From Enchytraeus crypticus (lineage: Eukaryota; Annelida; Clitellata; Enchytraeida; Enchytraeidae), in the NCBI GenBank assembly GCA_905160935.1, contig CAJHZI010000887.1:79501-143500 (forward strand): DNA of 64,000 nucleotides, in the 5' to 3' direction. Below the pieces are notes generated by a model. That model saw nothing but the letters and a program-made list of their open reading frames with translations. It was not told the origin of the DNA and made no database searches. Made by a program: the position numbers and the translations under genes. Every line of letters begins with the position of its first letter. The first letter of the stretch is position 1. Positions 1-64,000 of this stretch are shown here, piece after piece.

Positions 1-200
1 ATATGGCACAAAAGGAACATCATTTCTTAGCTATCATGATCATCATCATGATCATCATTATCATCATCATCATCATCTCTTAAATCCCAGTTTAGTCAAG
101 GAAGGGATTTAGAAATTTAGTAGTAATTTCTTGAGCCTAGGCGTTCACGAACCGAATGCCATTTCCGACGATGGTTTTGATCTTAGTGCCTTCTCGCCTT
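1..200 (-). mobile_element. LINE-A 3' tail fragment
   Basis: Read on the minus strand, the piece ends in the LINE-A 3' signature: a segment matching the end of the LINE-A reading frame (see 62750-63410), then a GAT-rich tail seen here as ATC repeats at positions 35-80. Only the 3' end is present, as expected of 5' truncation during target-primed reverse transcription. Confidence 0.6.
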
Positions 201-374
201 TTACGACACGTGCAGTCCACGGTTGGTCTATTCTTACTTATACATATATAGGGTTGTTGGATTTCTAATTGTATATTTAAATTTTATTCTAACCATAATG
301 CAATATTTTGTAATCTTGCTAAAAATCAATTTTTTCATGCACAATATTTACTATTTGTATAGATCAACTAAAGG

Positions 375-490
375 TCAGAGCCTCTGGTTTGTAGGTAAGT
401 TGTTAGACAGCGGATCAGCAGGTGCAGGGTTCAAATCCAGAGCTGTCCCCGTCACTGACGTCGCTTTCGAGTCAGGAAACTAACGTTAAA
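375..490 (+). mobile_element. tRNA-derived SINE-1 copy
   Basis: Shows the SINE-1 layout: an A-box-like GTAGGTAAGTTG, a B-box GGTTCAAATCC, then the 3' motif ending AACTAACGTTAA. About 10% diverged from the other copies. Confidence 0.65.
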
Positions 491-524
491 CTCAACTATA
501 GACTAAAAATACTGAAATCACGTA

Positions 525-600
525 ATTTTAACGTCCCTGACATTGCCTTATGGCGAGGAACCGGACGTTAAATTCTTATTGATTGATTAATTTAATTATT
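525..600 (+). mobile_element. Repeat D 3' fragment
   Basis: Matches the 3' part of repeat D (full copy at 4900-5035): CCTGACATTGCC, GGCGAGGAACCGGACGTTAA, then a short TTGATTGATT tail. Confidence 0.55.
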
Positions 601-949
601 CCCCCTAAATCAGCAACAGAAAGAACCCTCTACATCAGAATAACGAAGATGACCCTGACCAAAGCCTTGCGGTTAGTCTCAGACCCAGCTTGTTAAGCTA
701 TTATATATTCACTATGACAGTTAATCTAGTGCATTATCACTGAAGAGTCTACCGTAGTCCAACAGACATCGATAACGTCATAGACTGAGTTACAAGAATA
801 TCTAAATTAAAACCAGCTCAATGTAACATTAGCACACCTATGAGTGCCGATTTAGCTTTGTCAACTTTTCGTCATTTTCTTCATGAAATGACGATGACCA
901 AGAATCTGACTGAAATTGAAACAGTGTCTCTTACTGAACCGCTGATTGG

Positions 950-1070
950 GCTGAGCCGGTGGCTTGTTGATAAATTGTTTGACAGCGGATCAGTAGGTGC
1001 AGAGTTCAAATCCAGTGTTATCCCCGTCAGTGATATGCTATCTAGCAGGAAACTGACGTTAAGCTTGGCT
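950..1070 (+). mobile_element. SINE-1 copy
   Basis: The head GAGCCGGTGGCTTG, a B-box variant AGTTCAAATCC and the 3' motif GGAAACTGACGTTAA are all present in order. The copy is diverged in the middle. Confidence 0.6.
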
Positions 1071-1732
1071 TTAGCGTTTAGTAGAAGATAACAATTGATG
1101 TAAAACAAAGAATTCGAGTTTACCCGCTTACGAATCATAATATTACCCATATATAGGCATTAATAATAATAATAAAGGTTTAACGTCCGTTTAGTCGCAT
1201 GTTAAAAGTACGTGCAGTTATTGGTAGAGTCAAATTCCAGTTTTCATAATTTGTTTAGAATATTAATTTTGACATTTATAATTAAACTGAATGTCAAAAT
1301 TATGGGAGGAACTCGTTGACGAAAAGACAGAAATAATTCAGACTCACTCAGCCGCCGATAGAATTTGGTAAAATATTTAATATTATAACATCTTACATAC
1401 TATTATGTTTTATAATGGAATAAAGCCGAAACAAAAAGATGCATAGCAATATAAAGATACGCCAACATTATCAATTAAATAAACACCAACAATAAACATA
1501 AGGAATATGATAGACAGAGTTAAATAAACACAAACATGAAATAATGCATATGATCAAAAGCAAATTAAGTTTTGTTAATATTTGCGCTAATGCTATACTG
1601 TTAGCTCGGCCGCAGTTATGCCTAGGTCTACTGTAGGCGCTCTGGGCTGATGAAACAGACGCTAAACAGACCTTAAACAAGGACCATTATACGACAAATG
1701 TCTAGTCTTCACCCTTTTACTTCAAGGTACAA

Positions 1733-1866
1733 AGCTTGTAAAGCTAACGTTAACGTCAGTTTCCTCACTCGAAAGCGATGTCAGTGACAGGAGAGCCCAG
1801 GATTTGAACCTCGTACATACTGATCCGCGGTCTAGTATCTTAACGACATCGCCATAGGCTCCAGCC
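1733..1866 (-). mobile_element. SINE-1 copy, near full length
   Basis: On the minus strand it runs from GGCTGGAGCC through a B-box-like GGTTCAAATCC to GAGGAAACTGACGTTAAC. All three blocks keep their usual spacing. Confidence 0.7.
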
Positions 1867-2149
1867 GAGTCCACTTCTACAGAATGTTTACATCCCAGGT
1901 CTAACATTGTGTCCGAGTCATTACAACATAGAATAAATCGTGTATTGCACGTGCCGTATGTGAAGACTACGCAGAAACTAAAGATTACAGTGGAAAACCA
2001 CCCCATAGGCCATATATTTCATAACTGATGGCTACATTAAGGTTCCGTGAAGGATTTGGATGGGTTCATCTAATTGATCGACGGAGAACTCTTACTGAGC
2101 GAATAGACAGACTGTAAGATTATGTGTCTTAGATCAGATACTTGACAAC

Positions 2150-2215
2150 AAAGAGAGAGATAGGGAGAGAGAGAGAGAGAGAGAGAGATAGATAGATAGA
2201 TAGATAGATAGATAG
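2150..2215. repeat. GA / GATA microsatellite
   Basis: A run of GAGA followed by about eight GATA units. LINE-B copies end in GA runs, so this may be a decayed LINE-B tail, but no LINE-B sequence is visible beside it. Confidence 0.7.
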
Positions 2216-2434
2216 TGATAATTATGTATTATTGAGCTTCACCTAAGATTGTTACTAAATTCTCAAACAACTAAAAGCAAGAATAAATTTATGAATTTTC
2301 TGTAATTTAAAAAAATTAACCAGTAAAAACAAAATTAAATATTGCTACATACAAGTAAGACAGAGAACAACAAGCATTACGATAAGTAAAATATATCAAG
2401 GCACTAGTTAGTACATTTTATATACAAATCTCTT

Positions 2435-2620
2435 TCACTCTCTCTCTCTCTCTCTCCTAGTGAGCTCCTCACTGGCAGGTCCATGGCATATAATGCCTGC
2501 ACTCTTCTCTGTCTTCTGCTTTCCTCTTCATGTCCACATACGAGTGCATGTTTAAAGCCTCTAACATTCCTAATTTCGGTCTGACTCTGCTTCTCTTTCC
2601 AGCGATTTTGCCTTTCATGG
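2435..2620 (-). mobile_element. LINE-B 3' end fragment with GA tail
   Basis: Matches the C-terminal coding end of LINE-B (main copy 40935-41790), including the bases for the final WTCQ-like residues, followed on the minus strand by the GA-rich tail (seen as CT repeats at 2435-2456). Confidence 0.65.
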
Positions 2621-2791
2621 CCCCCTTTTTTACGTACACATAAATATAATTATTTTTATAATAATGTCTTCCTAGAAATCATTAAATAACTTTTCTATAC
2701 ATCTCACTGAAAGCAACAATGAAAACGTATAGGAACAACGCATATATGGGCTATTATGTCTTAATAAAACAAACAAATGTAATTTCAAATT

Positions 2792-2914
2792 CTAACGTTA
2801 ACGTCAGTTTCCTCACTCGAAAACGATGTCAGTGACGGGTGAGCCCAGGATTTGAACCCCGCACATACTAATTCGCGATCGAATATTTTACCGACATCGC
2901 CACTGGTTCCAGCC
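2792..2914 (-). mobile_element. SINE-1 copy
   Basis: A minus-strand SINE-1 with an intact B-box (GGTTCAAATCC) and 3' motif. The head reads GGCTGGAACCAGTGGCGATG. Confidence 0.7.
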
Positions 2915-3029
2915 GTAACTAAGTACACACAAGTACAAGTAAGTTCAAACAGTTTAGAATTTCAGCAATTTATAATATTTATTAAAGAGTTTCAGCAGTG
3001 CTCGTAACTACTTTAAGTTGATAACACAG

Positions 3030-3135
3030 TTGATCAGTAGGTGCAGGGTTCAAATCCTGGGCTCGCCCGCCACTGACATCGCTTTCGAGTGAGGAAACTG
3101 ACGTTAACATTAGCTTTACCAGCTTTAACTCACCT
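3030..3135 (+). mobile_element. 5'-truncated SINE-1
   Basis: Begins inside the head at GATCAGTAGGTGC. The B-box, the 3' motif and the terminal TTAGCTTTACCAGCTTT are intact. Confidence 0.65.
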
Positions 3136-3504
3136 GTCAGAGGTCATGAGTTCAAACCCCCGTCTGATCGCCTCTACAAGAACCCTATACTATAGGTCTT
3201 ACGTTAAGCTCAGCAGCTTACCCTAATATCTCAGACAGTATTGCACAGTAAAACCAATGCTACACTAGAGAACAAATAATTATAACAAAATAAGAAAAAC
3301 CTCTTTTATAACTCGAACAATTTCAGTATAACTAAAACGAAATACTCCTTTACTAGATACATTACCATGTAATTACTTATAAATAATTTAGTAATTAATT
3401 ACAGATTAATAAATGATTTATTACATACTTTACAATGTTTCTGTTATTGACTCTATTTTCTAGTTTTATTGTTTCCTTTGTTAGTCAAGGATATTAAATT
3501 TGTT

Positions 3505-3700
3505 TATTAAGCCCGGTTAGTACATGGATGGATGATCACCTTGGTAAACCGAGTGTCGACAGATTTGAAGGACAAAGATCTCTACGGTATTTGAAACTAA
3601 TTCGATCTTAAAACCGCAAAGGCAGCAAACAATGCGCTTTCAAAGACAATGATATACATAAATTTACTATTTAAGAAATATTCGACGCAGCTAATATTTA
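3505..3700 (+). mobile_element. 5S-rRNA-like SINE (partial)
   Basis: The segment GGTTAGTACATGGATGG followed by CACCTTGGTAAACCGAG resembles the internal promoter region of 5S rRNA genes (C box and 3' half). The body after it matches the copy at 29385-29600, including a shared CTTTCAAAGACAA-type block. A 5S-derived head makes it SINE3-like. Confidence 0.5.
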
Positions 3701-3704
3701 CTCT

Positions 3705-3900
3705 AGTAATCATTATCATCTTCCCTTGAATCCAAGTTTAACTAGAGTCGGGATACGAATAGACTGTCTCAAATCTTCTCTGTCCTACACCATATCATCC
3801 ATCAGTCAATCCCCAATTTCAGACTTTTCCATTCGGCTAAATTTTTGTAGCAATTTCTGGAGCCTAGGCGCTCATGAACTGAATGCCCTTTCTGACGTTG
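3705..3900 (-). mobile_element. LINE-A 3' tail
   Basis: A minus-strand copy of the last ~180 bases of LINE-A, including the region encoding the RRKSIRIP-like C-terminus in degraded form and the GAT tail. Confidence 0.6.
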
Positions 3901-4721
3901 ATAATATTTACTCAAATAAGTTCCATATATATGATATCAATAAGCCATCGTCCTATGACAGTCCAAGAAACGTGTACAAGAAAGAAATGAACGAATAAAT
4001 TGATACAATTAACGATTAGTTACATGAATTTGGCAAATTGAATCTTGAATAGCAAAATATTTTAAAAAAAACAAGGAGCTAATTAACCTTTGGCTAATAT
4101 TTCGTTCCTCAAACCAAAAAAGTTTGAGGAAGACAAATAGAGAAACAGTTATGGGAAATCCAGAAATCATCAGTTTTCTATTCTAACAGCCGAGCTGTTT
4201 TATCCGACGTCACAACGAATGGATTGTATCAGCAAGCCGTCTAACTGCGCTTAAGTCACAGTGGTATACACTACACACCGACAGTAAACATAGCATACAA
4301 TACACGCGTATGCTACGTAGAGCCTACAGCACTGAACAGGGTACATAGTACGCTGTAAGCTGATTAACTTATTAAAACAGAGCAGATTGTGAGGACCTGC
4401 ATCATAAGATAAACACAAAAAGGTAGGTTTGAGGAAGCCACCAGGGTGGGTGGATAGGGAAAAGGTCTAGAATAAAATGTGGCTCATACAAGAGATCGTC
4501 CTGAGAAAAGAGAATTGGAACCTTCAAGCATCAACGCTATTTTACGCTATCGAATAAAAACAAGCAGCACGAAAAATAACAGGCAAATAAAAAAACTTAA
4601 GACGTTCCTAATACAGCCGTTAGAAGAGAAACTCTAAGCGGAGTCTCTACCGGCACGTCACGTAGGAAACTAACGAACAATGGAGGAATCTTTTGATAGG
4701 AGAGCAGCACTACGATGATCA

Positions 4722-7700
4722 TCAGTGTGGAATGTTTCTTCGCCTCGTGGAGCCCACCTCATCTCCACCCCTCTCTACACCCTGCTCCTGATCGGAGATA
4801 TCTGACCTACTGACCTCTTCAATATCATCATCCTGCAACACATACACACTAGCGATATAAAGCAGAAACCAAATCATACAATAGCAACTGTGTTGTCATT
4901 ACTCGTGTTCTGTATTGTCGAGTTGTGGTGCTTTGGCGCCTGTTTGTGTAGAGTCTGCAAGAGACGTCCCTGACATTGCTTATGGCGAGGAACCGGACGT
5001 TAAATTCCTATTCCTATTGATTGATTAATTGTGTCCGGGTTGCTGAAGAATAGACCAACCGTAGACTGCACGGTTGGTAAAAGGCAACAAAGCAAAAAAA
5101 TCCAAACAAACGTCAGAAAGGGTATTTGGTCGGTGAGCGTCTAAGCACCAGAAATTGTTACAAGTTTTAAAAATTTTGACCCTAGTTAAACCGGGATTCA
5201 AGAAAGATGATGATGATATAATAATACAATATATCTGTCAGACAGATATATTTTTATACAATAGTGTCTATCAGTTTATGCTAGTTAGATGGATCGACCC
5301 ACAGCTTGCAGCCAGCTTGTCGATTGGTCGCACATCGTTCAGTCAATCAATCAATAATATATCAGCTGAGCAGTCAATGAGTTGGTGGATCAATCAGCAG
5401 TCAATCAGTGAATCACCCATCAGTCAGTCAATTAATCAACCTACCATTCAACCAAGCAACCAAGCAAGCAACCAACCAACCAAGCAAGCAACTAACCAAC
5501 CAACCAATCAATCAATCAATCAGTCAATCAATTAATCAATCAATCAATACCTCAATTTACCAATCCATCAATCAAACCATTCATCCAATCCTCAATTATT
5601 CCATGAATAAACCCAGTTTCAGGACTACGGTTCCAGACAGAGCACAATGCCTCCAGGTGTCGCCACAGTTTTAACTACAAACCTCTTCATAGTATTAACA
5701 GTATTAACTACAAACCTCTTCATAGTATTAACAGTATTAACTACAAACCTCTTCATAGTATTAACAGTATTAACTACAAACCTCTTCATAGTATTAACAG
5801 TATTAACTACAAACCTCTTCATAGTATTAACAGTTTTAACTACAAACCTCTTCGTAGTAATAACAGTTTTAACTACAAAACCTCTTCAGAAGGGTCGCTT
5901 CCCTCTCGCTCTGTCTTCTTGTCCCCCGAACCATCCAAGTCATCCGCTAAATCCTCATCCTCAAACTCTTCCTCATCCGGGTGACCTCTAGCTGCAGCGT
6001 GACCTCCCAGCATGTCACACAGACATACGCAACCCTATAGGCACACATACACACAGTGATACTATCACACATACAGAACCCTATACTCACACATACACAG
6101 CGATGTCAGCACACATACACAGTGATATTAGTACACACACAGAACCACATACAGTCTATTTGTATCCCGACCCTGGTTAAACTGGGAATCAAGGGAGGAT
6201 GCTGATGATGATGATGCTGAACCCTATACTCGCACATATACAGAGATATTTCACACATATACATAGATATCATCACACATAACGAGATATAACTAATTAT
6301 GGCATAAATTAATAGACTATATTATATAAAATATGGTATTAATACAGATAACAACACATTAATAACTAAGTCTAAACTCCTAAGCATGATATAAAACCAA
6401 TATCTGAGAGATCTCAGTACCTCGGAGATAATTGTAATTAATTAAGAGACTGCCAGCACAAAGTTAGTTCATTACAAATCTACCCTGACCATTTTTGATC
6501 ACCGGACCGGCTTTCGTTTAGGACCTTACTTCACCTCAGCACATTTCTTTTCCAGAACGGTTTGGGTGAAATTATCTGTAGTGATGTGTGCTTTTGTAGT
6601 TATCAGGACGTCCCTGACGTCATCCCTGGATGAGGAAATGGACGTTAAACCTTTGTTATTATTATTATTACAACCAAACGTTGGACCCTTGTTAACAACG
6701 CCATCAACAGCTAATAAAAGAAAGCAGTAGAACAAGAACTACTGACCAATCCCAGAGCTAGACCAATGAGGAGAGTGGCAACGGCTATCGCGAGGTAAGA
6801 CACCCACACCGGTATTCCATAGTCCGTCGTTACACTCGTGTGCAGGTTCTAAGCATAAAAAATGCAGTATAATGCTCTGCCTTTAAGCTTCTGTACACAT
6901 TTCTAAACGCACGTTTTACAAAGATATTACTCCGTCATACAGCTGTTACAGCTGTGTAAAGGTTTCAAAATGCACGACATACAATGATATTTACTCTGTC
7001 ATACAGCTGTTTACAGATTTTAAATCATGACATACACTGGCTGGAACCAGTGGCGATGTTGGTAAGATATTCGTTCGCGGTTCAGTAAGTGCGGGGCTCA
7101 AATCATGGGCTCACCCATCACTGACATCGCTCTCAAGAGATGAAACTGACTTTCAGATTAATTAGCTTTACCAGCTTTAACACTTACAGGTACATGAGCA
7201 CTTACAGGTACACAAACAATTACAGGTACACTAGCACATACAGGTACACTAGCACTTACAGGTACACCAGAACTTACAGGTACACCAGCACTTACAGATA
7301 CACTAACACTTACAGGTACACGAACACTTACAGGTACACTAGCACTTACAGGTACACTAGCACTTACAGGTACACTAACACTTACAGGTACACTAACACT
7401 TACAGGTACACTAGAACATACAGGTACACTAGCCCTTACAGGTACACTAGCACTTACAGGTACACTAACACTTACAGGTACACTAGCACTTACAGGTACA
7501 CTAGCACTTACAGATACACTAACACTTACAGGTACACTAGTCATTAAGGACACACTAATAATTACAAGTTTACAACGAGTTATGCATACAGAGACAAGTA
7601 GCTTACCCTGATGGCAATGGAGCCCTGAAAGAAGATTGCCATAAGACTCATCCTATAATAGAACAATCAACCAGCCTAATCCATTTACACCGCATGTAGT

Positions 7701-10700
7701 TCAGACGCACTTAATCTCAAGATCAGAAGCACAAAGTTTCTCTTACAGAAGATTCAGTGCATTAGTGCTACCATCATCAAGTATTCTCTATCTCTTAGTG
7801 AACTGCCCACTGGCAGGTCTATGGTGCACAACGCCTCCACTCATCTCCATTTTCCATTTTACTTTTCATGTCCACTTATGAGTGGATCTTTAAATCGTCC
7901 ATATCATTCCTTTTGTTATACCATTATTCTTGGGGGATTCTGCTTATGACGAGGTGGGCCTCCTATGCCTTCCTCAGCTTCGACTAAACTTTTACTGGGC
8001 AGGGGTGTCATTGCTGAGAAAAACAATCTTGTTTTTCCCAACATCACATACCAGATTATGCTTATTAGACACTTAATTTAATAAAGTATGCATAGCTTGG
8101 TACTTAGAATAGATTGAGAGTTACACAAAGTATAAACAGTTTAGTACTGAGCGTAGATTGAGAGTTGAATATAAAAAACACAAAGTATAAACGGCTTGAT
8201 ACTGAGTGCAGATGGAGAGTGGAGTTAATTCCGAGATCTACGTAATTTCCGTTAATGAAATAAACATGCATTACATAGTGAAATGATCAACTATGTCATC
8301 ACTAATATCGATCACTTTTAATACCTCATGTTTAATCCGTTAGGCAATTTTGTCCATTTTCCGTGTAACCAGTCCAGTGAATGTCTGAGATTTTACGCTC
8401 AGATCAGCGCGGCTGGGATTCGAACCAGCGAGAGTTTAATTCACCTCAGGATCTGTCATTTAAAAGTTCATGACGTTACCTCTACGCTATTGAGACATTC
8501 TACTCGTTGGAAGTATTAGTATTGGCAATGGCTCATTGTAGCAAGTTGACACTTACAGCTTGGAGTTGGGAGCGAGGTACCAGGACACAGGTTCAACTTC
8601 AGCCCATTTCTCATCTATAACAAAACTAGAGAGGTCGTTCTCTGTACGGGATCTCTTGTACTGTCGAAACACTCCGTCCTTCACGCTGTATGGACAATCA
8701 CATTAAACCACATAAACACTCCGGCCTTTACGTTGTATGAACAATCACATTAAACCACATAAACACTCCGGCCTTTACGCTGTATGAACAATCACATTAA
8801 ACCACATAAAAAATTTATTTTAAAAAAGTAAACACACATTATAGTGAAATGATGAACTATGTTGATATCTACACTTTTAATACCACATGTTTAAACCATT
8901 AGGCAATTTAGATCATTTTCCGTATAACCAGTCCAGTGAATGTCCGAGATATTACTCTCAGATCAGCATGGCTGGGATTTGAACCCGCAAGAAAAACCCT
9001 GTTCTTCACGCTGTATGAACAATCACATTAAATCACATAAACACCCGTCCTACACGCTGTATGGACAATCACATTAAACCACATAAACACCTGTCCTTCA
9101 TGCTGCATGGACAATCACATTAAACCACATAAACACCCGTCCTACATGCTGTATGGACTATCACATTAAACCACATAAACACCCTGTCCTGCATGCTGCA
9201 TGGACAATGACAATAATGTAATTTAAAAATATCAGTGCACTCTTAGTTTAAGACTCCTTTCAAGTTTCATGTGGTTTGGGAACAGTTGTAACTTTAACAT
9301 TTTGTAAAGCAGATATTCTATTCTATTAATAGTTTAGGTTTAATTACTTTTGTTTGAAAAACATCATCATCATCAGCTTCCCTTGAATCTCAGTTTAACT
9401 AATGTTGGAATACCAATAGACCTTATTTTCCAATTATTTTAAAAAATTTAGAATGTTAGAACACATTAGAATACGTAGGAAAATTTAAAGTAATGCTCGA
9501 ACCCTTTCATAACTAGAAATAGGGAAACAGGTTTTCTAATCATGTAGAGCTTTCACTTTTTGTAAGGCGGGATAAGGGAATGGATGCAATCATATGCGAT
9601 CATACAGATAAAAGGGTTAGCCACAGAAACATATGAATATGGATTGAAATCCATGTAATTTGCTTCTTAGCTAAACCAATGAAAAATAAAATTTTAATAA
9701 AGAAAATAAAATATTAAAATTAATGTTTACTTTTAACTTTCTAAAGAGAATGGAAAAGTTTCTATTAATATGCTAACACAAGTTTACCTGGGATTCAAGG
9801 GAAGATTATGATGATGATGCACGTATAATTTTAAATTCAGTATTATCTTATATTCACTTTGAAATTAAATTGTAAAAATGTAGTTAGATATTAAATATTG
9901 AAATTACTTATTTCAATTTTTTGCTTAAGCAAATAATAGAAGATACAAACTGATAGATGGTCGGCAGAGAGGTGATAAAGAATCGACCACTGAGAGCTGT
10001 ACGAAATTAACAAAAACAAAATTTATTAGCATACACACAAATCCAGGTAACTTCTTTGTTCGTAAGACAGCTTACCGTAGACCACCAGGCAGGCAGGTTA
10101 GAGGTATGTCCTCAACGATATGCACAAAGTGGTGAATCACGAATACCACAGAGAAGCAGACTTCTCTGCATCTGACCCGTACAGAAACGATTCAAATGAC
10201 ACTAACTTCCTCTAACTTTCTCTGTAAGACACTCGACCGCGGATAAGTATGTGCAGAGTTTAAATCCTGGGCTCGCCCATCACTGACATCGCTATCGAGT
10301 GAGGAAACTGACGTTAACATTAGCTTTACCAGCTTTTAAGGGGATTCATTCCTGAAAGAGATGAGACGGATCCTGAACAAGATAGGGGCTCAGAATAAAA
10401 GGTACAAAAATATACAATACCAAGAAAAATTATCATAAAAATGGATTATACAACAGCCCTAGAGCAATTTTTATATATCTTTAGCTAGAAATAATGATAC
10501 TTGTAATTGAAAATATGAACTAAGGTTTATAAGAGAAGATCAAAAGCAGCAGGCTACAGTTGGCTTTAGTGACGTTAAAGTACAAAAACTATAAATACAC
10601 GATTTAGGATCATCACATCAAATTGCTTTTAAATCTGATCATCAGAAGACAATGTGCCCAGTACACTTGTAGATACGGTACCAGCTCAACAACAAGTATT

Positions 10701-12668
10701 GCAGGAAAGAGAAAGAAAATTACAGGCAACGTCTTTAATTAAGTGCCTTCATGAAATGTTTCTCAGATTGTAGCCCAATATTAATGTACGTTATGATAGA
10801 GTTATGGTAAGGCTTACCTTAGTATCTTACAAATAAAATTGAATTTTAAAAACCAATCTTTACTTTATCGCAATTTTATTACACCACTTGTTGGATTGCC
10901 AAGAATTTTTTACACAAATTGGCAGAAGACAGAGACAGTAGATGTCGGCCGATACTGATAAGGAAAGTAGGGATGAAAAGAAAAGCATCAAATAGCAATA
11001 ATTTGATAAGACTGTAGATTATCTGATATCTTCCCTCATGGACCTTAAGGAAGGAAGATATCAGGAAATTAGAGGCATTGGAAATGTGGATATGGCAAAG
11101 AATGGAAAGGAAAAAAGGCAGAGGCAGGCCGAGATTAGGTATATTAGATGATTTAAAGATCCACTCATATGTGGACATGAAGAGGAAAGCAGAAGACAGA
11201 AAAGAGTGAAAGCGCTATATACCATGAACCTGCCAGTAGGCAGTGCACTAAGAGAGAGATGATTTAAAGATCCGCTCATATGTGGACCTAAACAGGAAAG
11301 CAGAAGACAGTGAAGAGTGGAGGCGCTATATACCATGAACCTGCCAGTAGGCAGAGCACTAAGAGAGAGATGATTTTAAGATCTACTCATATGTGGACAT
11401 GAATAGAAAAGCAGAAGACAGATAAGAGTGGAAGTGTTATATACCAAGGACCTGCCAGTAGGCAGAGCACTAAGAGAGAGAGAGAGATAGATGAATTAGT
11501 CAAGACTAACCAGCGTTCTCGGTTACGTCAACGTCTGCCACCTTGATACGCATGTCAGCGGCACGTCTGCTGAGACTCTCCCACACAGGAGTCAGAGACT
11601 GACAGGCGGGGCACCACGGCGTAAATACATTGCGTAAATACATTGCGTAAATACATTGCGTAAATACATTGCGTAAATACATTGCGTAAATACATTGCGT
11701 AAATACATTGCGTAAATACATTGCGTAAATACATTGCGTAAATACATTGCGTAAATACATTGCGTAAATACATTGCGTAAATACATTGCGTAAATACATT
11801 GCGTAAATACATTGCGTAAATACATTGCGTAAATACATTACAAAACTATAATAAAAACAATAGCCGAACTATATTTTGATGGTATTGCTACTATATGACA
11901 GTAGCATCACTCAAAAAAAGTAAACATGCATTATAGTAAAATGATCAACTATGTCGATATCTATAACTTTTAATACCACATGTTAAACTTGTTAGGTTAT
12001 TTAGTCCATTTTTCATGTAACCAATCCAGTGAATGTCCGAGATTTTACTCTCAGATCAGTGCAGCTGGGATTCGAACCCATGAGGGTTCAATTCATCTCA
12101 GGATCTGTCAAATAAAACTTCATGACGTTACCACTACGCTATTGAGACATTCTAAAACAGTAAATAAAAGTAAACTAAATGTACATTAGTGAAAGCAGAG
12201 CACTAAATTTGAAAAGATATCTATATAGAAATTAAATATAAATAAAGAGAACTAGAACACGAACGAAGGTTAAAAAGAATGCTACCTTACACCCAGGCTA
12301 GCATAACACTTTCACTAATTTTTTTGAATTAACTGCGACAAGAAAAATTTGTCATAAGTTAAAATCATAAATTTTTTTTATAAATAATCAATAACAGAAT
12401 TGTACCACGTTAATCTTAATTTAATACAAATATAATAAGTAAGAAATAGTAGAAACAATACGAACAACTTAATAAGCCATTCTCCCTGCAGCATTTTCTC
12501 CCAATCGGAGTCCGTTAGGCTCTGAACAGCTGATGCTGAATTAACCTCGTTACGTCCCTTACCAGAGGGTAGGGTCTCAGAGGACAACACAACACTTAAA
12601 TATACATATATCAATGCCAGCCTAAAGCCGCCATGACGAAAACTCCCTAATCCTAATAGTTGATTCAT
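4722..12668 (-). CDS. TMX1: TMX1-like thioredoxin-related transmembrane protein
   Basis: Probable ER membrane thiol-disulfide oxidoreductase of the protein disulfide isomerase superfamily. Coding exons, minus strand: 12668-12462 (or to 12460), about 11620-11511, 9996-9951, 8685-8557, 7652-7607, 6848-6747, 6034-5882 and 4832-4722. Phases join throughout, giving about 301 aa, near the usual TMX1 size. Residues 1-35 form a signal peptide. The thioredoxin domain has the active site WCPAC (Cys73 and Cys76) and the cis-proline motif SLPT in exon 3. One membrane helix lies near residues 193-216 (exon 6). The tail is acidic, as in TMX1. Exons 2 to 8 use normal GT donors and exons 3 to 8 use AG acceptors. 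The junction of exons 1 and 2 has no AG because a 13-bp minisatellite fills it. The identification rests on residue-level resemblance along the whole protein. NOG1 lies 1.9 kb upstream in the same orientation. Confidence 0.9.
4900..5035 (+). mobile_element. Repeat D, longest copy
   Basis: A short interspersed repeat with a body containing GTGGTGCTTTGGCGCCTGTT, then AGAGACGTCCCTGACATTGC, GGCGAGGAACCGGACGTTAA and an ATTGATTGATT tail. The same body is seen at 20337-20440 (minus) and 45720-45873. It shares its final ~40 bases with SINE-1 and repeat E. It lies in the last TMX1 intron. Confidence 0.65.
5036..5225 (+). mobile_element. LINE-A 3' tail
   Basis: Matches the 3' end seen at 60415-60690: GGTTGCTGAAGAATAGACCA, then TTAAACCGGGATTCAAG and a GATGATGAT tail. 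It directly follows the tail of a repeat D copy. Confidence 0.65.
5335..5590. repeat. CAAT-rich tetranucleotide tract
   Basis: Degenerate CAAT/CAGT/CAAC repeats over about 250 bases in TMX1 intron 7. Several frames stay open across it, producing an artificial Gln/Ser/Asn-rich reading frame. Confidence 0.75.
5672..5881. repeat. 33-bp minisatellite copying the exon 7 donor of TMX1
   Basis: About six tandem units of 33 bp start at the real 5' splice site of TMX1 exon 7. On the minus strand each unit carries GAAGAG followed by GTTTGTAG, the same junction as the true donor GAAGAG/GTTTTGTAG at 5882/5881. The intron therefore opens with a series of near-identical donor sites. Confidence 0.85.
6540..6665 (+). 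mobile_element. Repeat E copy (short form)
   Basis: Contains ATCTGTAGTGATGTGTGCT, GGACGTCCCTGACGTCATCC, GGATGAGGAAATGGACGTTA and a TTATTATTA tail. Same short form as 57740-57860. It lies between TMX1 exons 6 and 7. Confidence 0.6.
7038..7180 (+). mobile_element. SINE-1 copy in TMX1 intron 5
   Basis: Complete head GGCTGGAACCAGTGGCGATG, a B-box variant GCTCAAATC, and a 3' end reaching TTAGCTTTACCAGCTTTAAC. It runs directly into the 18-bp minisatellite at 7183. Confidence 0.7.
7183..7548. repeat. 18-bp minisatellite with donor-like units
   Basis: About 20 tandem units of CACTTACAGGTACACTAG with few changes. Each minus-strand unit contains CCTGTAAGTG, a good match to a 5' splice site, and each plus-strand unit contains TTACAGGTACA, which looks like an acceptor. 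The 18-bp period keeps all frames open, so the Thr/Tyr-rich (plus) and Val/Ser-rich (minus) frames are artefacts. Confidence 0.85.
7790..7925 (-). mobile_element. LINE-B 3' end fragment
   Basis: The block ACTGGCAGGTCTATGG and the following ~110 bases match the LINE-B coding 3' end on the minus strand. The GA tail is reduced to TCTCTATCTCTTAG. Confidence 0.55.
8270..8501 (-). mobile_element. tRNA-derived SINE-2 copy, near full length
   Basis: SINE-2 read on the minus strand: GAATGTCTCAATAGCGTAG (A-box region), a B-box GGTTCGAATCCC, GCGCTGATCTGAG, a body, and a 3' end containing GATAGATATCAAC-like and GTGTTTAC blocks. Copies of this family also lie at 11918-12153, 18870-19095, 39352-39595, 50395-50630, 50775-51005, 58150-58398 and 63600-63844. 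In TMX1 intron 4. Confidence 0.75.
8690..9205. repeat. 47-bp minisatellite copying the exon 4 acceptor of TMX1, split by a SINE-2
   Basis: About eight units of ~47 bp, counting the real exon start. On the minus strand each has GATTGTCCATACAG followed by CGTGAAGGACGG, the true 3' splice site and the first ~17 bases of exon 4. Positions 8820-8990 are a truncated minus-strand SINE-2 inserted between units, so the array was already expanded when the SINE landed. Confidence 0.85.
9362..9430 (-). mobile_element. LINE-A 3' tail fragment
   Basis: CATCATCATCAGCTTCCCTTG and the next ~50 bases match the LINE-A 3' terminus on the minus strand. A second short remnant, plus strand, lies at 9775-9825. Confidence 0.55.
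10215..10340 (+). mobile_element. SINE-1 copy in TMX1 intron 2
   Basis: The head is partly lost. From GACACTCGACCGCGGAT onward it follows the family through the 3' motif and TTAGCTTTACCAGCTTTT. Confidence 0.65.
11040..11490 (+). mobile_element. LINE-B 3' end with terminal segment in three tandem copies
   Basis: The plus strand encodes the LINE-B C-terminus (KLEALEMWIWRRM-type, then a GRGRPRLG-like stretch). The last ~115 bases, from GATGATTTAAAGATCCAC to the GA tail, occur three times in a row (about 11140-11256, 11257-11370, 11371-11490), each ending CAGTAGGCAG...CTAAGAGAGAG. It lies in TMX1 intron 2, immediately after exon 2. Confidence 0.75.
11619..11839. repeat. 13-bp minisatellite at the TMX1 intron 1 acceptor
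   Basis: Seventeen perfect units of GCGTAAATACATT (221 bp) abut the first codons of TMX1 exon 2. The minus-strand unit AATGTATTTACGC contains no AG, so no standard acceptor exists where the protein alignment puts the exon start. Thirteen-base periodicity leaves all three minus frames open, giving artificial MYLRNVFTQCIYA-type frames. Confidence 0.9.
11918..12153 (-). mobile_element. SINE-2 copy in TMX1 intron 1
   Basis: Complete from the 3' block (AGTAAACATGCATTATAG on the plus strand) to the CTATTGAGACATTC head. The B-box reads GGTTCGAATCCC-like on the minus strand. Confidence 0.75.
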
Positions 12669-14468
12669 TTTACACCTTTATAAAATAGTCACACTAAATC
12701 AAAATATAAACAAACGTTCTGTTCTCAAGTTCTTTGTATTGTTTCTACGCATACTGTTCTTCTTTTTCCTAATTCAATTGCTACAAACGTCATTGATCCA
12801 CACAAGCACAAATAAAGTATTACTATCGTCAGTGAAGCAATTTTCGAACACTATTGAATCGGATCCAAGTCAGGAAGAAGAAAGGCCCAAGATCGGTTCA
12901 TAATGTAGTAAACCAGTCTAAAAATAGGAAATTAAAGAAAAAGGATTTAACGCTAAACTAACTAAACTAAACTAACTAAATTTAACTAAACGCTGGCCGC
13001 AAATTATGTTCGCTAGATGTACATGTATAGGAGATAGGCCTACATCAGACAGGTGAGCTTCAACTGTCTCTAAAAACAACTTTAAATATGTCCAACAAGC
13101 TATTTCTAGCTTAGCTGCAATAATATAGCCCTATAGGTTATGAAATGTAATTGTATATTTATCGTTAAACAAGCATCGTTCTTCTGTTTTCTGACCCAGT
13201 ATGTCACTAGTTAATTAAATGCATTAAGTAACTCATTCACAATGTCAAGAATCTTCATTCGTCATCCGGATGTTGAATTAGAAAGAGTTTGGCTGACGTT
13301 TTCTACTTGACTATTAATTCTAAACTGTGATTGACAATGTCACTGATGATAGTGGCATCCTCTTAATTGTTATATATACAGCGAATTTCTTTTTAGTTTC
13401 ACGTATTTGACTCTTCTTTTCTCGGTTATTTAATATCTTTAGCAGAATCAATCAGTGCATACATATTAAGCCTAATCGTTGTTAAAACAGATCTACGAAA
13501 ATGATCTATGAAACTAAGTATTTATTGGATCTGAAATTTCGTTTTCCCTTAAAATCTAATTTCTAAACAAAACCAGACATAAATAGCAAATTGCAAATAG
13601 CCTATAATCAAAAAAGGGTAGACTATTCACTGAAATATAGAGAGTATTCACTGATATTTAGAGAACCTAAAATGACTGGCCTTTCAGTAACGATTGAAAA
13701 TATTCAACGTCATCATCTTCCCTTGAATCCCAGTTTAGCTCGGGTTTGGATACGAATGGAACTTTACTTTTTCATTCGTTAAATAAAATTGTAGTAATTT
13801 CCAGTGCCTGAGCGCTTACAAACTAGCCCCCTCTGACGTGGAAAACTACTAAAAGTAGTAAATTTTAGGTTATTAATCGAGACAACGTAGATAAAACTAT
13901 GCCATTTACTATATACAAACGAGTTCTCTTAATTCCCTAGTAGTATCCAACAACTTTGCACTAATTATAAGCAAATAGTCGTCAGGCAACAATATTCAAT
14001 TAAACAAATTAATTAAGTGAACTCCACCTCTAACAATTTTAAAGCCTGCAAGAACAATTCAATAATATCGTCAAATAAAGATCCAAATTTGTAATATTTG
14101 TTATCTGCAACCTTCACAATAAAGTCCGGATAAGCGAGACTATATTATTATCATAGAGTTAAACCCAACTTGCTTTACTAGTAACGCTTACAGAACATAA
14201 ATGCTTCTAGAAAGATGTGAAATCTTTCAAAATATGCGACAATTCTAGCGCTCATGTGTAAAAAGTGACCTTCAAATTTCTAGTCGCAAAACTATAAGTC
14301 AAACTTTGTCATTGAGTGAATTGATAGTAGCGTTAGCACGTATCGACTGTCAAAATAATCATTTTGCACAATCATCCTGTGTGGCATATAGTCTACACAT
14401 ACGTATATATACTAATTCATAACTACAAATTTACACAGTGACTTTTCTAGTATTTATACTGTGTGAAA
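12669..14468. other. Spacer between NOG1 and TMX1
   Basis: Runs from the TMX1 start codon to the NOG1 3' end, both genes reading leftward, so it should include the TMX1 promoter. I saw no coding exon. A LINE-A 3' tail lies at 13705-13830 and a short AACTAAACTAA run near 12950-12990. A CTATTTTATAAAGG stretch lies about 10 bases upstream of the TMX1 ATG, too close to be a convincing TATA box unless the leader is very short or spliced. Confidence 0.5.
13705..13830 (-). mobile_element. LINE-A 3' tail
   Basis: CATCATCTTCCCTTGAATCC then GTTTGGATACGAATGG mark the minus-strand LINE-A terminus, upstream of TMX1. Confidence 0.6.
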
Positions 14469-14474
14469 TTTAAT
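14469..14474 (-). promoter_or_regulatory. Possible poly(A) signal of NOG1
   Basis: ATTAAA on the minus strand about 130 bases after the NOG1 stop, a common variant hexamer. No AATAAA was seen nearer. The AT-rich setting makes a chance match likely. Confidence 0.3.
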
Positions 14475-14601
14475 TATTTGCAGACTCTATGAAATCCGCG
14501 AAATTCACAAGATAAAGAGGAAAAATAAATGTACAGTGGCATAATATACACCCGTCCAAATCGATACAACAAAACATCGCACCAAGCGCAGCGGAATAAA
14601 T

Positions 14602-17600
14602 TTAGCGACGATCGGTTTTTCCCATCTTTCTCTTTCCGGCGAACAGATGCCTGGGCTTGCTCGTCAGGATTCTCCTGTCCGCCTCTCCCTTACGAGCCTC
14701 CTGGTTCATCGCTCTCTGAGAGATCTTGTGCAGCTTACGAGCCTTCTTAGCCATCTGTACCGTCAATCAATCAATCAATCAATCATCTAATCAACCAATC
14801 ATCAAATCAATCAATCAATCAATCATCTAATCAATTAATCAGTCAAACAACCAACTAGTGTTATATGAAGTCAACCAATTAATATATCGACTCCTTGACA
14901 AAGCAATAAATGAATCAAGCAAAAACATTATTATTCTGTCATTCAACCAACTTAGAAATATAAAAAAACAATAAAACAATCAACTATTTGATTGATTTAA
15001 TATTGGTGCCTTAAAATAAATGGACTCATTCATGATGCATTCAATTTGGAGGACAAACTTTTATTGAATTTCTTCAGGAACCAAGACAGGATCTGTAAAA
15101 TAAAACCCATGCAGCATTTACCGATCCTAAATTACGAACTAATACAATAAATAGCAGATTTGAAATAAATATTAAATCAACAGGCGACATAAAAGCTGGT
15201 AAAGCTAGTATTTATGTCAGTTTCCTCACTCGAAAGTGATGTCAGTGACGGGCGAGCACAGGATTTGAACACCGCACATACTGATCTGCGGTCGAGTATC
15301 TTACCGACAACGCCACTGGCTCCAGCCAGAAATAAAGAAAGAAAGAGACAAACCGTAGCATCTCTAACACCCGACACGTCACGTGGTGGGCGTGTCTTGC
15401 TGGCAGACCTGCCACGATTGACAGCTGGGGCGACACTGCCTCCCGCTGACTCCTCCCTCTTTCTCTTCCTCGACTGTCTCTCCACATCAGCTCTGCTCAC
15501 ACTCCTGCTGCGGGCACGACTGAAGTGAGTCTGTGGCGTCAATCAATCAATCAGTCAATCAATACATCCATCAATTAATCAATAGATAAATCAAATATAT
15601 CTATCACCACATCGATACATTAACCAATTAATCAATATATAATCAATTAATAGATCCATCAATATATCAATCACTCAAAACATATATCAATAAAAATAAA
15701 TCAATCAATCAATCAATAGATAAATCAATTAATACGTCTCTCAATAAATCACTCAATCAATAGATCACTCAATCAATAGATCAATCAATTGATAGATCAA
15801 TTAAATTAATAGATCAATCAATCAATAAATCAATCACGAAAACCTGCTATCTAAAACGAACACGTCACACCTATTAAACATCTACATTCACTACTATAGT
15901 AAACAGTACATTTCTTCATAAACAAGTCGACTTAAGTCAAATGTTCCACATTCACATCTATTCAAACAAAGTATACTATTTTCTTCAACCCTACACTATA
16001 GTATAGTAGTCAAATAGACCATACTATTCTCTTCAACCCTACACTATTGTATAGTAGTCAAATAGACCATACTATTTTCTTCAACCATTAAAATTAATCT
16101 TACCACTTCATGTTCGGAAAATACGACTACTGAAGTGGTTTCCCACAGCCTTCTTCAGCTACTGAATTTAGATGTTAATATTCTACTTGGACAAAGAAAA
16201 TTAGATGAAATAGTTTCTGAGAGAAGGTTGAGGTGTTTAGGTCATTTACTGAGAATGTCTGAGGATAAATATGCAAAGACTGCAGTTAACTGGAAGCCAA
16301 CTCAAGGAAAAGGGAAGCGAGGAAGACCTAGAAGTACTCGGCCAAATACGATCAACAAGGATCTGAGAGCATTAAACATTTCATGGGAAGACGCTGCGAA
16401 GATTGATGATGATAGAAACGAATGGAGGAATGTTGTCCCCCTATGTTTTGTACAGAACGCAAGGAACTGATGATGATTCTACTGGTACAAACCTCTTCGT
16501 CCATATCGACCTCCAGACCCACAGTGGACATGGTCTTCTTCATGGCGGTCTCCGTGATCTTCTTGGCTGTTCTTGGTAGGCGTGGCTTCTCTATCCTCCT
16601 CTTCTCACGTGACTCCAGTATCATTATCTTCTGCTTCTCTCGAATCCTAATCAATCAATCAGTCAATCAATCAATGACTCAATCGATCAATCAACCAATC
16701 AAAAGATCAATCAATCAATCGATCGATCGATCAATCAATCAGTCCACATGAAAGACTCAGTCAGTCCATAAATTAATAAATTAATCATTCAAACAATTGA
16801 ATAATTAATTGTTCCATCAATTAATAGGGAGAGTCAAACTCTAGCAAGGATGACTAAGCTGGTATGAAAAAAAGGACAAATCTAATGTTAACAACAGTTT
16901 CCTTACTTGTAAGCGATGTCAGTGACGGGAGAGCCCAGGATTTGAACCCCGCAAAAAACCAAGGCAAACAATATTGTAGTTAAGCCTGAGTTTTATTCAC
17001 ATTTCAAACCTGATCGGGTATCATTCATAATCCGCTAATTAAATAGTTGATAAATTAATTAAGTGTTCTGCTAGTTGAGTGTTCAATTAATTGATTCACA
17101 ATTTTATTCACATTTCAAACTAGATCAGGTATCACATTCATAACCCCATAATTAAATAGTCGTTAAATTATTGAGGTTTCCTTTAATTGAGTATTCCATT
17201 AATTGATTGATTGTTAAATTAAATGATTGATTGATACAAACTTTCTGCCTAGGGCCTGTCTTTGTTTTATCTCATCATCTTCACTCTCATCGCTGTCGTA
17301 AAGCCCCGCCTGTTCTCTAAGCCCCTCCTCCCTCTCCAGCTCCATCAGTTTCTACACAACACAATACACCGCAATACAATACACCCCAATACAGTATCGT
17401 AAAATGCTTACACCACGTACAGTATCACAAAATACAATACAGCACAATACAGTATTGGAAAGTACAATATACCACAATACAGTATTGCAATATACATAAA
17501 CCTCATATAGTATTGCAAAATGCACACACCTCATACACTAACACGAAATACAATACACCACAAAACAGTATCGCAAAATACATAAACCTAATAGAGTAAC

Positions 17601-20600
17601 ACAAAATACACTACACCATAATACAGTATTGCAAAATACAATACACAGTTATTCAGTATCACAAAATAAAATACAGAGCAATAGAATACGTATTGATTTT
17701 ACCCAAAGTACCTAAATTAGTTAAGTACCTAAATAAGCCAAGGAGCAGGCACATTAGTTCTTTGCCCATTCTGCAGTTACTAAGATTCCAAACTTAAAAT
17801 TTGTAATTGAATATAATTGTTAAAAACTACCTTTTACTTATTTTAATTATATATAACTACTTTTTTATTGATTATCATCAATAAAAAAGTAGTTCAATAA
17901 CTATTCACTAAATTTATTAACTAACCAATTAATTTATTAACACAATCCATTCCACTAAAAATATTCCACAATCCATTCCACTTTTACTCATGTTGTGTCT
18001 GGGTTGCTGAAGAATAGACCAAACGTGAATTGAGCATGTCATAAAAGGCGCGCCTAGTTTCCAGAAATTGCTATATATTTCTAATCCTGACCCTAGCTAA
18101 AATGTGATTTAGTGTGAAGAAGATGAAGATGATGATGAATCAGTTCCACTCACCTGCATGATCTGCGGGTCGATGAAGTCAGCAATGTTGTGACCGTTCC
18201 AGATCTCAGGTACCACATCGTACTTCTCCTCAGGCTTAGCGAGGTCGTAGTGCTCTGCGCAACGGTAGCAAGACAGTCCAATTAAATGTGTATATAATTA
18301 ATTTACAACAAATTAATATAAAAAATTAATTAATTCACAACAGGCTAATATATCTCTCTCCCTCTCTTTCTCTCTCTGTCCTCAGTGCACTGAGCAACGG
18401 TAGCAACAAAATCCAATTTAACTATGCCAAAATCAACTCAAAAGAAGCTAATGTAAATAATTAAACAATATAATATATTACAACGTAATATATTATATAC
18501 ATATAACATAACATAATATAACTATATACATTCATTTAATAAATAATAAACGTTTATATATAAATAATTAAACATTTTTTGGCCGAACACAATTTGTAAA
18601 AATTGCCAGAATCCGGCAGAACTGGAATCTGCTGCACTGCTAGTAAAAGTAAAGTGCTCACTGTCAGATGGTCAACTTTTTGCAAAAACAATGCCAGATA
18701 TCTTTGCTTATAGAATACCTGCCTATCTGACATTACAAAATGAAAAATTCATCGTCCAGAACAAGTCGGAGTATTGGCACAGTTAAAGCTAACAAAATCT
18801 TTCCAATAATATGAAGCACACATCAACAGCAACTCTCGGTAACATACCCAGTTTAACGGCAATTTAATATTAACACACACACATTACAGTGAAATAATCA
18901 ACTATGTTGATATCTATCACCTTTATTACCACATGTTAAATCCGTTCGGCAATTTCAGACCATTTTCCGTGTAACCAGTCCAGTGAATGTCCGAGATTTT
19001 ACTCTCAGATCAGCGCGGCTGAGATTCGAACCCACGAGGGTTCATTTCAACACAGGATCTATCGTTTAAAACTTCATGACGTTACCACTACGCTAGTAAC
19101 ACAATCCAATTACATATGCAAATATCAACTCAAAACAAGTTATTATAAATACTTAAACTATATAATATATTAAACTATATACATTATCCAGGGTTCGTAT
19201 GTCACTGACATCGCTTTCGAGTGAGGAAACTTATATTAGCTTTGTGTTACTATACAGGTACTTGTACATATCCATAACGGTCCATTTGTCCCAGCGACGT
19301 TCAAGTGCTTTTACACTGAAAGATTGTATTCATCAATTTTTACCCATTTACACACTGAACCTAGGTTCATACACCAGTCCTCTTGTTAGCGTATTTATAC
19401 AATTAAAAACCTTAAAATTAATACTACTTCACTAACTTTTAAGATCCAAGAAGTAATCGTCTCCTAGCTCCAGCATTAGATCCTTTTCCTACAGCATTCA
19501 AATTAGCAATATTAGCGCAAGACATCATCAAATGGTATTATATCAAATTACATCGAGCCGCAAAAATTTATTCTGTAAAAAAAGTTATGCAAGTAAAATT
19601 AGAAAAAATAATGTTTAGTAGGGTATATCATGTAAAAGCATCTCTACACTTTACAACAATTACATACAATAAAACAAGCAGTATACAATAAAACAAACAG
19701 TATACAATAAAACGCTCATATTAAAAAGGACCACAATGTCAAAATAGACCACTAAAATACTGGAATTTTTACTGCAAACAATTTTTCTAAACGAGTCCAT
19801 TAGAATGAAGCTTCAACAGTTACATCAGCAGGTGGCAGCGATGGTAAAATACTCACAAGTTCAATAAGATATACTGTTTCAATACCCTAGATGACATTAC
19901 GTCTCAGACAGTCCACTTATGGCACGAAATCAGACGAAAAACTCTGCTTTTTAAAGTAGAAACTCATTCACTATCTTCATAGATATATTTATTTAGGTCC
20001 CGTCTATTTAAACTTGCAATATTATTTACATTTTTAAATAATTTTTAAAAGCATCTATAGCTTGAAAATGAATATCCTAAACAAATATAATACACAATTA
20101 GATTACACAAAAGGTTAAATATAAATTTGCAGATATTAAATAAAGGTGTCTAATACTAACAAGTTTCTTTTTAACGGCTCCAGTAGTCTGCATCTGTTGG
20201 CGTTTCTTCAACACGGCCTCAGGAATGCATGGAGGTCTTGCCTACATACAATACAACGTCAGTGTGCAAAATAATTCCTGCTAATTTCTATTGAAGAGAT
20301 ATAAGCTTATTTTCATTTTTGAGAGTATTCTAATCAATCAATATGCATTTAACGTCCGATTACTAGCCATAAGGCAACGTCAGAGACGTCTCTTGCAGAC
20401 TATACACAAATGCTCCAAAGCACCACACGATGACGACTGAGTACACAGAGACCACAAGAGAAAGTGAGATCAATACAGTGTGAGATCCAAGGCAAGGGGG
20501 TCAAAATTTAGACTTATGACCTAATGACTCATTCTTCAATACCACTATGGATAACTCTCTTGAATGCTATTTGTATGTAATTAAAATAGTAGCAAAATGT

Positions 20601-23600
20601 ATGTGAACAATAAGGGTTGTCAAGTGTTCTTGGTGCTTTAAATACATAAACAAATAGATCGCTAGAGAACTTTGTTTAAATTATTTGTGTTTATTGATAA
20701 ACAAAAAAAGCGGATATCAAGCTAATGTTACGCCACAGACAAAAAAATAAAATAGACATAATCTTATAATTTTATTAATGTTTAACCAAACATATCCCAA
20801 AATCACATTTAATAAATTTAGCAGTAGAAAGCAACAAAGAGAGAAGTTATAATATATACATTCAAAAATGCATGAATTATGCAATGCATTTAAATAATAC
20901 ATGAGTCTACACGTCACCAAGCTGAACCAATATTTAATAAGAGCGAAATGTCGCAATTGTGTAACTATATCAAAAAAATACAATAAATTACTTTATGCGA
21001 GCCAAGAAATAACTAAAAGCTAAAAAAGCTACGGTTAACATCAGTTTCCTCACTCGAAAGCGATGTCACTGATGGGCCAGCCCAGGATTTGAGCCCTGCA
21101 CATACTGATCCGCGGTCGAGTATCTTACCGACTTCACCACTAGCTCCAGCCAATCATCAATTAAATGCACGTACCTTGTCGTCACGCTTGGCAGGCACGG
21201 ACACGTGCAGTCTGTTGATGCAGCTCGTCAGCTTACGTCCCTGAACCTTCAGCTCCGTCTTCAGCGCCAAGATCCTGTCGCAAGCCTGCGTAACAGCATC
21301 ACATGTCAATCAATCAGTGACACACCCACATCTCTTGATACAAGTATGCGTCAAGTAAAAGCATCACATGTCAATCAATTAGTGATACGCCCACATCTCT
21401 TGATACAAGCCTGCGTCAAGTAACAGCATCAACTGTCAATCAATCAGTGACACACCCACATCTCTTGATACAGGCCTGCGTCAAGTATCAGCATCAACTG
21501 TCAATCAATCAGTGTCACGCCCACATCTGTTAGAGGCTTGATACAGGCCTGCGTCAAGTATCAGCATCAACTGTCAATCAATCAGTGTCACGCCCACATC
21601 TGTTAGAGGCTTGATACAGGCCTGCATCAAGTATCAGCATCAACAGTCAATCAATCAGTGTCACGCCCACATCTATTAGAGGCTTGATACAGGCCTGCGT
21701 CAAGTATCAGCATCAACAGTCAATCAATCAGTGTCACGCCCACATCTGTTAGAGGCTTGATACAGGCCTGCATCAAGTATCAGCATCAACTGTCAATATA
21801 TCAGCAACAAGAATTCATTTAGTCCCACAGAATGCAACACAAGAAAATACTGTCATATACAAGATTAGGCATCATTTACAGCATAATCACCACAATTTTC
21901 ATGACAATATAGATTTGATGTTCCATACCAAAACATAACATAATATTCAATACAACCGTTTATAATATATACTAAAAACTGTAACAAAGCAAAAACTATT
22001 ATTTCAATTCTATATGATTAATTTCAAACCGTACGACTTATAAAAGTTGAGACTTAATGTCAACATTTCACATTAGGTAACATAGTCACCATTCAGTTTA
22101 AACTGAAACACATTTACATCAGGCACAATTAATATTGACATTAACTGATTGCATAATATCTCCATAAATCTGCTAAAACTCAGTAAAGAACTGAACTGTT
22201 TAGGTTTTACATTTAACTTTATGCTATTAAATGCACAAGAATAATGCAATAAGAAGATAAGATTTAACATGAATATGATTTAACGTACCAGAGTCTATAC
22301 AGATATAATACATGATAACAACTATTTACCTCCATCTTAACTTTGCTCACTCCCTCTTCCGTCAATGTGCTCATCTCTATCAGTGGAATTCCTTCTTCCT
22401 CCAGCTCATTCAATAGAGCCTGTGCAAGTACAGCAGATATGATTCCACTAGTACAAGAGATATGATTCAACAAGTACGACAGACATAATTCAACAAGTAC
22501 AAGAGATATGATTCATCAATTACAGCAGATATGATTCAACAAGTACACAAGATATGATTCAACATTTAGAGATGATATGATTCAACAAGTACAGCAGATA
22601 TGATTCAACAGTGCCTATATATGTACAGCGGATATGCTGAGGACATTAAGATTACCAATTGGCCCTAGTGAAGGGATCATTCTGATCTAAGCTGAGCTCT
22701 TTTATGATCCTGATGATCTTGATGAAGCCGAATGTGAGTGGAAATATTTTGCTACAACCTGCCATTTGACAGAACACCAGAAGAAGAGTATCTTACCGAC
22801 TTTGCCACTAGCTGGAGCCAGTGGCGATGTCGGTAAGACACTCGACCGCGGATCATTATGTGCGGGGTTCAAATCCTGGGCTCGCCCGTCACTAATATCG
22901 CTTTCGAGTGAGGAAACTGACGTTAACCTTAGCTGTTACCAGCTTTAGCTTTACCAGAAGAAAGAAAATAAGTGAGAAAGAGAGAGAAGAGAGCGCAAAA
23001 GTGAATGACAGAGAGAGAGTGAATGAGAGAGAGAGAGAGGAGAGAGTGAATGAGAGAGAGAGAGGAGAGAGAGATAGAGAGAATAAGAGAGAGGAGAGAA
23101 GTGATAGAGAAGAGAGAAGGGATAGAGAGAATGCAAGAGAGAGAGAGAGAGAGAGAGATATTGAACCTGTTGTTCCTCTTTGAGTTCTGAGCGATGTCTC
23201 ACATCAACCTTGTTCAAGCAGATGATCAGCGGCTTGTTCCTCATCAGCGGTCTGATCGAGCTAAATAGGTCAACCTGTCAGACAGAAAATTAGCTAAATA
23301 GGTCAACCTGTCAGACAGAAAATGTGTTAAATAGGTCAACCTGTCAGACAGAAAATTAGCTAACTAGGTCATTCTGTTAGACAGAAAATGTGCTAAATAG
23401 GTAAACCTGTAAGACAGAAAATGTGTTAAATAGGCCAATCTGAAAGATAGAAAATTAGCTAAATAGGTCAACCTGTCAGACAGAAAGAGATAAAAAGAAA
23501 AGCAGGAACCTTTTAAACAACAACTAGTCAATATTCGCTAGCTAATCTAACAAAAGAAAACGACTATTTATCGTCATGAAGAGAGGAATGGAGAAAATAA

Positions 23601-24657
23601 CGAAACTACAAAAGCAGCAGCTAAGAAAGGAAACTGCATAGCACATGCGGTATGTCATGTGTGTAACTATACAAAAATAATAAACAAATTAGAAAGATAC
23701 TAGGCTTCTGAGCAAGTAGTAAGCATTATTTGAACCTGTTGCTGTATGGTGTAGCCACACTGCTCTGAGAGGTCCATGACATAAAGAACAGTGGCTCTGA
23801 GATGAGCGAGAGCTGTGATAGACTGAGCCTCTATTGTATTACGCTCCTCCAACGGATGATCCAACACACCGGGCGTGTCAATTACCTGCACACACACAGT
23901 CACATAGATGCACAAGCATACACACACACAGGTATACATATATAGGCAAATATACACATGTAGGCATATACACACACATAGACCTACACACACGGATACA
24001 CAGATATACATATATGAATATTGTAACAACGACATAAGAACATATATAGACACTAATATGTAGAGCCTACACATATACAAGTACACACATACACGCACTC
24101 AAATAAATACATGTACATATAGACATAGACACCCACAATCTAGAAGCACACTAGATATAAAAATTGTATACATTAAAACCTAATAAATAGAGAAGTACAA
24201 AAAATAGAAAAACTTCTAAAAGGATAGCTATCCTATCATATAGTTTTTTGCAGTATTTCATTATTTAGAATTATTTTTAATGAAACTTTAATAGAGAAAG
24301 AGAGAGCGAGAAAAATAAAACGTTAATAGAGAAAGAGAGAGATAGAGAGATAGAGAGCGTTAGAGAGAGAGAAGATCAAGTAGTTAACCTGAAATCTACA
24401 GTAGCGGTAGTCCATGTGACCCACAAACAGAGATTTGGTTGTGAATGCATAGGGTTGTACTTCTACATCAGCTCTAGTCACCTATTGATCAATACAAAAA
24501 TCAATAAATAAATCGATCAATCAGTAAATAAGATAACCACTTAATTAATTAGTTTAAAACTAGTGCGTATATGCGTAACATTCTGTCAATCATCATAAGT
24601 CACATATAAACAGCAAAGGTTTAACGACTGTTTCCTCATACAAGCCTGATCTCAGAG

Positions 24658-24736
<79 letters not shown>

Positions 24737-27700
24737 CATATGTATATAAATAACTAAATTCTTATTATACATGTATAGCTCAACTATTAAATCAATCACT
24801 AAGTATAACTGTCAGCCAATCAATCATCAAACTGCGACATAGTTGTAAATGAAAAAGTAAATAAGTGAGAAATAATAATAAATAATAAGAAATAATAAAT
24901 AATAAAATAAAATCTACAAAAATCCGGTAAAGCTAAGGGTAATGTCAGTTTCCTCATTCGAAAGCGATGTTATTGACGGGAGAGCCCAGGATTTGAACCT
25001 CGCACACTCTATCCGCGGTCGAGTATCTTACCGACGTCGCCACTGACTCCAGCCAAATGCACAAGTCATTAACAAATAGTTAAACACACATTATATAGTG
25101 AAACAATCATGCGTGATGATATCTAACACTATTAATACAACACATGCAACCATTAGGCAGTTTACACAGTTATCCATGCTACCAGTCCTGTGAAAGTCTG
25201 AGATATTCAATCTCTGATCAGCTCTGCTGGAAATTGATTCCAGGACCTCAGTAACAAACGTTTAAAATTTAATGACATTAGCTAATTCACTGACCTATTT
25301 AGACATTCACCATACAAAGATAAGATTCATAGTTTCCATTTTAATATCATAATATTTTTAATCGTTGTCAATTCTTCTATTTTATCAACAACAATCGTGT
25401 CATTGTGTTGATTCTGACTATCAACAAGGTACCTGATTCATGTTTCATTTGAATCAAAAATTACACCAAGGTTACATGCAGAATCTGTGGGTATTGAGGG
25501 AATATTTTTAAATGTTATGGTTGAGCTAGTTATTTGCTACGCTGCTTTGGGATGCCTATAAGAAGATATTCAGTTTTTGAAGGATTGGCAACAAGCCGAT
25601 TAGCGCAAAACCAGGAACGAACTAGATCAAGGTTAGATATAAACTATTAACAAAGTGTCAATAAAGTACCTGGTTCATGAAGCTGGATTTTCCCACATTG
25701 GGAAATCCGCTGAGAATGAGAGTGAGTGTATTTGGGTCAATTGAAGGCAGACGACTGAGATGCTGACGTACTTGTTCCAGGTACGACAAACTGTCCTTCT
25801 GCTTCTTCATTATAGTGCAATACCTGACAAGTATCACATAGTAATTTAAAAATAGTGCAGTACCTGACAAGTAATAATAGTAATAATAATAGTACAGTAC
25901 CTGACAAGTAATAATAATAATAATAATAATAGTGCAGTACCTGACAAGTAATAATAATAATAATAGTAGTGCAGTACCTGACAAGTAATAATAATAATAA
26001 TAATAGTGCAGTACCTGACAAGTAATAATAATAATAATAATAATAATAGTGCAATACCTCACGAGTAATAATAATAATGCAGTACCTGACAAGTAATAAT
26101 AATAATAATAGTAGTGCAGTACCTGAAGTGACAAGAGTCACATAAAAATAATAATAATAATAAAGGTTTAACGTCCGTTTCTTCATCCAAGGAAGATGTC
26201 AGGGACATAATTTAATACCACAAAGTGTAGGAGTGCAGTCATTGGTAGGTTTTCGTTAAAATAGTAAGCATTCTCTCTCAGTTGCCTACAGGCAGGTCCA
26301 TGGTATATAATGCCACCACTCTGCTCTGTGTTCCATTTTCCTTTTCATGTCAACATATGAGTAGAACTTTAAATCATCTAATCAGGGTTGGGATAATCAA
26401 CTCATTCAATTAGTCAATCGATTAATCAAAGACTCAATCAAGTCATCGTCTTTTGTGACCATTATAAACTTGTTCGGTAAAATATGCTCAGTAGAGGTCA
26501 CTGAAAACCTTAAGCAGTACTGCACAACTACTTGCAAGACATACGGTCAGTGTCGGCTTAGAATAACAAGAATTTCATAAATGACACAAAATATACTTTA
26601 TTCAACAGTACACGCATGGGTTGGACCTGTAGACATTTGGTACATTGTGCAATTGCAGATCAACGGATGTAAAGGTTCAAATTCCCTTGTCGTCGAGTCA
26701 ATTACTGGTTTTCAAGACAGGAACCTAGGCTTTAAAAAACTAGGCTCTGTTAAACTAGGCTTAAGCATTGAACATGTACAAAATTCAACATCAGTATTCA
26801 AAAATTAACAAAATAATAAAATATATCGGTCGATATTAATATAATAAATATAATAAAAATTATAAACTACCTGCCAAGAGCTGCCACCTTGAGACACTTG
26901 CAGCGATACAAAGAGTCGGAGTATTTCATCAGCTTTATGTACTGCTTAGCAACGCTGACAACCAATCAAACAATCAATAAGAATTTAACGTCCTGTTCCA
27001 CATGCAATGAAATAACTCCACAGACCATTATTGTAAAAACTAGTTAATAAATACGCTATTAACGTAAAAAAAACAGTTCATATATACACATTGTAATTTA
27101 AAACTGTGGATAAATGCATTACTATATTAGTCATTTTATTTTAAACATTTGGTACAATTTTATGCGACACTAGTGTATGCGGATTATAGCAGTTACGATA
27201 TTACTTTAAATAAAGTGAAATGATCACCTATGATATTTATCACTCCTATATTAGTTAAGCCAGCATCAAATTTCATTATAATAATAATAAAAATAATAAT
27301 TACAATAATACAGCATCCAAGAATAACGTCAGAGACATCATATAGCAATTCCAGTCTACATGTAAACCAATAAAATTTAACATTTTTATCGTACAACATT
27401 TATTTAAAGTAAATTCTTTCGAACAATGCAATTTGTTTCGGTTTTTCTGCTCTTGACTTATTTTTTGTGCCTCTTCCTACAATTGATAAAAGCTACGGTT
27501 GTTGCATGAGCTACCCAAAATATCTCCGATGCTTTCACAAGAAGATGACAACAAGTAAAGTAGCAGTCATCAATGGCAACATCAAGCGCTGAAGATTCCA
27601 GAAGTCAAGTCAAAGAAGAAAAACAGCAAAGAAATAACCCGTTTAAACTAAACTTGCTCTCACAGATGAACGTAAAGTTTGACAGTGAAAGCAAAAACTT

Positions 27701-29979
27701 TCAAGCTTCCTAAAGTTTCTTTCAAAGCTTTGGATTTCAGGATGAAAAATTGAGACATTCTCTGACTAATACTAAGAACGAGTTGAAGTTGAAACTCGCA
27801 TTGCGGCGTGGGAAATACAATCAGACCTGTCAATAAGATGTCTGGCCATGTTGATCTGTCCAAGAGCCAACTTGTAGTGGTCCTTATTGTATAGGATGTT
27901 CATAAGGTCAGCATAGAATGGGTGAACATCCTATATACATATAATCAATAAATAAATCAATCAATAGCTTGTAATGGTCCTTGTTGTATAGGATGTTCAT
28001 CAGGTCAGCATAGAAAGGGTTAACATCCTATGTACACATACCATCAATCAATCAATCAGTCAATCAATCAAGAGCTTGTAGTTGTTCTCATTGTAGAGTG
28101 TATTCATGAAGTTAGAGTAGAATGGGTGAACATCCTAAAAACACATTGTCAGTCAATCAATCAAGCAATTAATCAATCAATCACTCAATAGTTTATAGTG
28201 GTCCTTATTGTACAAGAAGTTCATGAGGTCAGCATGGAATGGGTGAACATACTAAACATACTAAAAACACAATCAAATAATCAATTAATCAATCAAGCAA
28301 TCAATAGCTTGTAGTGGTCCTTGCTCTAGAGGATGTTCATGAGATCAACATAATATGAGCAGAAATCTGATTGATGAACTATCCGAAAAATGGCATAATA
28401 CTCTGTAATAATTGAAGTGGCGAGTGGATAGCAATCTTGTCTAATAAGCAGGAGGCCGTCGGTTTAAATACCAGCTGAACCGTCTCCTACAGTTTGGTAC
28501 GGAAACAGACGCTAAGCTTTAAAGAAATATCAATCAATCAATAAGAATTTAACATTCGGTTCATCGCCATAAGGCAATGTCAGGGACGTCAAATAGAAAC
28601 AAATATCAATAACAAATCAAATAGAGCTGTAGCTTACGTCGAGCTTCGGGAAGTCGGTGATGATCTGAGAGAGTTTATCGTGAAAGCTCTGCTGAGCAAA
28701 CTTGATCTTACGACAGTAGAACTGTCGAATGCGACCGATCTGATACTGCCGATGCACCACAGTAGGAGTTTTGCGCTGAGTCTTTGACAGCACAATGTCC
28801 ACAAACTCCTGCAAATATCAACGAAAAAAGAGATATCAATCGAGTACTTAGATAACTATCTCTCTCTCTCTCTCAGTGCAGGAGCCTACTGGCAGGTCCA
28901 TGGTATATAACGCCCGCTCTACTCTGTCTTCCATTTTCTATTCATAAACCTCTATTTTATCTTATTTAAATTCTATTCAAAAACTCCTGCAAATATGAAC
29001 GAAACAAAGAGAAATCAGTTCAGTACGACAACTAGTTAAGATAAGTAAAAGGAACTGCTACTAAGTTTTATTATTAAGTAGGTTTTATAGGTACGCCTGC
29101 TAAGCAAGATAGAAGTAATGACAATTAGCAATTTATCTTTGATCTTTTCAGAATTAAATATTAAGTTAATAAATTTCCAATTAATTTAATTTTAACATGC
29201 TAATTCGACAAATTTATTAGATCTCTCTAATAAATGGGCTGTCAACTAGATAGGATTTATTTATCCTATTTGATGACCCGTTTGTATGTGCAATTTTGTA
29301 TTTCGTGCTTTGATGATAATGCCATTAAACACAGTTCTCTCTCTCTCTCGTAGAAAAAATATTGTTTTGAGGCCTTTTGCTATGGCTTATTTCACAGCAA
29401 AGAGTGGGAGCTGTTTGGTGAACTTGCCACAGCGCCAACGGAGTTCAGCAAAGCTGGCCTCGGTTAGTATTTGGATGGTTGACTACCTTGGAAGACCGAG
29501 CGATGACAGGTTAAAAGAAACACTCCAGGATGTTGGAAGTTTATTCCTAAATCTGCACTGGTAGCAATGGATAGGCTTTCAAAAGACAACAATTATTCTT
29601 AATCGTGAATATAGGAAGAAGGAAAGAACAGCTAATGTACAAGGAAACTACATATCATGTGTCTGTCATGCATCTAACTATAGAAAAATAATAATAATAG
29701 CATTCTAAAGGATTCTAGTTTAGTTTAAGACAACTAATTTCAGTCAATTTTTTGTCAATAAGTCCATGAATTTTAACATGCTTGCCTTGGTTTTCCAGAT
29801 TCCTAAAGAGGTTTTGAGAACTGGCATTAGACTATCATCCTAGTTCTAAGTTAGTTATAGAATTTAAGCAAAAAATAAATAAAGTAAATACTAACAATAT
29901 AGACATAAAATAGACAGCAATACTTTACCTTTTCAGTTGGCACAACAGTTATAGACTTGAAGTTATATCTTGTTGCCAT
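14602..29979 (-). CDS. GTPBP4: Nucleolar GTP-binding protein 1 (NOG1)
   Basis: Nucleolar GTPase needed to assemble and export 60S ribosomal subunits. Seventeen coding exons, minus strand: 29979-29929, 28808-28638, 27930-27827, 26954-26871, 25823-25670, 24481-24389, 23885-23736, 23274-23167, 22419-22330, 21285-21175, 20241-20161, 19488-19437, 18254-18154, 17351-17242, 16646-16493, 15530-15354, 14754-14602. All have AG acceptors and GT donors, and the phases join to 647 aa with one stop. The N-terminal helical part matches NOG1. The G domain shows G1 GFPNVGKSS (176-184), G3 DTPG (222-225), G4 NKVD (290-293) and G5 STLTEEG (from 322). The C-terminal part has [11 protein letters not shown] and RPPRDVSG and ends [11 protein letters not shown]. 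The start ATG is in a good context (AACAATGG). Introns are 0.3-1.9 kb and repeat-filled; several acceptors are tandemly copied. Nothing suggests a pseudogene. Confidence 0.96.
14762..14850. repeat. CAAT tract beside the NOG1 exon 17 acceptor
   Basis: On the minus strand this is TGAT repeats ending eight bases upstream of the acceptor (GATTGATTGACGGTACAG). TTGAT fits the loose branch-point pattern YTNAY. Confidence 0.75.
15192..15330 (-). mobile_element. SINE-1 copy just after NOG1 exon 16
   Basis: A full minus-strand copy whose head (GGCTGGAGCCAGTGGCGTTG) starts only about 25 bases past the exon 16 donor. Confidence 0.75.
15540..15838. repeat. CAAT/ATAG tetranucleotide tract upstream of NOG1 exon 16
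   Basis: About 300 bases of degenerate CAAT and related repeats. The minus-strand edge is GATTGATTGACGCCACAG, so the tract forms the 3' end of intron 15. Confidence 0.8.
16125..16470 (+). mobile_element. LINE-C C-terminal fragment in NOG1 intron 15
   Basis: The plus strand encodes about 110 aa with [19 protein letters not shown], then [11 protein letters not shown] and [15 protein letters not shown]. This is the usual C-terminal end of many invertebrate non-LTR reverse transcriptases. It is unlike LINE-A or LINE-B in detail. The reverse transcriptase itself is absent. Confidence 0.75.
16650..16745. repeat. CAAT tract beside the NOG1 exon 15 acceptor
   Basis: CAAT/CGAT repeats abut the exon. 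The minus-strand acceptor reads GATTGATTGATTAG, so the AG itself grows out of the repeat. Confidence 0.8.
16875..16957 (-). mobile_element. Truncated SINE-1
   Basis: Only the B-box GGTTCAAATCC and the 3' motif remain. The head is missing. Confidence 0.55.
17355..17700. repeat. Imperfect ACAATACACC-type repeats upstream of NOG1 exon 14
   Basis: Degenerate units of roughly 35 bases built on CAATACACCACAATACAGTA fill the 3' part of intron 13, up to the acceptor. They include no clear copies of the splice junction. Confidence 0.6.
17990..18140 (+). mobile_element. LINE-A 3' tail
   Basis: GGTTGCTGAAGAATAGACCA to a GATGATGATG tail, ending 14 bases short of NOG1 exon 13. Confidence 0.6.
18870..19095 (-). 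mobile_element. SINE-2 copy in NOG1 intron 12
   Basis: Near full length. The minus-strand head is TAGCGTAGTGGTAACGTC and the B-box is GGGTTCGAATCTC. Confidence 0.75.
19190..19245 (+). mobile_element. SINE-1 3' remnant
   Basis: Only GTCACTGACATCGCTTTCGA and GTGAGGAAAC of the 3' domain are left. Confidence 0.45.
20337..20440 (-). mobile_element. Repeat D copy in NOG1 intron 10
   Basis: On the minus strand: CGTGTGGTGCTTTGGAGC, TGCAAGAGACGTCTCTGACG, then GGACGTTAAATGCATATTGA and a short ATTGATTG tail. Confidence 0.6.
21020..21153 (-). mobile_element. SINE-1 copy immediately downstream of NOG1 exon 10
   Basis: Complete head (GGCTGGAGCTAGTGGTGAAG) about 20 bases past the exon 10 donor. The 3' end is ACGTTAACCGTAGC-like. 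Confidence 0.7.
21286..21800. repeat. 65-74-bp minisatellite copying the exon 10 acceptor of NOG1
   Basis: Eight tandem units. On the minus strand each has TTGACGCAGGCCTG, matching the real acceptor TTACGCAG/GCTTGCG of exon 10. Units near the exon are about 65 bp; distal ones are about 74 bp because of an added TTAGAGGC block, showing stepwise growth away from the exon. CAATCAATCAGTG is part of each unit. Confidence 0.85.
22440..22625. repeat. 23-bp minisatellite next to the exon 9 acceptor of NOG1
   Basis: About eight units of GTACAGCAGATATGATTCAA-type sequence begin about ten bases upstream of the exon. Unlike the other arrays the unit stops short of the AG, covering only the region where a branch point and pyrimidine tract would lie. 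Confidence 0.8.
22786..22955 (+). mobile_element. SINE-1 with fold-back head
   Basis: A full plus-strand SINE-1 starts at 22814. The 28 bases before it (22786-22813) are an inverted copy of its own first ~30 bases: TATCTTACCGACTTTGCCAC against GTGGCGATGTCGGTAAGA. The result is a hairpin at the 5' end. Confidence 0.75.
22970..23160. repeat. GA-rich microsatellite in NOG1 intron 8
   Basis: GAGA repeats with interruptions next to the exon 8 donor. The Arg/Glu-rich and Ser/Leu-rich frames across it are artefacts. Confidence 0.8.
23275..23490. repeat. 33-bp minisatellite copying the exon 8 acceptor of NOG1
   Basis: Seven units counting the real junction. The minus-strand unit holds TTTCTGTCTGACAG followed by GTTGACCTATTT, which is the true acceptor plus the first twelve exon bases (VDLF). 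Units two to three are almost perfect and the middle ones have decayed. Confidence 0.88.
24658..24733. repeat. TA dinucleotide tract
   Basis: About 37 perfect TA units in NOG1 intron 5. Confidence 0.9.
24930..25056 (-). mobile_element. SINE-1 copy in NOG1 intron 5
   Basis: Head GGCTGGAGTCAGTGGCGACG, B-box GGTTCAAATCC, and a complete 3' motif on the minus strand. Confidence 0.7.
25080..25312 (-). mobile_element. Diverged SINE-2 relative
   Basis: Ends and spacing follow SINE-2, but the B-box region reads CTGGAATCAATTTCC-like. It groups with 31730-31885 and 54880-54970 as a second subfamily whose B-box carries ATCAATTCC. Confidence 0.55.
25824..26125. repeat. Minisatellite copying the exon 5 acceptor of NOG1, spaced by TAA runs
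   Basis: Nine junction copies counting the real one. On the minus strand each carries ACTTGTCAGGTACTGCACTA, i.e. the acceptor and about 12 bases of exon 5, separated by TTA runs of varying length. Because the true exon starts G/TATTGCACT, each copy can in principle splice in the same phase. Confidence 0.88.
26150..26205 (-). mobile_element. Repeat E 3' fragment
   Basis: On the minus strand: TCCCTGACATCTTCCTTGGA, then AACGGACGTTAAACC and a TTA tail. Confidence 0.5.
26270..26380 (-). mobile_element. LINE-B 3' end fragment
   Basis: TACAGGCAGGTCCATGGTAT and ~90 following bases match the LINE-B terminus on the minus strand. The GA tail appears as TTCTCTCTC. Confidence 0.55.
27965..28365 (-). repeat. 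Four extra partial copies of NOG1 exon 3 in intron 2
   Basis: Each unit (~105-120 bp) holds, on the minus strand, a CAAT-type tract, an acceptor and the first ~64 bases of exon 3, and stops at the same point (TACAAGCT or TATAAACT) with no donor. Copies near 27965, 28073 and 28189 remain open and encode variants of [20 protein letters not shown]. The copy near 28312 has an in-frame TAG and a lost acceptor. The intact exon is 27930-27827. Confidence 0.9.
28530..28590 (-). mobile_element. Repeat D 3' fragment
   Basis: On the minus strand: ACGTCCCTGACATTGCCTTA, ATGGCGATGAACCGAATG, and a TTGATTGATTG tail. A tRNA-like block (TGGCGAGTGGATAGC ... GGTTTAAATAC) lies just before it at 28415-28480. Confidence 0.5.
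28855..28965 (-). mobile_element. LINE-B 3' end fragment
   Basis: A CT run (the GA tail on the minus strand) followed by AGTGCAGGAGCCTACTGGCA, matching the LINE-B terminus. In NOG1 intron 1. Confidence 0.6.
29385..29600 (+). mobile_element. 5S-rRNA-like SINE in NOG1 intron 1
   Basis: CAGCAAAGCTGGCCTCGGTT then AGTATTTGGATGGTTGACTA and CCTTGGAAGACCGAG follow the 5S rRNA internal region (A box, intermediate element, C box order), with about one quarter of positions changed. The tail shares blocks with the copies at 3505 and 51385 (TTATTCCTAAATC; TTTCAAAAGACAAC). Confidence 0.55.
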
Positions 29980-30231
29980 TGTTCCAATTTATTTCATTCA
30001 ACCCCGAAATTTCTCAATAACTAAAAATAATAACGCAATGCTTCAATATTATGATCATTAAGTAAAATAGTATAAAATAGCAGATAGAACTTTAAAAAAG
30101 GAACAGCTTACGCATATAGTTTATATTCATTGCTTTCATTACTAATTGGTAGTTAACTAGATTGGGTACCAGGTACACTCTTTGATCGCCCATGGTGCGT
30201 TTTCGTTTTTGCACTTTTGTTATTACTTTTA

Positions 30232-30510
30232 TAATAATAAAGGTTTAACGTCCATTTTCTCAGACAAGAATATTGTCAGAGACATCCCTCCATCACATAT
30301 AACTAAAAATCGATTCATTCAAATGACATGAAAAACATGTGCTGATGAGAAAGATAAGAAATCCTAAATGGTGCCAGTGCAATGATTAGAAATCAGACAA
30401 GATAATACAAATATCTGGCAGGAAGAGATTTATTTTCAGCCTACAGCAGAAAGAAAAAGACAGATTCTCGCTCTTAGCGTGATGAGTAGGAATGAGAGTA
30501 AGATTTTGAA
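30232..30510 (-). mobile_element. Repeat E, long form
   Basis: Begins (minus-strand 3' end) with TTA-rich tail and ACGTTAAACC-like motif, and extends ~280 bases through blocks shared with 35398-35715, such as CATGT(A/G)CTG(G/A)TGAGAAAG and ACAGCAGAAAG-like sequence. No tRNA-like head was seen. Confidence 0.55.
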
Positions 30511-30570
30511 AAGAGACAGACTATGTGATTTATATAGTAATATATCGTGAAATTCAAATAAACAATTCTC

Positions 30571-30583
30571 TCTCTCTTTCTCT

Positions 30584-30617
<34 letters not shown>
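30571..30617. repeat. CT microsatellite
   Basis: A run of TC repeats with a few changes. Confidence 0.85.
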
Positions 30618-30621
<4 letters not shown>

Positions 30622-31400
30622 AAAAGGATGAGTTTCTCTAGGGGTTAAGCAATTAACAGAACAGGCTGTGTTTGGACACCTTAGCAGAGTATATGCTGTA
30701 ACGCAATATTGTGATTACAACAACGAAATGTAGCAATATAATAAGACAACTGAATACAACCAAATATTACGCTACTACTTGAATCAAATCTTCGTAAAAT
30801 TACAATTTAAATATGAAATTATATCAAAATGTAACAAAATAAAAGATCAACAACGTGATACGTGAGCGATAAAATGTACCATAAACAAAACGATAATGAT
30901 CCAGCGTTACCAACTTTTCTTGTTACTTCTTTAGCAGCGTTTATTGTATACACCAAAATTTAAGATAGTGGGTTAGGATTTAATCCTATTTAATTACTAC
31001 TACATCATTCAACTTCATACACTAAGCGCAGCACATCCTCTAATATTGTCCGTCGAAATCTTCTTTTACTAAATGCATGGTATTAAAATGGTTTTTCTGA
31101 CTTATAAAAGCTATAATAGCATCTATAGCGTTGAGGAAGAGCTGTAGAGCAACATAGATTTTTTAAAGTTAACAAAAATTCTATCCCTAAGCCTAATCCT
31201 TACCCGCTACCCTTACCTTAACGATTAAAAAACAATAACCCTATGGCTAGAAAACTTTTTTTAAAAAGTTGTAGCTATGTCTAGGAAACTTTAAAAAATT
31301 GTAAATAATGACGCGTTGAAACGGTCGAAACCATTTAAAGGTTGGCGCTATTCATGTAGGCCTATATACTGACGACAGATTTAATCGTAACACTAACGCT

Positions 31401-31580
31401 GGCTGGAGCTAGTGGCGATGTCGGTAAATAAGATATTCGACCGCGTCTCAGTATGTACTGGATTCAAATCCTGCATGGGTTCGCGTCACTGGCATCTCAC
31501 TTTCTTCAGTGAGAAAACTGACGTTAACATCGGCTTTAGATTTAGCTTTAAAAATAATAGCTTTACCAGAACTTATATTG
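31401..31580 (+). mobile_element. SINE-1 copy
   Basis: Head GGCTGGAGCTAGTGGCGATG, B-box ATTCAAATCC, and a 3' motif with GAAAACTGACGTTAACATCG. Confidence 0.65.
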
Positions 31581-31729
31581 CACGGCTCCACGAAATCTTC
31601 CCATCCAAAGTAGTTGAATGTCAACGTCGACATGCAAATCCTACTATAGAAATTATTATTTTTAAAATGGGGTTTAACGTCAAGATCAGAAGCCTAAATG
31701 GCTTCTCTTCCAGACCCCAGGTGTAGGCC

Positions 31730-31885
31730 TATCGGGGTGTCTTGAAAGGTTAATGTCCGAGATTTTACTTTTCGATCATTTCGGCCGGGAATTGATCCCA
31801 GGACCGTAGGAACAGACATTTAAAATTTCATGACAATTAGGCCTACCAAGCGCGCTTACATATTGAGCCAATGAGACATTCTATC
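31730..31885 (-). mobile_element. SINE-2 relative (ATCAATTCC subfamily)
   Basis: On the minus strand it starts AGAATGTCTCATTGGCTCAA and has a B-box GGGATCAATTCCC instead of GGTTCGAATCCC. The tRNA-like portion is clear. Confidence 0.6.
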
Positions 31886-33623
31886 TGGACTTTAAAATTG
31901 TAAAAGACTTTCATTTTCTGTATAAATGATATGTGTGGGCATACGCACTAAATGAGGAAGGCCTACATAACATACACTAACATAACAGCATACAGGGTTA
32001 GAAAGCATGCAGCTAGAAGCTTTTTAAGGCACTGCATGCGAATTTCGTTTCTTATTGGAATGATTTGGGTGAATTGCGATTGGTGTACTCGTGTGATTGT
32101 GAAAATCGAGAGGATTTGAGAAGATATATTCGTATCCCTACCGTTTTTAAACTGAATTTTGTATGGAAGGTGATGATGACGATGATGATGCTTATTTTTA
32201 CATAGGCTTAAATTTTCCCGAAAATTTAATTTTTCTGAGACTTGCTCCTAAATTGTTATTATTAAAGTGCATCATCGATGTTTCAAGTCTTCGAAAAGGG
32301 AGAAGTTAATAGTATGAAATGAGCGAAGTCAAGTCTTCAGAGGTAGGCTAGCTAGAACGGCTCAGCAAGAAGCATCTGTAGGAGCGTACCGTCGGCCTAC
32401 AGAATGTCAACCGCACCCGATTCGATACAGAGAAAATTACGACTATAGGGATAAATTTCTTAGGAGTAAAGAATGTAGCAATTACAGAACGGCTCAGGCT
32501 GGTAAGAAGTAGCAAGCAGGTAATTCGAACAGTGTGTGGAGATGTGGCCGATGGCAGGTTCAAAAGATGACCCATGTAGAATTACGTGCAGAACCAGTGG
32601 TTAAAGTTTGAGGGGGGGGGGGTATGGCGCAGGGAACTGTGTTAATTCCCCGTATATAGGCTATATATAGCTCTCAGCTTTTCTAAAATGCATTCCCCTG
32701 CTACGGGCCCATATTAGGTACAAGGAAACCTCTAAATACATTACAGGGTGCCCTAAAATTTCTGACCGTTCCCCTAGCTCTCAATTCCCACTTTAACCAT
32801 TGAGAACTACAGTGTATGCTTAGAATACTGTGCAGTGTGCAATTACGTACAAAACCTAATTTATATGATCACTGAAGAAATAGAAAAGAAAGCAACAATG
32901 TATACCCACTGACGAATTACGTATTCAAGATTAAAGGGTGGCACTTGTAAAACTATATTACAGTATACATGTATATGTATTTTAACTCTTGAAGTGTAAT
33001 AAATGTTCACTGTATACATGTAATTGCATGCATAACTACGACGCATGTTCACTGTACAGGAACATTACATGCCGTATTGAAATACTGTACATTCTCACTG
33101 TAGCATTACACGTTGACAGAGGTTTATTTTAATTTTAGAATTGCATGTTTAACCACAACAACAGTTTACTACAGAATTACATTTTAAAATATAGGGCCCA
33201 CATAGGCTAACGTATTCTACCGGTAGAATTACATGCTATTATATTAGTAATAATTTAATTTAACATCGCATTCAATACACATAATATAGTAGTGCATATT
33301 ATGTTTATTTAGAAATTCATCAAACAGCGACAAATAATTGTAAAAGCAGATAAATCAGCAGACAAAAGTGAGAATCAACATATGTAGCATCAAACAGAAA
33401 CTAGTAATATATACTGTTAATAATGTAAAACATTCCCAAAACAAATTTATTGCTTAATATTGAAGTGTAGTCGATTTACAGTAGCTTTATTTATTAAAAT
33501 TCAGTTTTGCAATCAGATACGAGCGGCAGATCTTACGGCTGAATCTTAAGATTGCTGAACTATTTAATTATGACAATAGTAGTAAAAAGTTAAAGTCAGT
33601 TCTTTCATTTAATAAGAATTAAG

Positions 33624-33625
<2 letters not shown>

Positions 33626-33679
<54 letters not shown>

Positions 33680-33860
33680 TAGTGCAAAACTTATTCAGCC
33701 CTATTGGCAGGTCCATATGACATATAACTTCTCCACATATTTCAATTTTAGGCATGTATATTTCGATTTTCCTTCTATCCGTTCCTCACTTAGCTGTCTC
33801 AGTAAACTTTTCCCTCTCTGTACTTGACCCATCCAGATTTTCTTTCTATTCCTTACGATG
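33626..33860 (-). mobile_element. LINE-B 3' end with long GA tail
   Basis: A CT run of over 50 bases (tail) joined to CTATTGGCAGGTCCATATGA and a diverged C-terminal coding piece (NRKKIWMGQVQRGKSLL-like). Confidence 0.6.
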
Positions 33861-34134
33861 TAAAGTATATAAATATTTAACAAGTCCTTCATGAAAATGC
33901 TACGCTAAAACCTTTTCGACGAATTAACTTAATTAAAATTGATTTTAAAAAAATTAAAGAATTAAATGAATGTATTCATGATGCTATAGCATTCTGTAGG
34001 CCACCACTAACACTTTGAAGCAGTGTTATGGATCCAATAAATGTTTATGGCCTACGTCTTAAGTATTCATCCACGCACTATTTAACATTCAATTGACCTG
34101 ATCTGGATTCGAAAACTGATCTCATGCGTTGCCG

Positions 34135-34320
34135 AGGAAACATGCTAATCCAGTGTAATATTAAGCAAATGTTAAGCTATGGATTTTAATAAACTTATTT
34201 GAATATGCTAATCCAGTGTAATATTAAACAAATGTTACGCTTTGGATTTTAATAAACTTATTTGAATATGCTAATCCAGTGTAATATTAAACAAATGTCA
34301 AACTATGGATTTCAATAAAT
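34135..34320 (-). repeat. 63-bp tandem repeat at the 3' end of gene A
   Basis: Three units built on ATATGCTAATCCAGTGTAAT and TTTTAATAAACTTATTTGA directly follow, and partly overlap, the stop of gene A. The same block occurs once after the head exon at 44708 (near 44690) and in diverged form near 61810, so it is ancestral 3' flank of the family that was tripled in gene A. Confidence 0.75.
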
Positions 34321-36166
34321 TGATTGGAATTTAGGGCGGCCAGAAATTTTCTGTCGGGATCATAGAATATATTTTGGGTTGTTACGCCAGATATCACTTC
34401 TACTGTTGACGTTAAATCCGGACTGAGCAGCAAAATTTTTCCCGTATCTGCAGTCGTTACAAACACACCATCCTTGTTATATGGGGTTACGTAGTGAATG
34501 AAGTAGGTGTTTGGTGTACCGGTGCTGAATAATGCAGAATATCTTCTCACCTCAGTAAGGGATTGATCATATTCGATTACATAGCTGTTTCCATTGCTAT
34601 AGTCGCCGACAGAAATATAGTACCGATGCCCATTTGTGGCAATCGATTGAATGTTATAATTATATCTTTGTTGAACTAAAAGCTGACCGTCTAAAAGTCT
34701 TCTTATGTGCAATTCTTGATAGTGAACGTATAAAAACATTACCTGACAATCGTCAGATATTTGGAAATAATACAGATACTGATTTGGATTGTTATATATA
34801 GAGGAGAACCAAGCAAGTGGTTTCCAGTCTAACTGTTGGTTGAAAACTTTCATATCTGCATAATGAATGTCGCCTCTTAAAGCAGCGTACAACTGACTGT
34901 TGTTGCGACAAACGGCTAATCCTAAATTGTTATTCCCACTGATAAAGCTGGACGTGGTTGTATCACCCACATATGCTCCAGTTAGTGCGTTGTGGATGTT
35001 AAGAGTAACTTCGTATCCAGACTGAGCTGTAGGATTCACGTTTAATACAGAGTAGAGATTACCCCCAAGAATAGCGATTGGAGAAAACGAAACGGGTCCA
35101 ACCGTGGTTAGAAGTTGACTCTCCTGAAAGTGAATGTTTCCTGAAAAGCAACACAAAAATGGTTAAATGTGATTATATAGACAAGCCATTGGACGCTATT
35201 GCGTCCAATGGCTATATAATTTATTGGACACTATTGTGTCCAATGGCTTGTCAATATATATATCCAATATTGGATACATATATTTTGGATGCCAGCACTA
35301 TTTGCCAATAACACACTCCTTATAATTCTTAACACATCTCTATTCCGTATCAAAAACCATAATCCTAACCCAAACACTAGCACTAATTAATAATAATATA
35401 ATAACAAAGGTTTCACGTCCGTTTCCTCATATAAGGATGATGTCAGGGACGTCCCCCATCACATGTCACCACAAATCGATTCACCCCCGAACAATCGGAA
35501 AAAACATGTACTGGTGAGAAAGAAAAAGTTCTAAACGGTACCAGTCCTGTGAAAAAAAGCCAGTCAGGCAGGATGAAAGAAGTCTATGGTGGAAAGAAGA
35601 TGTGTTTTCAACCTACAACAGAAAGTGGATGAAGTAGAACATGAGCGAAGATCAAGAGGCAGATAGTTCCAAACAGTAGGGGTGGAGAGAAAATGAACGT
35701 CTACCTAACGAAGTTAGAATTTTAATTTAAATTATTATAATTCTAAGTATTATCCCAGGACATGTTATACGTTTTCACGCCAGTAACAGTTAGGCCTAGA
35801 ATCTCATACCATATTTTTCTCTCATCACAAGATTTGAACCCTACACCTGCTGATCAATTGTCGGACATCTTACCGATATTTTTGGCTCGGCTAATACTTA
35901 ACTTTCTCGAAAGATTAAAATTTAATTACACTAAATTTTGAAGAGATAGAATGGGATCATGCAATTTAAGATACTTAAACTATTTCCGGTGATTGTAGAA
36001 TGCAATGAAAGGATGGATATGTTCTCTTACTAGCTAGATAATATAATTGATAGGATATTATAATAAGTACAAGATTAGTTTTATATTGAGAATTTGTAAG
36101 ATAATCGTTGTATAGTTATATACAAGTATTTAATGCATTATTAATATGTAATATAGAGAATTAATA

Positions 36167-36204
<38 letters not shown>

Positions 36205-36269
36205 TATATAATATATATATATTATATAATATATATATATAGATATATATATATATATATATATATATA

Positions 36270-36306
<37 letters not shown>

Positions 36307-39300
36307 CTCTACACTTTCTCTCAAGTGGCAGGTCCAAAGTACTTACTCATCATACTCACATGGGGACGTCCAGAGATCAACATGTTAACCAGTTCGTTCA
36401 CAAAAGGCTTCGCCTTATACCTAACCTTAACCTTATGTAGCCTTGTTTTAAAAATATGACCCTCGTTTTGGTTCCACTGACTTTTCTTTGTTCTAAATCA
36501 ACTTTTACGACACATACAGTCATCGGTTGATCTAGTAATCTTCCATGTCCAGGGTATAACACGGAATTAATCTATAGGCTATATTTTTACAAACAACTAC
36601 CAACCTGTTGAAACACTGGTAGTTGTAGTTGTTGTTGTTCTACTTGTACTGCTACTGGAGCTGTTCAAATCTGTTGTAACACTGGTAGTTGTTGTTGTTG
36701 TTGTTCTACTTGTTGTAGTTGTTGTTGTTATACTTGTGCTGCTACTGGCGCCGTTCAAATCTCTTGAAACAGTAGATGTCATTGTTGTTGTTCTACTTGT
36801 ACTGCTACTGAAACCGTTCAAATCTGCTGAAACACTGAGAGTTGTTGTTGTTGTTTTACTTGTACTGCTACTGAAACCGTTCAAATCTGTTGTAGCACTG
36901 GTAGTTGTTGTTGTTGTTGTTCTACTTGTTGTAGTTGTTGTTGTTGTTATACTTGTGCTGCTACTGGCGCCGTTCAAATCTCTTGAAACAGTAGATGTCA
37001 TTGTTGTTGTTCTACTTGTACTGCTACTGGAGCCGTTCAAATCTGCTGAAACACTGAGAGTTGTTGTTGTTGTTCTACTTGTACTGCTACTGAAACCGTT
37101 CAAATCTGTTGTAACACTGGTAGTTGTTGTTGTTGTTGTTCTACTTGTTGCAGTTGTTGTTGTTCTACTTGTACTGCTACTGGCGCCGTTCAAATCTGTT
37201 GAAACAGTAGATGTTGTTGTTGTTGTTTTGCTCGTAGGTCTACTTCTAAGGGCGTGATCTAACTCTGATCGAAGGTCACGCAACTGGATGGCTTGATTTT
37301 GTTGATCAGTCTGAACAAATTACAATAAAATATCTGAAATAGAACGCTTATGATTATTATATTATACTCTTTCGATAAAATGTTCTGTAAATTATGAAAT
37401 AAACTTGGGCGATGGGATTTTTGATGCGAATGGTCAGTAATTTATAATATATTCGTTTATTTTCGTTCAATCTGACAACCGCAGAAGTTACAGAATAGAA
37501 ATTCCAACAGACACAGCATAACAAATTACTGTATAAATACAGTACAATAGCATAAACAGTTAATAGGCTAGATATAAGAGAGATAAAACTAAAAATTGTT
37601 CTCGCTAACATTTACCACATGTATGTTACAACATTACATAAATCAATGGCTTATACTATTCATAATTGCCATATAGGGCGTACTGTACTATGAGTAAAGA
37701 AGAATCTTTTAGTATTCATTAAATTAACTAGCATCATCTAGAATCATACGAATAATGAAGTTTTTATCGCTCAGACTACTTCGTTTTATGGGAAGGGAAA
37801 AGCATCTCTTAGCAGTATTTCTTCGGGTTGGGTAATTATGATTGTTTTGTGGAGGTGTACAAATGCGCCAGTAAATGTGCAGGGTTGTTACAGATTGCCT
37901 TGAAAAGATTATTGTCAGCAGAGTTACATAGATCCTCAAAATTAGATTCTTTACTGTAGAATCCAGCTCTCCTTGCCTTCTTTAAAAAGGTTTCAAGACG
38001 GGTTCTCTCTTCAGCATTTGTAAAGCCCCACCAAAACTGGGAGGCATATAGAAGCTTAGAGAGTGTGGATGCTTGAAAGACTCTCTAAAGAAGATAATTT
38101 GCCAAACCTTTACTACGTAAAGAATAGAGCGCAAAAATGTTGCTCGAACACAAGCTAATGATGTTTGTGATGTGAGCAGAAAAAGAAAAGTTATCAGATA
38201 CTATGACACCTAAGCATTTGATGTTAGAAACCCGCTCAATTCCTTCAAGGTGTGGGACATCTCTTATCTGCCTTTTTTGCTTGGGTAATTGGAAGAGAAT
38301 TTCTTTTGTTTTATTTCGATTTAATAGGAGATTGTTAGAGCGGGACCAGTTTTCGATATGGACTAATTCCTCTTCCGTTGAGTGAAGGTTAGAGGCAGGC
38401 ACAATCAGGTATGTGTCATCGGCATATTTGAACAAAGAGTTTGTAGGCTGTGGAGTTTTTAAGTCTGATGTAACAATGACAAATGCAGTTGGTCCAAGGG
38501 CTGATCCTTGGACTATGCTGGCATTGATTGCTGCTGATGACGATGTTTGACCATCAAAGATAGTGGTGTGTGAACGGGCCGAGAGGAAGCTGGCAATCCA
38601 CCTATTAATGTTGCTAGGCACATCTAGGGTACACAGTTTATCAATTATTTGTGAGTGTCTGACTGTATCAAACGCCCTGCTGAAGTCTAACGCTATTACT
38701 CTGACGAAGGTCTCAGTTTCGAGCACAGACGAAAGTTTGTGAAAGAAGGCAATGAGAGCAGCAGTAGTGGATCCTGTAGGGCGAAATGCATACTGATTGG
38801 TGAAATCAAGGCTTGGAGGTGAAGATAATAGCGCTGAGTATATATACCGTGACGTGATAATACGCTCAGTGATGCGTGAGAGTACAGAGGTGATGGAAAT
38901 AGGACGATAGTCAGACATGACACTGGGGCATGAAACCTTGGGTATTGGTTTAATTACTGAGGATTTCCACTGAATAGGTACATAGGAATTGCGGATAGAC
39001 ATATTGATTAAGGTAGCAAGAGGAGCTGCAAAGACTGGATCAGATAGTCTCAAGAACCATGAAGGAAGGTCATCGGGACCAGTGGCTGTTGGTTTTAATT
39101 TGTCCTGAATGTGGAAAATTGTAAATTCTGAAACGGGATTATTAGGTATATTATTCACTTGGTTTATGATTGGTTCACTATACTCACTGTCAGTTGAGAC
39201 TAGTGCATAATAGCTATTAAGCGTTTCAGCATTTATGCTCGGATTGGGAAAAGATCGTTGAATTTACTGAATATAAAAATTTACTGAATGGTCATGACAT

Positions 39301-39894
39301 TTCACTAGTATGATATGTTGTTTCTTATTTAACTTTTTGTAATTACGTGAATGTCCCAGTCGCGCAATGGTTAGAGGAGTAGATAACGTCATGAAGTTTT
39401 AACTGATAGATCCAGAGGTAAATTGAACTGTAATGGGTTCGATTCCCAGCCGCGCTGATCTAAGAGTAAAATCTCGGATATTCACCGGACTGGCTATACG
39501 GATAATGGACAAAAGTGCCCAATGGATTTAACATGTGATATTAAATTTGACAGATATTAACGTAACGTAGTTGATAATTTCACTATAATGTGTGCTATTA
39601 TATTATTATTACACATGTCTGTAATTTATGTCATTGATTTGCTGGCTAGGAAACGAAAATTAGCCCATATACTGTAAATTTGACATATTTTGTAAGTTTA
39701 AAGGTCTATAGCATACATTTTGAAATTCGGACATTTAACATGCTCCAAAAAATTATTTAGGTTCGAAGCGATTATTTCCAGAAAACGTATGGAAGGATGA
39801 AGTAGAAGAAAAGATTTAATAGCTCTCCTGCACAATGATTATACATGTATATAATTTAACAAGTCATAGGATGTTCTAATCAATCGGTGCACTT

Positions 39895-39968
<74 letters not shown>

Positions 39969-40236
39969 TATAGCTAGCAACTAACAAAAGCAAACAAATT
40001 AGATCAACCTTTAGCCGATTCATAACTTCTTTTAGATTTCTATTCTCTTCAGTGAGTCCACCCAGAAGACTTGCTGGTGAGTCTAGACAGTTACCCGATG
40101 CGCTACAGTGCTGCCACGGTTGTTGGGAAGTGCTCTGTCCTTCAGAAAGAGGTGACAGGTTAAACAAAAGCACCGCCAATAAAAACTTTGATAAAAAGAT
40201 TCTGCCAATATGTTTGAAATAGTGGGAATAATCCAT
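34287..40236 (-). CDS. Gene A: secreted coiled-coil, Ser/Thr-stalk, propeller-like protein
   Basis: Family not recognised. Exons, minus strand: 40236-40009 (76 codons, donor AAAG/GTTGAT), 37310-36605 (phase 0 in, phase 1 out) and 35140-34287. Joined product 595 aa. Residues 1-35: signal peptide with a hydrophobic FLLAVLLFNL core. Then a short Cys pair (HCSASGNC). Then a heptad-like coiled coil crossing the exon 1-2 junction (LTEENRNLKEVMNRLK, then QAIQLRDLRSELDHAL). Residues ~105-310: Ser/Thr-rich repeats, probably O-glycosylated. The last 283 residues have repeated strands and motifs SDDCQV, YVIEYDQSL and KILLLSPDL, suggesting a beta-propeller; that is inference. The layout resembles oligomeric secreted recognition proteins, but no ligand or role can be assigned. 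Gene B is a paralogue with the same phases. A CR1-like LINE lies in intron 1. Confidence 0.82.
35172..35256. repeat. Nested inverted repeat near the gene A head-exon acceptor
   Basis: CCATTGGACGCTATTGCG pairs with CGTCCAATGG; a second inner copy is ATTGGACACTATTGTGTCCA; and GACAAGCCATTGGAC at 35180 pairs with GTCCAATGGCTTGTC at 35238. Two alternative hairpins can form about 40 bases upstream of the acceptor. Confidence 0.8.
35398..35715 (-). mobile_element. Repeat E, long form
   Basis: The best long copy. On the minus strand it ends GGGACGTCCCTGACATCATC, then GAGGAAACGGACGTGAAACC. It extends about 310 bases in common with 30232-30510. In gene A intron 2. Confidence 0.6.
36172..36303. repeat. 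TA tract with internal symmetry
   Basis: About 130 bases of TA repeats with AATATA and AGATATCT interruptions in gene A intron 2. Confidence 0.9.
36620..37240 (-). repeat. Coding minisatellite of the gene A stalk
   Basis: Inside gene A exon 2. Eight units on the pattern DLNGxSSSTSxTTTTT, with two higher-order duplicates (the run through SRDLNGASSSTSITTTT appears twice). On the opposite strand this gives an artificial Val/Leu-rich frame. Confidence 0.88.
37724..39262 (-). mobile_element. CR1/Jockey-like LINE, reverse transcriptase region
   Basis: The minus strand encodes ~390 aa of non-LTR reverse transcriptase: GPDDLPSWFL, SDYRPIS, ALDFSRAFDTVRH, GSALGP, and the catalytic FKYADDTYL. The reading frame stops at 38085, but the matching C-terminal part (QFWWGFTNAEERTRLETFLK and NNHNYPTRRN) goes on in other frames to 37724. 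The first ORF, the endonuclease and the 3' tail are missing. It lies in intron 1 of gene A, same strand. A fairly recent but dead copy. Confidence 0.88.
39352..39595 (+). mobile_element. SINE-2 copy in gene A intron 1
   Basis: Head CAATGGTTAGAGGAGTAGAT, B-box GGGTTCGATTCCC, and the body to GTGTGCTATTAT. Confidence 0.7.
39898..39964. repeat. TA tract
   Basis: About 33 TA units, just inside intron 1 of gene A. Confidence 0.9.
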
Positions 40237-40359
40237 AGTGAAATACTAGATATATTCTCTTAATTGTAAAAAAAACAACACGATGAAGCAGTGGGTATGG
40301 TACGTATTACAAACCTACAGAAAAACGGTAGATTATTATTAAACTTGTGTAAATTAAAC

Positions 40360-40590
40360 AAATACACATTGCAGTGAATTGACCAACTACGTTGATATCT
40401 CTAACTTTTAATACCACATATTTAAACCGCTAGGTAATTTAGAACATTTCCGTATAACCAGTTATATGAATGTCTCAGATTTTACTATCAGATTAGCGCG
40501 GCTGGAATTCGAACCCACGAGGGTTCGATTCTAAGGTGAATCGAACCCTCGTGGGTTCGCATCCCAGCCGCGCTGATCTGAGAATGTAGG
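40360..40590. mobile_element. SINE-2 fold-back pair
   Basis: A minus-strand SINE-2 (from 40360) meets an inverted copy of its own B-box region: ATTAGCGCGGCTGGAATTCG ... GAACCCACGAGGGTTCGATT, a short spacer, then AATCGAACCCTCGTGGGTTC ... CAGCCGCGCTGATCTGAGA. Arms are about 40 bases. Confidence 0.75.
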
Positions 40591-40852
40591 CTATTGCTCA
40601 TGCATAACTCATTTACTATATGCTATCGACGTGCTCTCTTTAACGTAATATGTACGCCAATATATTAGGCCCACTAATTATGGTTAGTTTAACAGTAATT
40701 CATAATTATAGTTAATTAATAAACATTTTTTTGACTAATATTATTTTCATTATCTTGTAACAACTTGTCTTAAGGGAATAATAGGCCTAATCCTACATGT
40801 TATGTCAATATAGTTTAGTATACATGTATATATATGTACATACATGATGTTG

Positions 40853-40857
<5 letters not shown>

Positions 40858-40920
<63 letters not shown>
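40858..40920. repeat. TA tract
   Basis: TA repeats broken by TTATAT, next to the LINE-B 3' end. Confidence 0.85.
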
Positions 40921-40924
<4 letters not shown>

Positions 40925-40934
40925 TTTTATATAC

Positions 40935-41790
40935 AACATCTCTCTTAGTGCACTGCCTACTGGCAGGTCCATGGTACATAACACCTCCACTCTTCTCTGT
41001 CTTCCGCCTTCCTCTTCATTTCCACATATGAGTGGGTCTTTAAATCATCTAACATACCTAATCTCGGCCTGCCCCTGCCTCTTTTTCCTTCCATTCTACC
41101 TTCTATGACCTCTTTTAATAGACCTTCCCCCCTTAGAATGTGTCCTATCCATCTCTTCTTCCTATTTCTTAATACATTTATCAACTGTCTATCTGTGCCA
41201 ACTCTCTCCAGGACTTCCTCATTTGTAACCTTTTGAGTCCAGCTAATCCTCTCCATTCTTCTCCAAATCCACATTTCCAATGCCTCAAGTTTCCTAATGT
41301 CTTCCTTTCTTAAGGTCCATGTTTCACATCCATATAATAGCGTGGTCCAAACCAAAGTTTTCACTATCTTTATCTTTGTGTCTTTCTTTTTGTTAATAGT
41401 TCTTTTCTACTACCAAAGACCGCTTTTGCTTGTGCAATCCAACTGCATATTTCTGTGTCACATTTCCCATCATCGGTTATAGTATGACCCAAATATTTGA
41501 AACTCCTTACCTGTTCCAATTTCGTACATTTATTGTGATATTAGCTTCACCTTTATTATTGGACACTCTCATAACCTGACTTCCTGGCATAATAGATCCG
41601 ACCTCCCTCTTCTATCATATTCTGCTAAATCATCACACTTTTCACTCCACCAATGATCCTTTGCTTTGTCTGTAATTCTTCTAAGTTCACTGTTTAAGCT
41701 TCTATATTTCCTTTGGCCATGACTGGTGTCAATACATTTCATTTCCTTTTTTCATCCATTTTGTCTAGCATCTCGCTTGTGATCCAAGGT
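40935..41790 (-). mobile_element. LINE-B, internally deleted copy
   Basis: The minus strand begins near 41790 with KPWITSEMLDKMDEKRKEMK, a linker found upstream of the reverse transcriptase in RTE-type elements. After about 190 bases it jumps to FKYLGHTITDDGKCDTEIC and the intact C-terminal frame 41364-40957 (TLLYGCETWTL, MWIWRRMERISWTQK, GRGRPRLGMLDD). The catalytic palm is deleted. Best template for the other LINE-B fragments. Confidence 0.8.
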
Positions 41791-41794
41791 TTAT

Positions 41795-41798
<4 letters not shown>

Positions 41799-41847
<49 letters not shown>
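41799..41847. repeat. TA tract
   Basis: About 24 TA units at the upstream edge of the LINE-B copy. Confidence 0.9.
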
Positions 41848-41851
<4 letters not shown>

Positions 41852-42789
41852 GCCCATATGTATTTATATATAATACAGATATATACAGAATAATACAGAT
41901 GCTATACATATATATGTCAAGGGTGTCAAGAAGAAATTTAACCGGATAATCAACGGACACGACCTACTAGAGCAAAGATTGTAACGACTGTAACGGGTCT
42001 CTAAGAACATTTTTATGGTGCTAGATCAGTCCATAGATAACATTCAATAGGTGCGCATGTGCGCAGGTTATACAATATCGAGAAATAGTTAAAAAGGGAT
42101 TGATCGTTTTGTACAATGATGTTTTACACGGTCGAGCAATGCAACATGAAACACGAACGTTTCATAAAGCAGGGTCCTATTTCCTGAATTAGACCTACCA
42201 CTGAAATTTTGCAGGATAGGTAGGTATTTTTTGTAATGGAAAATTTGATGAGAAATCCCCGGAAAACGGAACTAAATACTGCGTCTTATAATGGTAAGGT
42301 TCGAATACGTCATAATGGAGGAAAGCTTGACAATTTGTGGTTAAAAAGCGTAACTCATGATCTGTCGTACTTCTATATAGCAAAACTATCACGTGCTTAA
42401 ACAATCGTATTACAGAGAGGACACGCCTTTAAAGTAACCAAATATTAAGAAGAACAGAAAACCTGACGGCGTGATAGATATAGCAGTGAACATGAGTGTA
42501 AGTTTATTAAAAACTAAAGTAAAATAAACGAAAGAAGTCGAAAGAAAAGTGACAAGAAAAAATTAAAGAAAAATGTACTGACACATCATGCAAATACCGT
42601 GTCAATAATTGAAGATAAATGCATCAAACATTTAAATCACATCAATCGTTTAAATCAAATCCCAATACACAACTAAATAAATCACGTAGAGATTAGAATA
42701 AAATATTATATTTTCTTACTCGCATGGTTATATGTACACTTAACAACCGCGTGTGCTACAAATTTGCTTTGCTTAGTTGCTGTTTGTCT

Positions 42790-43340
42790 CTCTCTCTCTC
42801 TCTTAGTGCACTGCCTACTGGCAGGTCCATGGTATATAGCGCCTTCACTCTTTTCTGTCTTTTGCTTTCCTCTTCATTTCCACATATGCATGAGCCTTTA
42901 AATCATCTAACATACCTAATATCGGCCTGCCTCTGCCTCTTTTTCTTTCCATTCTACTTTCTATGACCTCTATTAATAGACCTTCCCCCTTAGAATGTGT
43001 CCTATCCAACTCTTCTTCCTATTTCTTAATACATTTATCATCTGTCTATATGTGCCAACTCTCTCCAGAACTTCCTCTTTTGTAACCTTTTGAGTCCAGC
43101 TTATCCTCTCTACTCTTCTCCAAATCCACATTTTCAATGCCTCTAGTTTCCTAATATCATCCTTTCATAAGGTTCATGTTTTAAATCCGTACAATAGCGT
43201 AGTCCAAACCAAAGTTTTCACTATCTTTATCTTTGTGTCTTTAATTAGACTTTTATTAAAAGTTATTTACTATTACAAAAGGCAACTTTTGTTTGTGCAA
43301 TCCTACTGCATACTTCAGTCTCACATTTCCCGTATGATAT
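42790..43340 (-). mobile_element. LINE-B 3' half, frameshifted
   Basis: Same C-terminal sequence as the copy at 40935, including KLEALKMWIWRRVERISWTQ, but with stops in the GRGRPR region and in the upstream part. The CT run at 42787 is its GA tail. Confidence 0.75.
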
Positions 43341-43954
43341 TACGTGAGACGAAATAAACATGATTCGATTCAATTTAATTCAAAAAGCTCGTCTAATGAT
43401 TTAGTATTTTTAGATGAGTAAATCTCAGGGTTTTTGCGAGCTGCTAAGCTTGTAAAGAAGCATGCGTTAGTTCAAAATATTTATTGCGCACGCGTATTGG
43501 GGTTCTCATGATCAATGATCAGCACGGGTGTTCTGTTGAAGCACCTGCTGTAAAATAGTAACATTTGGAAACCTATTCACTATTTTCTGGAATCGTTTTG
43601 GCCTCATGTCGCAGAAGACTCTCACGGTCGAGCTTAGAAAGGCCTTATCTGACTCTTTCGTTAGAAGGTCACAATTGTGATGAAATGACAGAAACATCTT
43701 CCGCAAATAACTACGAAAAGGATTTTCGCAGATTTGGCATTCATTAACTTCAACACGATATTTTACCGAGTTGAGTCCGGGACACTGAAGAAGAGACTAA
43801 CTGTTAAACCACATCAGACGCCCTATTTGTATCTAGTTATAGACTTATAAACATAATTATTTATAGACAACATAAAGCAGACAAGCATAAATCAAAATAA
43901 AGAAATTAAAGAAGGTAACTCTGACTAACATGATATAACAAACGATGCTCCTAT

Positions 43955-44690
43955 TCAGATGACATTAATGTTAGATAATTGTTTGATGTTTAAATCACAA
44001 TTTGCCCATTGTGTACGGAAAACAAGTCCTTCAAAATACGACCAAAACCTAAAACGAGTTCTTGCTGGTGAATCTTGCATCTGAATTGCATATTTATTTG
44101 GTATAGGCCTACCTATAAAATCCAAGTAGTCAGCGTTGTCTACTTCTATTTTGTAATTAAAATTAATAGTGGCAATTAATTTTCTCAAAAAGTTATACCC
44201 TTGAAACTCATATACTAATTCAAATGGCCAGAAGCCACAATACCAGTGAAAATTAAGGATAATACTTTTATGATATGAATTTGAAATTTAAGTGAAAGCA
44301 CAATTGTACACATAAGTGAAGCTTTTTACTTCAGATATGGGAAAACCTGAGGTAAGAATACTATAAAGGATAAAGGAACCGCCTGTGCGAATATTAATTT
44401 TAATAAAGCATCAATGTTAACCTTTGGTCCAAGTCTTGTCAGTATAGTGTTTACTGATGTAAAAACGTACACATACTATCTTTCCAAGTAACATTTAATG
44501 GATTTAGCTCTTAAAATATTTATTCCCAAATACTTTATACTATCTATCCAAATAATACAATTACCTCCAATACGCAATGGGCTACACTGAAAACTCTTAA
44601 ATTGGTCACCCACAGAATGTTCTCTATTCCAGTATTTAATTGACACGATCTGAATTCGAAGCTTAATTCCATGCATTGGCTAATAGATAT
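43955..44690 (-). mobile_element. Decayed non-LTR element, family unclear
   Basis: Two minus-strand open pieces (44676-44476 and 44188-43955). The first has IDSIKYLGINI, which resembles the YLG motif after the palm of many non-LTR reverse transcriptases; the second, with ARTRFRFW, has no clear match. Assignment is tentative. Confidence 0.4.
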
Positions 44691-44707
44691 GCTAAACCAG
44701 TGTATTA

Positions 44708-45579
44708 TTAATCAAGTGTTAATCTATAAATATGGACAACAGGGTTAGAAACTGCGAATTTCAATGCTGCTAACATTTTTCTCTCGGGATCGTAGGAAAT
44801 ACTATAGGATATTATGTTTGATACGACTTCTATTGAAGACGTCAAATCCGGGCTGAGCAACAAAATCTTTCCCATATTAGAGGTCGTTACAAACACTCCA
44901 CCCTTGTCGTACGATGTTAGGCGATGATAGTAGTAGCCTTCTGGTACACCGATGCTTTCAAGTGCAGAATATCTTCTCACCTCATTAAGGGATTGGTCAT
45001 ATTCGATTACATAGCTGTTTCCATTGTTGTCACCACCGACACTCATATAATATCGCTGTCCATTGGTGGCAATCGATTGAATTATTAAAGTTAATTTCTT
45101 CGCAATTAAAAGTTGACCATCTGTCAGTCTTCTTACGTGCAATTCATAATTCACGTATAGAAACACTACCTGACAGTCGTCAGATATCGCGAAGTAATAC
45201 AGATTTTGATCTGAATTGTTGTATATAGAGGAATACCAAGCAAGTTGCTTCCAGTCTACGTGTAGACCGGAATCCTTCAAGTATATATCAGCATAATGAA
45301 TGTCGCCTCTTGAAGCAACGTACAGCTGACTGTTGTTGCGGCAAACGGAGAACCATAAATTGTTATTCCCACTGATCAAACTGGACGTGGTTGTCTCACC
45401 CACATATGCTCCGGTTAGCGCGTTGTGGATATTAAGAGTAACTTCGTATTTATCCTGAGATGCAGGAGTCACGTTTTGCACAGAGTAGAGATAATCTCCG
45501 AGAAGAGCAAAACTGCTGGATAGTAGTTCATACAAGATAGGTCCGACTGTGGTTATAAGTTGACTTATCTGAGGATTTC
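44708..45579 (-). CDS. Lone propeller-like head exon of the gene A/B family
   Basis: Acceptor TTTTTTCAG at 45580, phase 1, open to a stop at 44708 (289 aa with the split codon). Sequence is close to the gene A head and to the exon at 61840: NIHNALTGAYVGETTTSSLI, SDDCQVVFLY, ELHVRRLTDGQLL, YVIEYDQSLNEVRRYSAL, KILLLSPDLTSS. No signal-peptide or stalk exon lies between it and the end of gene B at 47550. It could be an alternative last exon of gene B (phases agree), or a gene that lost its front. The frame is intact, which argues against an old pseudogene. Confidence 0.7.
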
Positions 45580-45719
45580 CTGAAAAAATAAGCGGTTGTT
45601 TAAGTGTGATATAAGCAAGCCCTTAGAAACATTAGCCATACACGTACATGTACATTAAAATATATATAGTATCTACTGTAGATACCAATCCTGTTTGACA
45701 ATAGCACTTTCTACATAAT

Positions 45720-45873
45720 CAATCGTGTGGTGCTTTGGCTCCTGTTTGTATAGAGTTCGCAAGAGATGTCCCTGCCATTGCCTAATGGCGAGGAACCGGA
45801 CGCTAAATTCTTATTGATTCATCAATCAATAAGAATTTAGCGTTCGGTTTCTCGCCATTAGGCAATGGCAGGA
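45720..45873. mobile_element. Repeat D fold-back pair
   Basis: A repeat D copy (plus strand, GTGGTGCTTTGGCTCCTGTT onward) runs into an inverted copy of its own 3' end. Arms 45771-45819 and 45824-45872 pair with about two mismatches around a 4-base loop. Confidence 0.8.
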
Positions 45874-45964
45874 ACCTTTTTCTAGTAAAGAACAAATTAT
45901 AATCTAACATAATATTTTACTTTCATTACTTCTTCTTACTTGTAGAATTTGAGGGGAGTTAAAA

Positions 45965-46105
45965 AGTTAAAGCTAAAAGCTAACGTTAATGTCAGTTTTC
46001 TCACTCGAAAGCGACGTCAGTGACGGGGGAGCTTAGGATTTGAAACCCGCACCATCTGATCCGCGATCGATTATCTTACCGACTTCGCCATTTGCCCCAG
46101 CCAAT
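45965..46105 (-). mobile_element. SINE-1 copy
   Basis: Minus strand, head GGCTGGGGCAAATGGCGAAG, B-box variant GTTTCAAATCC, complete 3' motif. Confidence 0.65.
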
Positions 46106-46254
46106 TGGTAGCTCATTGGTAAGTTGTCCAATTGTTGATCAGTAGGTAAATTTACTACCTAGAGCTCGATACGTACTATCATCCTTTCAAACAGGGAGAT
46201 ATCCTTAAATTTTAGTGTTTTGAAGGATCTTAAATCAGAATCCGTATAAAAAAC

Positions 46255-46380
46255 GTGGTGAAGCTAATGTTAACGTCAGTTTCCTCACTAAAAAGCGATG
46301 TCAGTGATGGGAAAGCCCATGATTTGAACCCCGCACGTACTGTTCCGCGGTCGATTGTCTTACCTCCATTCGCTCCTGAC
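46255..46380 (-). mobile_element. SINE-1 copy
   Basis: Lies 150 bases from another copy in the same orientation. B-box GGTTCAAATC; the head is changed to CGAATGGAGGTAAG. Confidence 0.65.
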
Positions 46381-46395
46381 CATGCATAACGCATA

Positions 46396-46398
<3 letters not shown>

Positions 46399-46479
<81 letters not shown>
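46399..46479. repeat. Compound CA/TA microsatellite
   Basis: About 20 CA units followed by 20 TA units, flanked on both sides by ATGCATAAC-type words. Confidence 0.9.
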
Positions 46480-46482
<3 letters not shown>

Positions 46483-47169
46483 ATGCATGCATTGTGCTCA
46501 TGCATAACATTGTTAAAACTACAAATACGTCGAATATGTAATTTTATCATTGCTGTTTACTGATATGATGATAAAATATATTATTTAGATGATATGGCGC
46601 CTTATATAAGGTTATATTAGACACAATTAGTAAACCTCAATCGTAATCTAGCGGTATACCGAAACCAACATCATACTATTACAGAATTGTGTTAAATACG
46701 GTTACTATATTTCCCACACATAGCCAATATTTCCTCAAATTCTTGAGCAATTCAGTATATGCTCGTTGTGTACGTAGTAATTATTACCGATTAGTGTCCG
46801 GGTTGCTTAATACTATTCCAACCGTGGACTGCAAGTGTAATAGAAGGCGACAAAGCCCTAAGATTCAAACCAAGTCGGAAAGAGCTATCGGTTGGTCCTA
46901 GGCTCCAAAAAATTGCAAAATTGAATGAACGCAAAATTTTAAGAAACAGTCACAAATGTTTCATATTTCTGAATTTAAATAATTATTAATTAGGCTGTAT
47001 ATAAATAGCGAAATGATATGACAATGCCGTCCTTGTGTTTATTAAGCTAAAGTAGAAAAGTAACTAAATTGCTACAGTAGATGTGCGATGATATGAAATA
47101 CAGTAGATACGTAGCACATATTTAGGGTTCTACAGCCTGGCATCCAATTTGTCGACCTATCGTAGAAAT

Positions 47170-47390
47170 ATTTACATATTCATCATCATCCTCCTTTGAA
47201 TCCCAGTTTAACCAGGGTCGGGAGAGAGAGAGACATATGTTTATTTCGCCAACAAACATCAGTGTAAAGTCACATACATACAAAGTATGTGACTTCGGGA
47301 TACAAATAGACTGTCTCAAATCCTCTCTGTCCTACACCGCACCGCTAGCCAATCCTCTATATGAGACTTTTCCATTTGTCTAAATATTAA
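47170..47390 (-). mobile_element. LINE-A 3' tail interrupted by a short insertion
   Basis: The LINE-A end (TTTGAATCCCAGTTTAACCA at 47196) is broken after GGTCGGG by about 80 bases containing a GA run and an 11-base inverted repeat (AAGTCACATAC / GTATGTGACTT, 47267-47295). It then resumes with GATACAAATAGACTGTCTCA. Confidence 0.65.
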
Positions 47391-47549
47391 AGGTTCAAAT
47401 TAAATATATTAAAACTTAGCTGGAAGAACAGTTTACATCGTTTGTTTCAATTCTCAAAATAATGTAACTTGCGGTCGATCGTCTATAGAATCTCAGCCAC
47501 ACTTACTAATCCCCGTTCTGCATCTAACCTATCAAGCCATGCCATTGAC

Positions 47550-50500
47550 TCAACCAAACACTGTAACATTATAGATCTGTAGATTAGATTTATTATCGAT
47601 CCCTCCAATTATCTTCCGATGAGGGTCGTAGCGTACATCAAAGAAAAAATTGCCCTCTATCGGCGCCACTTCTGCGTAGGTCGTAAAGTCCGGCCAGAGA
47701 AATATGACCCGTCCACTTGAAATGAACAGACCCCCATTCTCATGCAAGGCCAGATAATGGACGTAGTAAGTACTGTTATTTCCAGTGCCACGCAATCCGC
47801 TCCCAAATCTTCGCAGTTCCCTTAGCTGAAGGTCATATTCCACCACGTAGCTGCTTCCATTTCCCCTTTCACTCTGGCAGATGTAGTATCGATCATTGGT
47901 GCCGACAATATTGTGGATTCTCTCCTTCCAACCGTTGCGGGATTGAAAAATGACTCCATCGCTTAGTCTCCTGATCTGAAGATCTGATTCGTAAAATATG
48001 AAGTATCCTATCTCGCAGTCGTCAGAGAGGGCGAAAGATAGGAGACGTACTTGCGATGTTTTGCGAATAGCGCCGTACCACTCCAGTTCATGCCAGGAAG
48101 TGTTTGAGTTGGGAACCAGCAGCGATATGTCCGAGTAGAAGAGATTGTTGACCGTAACTAAGTAAATTAGATTTCTGCTTCTACAAACCGCCAGCCGTAA
48201 CTCGCCTCCTGTCGGTGTTCCGTCCATTTGAATGTACGCACCGGTAACTGCATCGTGAACTTTTAGGCCTACTAAACCATTGCTGCTGTAAGTGGAATAA
48301 AGCATTCCTTTGAAAAAGTCAAAATTATTATAGGGAAAGTTGGTTTTAGAGACTTCGGGTATGACGGAAACCAATTCGCTTGTTAGACGCAGTCCTGAAG
48401 ATAGAAAAATAAATGCTGAAATAATATTGCAAGCACTGTATGATTAGATGACAATGCTCATGATTTTGTGATGACGGTAGTTTTAACATTATGTAGTAGT
48501 TTAAAAATCAGAGAAAAAGGCAATGATAACGTTTCACAATACGATTTATTGTAGCCTTGAAAGAGCTACTTTATGTCATTAGGTTTACATTGATGTTCAT
48601 TATGGCCAGTCTTAGTTCGGATCCTGTTAGTTATTAGTTATTAGTTCGGATTAGATTTAAGCCTTAAATTTACTATTTTATTACGTTTAGTTTTGGAAAA
48701 TAATTTTCGCAGGGAATATTCCACCTTCATTTTTTCTCCCCTCATTTTCTCATTTCATTCTTCCCTCGCCTCTTGCTTGAGACATGCAGTTAAAGGTTAA
48801 TCTCTTTAAAAATGTTCAAAACACAACACAAATTTCATCTGTATATCTACATTAATAGATAGTTTTAATACTGAACCACCAACCTGTGGAAACATTGGTA
48901 GTTGCAGTTGTTGTTTTACTTGTACTGCTGAGAGCGAGGTTCAAATCTGATCGAAGTTCACGTATCTGGTTGGCTTGAATTTGTAGATCTGCCTGAACAT
49001 ATCACAATAAAATATCTGAAATATAAAGTTTACTATAAAAAAGATACATTTGATTTTCTTTTAATTATTTGATAAATAAACTATGACATATCAAAGGTTT
49101 TGTAATTAACGAAAATAGCTGCCTGAGCACATTACAATAAAATATCTCTAATACAACGCCTATGTAAGATAAATATACTACGTGTATGTCATATCAAAGG
49201 TATTGTAATTTATGAAAATAACTTGATATTTAACGTCGGTAACTTGATGTCAAGAGCCAGTAATTTAGTGAAAGATCGAGCCACCTACAACAGTCGTCAC
49301 ATAGAACTACTAATCATGAAATTACTTTGATTACACACATCCCATTCTCAGCGCATCTCATGGGCAAAGTTTTATGAGCTTTGATACAGACTGAATTCTC
49401 TATCAATTGCATCGCAGATATTTGTAAATGTTTGACAAGTATTTCTCATTGAGAACTGGATCATCACTCAGTCTAGTTCGACTGCTGCTTTGGCTCGTCG
49501 GCTTGGATTTGTCTCTCGATTTTGTCAAGGCGGGCAGAAGAACTGCTATAAACTTTTAACTGCTTTATGTGATTTATTTAGCTATATGTGTTAGGGCACA
49601 TGTTGGTGTCTTCGTGGCATTTGTGTCCTTTTTCGCTTTGTCTCCTTGTATTTCTGGTGTGCGATTTTACCGAAGTGAAATGAACTTGATTCAATTCAAT
49701 TCAACTCTAAGTATCGTTCTGCTATTGCACCTCAGATATTTGAGTATGTTTGACATGAATTTATCACTGAGAACTAGATCATCATTCAGTCTAGTCTGAC
49801 TGCTGCTTTGGTTGGTCTGTTAGTTGATCAACCACGACGATGGTCGAGTTTCGATGACGTCTAGAGAGAAGCTCTTCGGATTCTGACATTGACGTTAAGC
49901 CCGATAAAAGTGCGATTTCACAAAGCAGCAGCTTTTGATATATTGTAATATCTTCTTCTTCTTCAATGCACTGCCAAGTGGCAGGTTCAAGGTACATATT
50001 CATACTCAAAGTCTGCTTTCTCGCTCCATAAGAGCACTCCTTAGATCAACAAGTTCATCCCTTCAAAGTCTATGACTTATCCATACCCTATGTAGCCTAT
50101 AGCTCGGGAAAAGTTGGCTTCTGAGGTGGTTTCCCGTTGCCTTCCCCAGTTAAAATATTAACTGAGGAAGGCAACGGGAAACTAATTAGCGAAAATAGAA
50201 ATATAAATTCTCGCTAATTAGTTTTCAAAGTATGTGTTGCAAACTAAACTGAACCTATTTAAATGAAATGAATTTTAGGCTTACTTTTGTTATATAATAT
50301 AAAAAATTGACTCATTTAATTTATGTAAACTTTTAAATCCGATATCTATTACATTTTATACCTTATGGCATTAAATTTCATAGGAAAAAAGTAAAAAGTA
50401 AACACGCATTACAGTAAAATGAACAACCACGTTGATATCTATCACTTTTAATACCGCAAGTTATAACTGTTAGAAAATTTAGACCATTTTCCGTATAATC

Positions 50501-52007
50501 AGTCCAGTGAAAGTCCGAGACTTTGCTCTCAGATCAGCGCGGTTGGGATTCGAACCCACGAGAGTTCAATCCACCCCAGGACCTGTCATTTAAAACTTCA
50601 TATCGATACTCCTACGCTATTAAGACATTCAAATATTATATTATATTTTAATAAGCACATAATTAAGCACCCAGTTCTAGCTTTCACATTCGATATTGAA
50701 TAGCAAGATATCGAAGAATCGTGTCTCATGACAAGGGTTAGGTCTTTACAATATTGTTATATAATGCCAATGTTACAATGGCATAGGGGTAACGTCATGA
50801 AGTTTTAAATGACAGATTCTGAGGTGAATTCAACTCTTGTGGGTTTGAATCCCAACCGCGCTGATCTGAGTGTAAAATCTCGGACATTCACTGGACTGGT
50901 TGTTCGGAAATGGACTAAATTGCCTAACGGTTTAAACATGTGATATTAAAAGTGATAGATATCAACGTAGTTGATAATTTCACTATAGTGCGTGTTTACT
51001 TTTTAAATATGGCATTTATATTGGATAATGTAATTTCAGATGTTAGTCAATTAATTTACATTTGGACTTTTAACTCAAGTCTCTTGCATCAAAGCGAGCA
51101 CTCTAACCGCTACGCCATATCTCTCCCCAGAAGACTGATACAAGAGTCACCAGTAAGAAGTGAATATTATATACCAAGCTTTGAAATATTTTGCAATGTT
51201 CTAGACCTAACGTTATGAAACTATATGCTATTTGTTGTGATGCGTCCAAACAGGTTAGTTCAGTGTAAAATATACATTAAAAGACACTTATTGAACGATA
51301 ATATAGAAAAGATATAATATATCCACGGATATTTAATATGTATAAACAAACAATTTTACTAGTACAAGTCATGGGATATTGTGCTAGATCGGGGCATTCT
51401 GTTTGGGCGGGATTTATCGCACTTGATTTAGCTGCTGGTCAAGGAGCGAGGTTAAGCTAAGTCGGGCCTGGTTAGTACTTGGCATGACTAACCGCATTGG
51501 AAGAACGAGCGTTGACAGCTTAGGCAAAACCTCCATAGTAGTGAAAGGTTATTCTTAAATCAACGCTGACTGCAATCAGTGCGTCAAGACAGGGCAACTA
51601 CTATTACTAATAGCATTGAGAAACAGGTGAAAATATCGAAAACCTCAAAATCAGAAACGAAGCAACTAAATTAAATAACACGTCAAAATATAAATCTATT
51701 GTCTTTTGCGTAATCATACGAACTAAAACTTAGCAATGCTATATATGGCAATTGATATAAAAAAACAAATAAGATCTACTTTTAGCCGGTCCATAACTTC
51801 TTTTAGATTTCTATTCTCTTCCGTTAGTCCACCCAGTAGATCTGCTGATGAGTCTAGACAGTTACCCGATGCGCTGCAGTGCTGCCACGGTTGTTGAGAA
51901 GTGCTCTGTCCTTCAGAAAGAGGTGTCAGGTTAAACAAAAGCACAGCTAATAAAATCTTTGATAACCAAATTCTGACGATATCATCGAAATAATGTGAAT
52001 TTTCCAT
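47550..52007 (-). CDS. Gene B: secreted coiled-coil, short-stalk, propeller-like protein
   Basis: Paralogue of gene A. Exons, minus strand: 52007-51780 (76 codons, donor AAAA/GTAGAT), 48992-48884 (donor ACAG/GTTGG) and 48394-47550; product 393 aa. Exon 1 is almost the same as in gene A (signal peptide, QQPWQHCSASGNC, LTEENRNLKEVMDRLK). Exon 2 keeps the coiled coil (QANQIRELRSDLNLAL) but has only about 15 Ser/Thr-rich residues where gene A has over 200. The head is clearly related but far more diverged than that of the other three (GDIHYADI-type motif replaced by NNLFYSDISLL; SDDCEIGYF; YVVEYDLQLRELRRFG). Function unknown. Gene B may also splice to the head exon at 44708. Confidence 0.8.
50129..50222. 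repeat. Two adjacent hairpin-forming inverted repeats
   Basis: GTTTCCCGTTGCCTTCCCCA at 50129 pairs with the segment ending GGCAACGGGAAAC at 50182, and ACTAATTAGCGA (50181) pairs with TCGCTAATTAGT (50211). The two palindromes share their border. In gene B intron 1. Confidence 0.75.
50395..50630 (-). mobile_element. SINE-2 copy in gene B intron 1
   Basis: Near full length, B-box GGTTCGAATCCC-like on the minus strand, head CTTAATAGCGTAGG. Confidence 0.75.
50775..51005 (+). mobile_element. SINE-2 copy, opposite orientation to its neighbour
   Basis: From AATGGCATAGGGGTAACGTC through GGGTTTGAATCCC to GCGTGTTTACTTTTT. It and the 50395 copy face tail to head within 150 bases. Confidence 0.75.
51385..51640 (+). 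mobile_element. 5S-rRNA-like SINE, best copy
   Basis: AGGTTAAGCTAAGTCGGGCC then TGGTTAGTACTTGG and CATTGGAAGAACGAGCG follow the 5S rRNA order with the closest match of the three copies. The non-5S body that follows (TTATTCTTAAATCAACGCTG; AAGACAGGGCAAC) is shared with 29385-29600. In gene B intron 1. Confidence 0.65.
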
Positions 52008-52133
52008 TGTGAAATACTAGATAAAATGTGTCTAGTGTAAGATATTACAAGGAATAAGTATTGGTGTATTTTATTAAAAATTCTACTGGAAAACAATTAT
52101 TAGAATGTTTTAAGTATCACTATTTCACATTTC

Positions 52134-52136
<3 letters not shown>

Positions 52137-52202
<66 letters not shown>

Positions 52203-52297
52203 GTGTATATATATTATATATATATATATATATATATTTATACAGTATACAAGTATATAGAATTATATATATACATGTATATATACATGTATATATA

Positions 52298-52354
<57 letters not shown>

Positions 52355-52355
52355 T

Positions 52356-52386
<31 letters not shown>
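52137..52386. repeat. TA tract, about 250 bases, with palindromic words
   Basis: Long TA repeats interrupted by ATACATGTATAT and GTATATAT words upstream of gene B. Confidence 0.9.
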
Positions 52387-52391
<5 letters not shown>

Positions 52392-52429
52392 ATCATTTCA
52401 AATTACTTTAATATAATGTTTTAAGAATT

Positions 52430-52619
52430 TTCCCGTGTTGTAGCCAGGTTGCTGAACCATAGAACATCCGTTGACAGCACGTGTCGTTGAAGGCGCTTAA
52501 GCACTGAGATCCACAAAATGTCAGAAGGTGCGGTGCATTCGGTTGATGAACGCCTAGGCTCCAGAAATTTCTAAGGTATTTTCTAATCCCTAATACAGCT
52601 AAACTGAGATTCAAGGGAA

Positions 52620-52650
<31 letters not shown>

Positions 52651-52652
52651 TA
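52430..52652 (+). mobile_element. LINE-A 3' tail with long GAT run
   Basis: Ends TTCAAGGGAAGATGATGATG with about ten GAT units. Confidence 0.7.
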
Positions 52653-53394
52653 TAGTTTATAATATTAGTTTATTTAAATGAAGTCCTTTCTAGCAAGTTC
52701 ATAAAGACATTTGCTATCAAAATATAATATTCGGCTTGTATGTTTTAATTGTCTTTGGTAAATATAAATTAATTTAAGCTTAAGAATACTTTGCAAATAA
52801 AGTTGTTGTTTTTATTAGTAATAAAAAAATTGCTTAACGAATTTCTTTTATCTTACACTCTCTATCTAATTGTTCTTTCAAGCATGCTGCACCACAGATC
52901 TGGAATTCTTTTCCATCCATTTTCAAAAGTCTTCTGCTGAATCACATCAGCCTTTGCTTTCTTTTGAGTAGTTCCAAACGAATTTGAAGGCCTACCTTTT
53001 CCATTTCTCTTTTAGGGCCTGTGTGCAAGAGTTGCGACCTGCGCCTAAACTTTCTTTTCATAACTTTCCTTTAACTTTGGGCTGATTTTCTGCATTTTGA
53101 AATTTGCATCGCTTTGGACCGTATTTTTGCTCGCCGGCTTGAGTTTACCTCCACAGTGCTCGATGTTGTTATGGACGACTGTATAACTCTACATGTAATT
53201 ATGTTTGCTGTTTGTTCAATTCCTTAGGGCCATGAATACAGTTATTTAGATCTAACGCTCAGTTACAGTTTCAATTTTTTCAAAATAATACAGCTGCGAA
53301 ACAATAGCTACGTCTTACAGTGCGGGCACAACATAATGCTTATACTCTGCACTTTAGACAACAGCCATATGTTCTCGCCTATACGAAACTCTCT

Positions 53395-53610
53395 CAGACT
53401 ATAGGCCTATAACCTACCAGACTACAGTATAGGCCTATAACCTACTATACTATAGTATAGGCCTATAACCTACCAGACTATAGTATAGGCCTATAACCTA
53501 ACAAACTATAGTATAGGCCTATAACCTACCAGACTATAGTATAGGCCTATGACCTACCAGACTATAGTAGAGGCCTATAGCCTACCAGACTATAGTATAG
53601 GCCTATAGAT
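53395..53610. repeat. 31-bp minisatellite with AGGCCT core
   Basis: About seven units on TATAGTATAGGCCTATAACC plus TACCAGACTA. Each unit is itself partly palindromic around TATAGGCCTATA. Confidence 0.85.
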
Positions 53611-54879
53611 CCACTTTCCAGTCCACACAAATATTTCTCCATGTGAAGTTCAGCTTTACGCATAATAACAACACAATAAATAAAATCAAACAAACGGATA
53701 ATAATAATAATAATAATAATAATTTAGCCGGGCGGCGATTCAGCACGTATTGCTTGAATCGTTTTTGTCAAACCCCAGGTTCTTTACACCGGGGTAAAAA
53801 AAAAAAAATAATAATATTAATAATAATACTAATAAAAAAATACGCCGCAGTACGATAAAAGCTACTATGGTGCTGAAAGTAAAGCGAATATGATAATTAT
53901 ATAGACTTTTCTTGACGCGTGACTGTAACGTGAAAAAGGAAGTTAAAGGTTGTCTGAGAGTCCTTATATTATAATATCCTTAATTAAAACAACTTTAAAT
54001 TTCGTCCAGATTGACTAAATCTATTGTCCCAAATTTATTATTGTAAGTTTACACTGAAATTTGAAGCTACTTTTGTATAATTTCAAAACTAAGTCTAATA
54101 TACAGAAGTATAATAAACCTTTCATTGCATTAATGTATACTGAATTACCATTTAGATGACTAACGAATTTCCCAGTGACATAAACGTAACTCTTCGTAGA
54201 CTTTTAAAGTCTACCTGAATTGCACAATACATGTATATGATATAATTCAACAGGTTATTCAGTAGGCCCACCTGCTCGATCGACCATTGTATGGACTATG
54301 ACGAGGCTAATGATCAGATATTACAAATGAGGGGTTTTGCCTTGAGGTACGCACGTGTTTAATTTATAGGATATTGAGATATAGTCAATAGGGGTTGATA
54401 ATTTTATTCAATAAATAATCACTCGTGGTAACAATATTACTTTCATAAATCGGTCCTTACGTCCGTTGCTGAATGAAACTCAAATAACTCGATATTTTGG
54501 AGTTAGGGTCCAATCTCTCCATTTACCTCTGAAATTGCGAAAGAGAAAAAGTATTTATAATTAGGGAAGCGGAAGAAAGCAGTGACGTCATGACGGCAGA
54601 AAATGACTCTTTTGTTGCAAATGCGTTACTCAGCCTTTCTTTTTTAAGGTGTGATTAACGTTAATGTCAGAAGCCTAAAGGCCCTATTCAATCCGTCACG
54701 TATACCGGTGAACCCCGCATCCTCCATTCCACTAGTACCCTTCCTCGAACCAAGCTCACGGATTTTGGCTTGCACCGTTTTTGGACCCCATACTCTGCTC
54801 ATCGGATTGGATTTGGTACCACAGTGATCAATGTTGTCATAGACGATAGTAACACTCTAATTCTGTTGTTGTTGTTGTT

Positions 54880-54970
54880 GTTGTTGAAAGTTGAATGCCC
54901 GAGATTTTTCTCTCTGATCAACTGTACCGGGAATTGATCCTACGACCTTTGAAACTTACTGACGAAGTAT
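54880..54970 (-). mobile_element. Partial SINE-2 relative
   Basis: TGCCCGAGATTTTTCTCTCT and GGGAATTGATCC mark the ATCAATTCC subfamily on the minus strand, preceded by a TTG run. Confidence 0.5.
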
Positions 54971-55113
54971 CTGAGCCAGTGGTGATGTCGAGTTGTTCAA
55001 CGAGAAATTTGACAAATTCTTAAATACCAACAATTTCAAAGTTTATACAATGAGTTTTTCACGATTTTAAGTCAATCCCTTGGAATTTTTTTCTTCAAAG
55101 CTTGTGAAGAAAC

Positions 55114-56502
55114 TAGAGATGGGAATTTTATGAATTTCCAGAGTTCGCGTTCGGTTCGGTTCGTTGAAAATGAAAGTTCGGTTCGGTTCGGGTTCGGTTC
55201 TAACAAGGGTTCGAGTTCGGTTCGGGTTCGGCTTGCTTTCCTACTCGCAAGAGTTCGATTGGAGTTCGAAATGGTTTGATTTGGATAATGTTGCAATTGT
55301 TTAACTTTACTTATAATAATCATGGTTATGACAAACATGTTTGAAATGGTTAATGGCAAATATGCTTAAAAATTAATTAAGTCATAATAGCTGCCACATT
55401 TTTTCACCTCGGTAAAAATATGACAATGAAAAAAAGGAGAGAAGTGGTATTTATTCCTGTAGGTTTCTTAAAATATTGTTAGATGACCAACAAATGTTCA
55501 TAATATAGATAATTAGCTTTATTATTGTATCTGAAATATTTTCCTTGATTATAACGAGCAAATAGAATGCTTCATTAATTTTTAAACTGTTACTATCACT
55601 CTATGCCTATATATCAGATACGTTTATAATTAAGTGAAAATGTCTTGGCTAAAATTTGATCCAATATTTCAGAGACAAAGTGCAATTTAGTAACATAAAT
55701 ATGTCAAATAAAGATGATTTAGTAAACACGTGTTCTTCCATAGAAAAATGATCATAATATACACCGCTAGTTTGCTATCAACTGACCAGTACTAAGCTTC
55801 ATAATTTACCTTATGGTTTCAAATTTTAAACTCTCAGATCAATTATGAAATTACGAAAATAGTTATACAATTATTGCATTTCTATGGTGCAAAATTATTT
55901 ACTCCAGATAGCCTTAACACATATAGAATGTCATATACAATTATTTGTAAATCTGGCTGCAAAAATATTAAGGTAGCACACTAAAATTAAAAGAAATTCA
56001 TAATTTGAATTTTACAAGAACAAATCCACCTAGATTGAGTCAAGCATTTTCAGATTTTTATGTGATACTCTCATCACTTATGTCTCTTTCCATATTTCAA
56101 TGCCGTATCATTCAGACTATCCATTATCTTCTGTAGGCCCGTCTCGCTTCCCGCTACCATTCCTTTGTACCGCTAACATTTTAAAATCTGTGTCGGAACC
56201 AGCCTTACCTGAATATACAATGTATGCTGTGAGATACTTTAAGACATGTAAATGCAAAAACTAATACATATCTGTGTTGTTCTTACTATCTTTATTTAAT
56301 GTTAGGCTGGTGAAGAAGAGAGGAACTCCAAGAGTTTGGTTCAGTTCGGTTTGGACGAAGTATGGGTTCGGGTTCGGCCAGAGTCTGGGTTCGGGATCGG
56401 TTCGGTTCGGCCAGAGTCTGGGTTCGAGTTCGGTTCGGTTCGGTCAAAATTCTAGATTTTAGGGTTCGGTTCGGTTCGGGTTCGGTTCGATTCCCATCTC
56501 TA
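55114..56502. mobile_element. hAT-type non-autonomous DNA transposon with 8-bp target duplication
   Basis: The left end begins TAGAGATGGGAAT and the right end finishes ATTCCCATCTCTA, a 13-bp terminal inverted repeat. The element is flanked by perfect 8-bp direct repeats GAAGAAAC (55106-55113 and 56503-56510), the target size of hAT elements. Inside each end lie GGTTCGGTTCGG subterminal repeats. Length is 1389 bp. No transposase frame is seen, so it would depend on a partner element. The Asn/Arg/Thr/Glu-rich and Phe/Gly/Ser-rich frames at its ends are by-products of the subterminal repeats. Confidence 0.92.
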
Positions 56503-56917
56503 GAAGAAACATATCATTAGTTTTAAATACTCACTGCGCACATTCGTATTGTGTGAGTATCTACACCGTGATTTCGTTGACGCCTCGAGTGATAGACTCA
56601 GTGATAAAAGCTAGTGACTACCTATTCACTACTTTCGTGTATCATTTCAGCCTCATGTCGCGGTAGACTGTCACGGTTGGGCTTGTGTCGGTCGTGTCTT
56701 AGTCAGGCGAGACAAGGTCACGATTGTGATGAATAGACAAAAATGTGACACAGTCGGTATATTAAAATCAGTATATTAGTAATGCAGCTGAAGGTTTCAG
56801 AACCAATTATAAACATTTACGCCAGGGTTGTATTAGCTAATTTCTTTCAAGGCATGTGGTAAGGGTGGGAGGTGGTCGAAGGCATATCATGAGGGGGTTC
56901 ATCAGGGTTATGGCATG

Positions 56918-57052
56918 GCTGGAGCCAGTGGCGATATCGGTAAGATATTCGGCCGCGGATCGGCATGTGCGGGGTTCAAATTCTGGCCTCACCAGTCACT
57001 GACATCGCTTTCGAGTTAGGAAACTGACGTTAACATTAACCTTACCTTGCCT
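56918..57052 (+). mobile_element. SINE-1 copy
   Basis: Head GGCTGGAGCCAGTGGCGATA, B-box GGTTCAAATTC, complete 3' motif. Confidence 0.75.
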
Positions 57053-57327
57053 TACATTTGCGGGGAGGTTAAAATGGGGGGAGGGGGTTAAACTTTATCA
57101 GTGTCTACACTTCTGCCAAGGAGTGTTTGGACCACCTCAACTTCCCCAGTCCGCAACAAAAATAACCCTGACTACGACAAATATTTCCCGTTAATTTCAA
57201 CTTATTGGAAATGACAGCAAGTACGGGTTGGATGGAGGAATGGTCAGCAAGATTACCTGATACGCTGGAGGCCATTGTTTCGAATCGTCTTTGACACTCT
57301 CCCTTATGATAGAGAAATGTACATAAG

Positions 57328-57465
57328 GCTGGAGCCAGTAGCGATGTCGGTAAGATATCAGACCGCGGATCAGTATGTGCGGCGTTCTAATCCTGGTCTC
57401 GCCCGTCACTGACATCGCTTTCGAGTGAGGAAACTGACGTTAACATAAGCTTTACCAGCTATACG
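57328..57465 (+). mobile_element. SINE-1 copy, complete
   Basis: GGCTGGAGCCAGTAGCGATG through TTCTAATCC (changed B-box) to ACATAAGCTTTACCAGC. Same orientation as the copy 270 bases before it. Confidence 0.75.
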
Positions 57466-57739
57466 TAAATTATCTTTAGAGCTTAGGAACTACTTTTTAA
57501 GGAACCAGTCGACTCTTAAACGTTTTTTCAGAGTAAAGCAATGAATGCACAAAAGATTCTATGGCCTCACATTACTGCGGTAGTAACTTGCTTGTTTCAA
57601 CGGCATGATCAAACTGTGAGAAAATTCTGCACGACATTGCTCATAGATAATATAATTGATGTTAATAACAGTTTTGGTGAGAAACTGAAAAACTTGCCAG
57701 TAGGTGCTTGCATATAGAACTGCATACACCTTTTATTAT

Positions 57740-57860
57740 TATTATTTTTTATCTGTAGTGATGTGTGCTGTTGGGGACGTCCCTGACACCATCCCTGGAT
57801 GAGGAAACGGACGTTAAACCTTTATTTAGTTATTATTGTTTATTATTATTATTGTTATTT
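57740..57860 (+). mobile_element. Repeat E, short form
   Basis: ATCTGTAGTGATGTGTGCTG, GGGACGTCCCTGACACCATC, GGATGAGGAAACGGACGTTA and a TTATTATT tail, the cleanest short copy. Confidence 0.65.
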
Positions 57861-58009
57861 TTCGACAAACACAATAACGTCAATTGATAAGCATAGAGTA
57901 AAGCCAAACATAAGCTTCGAATAAAGAATTATTTGAAGCTGTAGGAAAAATAAAATTCTGTCTTCTGAGTCGCAGAAGTTTTTAAAATGTCTTGAAAATG
58001 CTGAGAGAG

Positions 58010-58011
<2 letters not shown>

Positions 58012-58098
<87 letters not shown>

Positions 58099-58112
58099 AA
58101 GAAAGAGAGAGA
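58012..58112. repeat. GA microsatellite
   Basis: About 50 GA units with CAGAGACAG and AAAGAAAG interruptions. Confidence 0.9.
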
Positions 58113-58149
58113 GGTTGTATAATGGCAATCACAATATTTTGAAGGTCTC

Positions 58150-58398
58150 TACAGCGTAGTGATTGGAGGCGTTCAGTAACATCATGACATTTTAAATAGC
58201 AGATCCTGACGTGATTTGAACTCTCGTGGATTCAATTCCCAGCCGCGCTGCTCTGTGAGTAAAAGCTCAGCCATTCACTGAACTGGTTATCCGGAAAATG
58301 GTCTAAATTGCCTAACGGTTTAAATATTTGGTTTATAAAGTTATAGATATCAACATAGTTGGCCTTTTCACTGTAATGCGTGTGTACTTTTACTTTTT
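58150..58398 (+). mobile_element. SINE-2 copy
   Basis: From ACAGCGTAGTGATTGGAG through GGATTCAATTCCCAG to GTGTGTACTTTTACTTTTT. Confidence 0.7.
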
Positions 58399-59064
58399 GT
58401 AATGGCGAAATTTTTGATGATATGGTATAGGCCTAATTGCTCTAGACTGATGCCGATACCGTAAAATGGCAATATTATTTTATGGTTTCGTAGGATAAGA
58501 ATACTACAGTGTATGTGCATGACGGTAATATTATTTTTAATTGTTTTATTAGCAGAATTTTGCTACATTATGAACAAAATATCGGATATTGAAAGATAAA
58601 TAAGTAATTTACACTTAATTTAAATAAAGATGATGCGCAAGAGATAGTAGGGTGACTATAGATAGCTGAGATTCGAACCTCGAGCGATTTGCTGCAAAAA
58701 AGATCAACTGAGGGTGTCCAATGTATAGATAAATTCTCTACAGGGGCACAATAGGATCAGAACAATCAATCAGTCAGATCAAGCAATCAGTCAATTGAAT
58801 CAATCACTCAATTAAATAAATCAGTCAGATCAATCAGTCAGTCAGTTGAATAAATCAGCAAGTTGAATCAGTCAGTCAGTGGAATCAATCAGTCACATGA
58901 ATCAAGAAATAATCGATTATTTAATTACTGATCTGATTTAATAGATAACTACACCGACCAGTAAATTTTAATAATCTTATAACTGTAAGAACAGATGTAA
59001 CTAACAGGTCGATCTATACGGCCGTATAATTAATTACATGTAGAACTACTATTTGTGCTGACTG

Positions 59065-59290
59065 CAGAATTACACGTAGAATTACATTAAGTTCAGTGGA
59101 GTATTACCCGTTGATCTCCATCATTTACGCTTTTCAGAATTACACATTGAATTACATTAAGTTCAGTGGAGTATTACCCGTTGATCTCCATCATTTACGC
59201 TTTTCAGAATTACACATTGAATTACATTGAGTTCACTGTAGTATTACCCGTTGATCTCTATCGTTTGTTCATTTCAGAATTGCACGTAGA
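59065..59290. repeat. 70-bp tandem repeat, three units
   Basis: Units on CAGAATTACACATTGAATTA and GTATTACCCGTTGATCTCCA. The first two are almost the same and the last is diverged. Confidence 0.8.
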
Positions 59291-59407
59291 ATTGTAATAT
59301 TCGCTGCCCGCAGAATGTGTAAAGAGATGTCTAAACGATAGTTTAACGAGTGCTACACGCGTTATGACGATTAATGCTCACATCAAAGACTATTCATGTT
59401 CGACATT

Positions 59408-60085
59408 ATTTTGAGGTTGTTTTAAAGAGGATAGAAAATGAGTGCGGGTGAGGGTAGAGCTTGGAGGAAATGAGTGCAGGTGAGGGTAGAGGTTGGAGGG
59501 AATGATTACAGATGAGAGTAGAGCATAGAGGAAATGAGAGCGGATGAGAGTAGAGCATAAAGGAAATGAGTGCGGGTGAGGGTAGAGCTTGGAGGAAATG
59601 AGTGCGGGTGAGGATAGAGCTTTGAGGAAATGAGTGCAAGTGAAGGTAGAGCTTGGAGGAAATGAGTGCAGGTGAGGGTAGAGCTTGGAGGAAATGAGTG
59701 CAGGTGAAGGTAGAACTAGGAAGAAATGAGTGCAGGTGAGAGTAGAGCTTGGAGGAAATGAGATCAGGTGAGGGTAGAGCTTGGAGAAAATGAGTGCATG
59801 TGAGGGTAGAGCTTGGAGGAAATGAGTGCAGGTGAGGGTAGAGCTTGGAGGAAATGAGTGCAAGTGAAGGTAGAGCTTGGAGGAAATGAGTGCAGGTGAG
59901 GGTAGAGCTTGGAGGAAATGAGTGCAAGTGAAGGTAGAGCTTGGAGGAAATGAGTGCAGGTGAGGGTAGAGCTTGGAGGAAATGAGTGCAAGTGAAGGTA
60001 GAGCTTGGAGGAAATGAGTGCAGGTGAGGGTAGAGCTTGGAGGAAATGAGTGCGGATGAGGGTAGTGCATGGAAAGAATGAGTGA
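59408..60085. repeat. 32-bp minisatellite, about 21 units
   Basis: Units on GGTGAGGGTAGAGCTTGGAG plus GAAATGAGTGCA. Since 32 is not a multiple of three, all three minus frames read the same Pro/Ser/Leu/His-rich series over up to 226 codons. A coding role is unlikely. Confidence 0.88.
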
Positions 60086-60414
60086 GTGCAGGTGGGGTTA
60101 GTGAGAATTTTAAGTGGATGTGAATAATTTAACAATTATGTTGATGAGAGGCGGGTGAAGGTAAAAATATGAGTACCCGCGTAGACATCTAGCGTATTTA
60201 ATTGAATTTACAGCTTTCGACATTCTTCGTCCAGCTTGAGCTATCTGTGTTGTTTATTATTTCGTGCATACTATTATTGACATTTCATTTTTTCTTGTGT
60301 TCCAGTTTCAAGTGTGTTGACGTCAATCATTCCCGTCACTCGCCGTCTGGAATAAAATTGAATGATAGATTGGACGATATTTAATATTTAAAAATGGAAT
60401 AATTTACAATTTCC

Positions 60415-60690
60415 CCGTGATATGTCCGGGTTGTTTGAAGAATTGACCAACCGGTGACTGCACGTGTCGTAGAAGACGACTAAAGCACTAAGATCAATAC
60501 CAACGTCAGAAAGGGCAGTCGGTTGGTGAGCGCATAGGCTCCAGAAATTGCTACAAAAATTTAAACGAATGGAAAAGTCTCAAATAGTGAATTGACTGAT
60601 GATATGATTTAGGACAGAGAGGATTTGAAGCAGTCTCTTCGTATCCCGTCCCTAGTTAAACTGGGATGCAATGGAAGATGATGATGATGG
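60415..60690 (+). mobile_element. LINE-A 3' end, extended
   Basis: Covers GGGTTGTTTGAAGAATTGAC, the region matching GLTDDMVWGREDRR in degraded form, TTAAACTGGGATGCAATGG, and a GATGATGATG tail. Confidence 0.65.
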
Positions 60691-60889
60691 ATATTTTACA
60701 ACTTTATATTCTGCAATCATTAAGTACTATTTGAAACGATTTATAGTTTAGAAATTTCGCGAGCTACTGTATATTTATGTCCTGTTGCATGCATGCTATT
60801 AGTAATATTTTGTGCACTGGACTCTAGAAGTGGCACGTTGACAGAGGTATGCTGTCACAGGTAACATGCATAAAGGACTTTAAAGTTAA

Positions 60890-61010
60890 ATAACAGTGAC
60901 GATGTCGGTAAGTTACTCTCATCGCGGATCAGTATGTGCGGTGAGCAAATCCTGGGCTTGCCCGTCGCTGACATCGCGTTTGAGTGAGAAAACTGACGTT
61001 AACATTAGCT
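60890..61010 (+). mobile_element. SINE-1 copy
   Basis: GATGTCGGTAAGTTACTCTC onward; the B-box is altered to AGCAAATCC and the 3' motif is intact. Confidence 0.6.
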
Positions 61011-61145
61011 TTTCAAATTGGTGCGAGTTTCAAGCCAGGTATTGTAATAGAATATTTAGGTTAAGTAATTTAATTATTGTAGAGTTTTTGTGTGAATAGT
61101 AAGGAATTTCTCGTGCTAGAGGGGTCATACAGTAATGTTTTATCA

Positions 61146-61146
<1 letters not shown>

Positions 61147-61203
<57 letters not shown>
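61147..61203. repeat. TA tract
   Basis: About 28 TA units. Confidence 0.9.
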
Positions 61204-61207
<4 letters not shown>

Positions 61208-61324
61208 TATCTTATGTGTTCGATTAATATATACAATAATTATAATGACGTAGAGCCTTTTTAAAATTGAATTGAATTTAATACAGACGTTAAATGAGAG
61301 TCGATTTAGATTTATTTAAGGTTA

Positions 61325-61445
61325 AGGCCTTGTTTAATGTCCGTTTCCTGCTCGAATAGCATGTCGGTGACGTAGACAGCACTGGATTTGAACCCGGCCA
61401 CCACCTACTGATCGGCTATCAAAGAACTTGCCAATTGGTTATCGT
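61325..61445 (-). mobile_element. Diverged relative of SINE-1
   Basis: On the minus strand GGGTTCAAATCC is followed by CACCGACATGCTATTCGAGC and AGGAAACGGACATTAAAC, combining a SINE-1-like head with a 3' motif ending nearer to that of repeat E. Confidence 0.5.
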
Positions 61446-61839
61446 CTCAGCTCAATATTGTTTACGATGCAAGAGCGATCGATTCTGGCGTCTGATAGCT
61501 AACAAATACTGAATTATTTAGTAATGAAAGTAGTAGCAAAGGTTATGGACAATTTATTTACTGAAATAGGACGTAATTGTTAGCGATATCAATAGATTGT
61601 TAATTCCTCCTGAAATTAAGGCATTACAATTTTCAGGAGAACTATTCGTTCAACAACTACAGAACTGTTTATTCGTTAGATCTTTATTTTCAGTAGACCT
61701 ACTAGCGCCTTGAAAAAGTTTGATGATCCACAAATTTTCGCAGCATTAGCTGATACTTAATTGATCCGACCTGGGTCGAATAAAAACTTTATAAGTTAAC
61801 CAACGTTCATGCTAATTCAGACTTGATTAAGATGTAATT

Positions 61840-62702
61840 TTAATCAACTGTTAGGTTATATATTTCAACAAGCAAAGTGTAATTTACGGCTGCCAACAAT
61901 TTTCTCTCCGGATCGTAGAAAATATCACTGTAGAACCTTGTGCTAGACGCTACTTCAATTGATGATGTAAAATCTGAACTGAGCAACAATACCTTTCCAG
62001 TATGTGAAGTCGTTACAAATACACCACCCTTGTCATAAGAGGCTACGTAATGAGCGCTATAGGAATTGGGTGCATCGGATCTGAGTAATGCAATTTCTCT
62101 TCTGAACTCATTAAGAGATTGATCGTATTCGATAATAAAGCTGTTTCCACTTCTAGAGTCGCCGAAACAAATATAATACCGCTGTCCGCTGGTGGCAATC
62201 GATTGAATGCTAAAATTAAAGTTCCTGGACGTTAGAAGTTGACCATCTGAGAGTCTTCTTATATGCAATTCTTGATTGCCCAAACATAGAAACGCTACCT
62301 GACAGTCGTCAGATATTTGAAAATAAGACAGAAGCTGATAGTTGTTGTCAAATATAGAGGAGTACCAAGTAAGTGGCTTCCAGTCTATGTCTAGGTTGAA
62401 ATCTTTCACATTCGCATAATGAATGTCGTCTTGTAAAACAGCGTACAACTGACTGTAGTTACGACAAACGGTTAATCCTAATTCATTTCTCCGATCATTC
62501 AAGCTGTATGTAGTTGAATTACCAACGTATGCTCCAGTTTGCGCGTTGTGAATATTAAGAGTAACTTCGTAACCAGACTGGTCTGTAAAAGTCACGCTTC
62601 TAAAGGAGTAGAGATAGCCTCCAAGAATAGCAATTGAGTTTTTGTGTATATAGTACGGAATAGGTCCAACCGCAGTTATCAGTTGACTTCTCTGATTATT
62701 TT
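61840..62702 (-). CDS. Gene C: head exon of the gene A/B family (5' part outside window)
   Basis: Acceptor TTGTTTTCCAG at 62703, phase 1, open to a stop at 61840 (286 aa). Motifs in order: ILGGYLYSFRSV, NIHNAQTGAYVGNSTTYSL, SDDCQVAFLCLG, ELHIRRLSDGQLL, FIIEYDQSLNEFRR, YDKGGVFVTTSHTGKVLLL, and YDPERKLLAAVN near the end, matching gene A and the exon at 44708. The signal peptide and stalk exons expected to its right are not seen between 62703 and 64000, where LINE-A and SINE-2 lie. Confidence 0.75.
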
Positions 62703-62749
62703 CTGGAAAACAATAATCCAATATTTCAGTGTGGTATATTAGACTAAAC

Positions 62750-63410
62750 TAAGATGATAAATGGAGTTAGAATAACAAGTCAGGGTGTGGAGCTAAGGAA
62801 GGTAACAGATTTTAAGTATATGGGCTTTGTAATAGAGGATAATGAAGAATTGTAAAAGGGGGTTACTAGTAGGATTCAGGCTGGATAGGAAAAGTGGAAG
62901 GCAACTAGTGGAGTGTTATGTGATAGGAAAATACCAATAAGACTGAAAGGCAAATTTTATAGTTCTGTGGTATGGCCAGTAATGATGTATGGTTCGGAAT
63001 GTTGAGCACTAAAATTGAAACATTTGCAGAGTTTGCATGTGTCAGAAATGAGAATGTTGCGTCTAATATGTGGACGAACTAGGAAAGACAGAATTGAGAA
63101 TGAATATGTGAAGATGAATTTGAATGTTGAGGGGATCGGGGATAGGTTGGCTCAGTCGAGATTGAGATGGTATGTGCATATTGTGAGAAAGGTAGATGAG
63201 GATGTAGTAAAGAGAGTTTGGAGGGAAGAGCTGTATGTTAAGCTAGAGAGAGGTAGACCACAATTGACGTGGGATGCGGTAATTAAGAAGGACATGAAAA
63301 ATGGGGGATTGACTGATGATATGGTGTGGGGCAGGGAGGATCGGAGAAAATCTATTCGTATACCGACTCTGATTAAACTGGGATTTAAGGGAAGACGATG
63401 ATGATGATAT
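62750..63410 (+). mobile_element. LINE-A, longest coding copy
   Basis: The plus strand encodes the C-terminal part of a non-LTR polyprotein: [17 protein letters not shown] (frame broken near 63004), then an open 128-codon run with SEMRMLRLICGRTRKDRIEN, SRLRWYVHIVRK, VWREELYVKLERGRPQLTWD and RRKSIRIPTLIKLGFKGRR, a stop and a GATGATGAT tail. The reverse transcriptase palm is absent. This copy defines the 3' end of the many short LINE-A tails. Confidence 0.8.
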
Positions 63411-63599
63411 TAGACTATCCGTTTGATACATAATGTACACTCTATGTTACGTATATTTGATATATATATGGGGTTGAATTTGATGGAAGGGTCGGAGGGG
63501 TTCAACCCTCTTGGGCAAACGTTTGACCCCCTGACTAAATACTTTAGGGGGTTAGTTTTACCCCCCACCCCTGTGACCCAGTTTAATAATAATAATAAT

Positions 63600-63844
63600 A
63601 ACACACATTAGAGTGAAATGATCAACTATATTGATATCTATCACTTTTAATACCACATATGTTAAATCCGTTAGGCAATTTAGACCATTTTCCTTATAGC
63701 CAGTCCGGTGAATGTCCGAGATATTACTCTCAGATCAGCACGACTGGGAGTCGAACCCACGAGGGTTCAATTCACCTCAGGATCTGTCATTTAAAACTTC
63801 ATGACGTTATCTACACCTCTAACCATTGCGCTATTGAGACATTC
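63600..63844 (-). mobile_element. SINE-2 copy
   Basis: Full length. The B-box on the minus strand is GGTTCGACTCCC. It sits on an AATAATAAT run. A duplicated head word (ACATTCAACACC / ACATTTAACACC) follows. Confidence 0.75.
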
Positions 63845-64000
63845 AACACCAAATTCAGACATTTAACACCATTTCGCCTGCTTTAAACCCTCTGCCCCCT
63901 GACCTCAGCTTTAACAGCTGCCTCATCACTTTCAGAAAGAAAATGCTACTGTGTTTGATGCCTTGTTCGAAACAAAAACTTTAACGGCATCTTTAACTGC

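Follow-up and report, generated by a model that had tools for sequence, protein, structure and literature searches.

Mirage-like tandem arrays concentrate at intron acceptors in sampled genes of Enchytraeus crypticus

Tandem arrays in NOG1 and TMX1

The window, a 64,000-nucleotide stretch of the 524-Mb, 802-contig genome of Enchytraeus crypticus, carries the genes NOG1 (GTPBP4) and TMX1, both modelled by protein-to-genome alignment with human proteins as references (Table 1). The best 120 of 7857 NOG1 relatives include named annelids, molluscs, a brachiopod, a nemertean, amphibians and a lungfish at 63–69% identity, together with one aphid record at 53%. A NOG1 protein tree resolves little, because vertebrates are placed amid the lophotrochozoans.

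A preliminary description of this DNA had reported minisatellites on the splice junctions of both genes, an observation that we confirm: a tandem array lies within the last 20 intron bases at 12 of 22 acceptors, and the corresponding figure for donors is 4 of 23 (Fisher 0.013). When the arrays were shifted round the 5–30 kb region, 26 of 4000 trials brought at least 12 of the 22 acceptors within 20 bp of one (mean 5.8); the donor count in this test was 3 of 23 (mean 6.0). Two of these 22 acceptors are provisional (TMX1 exons 2 and 7, with exon 2 included), and the number within 10 bp of an array is 10 if the TMX1 exon 7 acceptor is placed at 5991, or 11 (matched in 32 of 4000 trials) if it is placed at 6023. 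The acceptor base itself falls inside an array at 4 of 22 junctions, where chance gives a mean of 4.6, so the excess in the window consists of arrays that end at the junction or just over it. With arrays called by TRF, 12 of 23 introns in the window alone have one touching their final 20 nt, where shifts average 7.2 (94 of 5000).

Table 1. Genes of the window and arrays at their splice junctions (exon or acceptor positions in brackets)
Feature	Position	Strand	Basis
NOG1 (GTPBP4) coding region, 17 exons	14605..29979	-	protein-to-genome alignment; GT and AG at each intron
TMX1 gene, exons 1–7; 5' end approximate, exon 8 unsure	5881..12640	-	protein-to-genome alignment
Array at NOG1 exon 3 acceptor (27930), units 107–117 bp, junction copies at -97, -204 and -321	27943..28352	-	
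Array spanning NOG1 exon 5 acceptor (25823), units ~37 bp, 6 AG junction copies	25812..26162	-	
Array across the NOG1 exon 8 acceptor (23274), 33-bp unit, 5 AG junction copies counted	23258..23486	-	
Array ending just short of NOG1 exon 9 (22419), unit 23 bp, distance 6	22425..22610	-	
Array at NOG1 exon 10 acceptor (21285), unit ~73 bp; intron tail and AG copied, with indels	21290..21804	-	partly by eye
Array ending just short of NOG1 exon 14 (17351), units 30/58/88 bp; missed by the preliminary description	17357..17675	-	
Sense-strand (TTGA)n array, just upstream of NOG1 exon 15 (16646)	16649..16741	-	
Sense-strand (TTGA)n array, just upstream of NOG1 exon 16 (15530)	15539..15836	-	
Sense-strand (TTGA)n array, just upstream of NOG1 exon 17 (14754)	14763..14854	-	
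13-bp unit without AG, in 17 perfect copies, abutting TMX1 exon 2	11619..11839	-	
Array across the TMX1 exon 4 acceptor (8685), 47-bp unit; more copies at 9010–9216	8667..8814	-	
Array 17 nt upstream of TMX1 exon 7 acceptor (exon start 5991)	6008..6141	-	
Array spanning TMX1 exon 7 donor, 33-bp unit with GAAGAG|GT	5665..5888	-	read from sequence

The earlier list named at least six arrays whose unit spans a real junction. Counting a junction copy in the window as a match of at least 24/36 to the acceptor word, we find intact AG in all copies at NOG1 exons 3 (3/3), 5 (6/6) and 8 (5/5) and in 6 of 7 at TMX1 exon 4; these four junctions and the TMX1 exon 7 donor, with its copies of GT, stand as described. 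NOG1 exon 10 is a weaker case, with the intron tail and AG copied by eye, a weak exon part, indels needed and a score below 24/36. The TMX1 exon 2 array has to be removed from the list: it abuts the exon, but its unit holds no AG and so does not span an acceptor. A further array, said to stop just before the NOG1 exon 9 acceptor, does so, and this exon also has one junction copy (1/1 with intact AG) 195 bp upstream. Missing from the list were single AG-intact junction copies at NOG1 exons 2 and 13, and the arrays of NOG1 exons 14–17, which lie 3–9 from the exon and of which three are TTGA tetranucleotide repeats. Units differ in sequence from junction to junction, and the shared feature is, as first noted, the place.

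Two arrays in TMX1 deserve separate mention. At exon 2 (11511–11868, minus strand) no AG occurs before the far end of the array, and an open frame runs through each of the 17 copies; the 13-bp array may be exonic, or the acceptor may have been lost in this allele or assembly. Intron 5 holds an 18-bp unit repeated 20 times (7181–7540), 67 nt past the donor. On the gene strand this array carries CTGTAAGTG words that look like donors; it contains no copy of the real one.

Arrays concentrate at acceptors in independent genes

Because a claim should not be tested on the sequence that suggested it, we chose 13 other genes by Pfam family: eight CCT subunits and HSP60 (104 introns; PF00118 matches on 13 contigs, of which 9 were used) and parts of MCM2, 4, 5 and 7 (36 introns; PF00493 matches on 8 contigs, 5 retrieved and 4 used). 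The MCM models are incomplete, truncated by the sequence stretch or by the reference, and the GC donor of MCM5 exon 3 is the aligner's guess. Locus L061, first labelled MCM3 and presumably MCM9-like, was left out of every count, since its model contained a stop and scored low. Counts over 163 introns combine these 140 with 23 from the window, 3 of whose acceptors (TMX1 exons 2, 7 and 8) are provisional; the 140 are free of them. Two PF00118 matches (G000:C259:219813-222410 and G000:C400:245545-248142) have equal scores and 894-residue frames, and represent a duplicated or doubly assembled stretch.

Each junction was represented by a 36-base word, a copy being a match of at least 26/36 within about 500 bp. 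Acceptor words were copied upstream in 30 of 140 introns, about one in five, and donor words downstream in 6 of 140 (Fisher 2.2e-5). Intron-interior words had an upstream copy in 100 of 1080 cases (Fisher 5.9e-5 for the acceptor excess) and a downstream copy in 117 of 1080; for exon-interior words the figures were 2 and 0 of 90. Words moved to other introns gave, for CCT/HSP60, expected copies of 0.08 at acceptors and 0 at donors. An initial self-alignment score was dropped, its control being polluted by arrays in the borrowed introns. Splice junctions in general, the place first proposed, thus narrow largely to acceptors. By gene set, junction copies at acceptors versus donors number 23 versus 2 of 104 (CCT/HSP60), 7 versus 4 of 36 (MCM) and 5 versus 0 of 23 (window), so the bias is weak in the MCM genes alone; TRF arrays there touch 10 acceptors versus 9 donors of 36, which counts against the explanation favoured below. 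For words lying wholly in the intron, upstream copies go from 33/139 at the acceptor to 23/136 at -100, 18/127 at -200 and 9/87 at -400, a gradient that fades over about 300 nt into the intron.

A TRF array touches the last 20 nt in 40 of the 140 introns, where intron-internal shifts have a mean of 29.3 and reach 40 in 30 of 5000 trials; the excess over shifted positions in these 13 genes is modest, which also counts against the favoured explanation. With periods of at least 7, 34 acceptors compare with a shift mean of 26.5 (145 of 5000). In the 104 CCT/HSP60 introns, TRF coverage is about 0.30 from -120 to -40 and 0.11–0.13 from -400 to -320; after the donor it is 0.04 in the first 20 nt and 0.12–0.17 from 20 to 120 nt. 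In introns so rich in arrays some would cross any boundary by chance: about 15% of CCT/HSP60 intron bases are covered, random 20-nt intron windows touch an array in 14–29% of cases, and the acceptor base of window junctions lies within arrays no more than expected. We nonetheless hold chance to be improbable, given that acceptor junction words are copied more than intron interior and donors, that donors fall under the shift mean (17 of 140 against 29.3, with 6 of 5000 shifts as low), and that coverage and copying follow a gradient toward the acceptor and are not flat.

Counting upstream copies of at least 24/36 within 1200 bp, 42 introns have one (34 of the 140 independent, 8 of the 23 in the window). 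They occur in 10 of the 13 independent genes, extending the phenomenon beyond NOG1 and TMX1 as the preliminary description had supposed; there are none in CCT6A, MCM2 or MCM4, which counts against the favoured explanation. Their presence in so many genes also speaks against an assembly artefact, the least probable of the alternatives we considered. The arrays were judged from the assembly, and one consists of 17 perfect copies; against this, point changes distinguish the copies in the five arrays that we printed, and the nine contigs carrying the PF00118 genes each exceed 1 Mb.

AG is kept in 149 of 176 upstream copies, or 149 of 169 without TMX1 exon 2. Were the nearest AG copy used, a frame shift or stop would follow in 34 of 35 cases, with an open in-frame insertion in the remaining one; by coding logic, then, the last copy should be the one that is used, and in the gene models it is the exon-proximal copy that continues into the coding exon. 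Two further ideas were dropped: in-frame units (16 of the 35 nearest AG copies lie at multiples of 3, of which only 1 is open) and selection against decoy AGs (identity at AG positions is 0.87, not below that of adjacent positions). A long series of ~42-bp units, each with 17 exon bases, leads up to MCM7 exon 8, and 83-bp units that include 58 bases of the exon lead up to TCP1 exon 10; two acceptors, those of MCM7 exons 5 and 8, have 14 AG-bearing copies upstream.

Nearest-copy periods range from 33 to 180 bp in 27 cases, and unit sequences differ. Among the 25 nearest copies with a period of at most 130 bp, the intron part has a median of 33 nt (quartiles 26–46) and the exon part one of 18 nt (12–37). 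This intron part is of a branch-point length, as it would be if a splicing intermediate had been reverse transcribed with a halt at the branch point, where units would begin. A fixed breakpoint there, from lariat intermediates, had appeared likely on the first values and failed the slope test: the intron part rises with period as random breakpoints predict (slope 0.69; 0.50 for uniform breakpoints, s.d. 0.16). Breakpoints look unfixed, and we give reverse transcription very little credence.

TTGA tracts and the origin of the arrays

Introns of the independent loci contain 126 sense copies of TTGATTGATTGA and a single antisense one; 41 kb of flanks contain 5. Over the 163 introns, 39 of 138 sense TTGA runs end within 60 nt of the acceptor, a zone that holds 7.8% of intron bases, as do 3 of 20 antisense runs. 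Across the whole genome, (ATTG)4 is followed within 8 nt by CAG 6457 times and by CAC 2122 times, and CAG stands on its other side 2092 times. No gene model enters into these counts, and overlapping starts within long arrays are counted repeatedly in all classes alike. In the retrieved loci CAG comes after TTGA arrays 19 times (8 exactly at a modelled acceptor) and before them twice. TAG stands at 7 after and 8 before, which again counts against the favoured explanation and confines the excess to CAG.

The branch-site consensus yUnAy is loose, and TTGAT fits it. Tracts and arrays might be kept for function, serving as branch sites or enhancers in tandem that reinforce or regulate the choice of acceptor; the strand bias, the near confinement to introns, the fit of TTGAT and the genome-wide CAG excess all speak for this. 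Against it, only 35 of the 140 independent introns have (TTGA)2 in their last 60 nt, 28 of 138 sense runs lie more than 300 nt away, and TTGAT is equally frequent (12 versus 12) in 119 intron tails without TTGA arrays and in control stretches no more numerous than the tails. On balance we think retention for function unlikely.

Duplications at intron–exon boundaries have been described in amphioxus, for which the original Adh paper is said to be that of Canestro et al. in 2002. Known there as mirages, they are tandem duplications of the boundary in Adh3, the globins BflGb6 and BflGb9, PGBD5 and troponin C, which in excerpts of the reports leave splicing apparently undisturbed, involve 5' as well as 3' boundaries and vary in copy number between haplotypes or cells (PMC3087553, PMC3902484). 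The kind of array was therefore not, as the preliminary description had it, without precedent. Going by the same excerpts, the E. crypticus arrays share with mirages their boundary-spanning units (30 of 140 acceptors, 6 of 140 donors), lengths that differ from gene to gene (10–160 bp reported, 33–180 bp nearest-copy periods here), many copies with splice signals and a home in ordinary genes; both boundaries are affected, here with a bias to acceptors. All mirage reports found concern cephalochordates, and amphioxus is absent from the named entries among the best 120 of 7857 NOG1 relatives of the present genome, so we call the arrays mirage-like. What sets them apart is a measured rate, the acceptor bias and the sense TTGA tracts, neither bias nor tracts appearing in the amphioxus excerpts. 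A narrow search of open-access literature showed, among the papers listed, no such arrays outside amphioxus; as far as that search goes, the lineage, rate, acceptor bias and sense-strand TTGA tracts are new.

Tandem duplication can also make introns. In potato RdRp, a duplication across an intron–exon boundary created a new intron (PMC4974935), and the amphioxus authors propose a like route from mirages (PMC3087553). The preliminary description had offered duplication of an AGGT-bearing segment as one possible source of the introns, with the arrays as its traces. This predicts that the head of an intron resembles that of the next exon and its tail that of the previous exon; at a cut-off of 14/20, neither likeness was found in any of 163 introns (0/163 for heads, 0/163 for tails), and we judge such an origin highly improbable. 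The arrays have in common with the potato case a duplication that crosses the boundary. Unlike it, they show neither a new intron nor the AGGT signature, and their copies sit within introns that already exist.

The best explanation, and in our judgement the probable one, is that these are mirage-type arrays, made by slippage or unequal exchange at intron ends and tolerated because the last copy would be the one used. Arrays would be tandem duplications of a short stretch, either the intron end by itself or the intron end, AG included, together with the beginning of the next exon. T/G-rich intron ends with TTGAT-like words may be prone to strand slippage or unequal exchange, and an event reaching across the AG would carry the exon head along. 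Copies would be tolerated because splicing presumably joins the exon at the last one; upstream copies would then be free to drift, and later events would push them further upstream. Duplications of the same type on the donor side would less often be kept. Use of the TTGA tracts as branch sites, like the slippage and the tolerance, is what we infer from these patterns. In favour of this explanation, arrays more than 200 nt from the acceptor have the T>A, G>C skew of intron ends, more so than non-array intron. Identity between adjacent copies is slightly lower at the functional end than within arrays (-0.04, n = 12, Wilcoxon p = 0.09), so the conveyor part of the explanation, with the youngest copies at the acceptor, is not borne out; identity to the functional copy does drop with rank (mean rho -0.53, 9 arrays).

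A bolder version is that in this lineage introns grow from their 3' ends: acceptors would be repeatedly duplicated, spent copies would shift upstream and decay, and sense TTGA tracts would be tandem branch sites of the same origin, leaving in the genome thousands of decoy acceptors that look functional and a standing supply for new introns. We regard this as doubtful. The results suggest that tandem duplication can centre on intron ends throughout a genome. How the spliceosome chooses among near-identical acceptors is an old question, for which about a fifth of the sampled acceptors offer a natural test set, and the mirage route to new introns becomes testable outside amphioxus.

Other features of the window

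A search of the whole window against Rfam at gathering thresholds gave 0 matches. Four long minus-strand frames of about 300 residues (34290–35162, 44711–45622, 47553–48443 and 61843–62748) are related by eye; none has a Pfam match over the cut-off, and two show a weak likeness to beta-propellers. Also on the minus strand, 38088–39263 is a retroelement reverse-transcriptase frame (RVT_1, E 3.9e-28). A 111-bp unit stands three times in tandem at 11146–11481, with a frame like that at 40960–41406 (by eye), and a 219-bp repeat array at 36622–37227 is open in both directions, its minus-strand frame being rich in threonine and serine. A dispersed short repeat, perhaps a SINE, was seen by eye through recurring translated words in many places, for example 1666–1854, 15193–15525 and 21017–21241.
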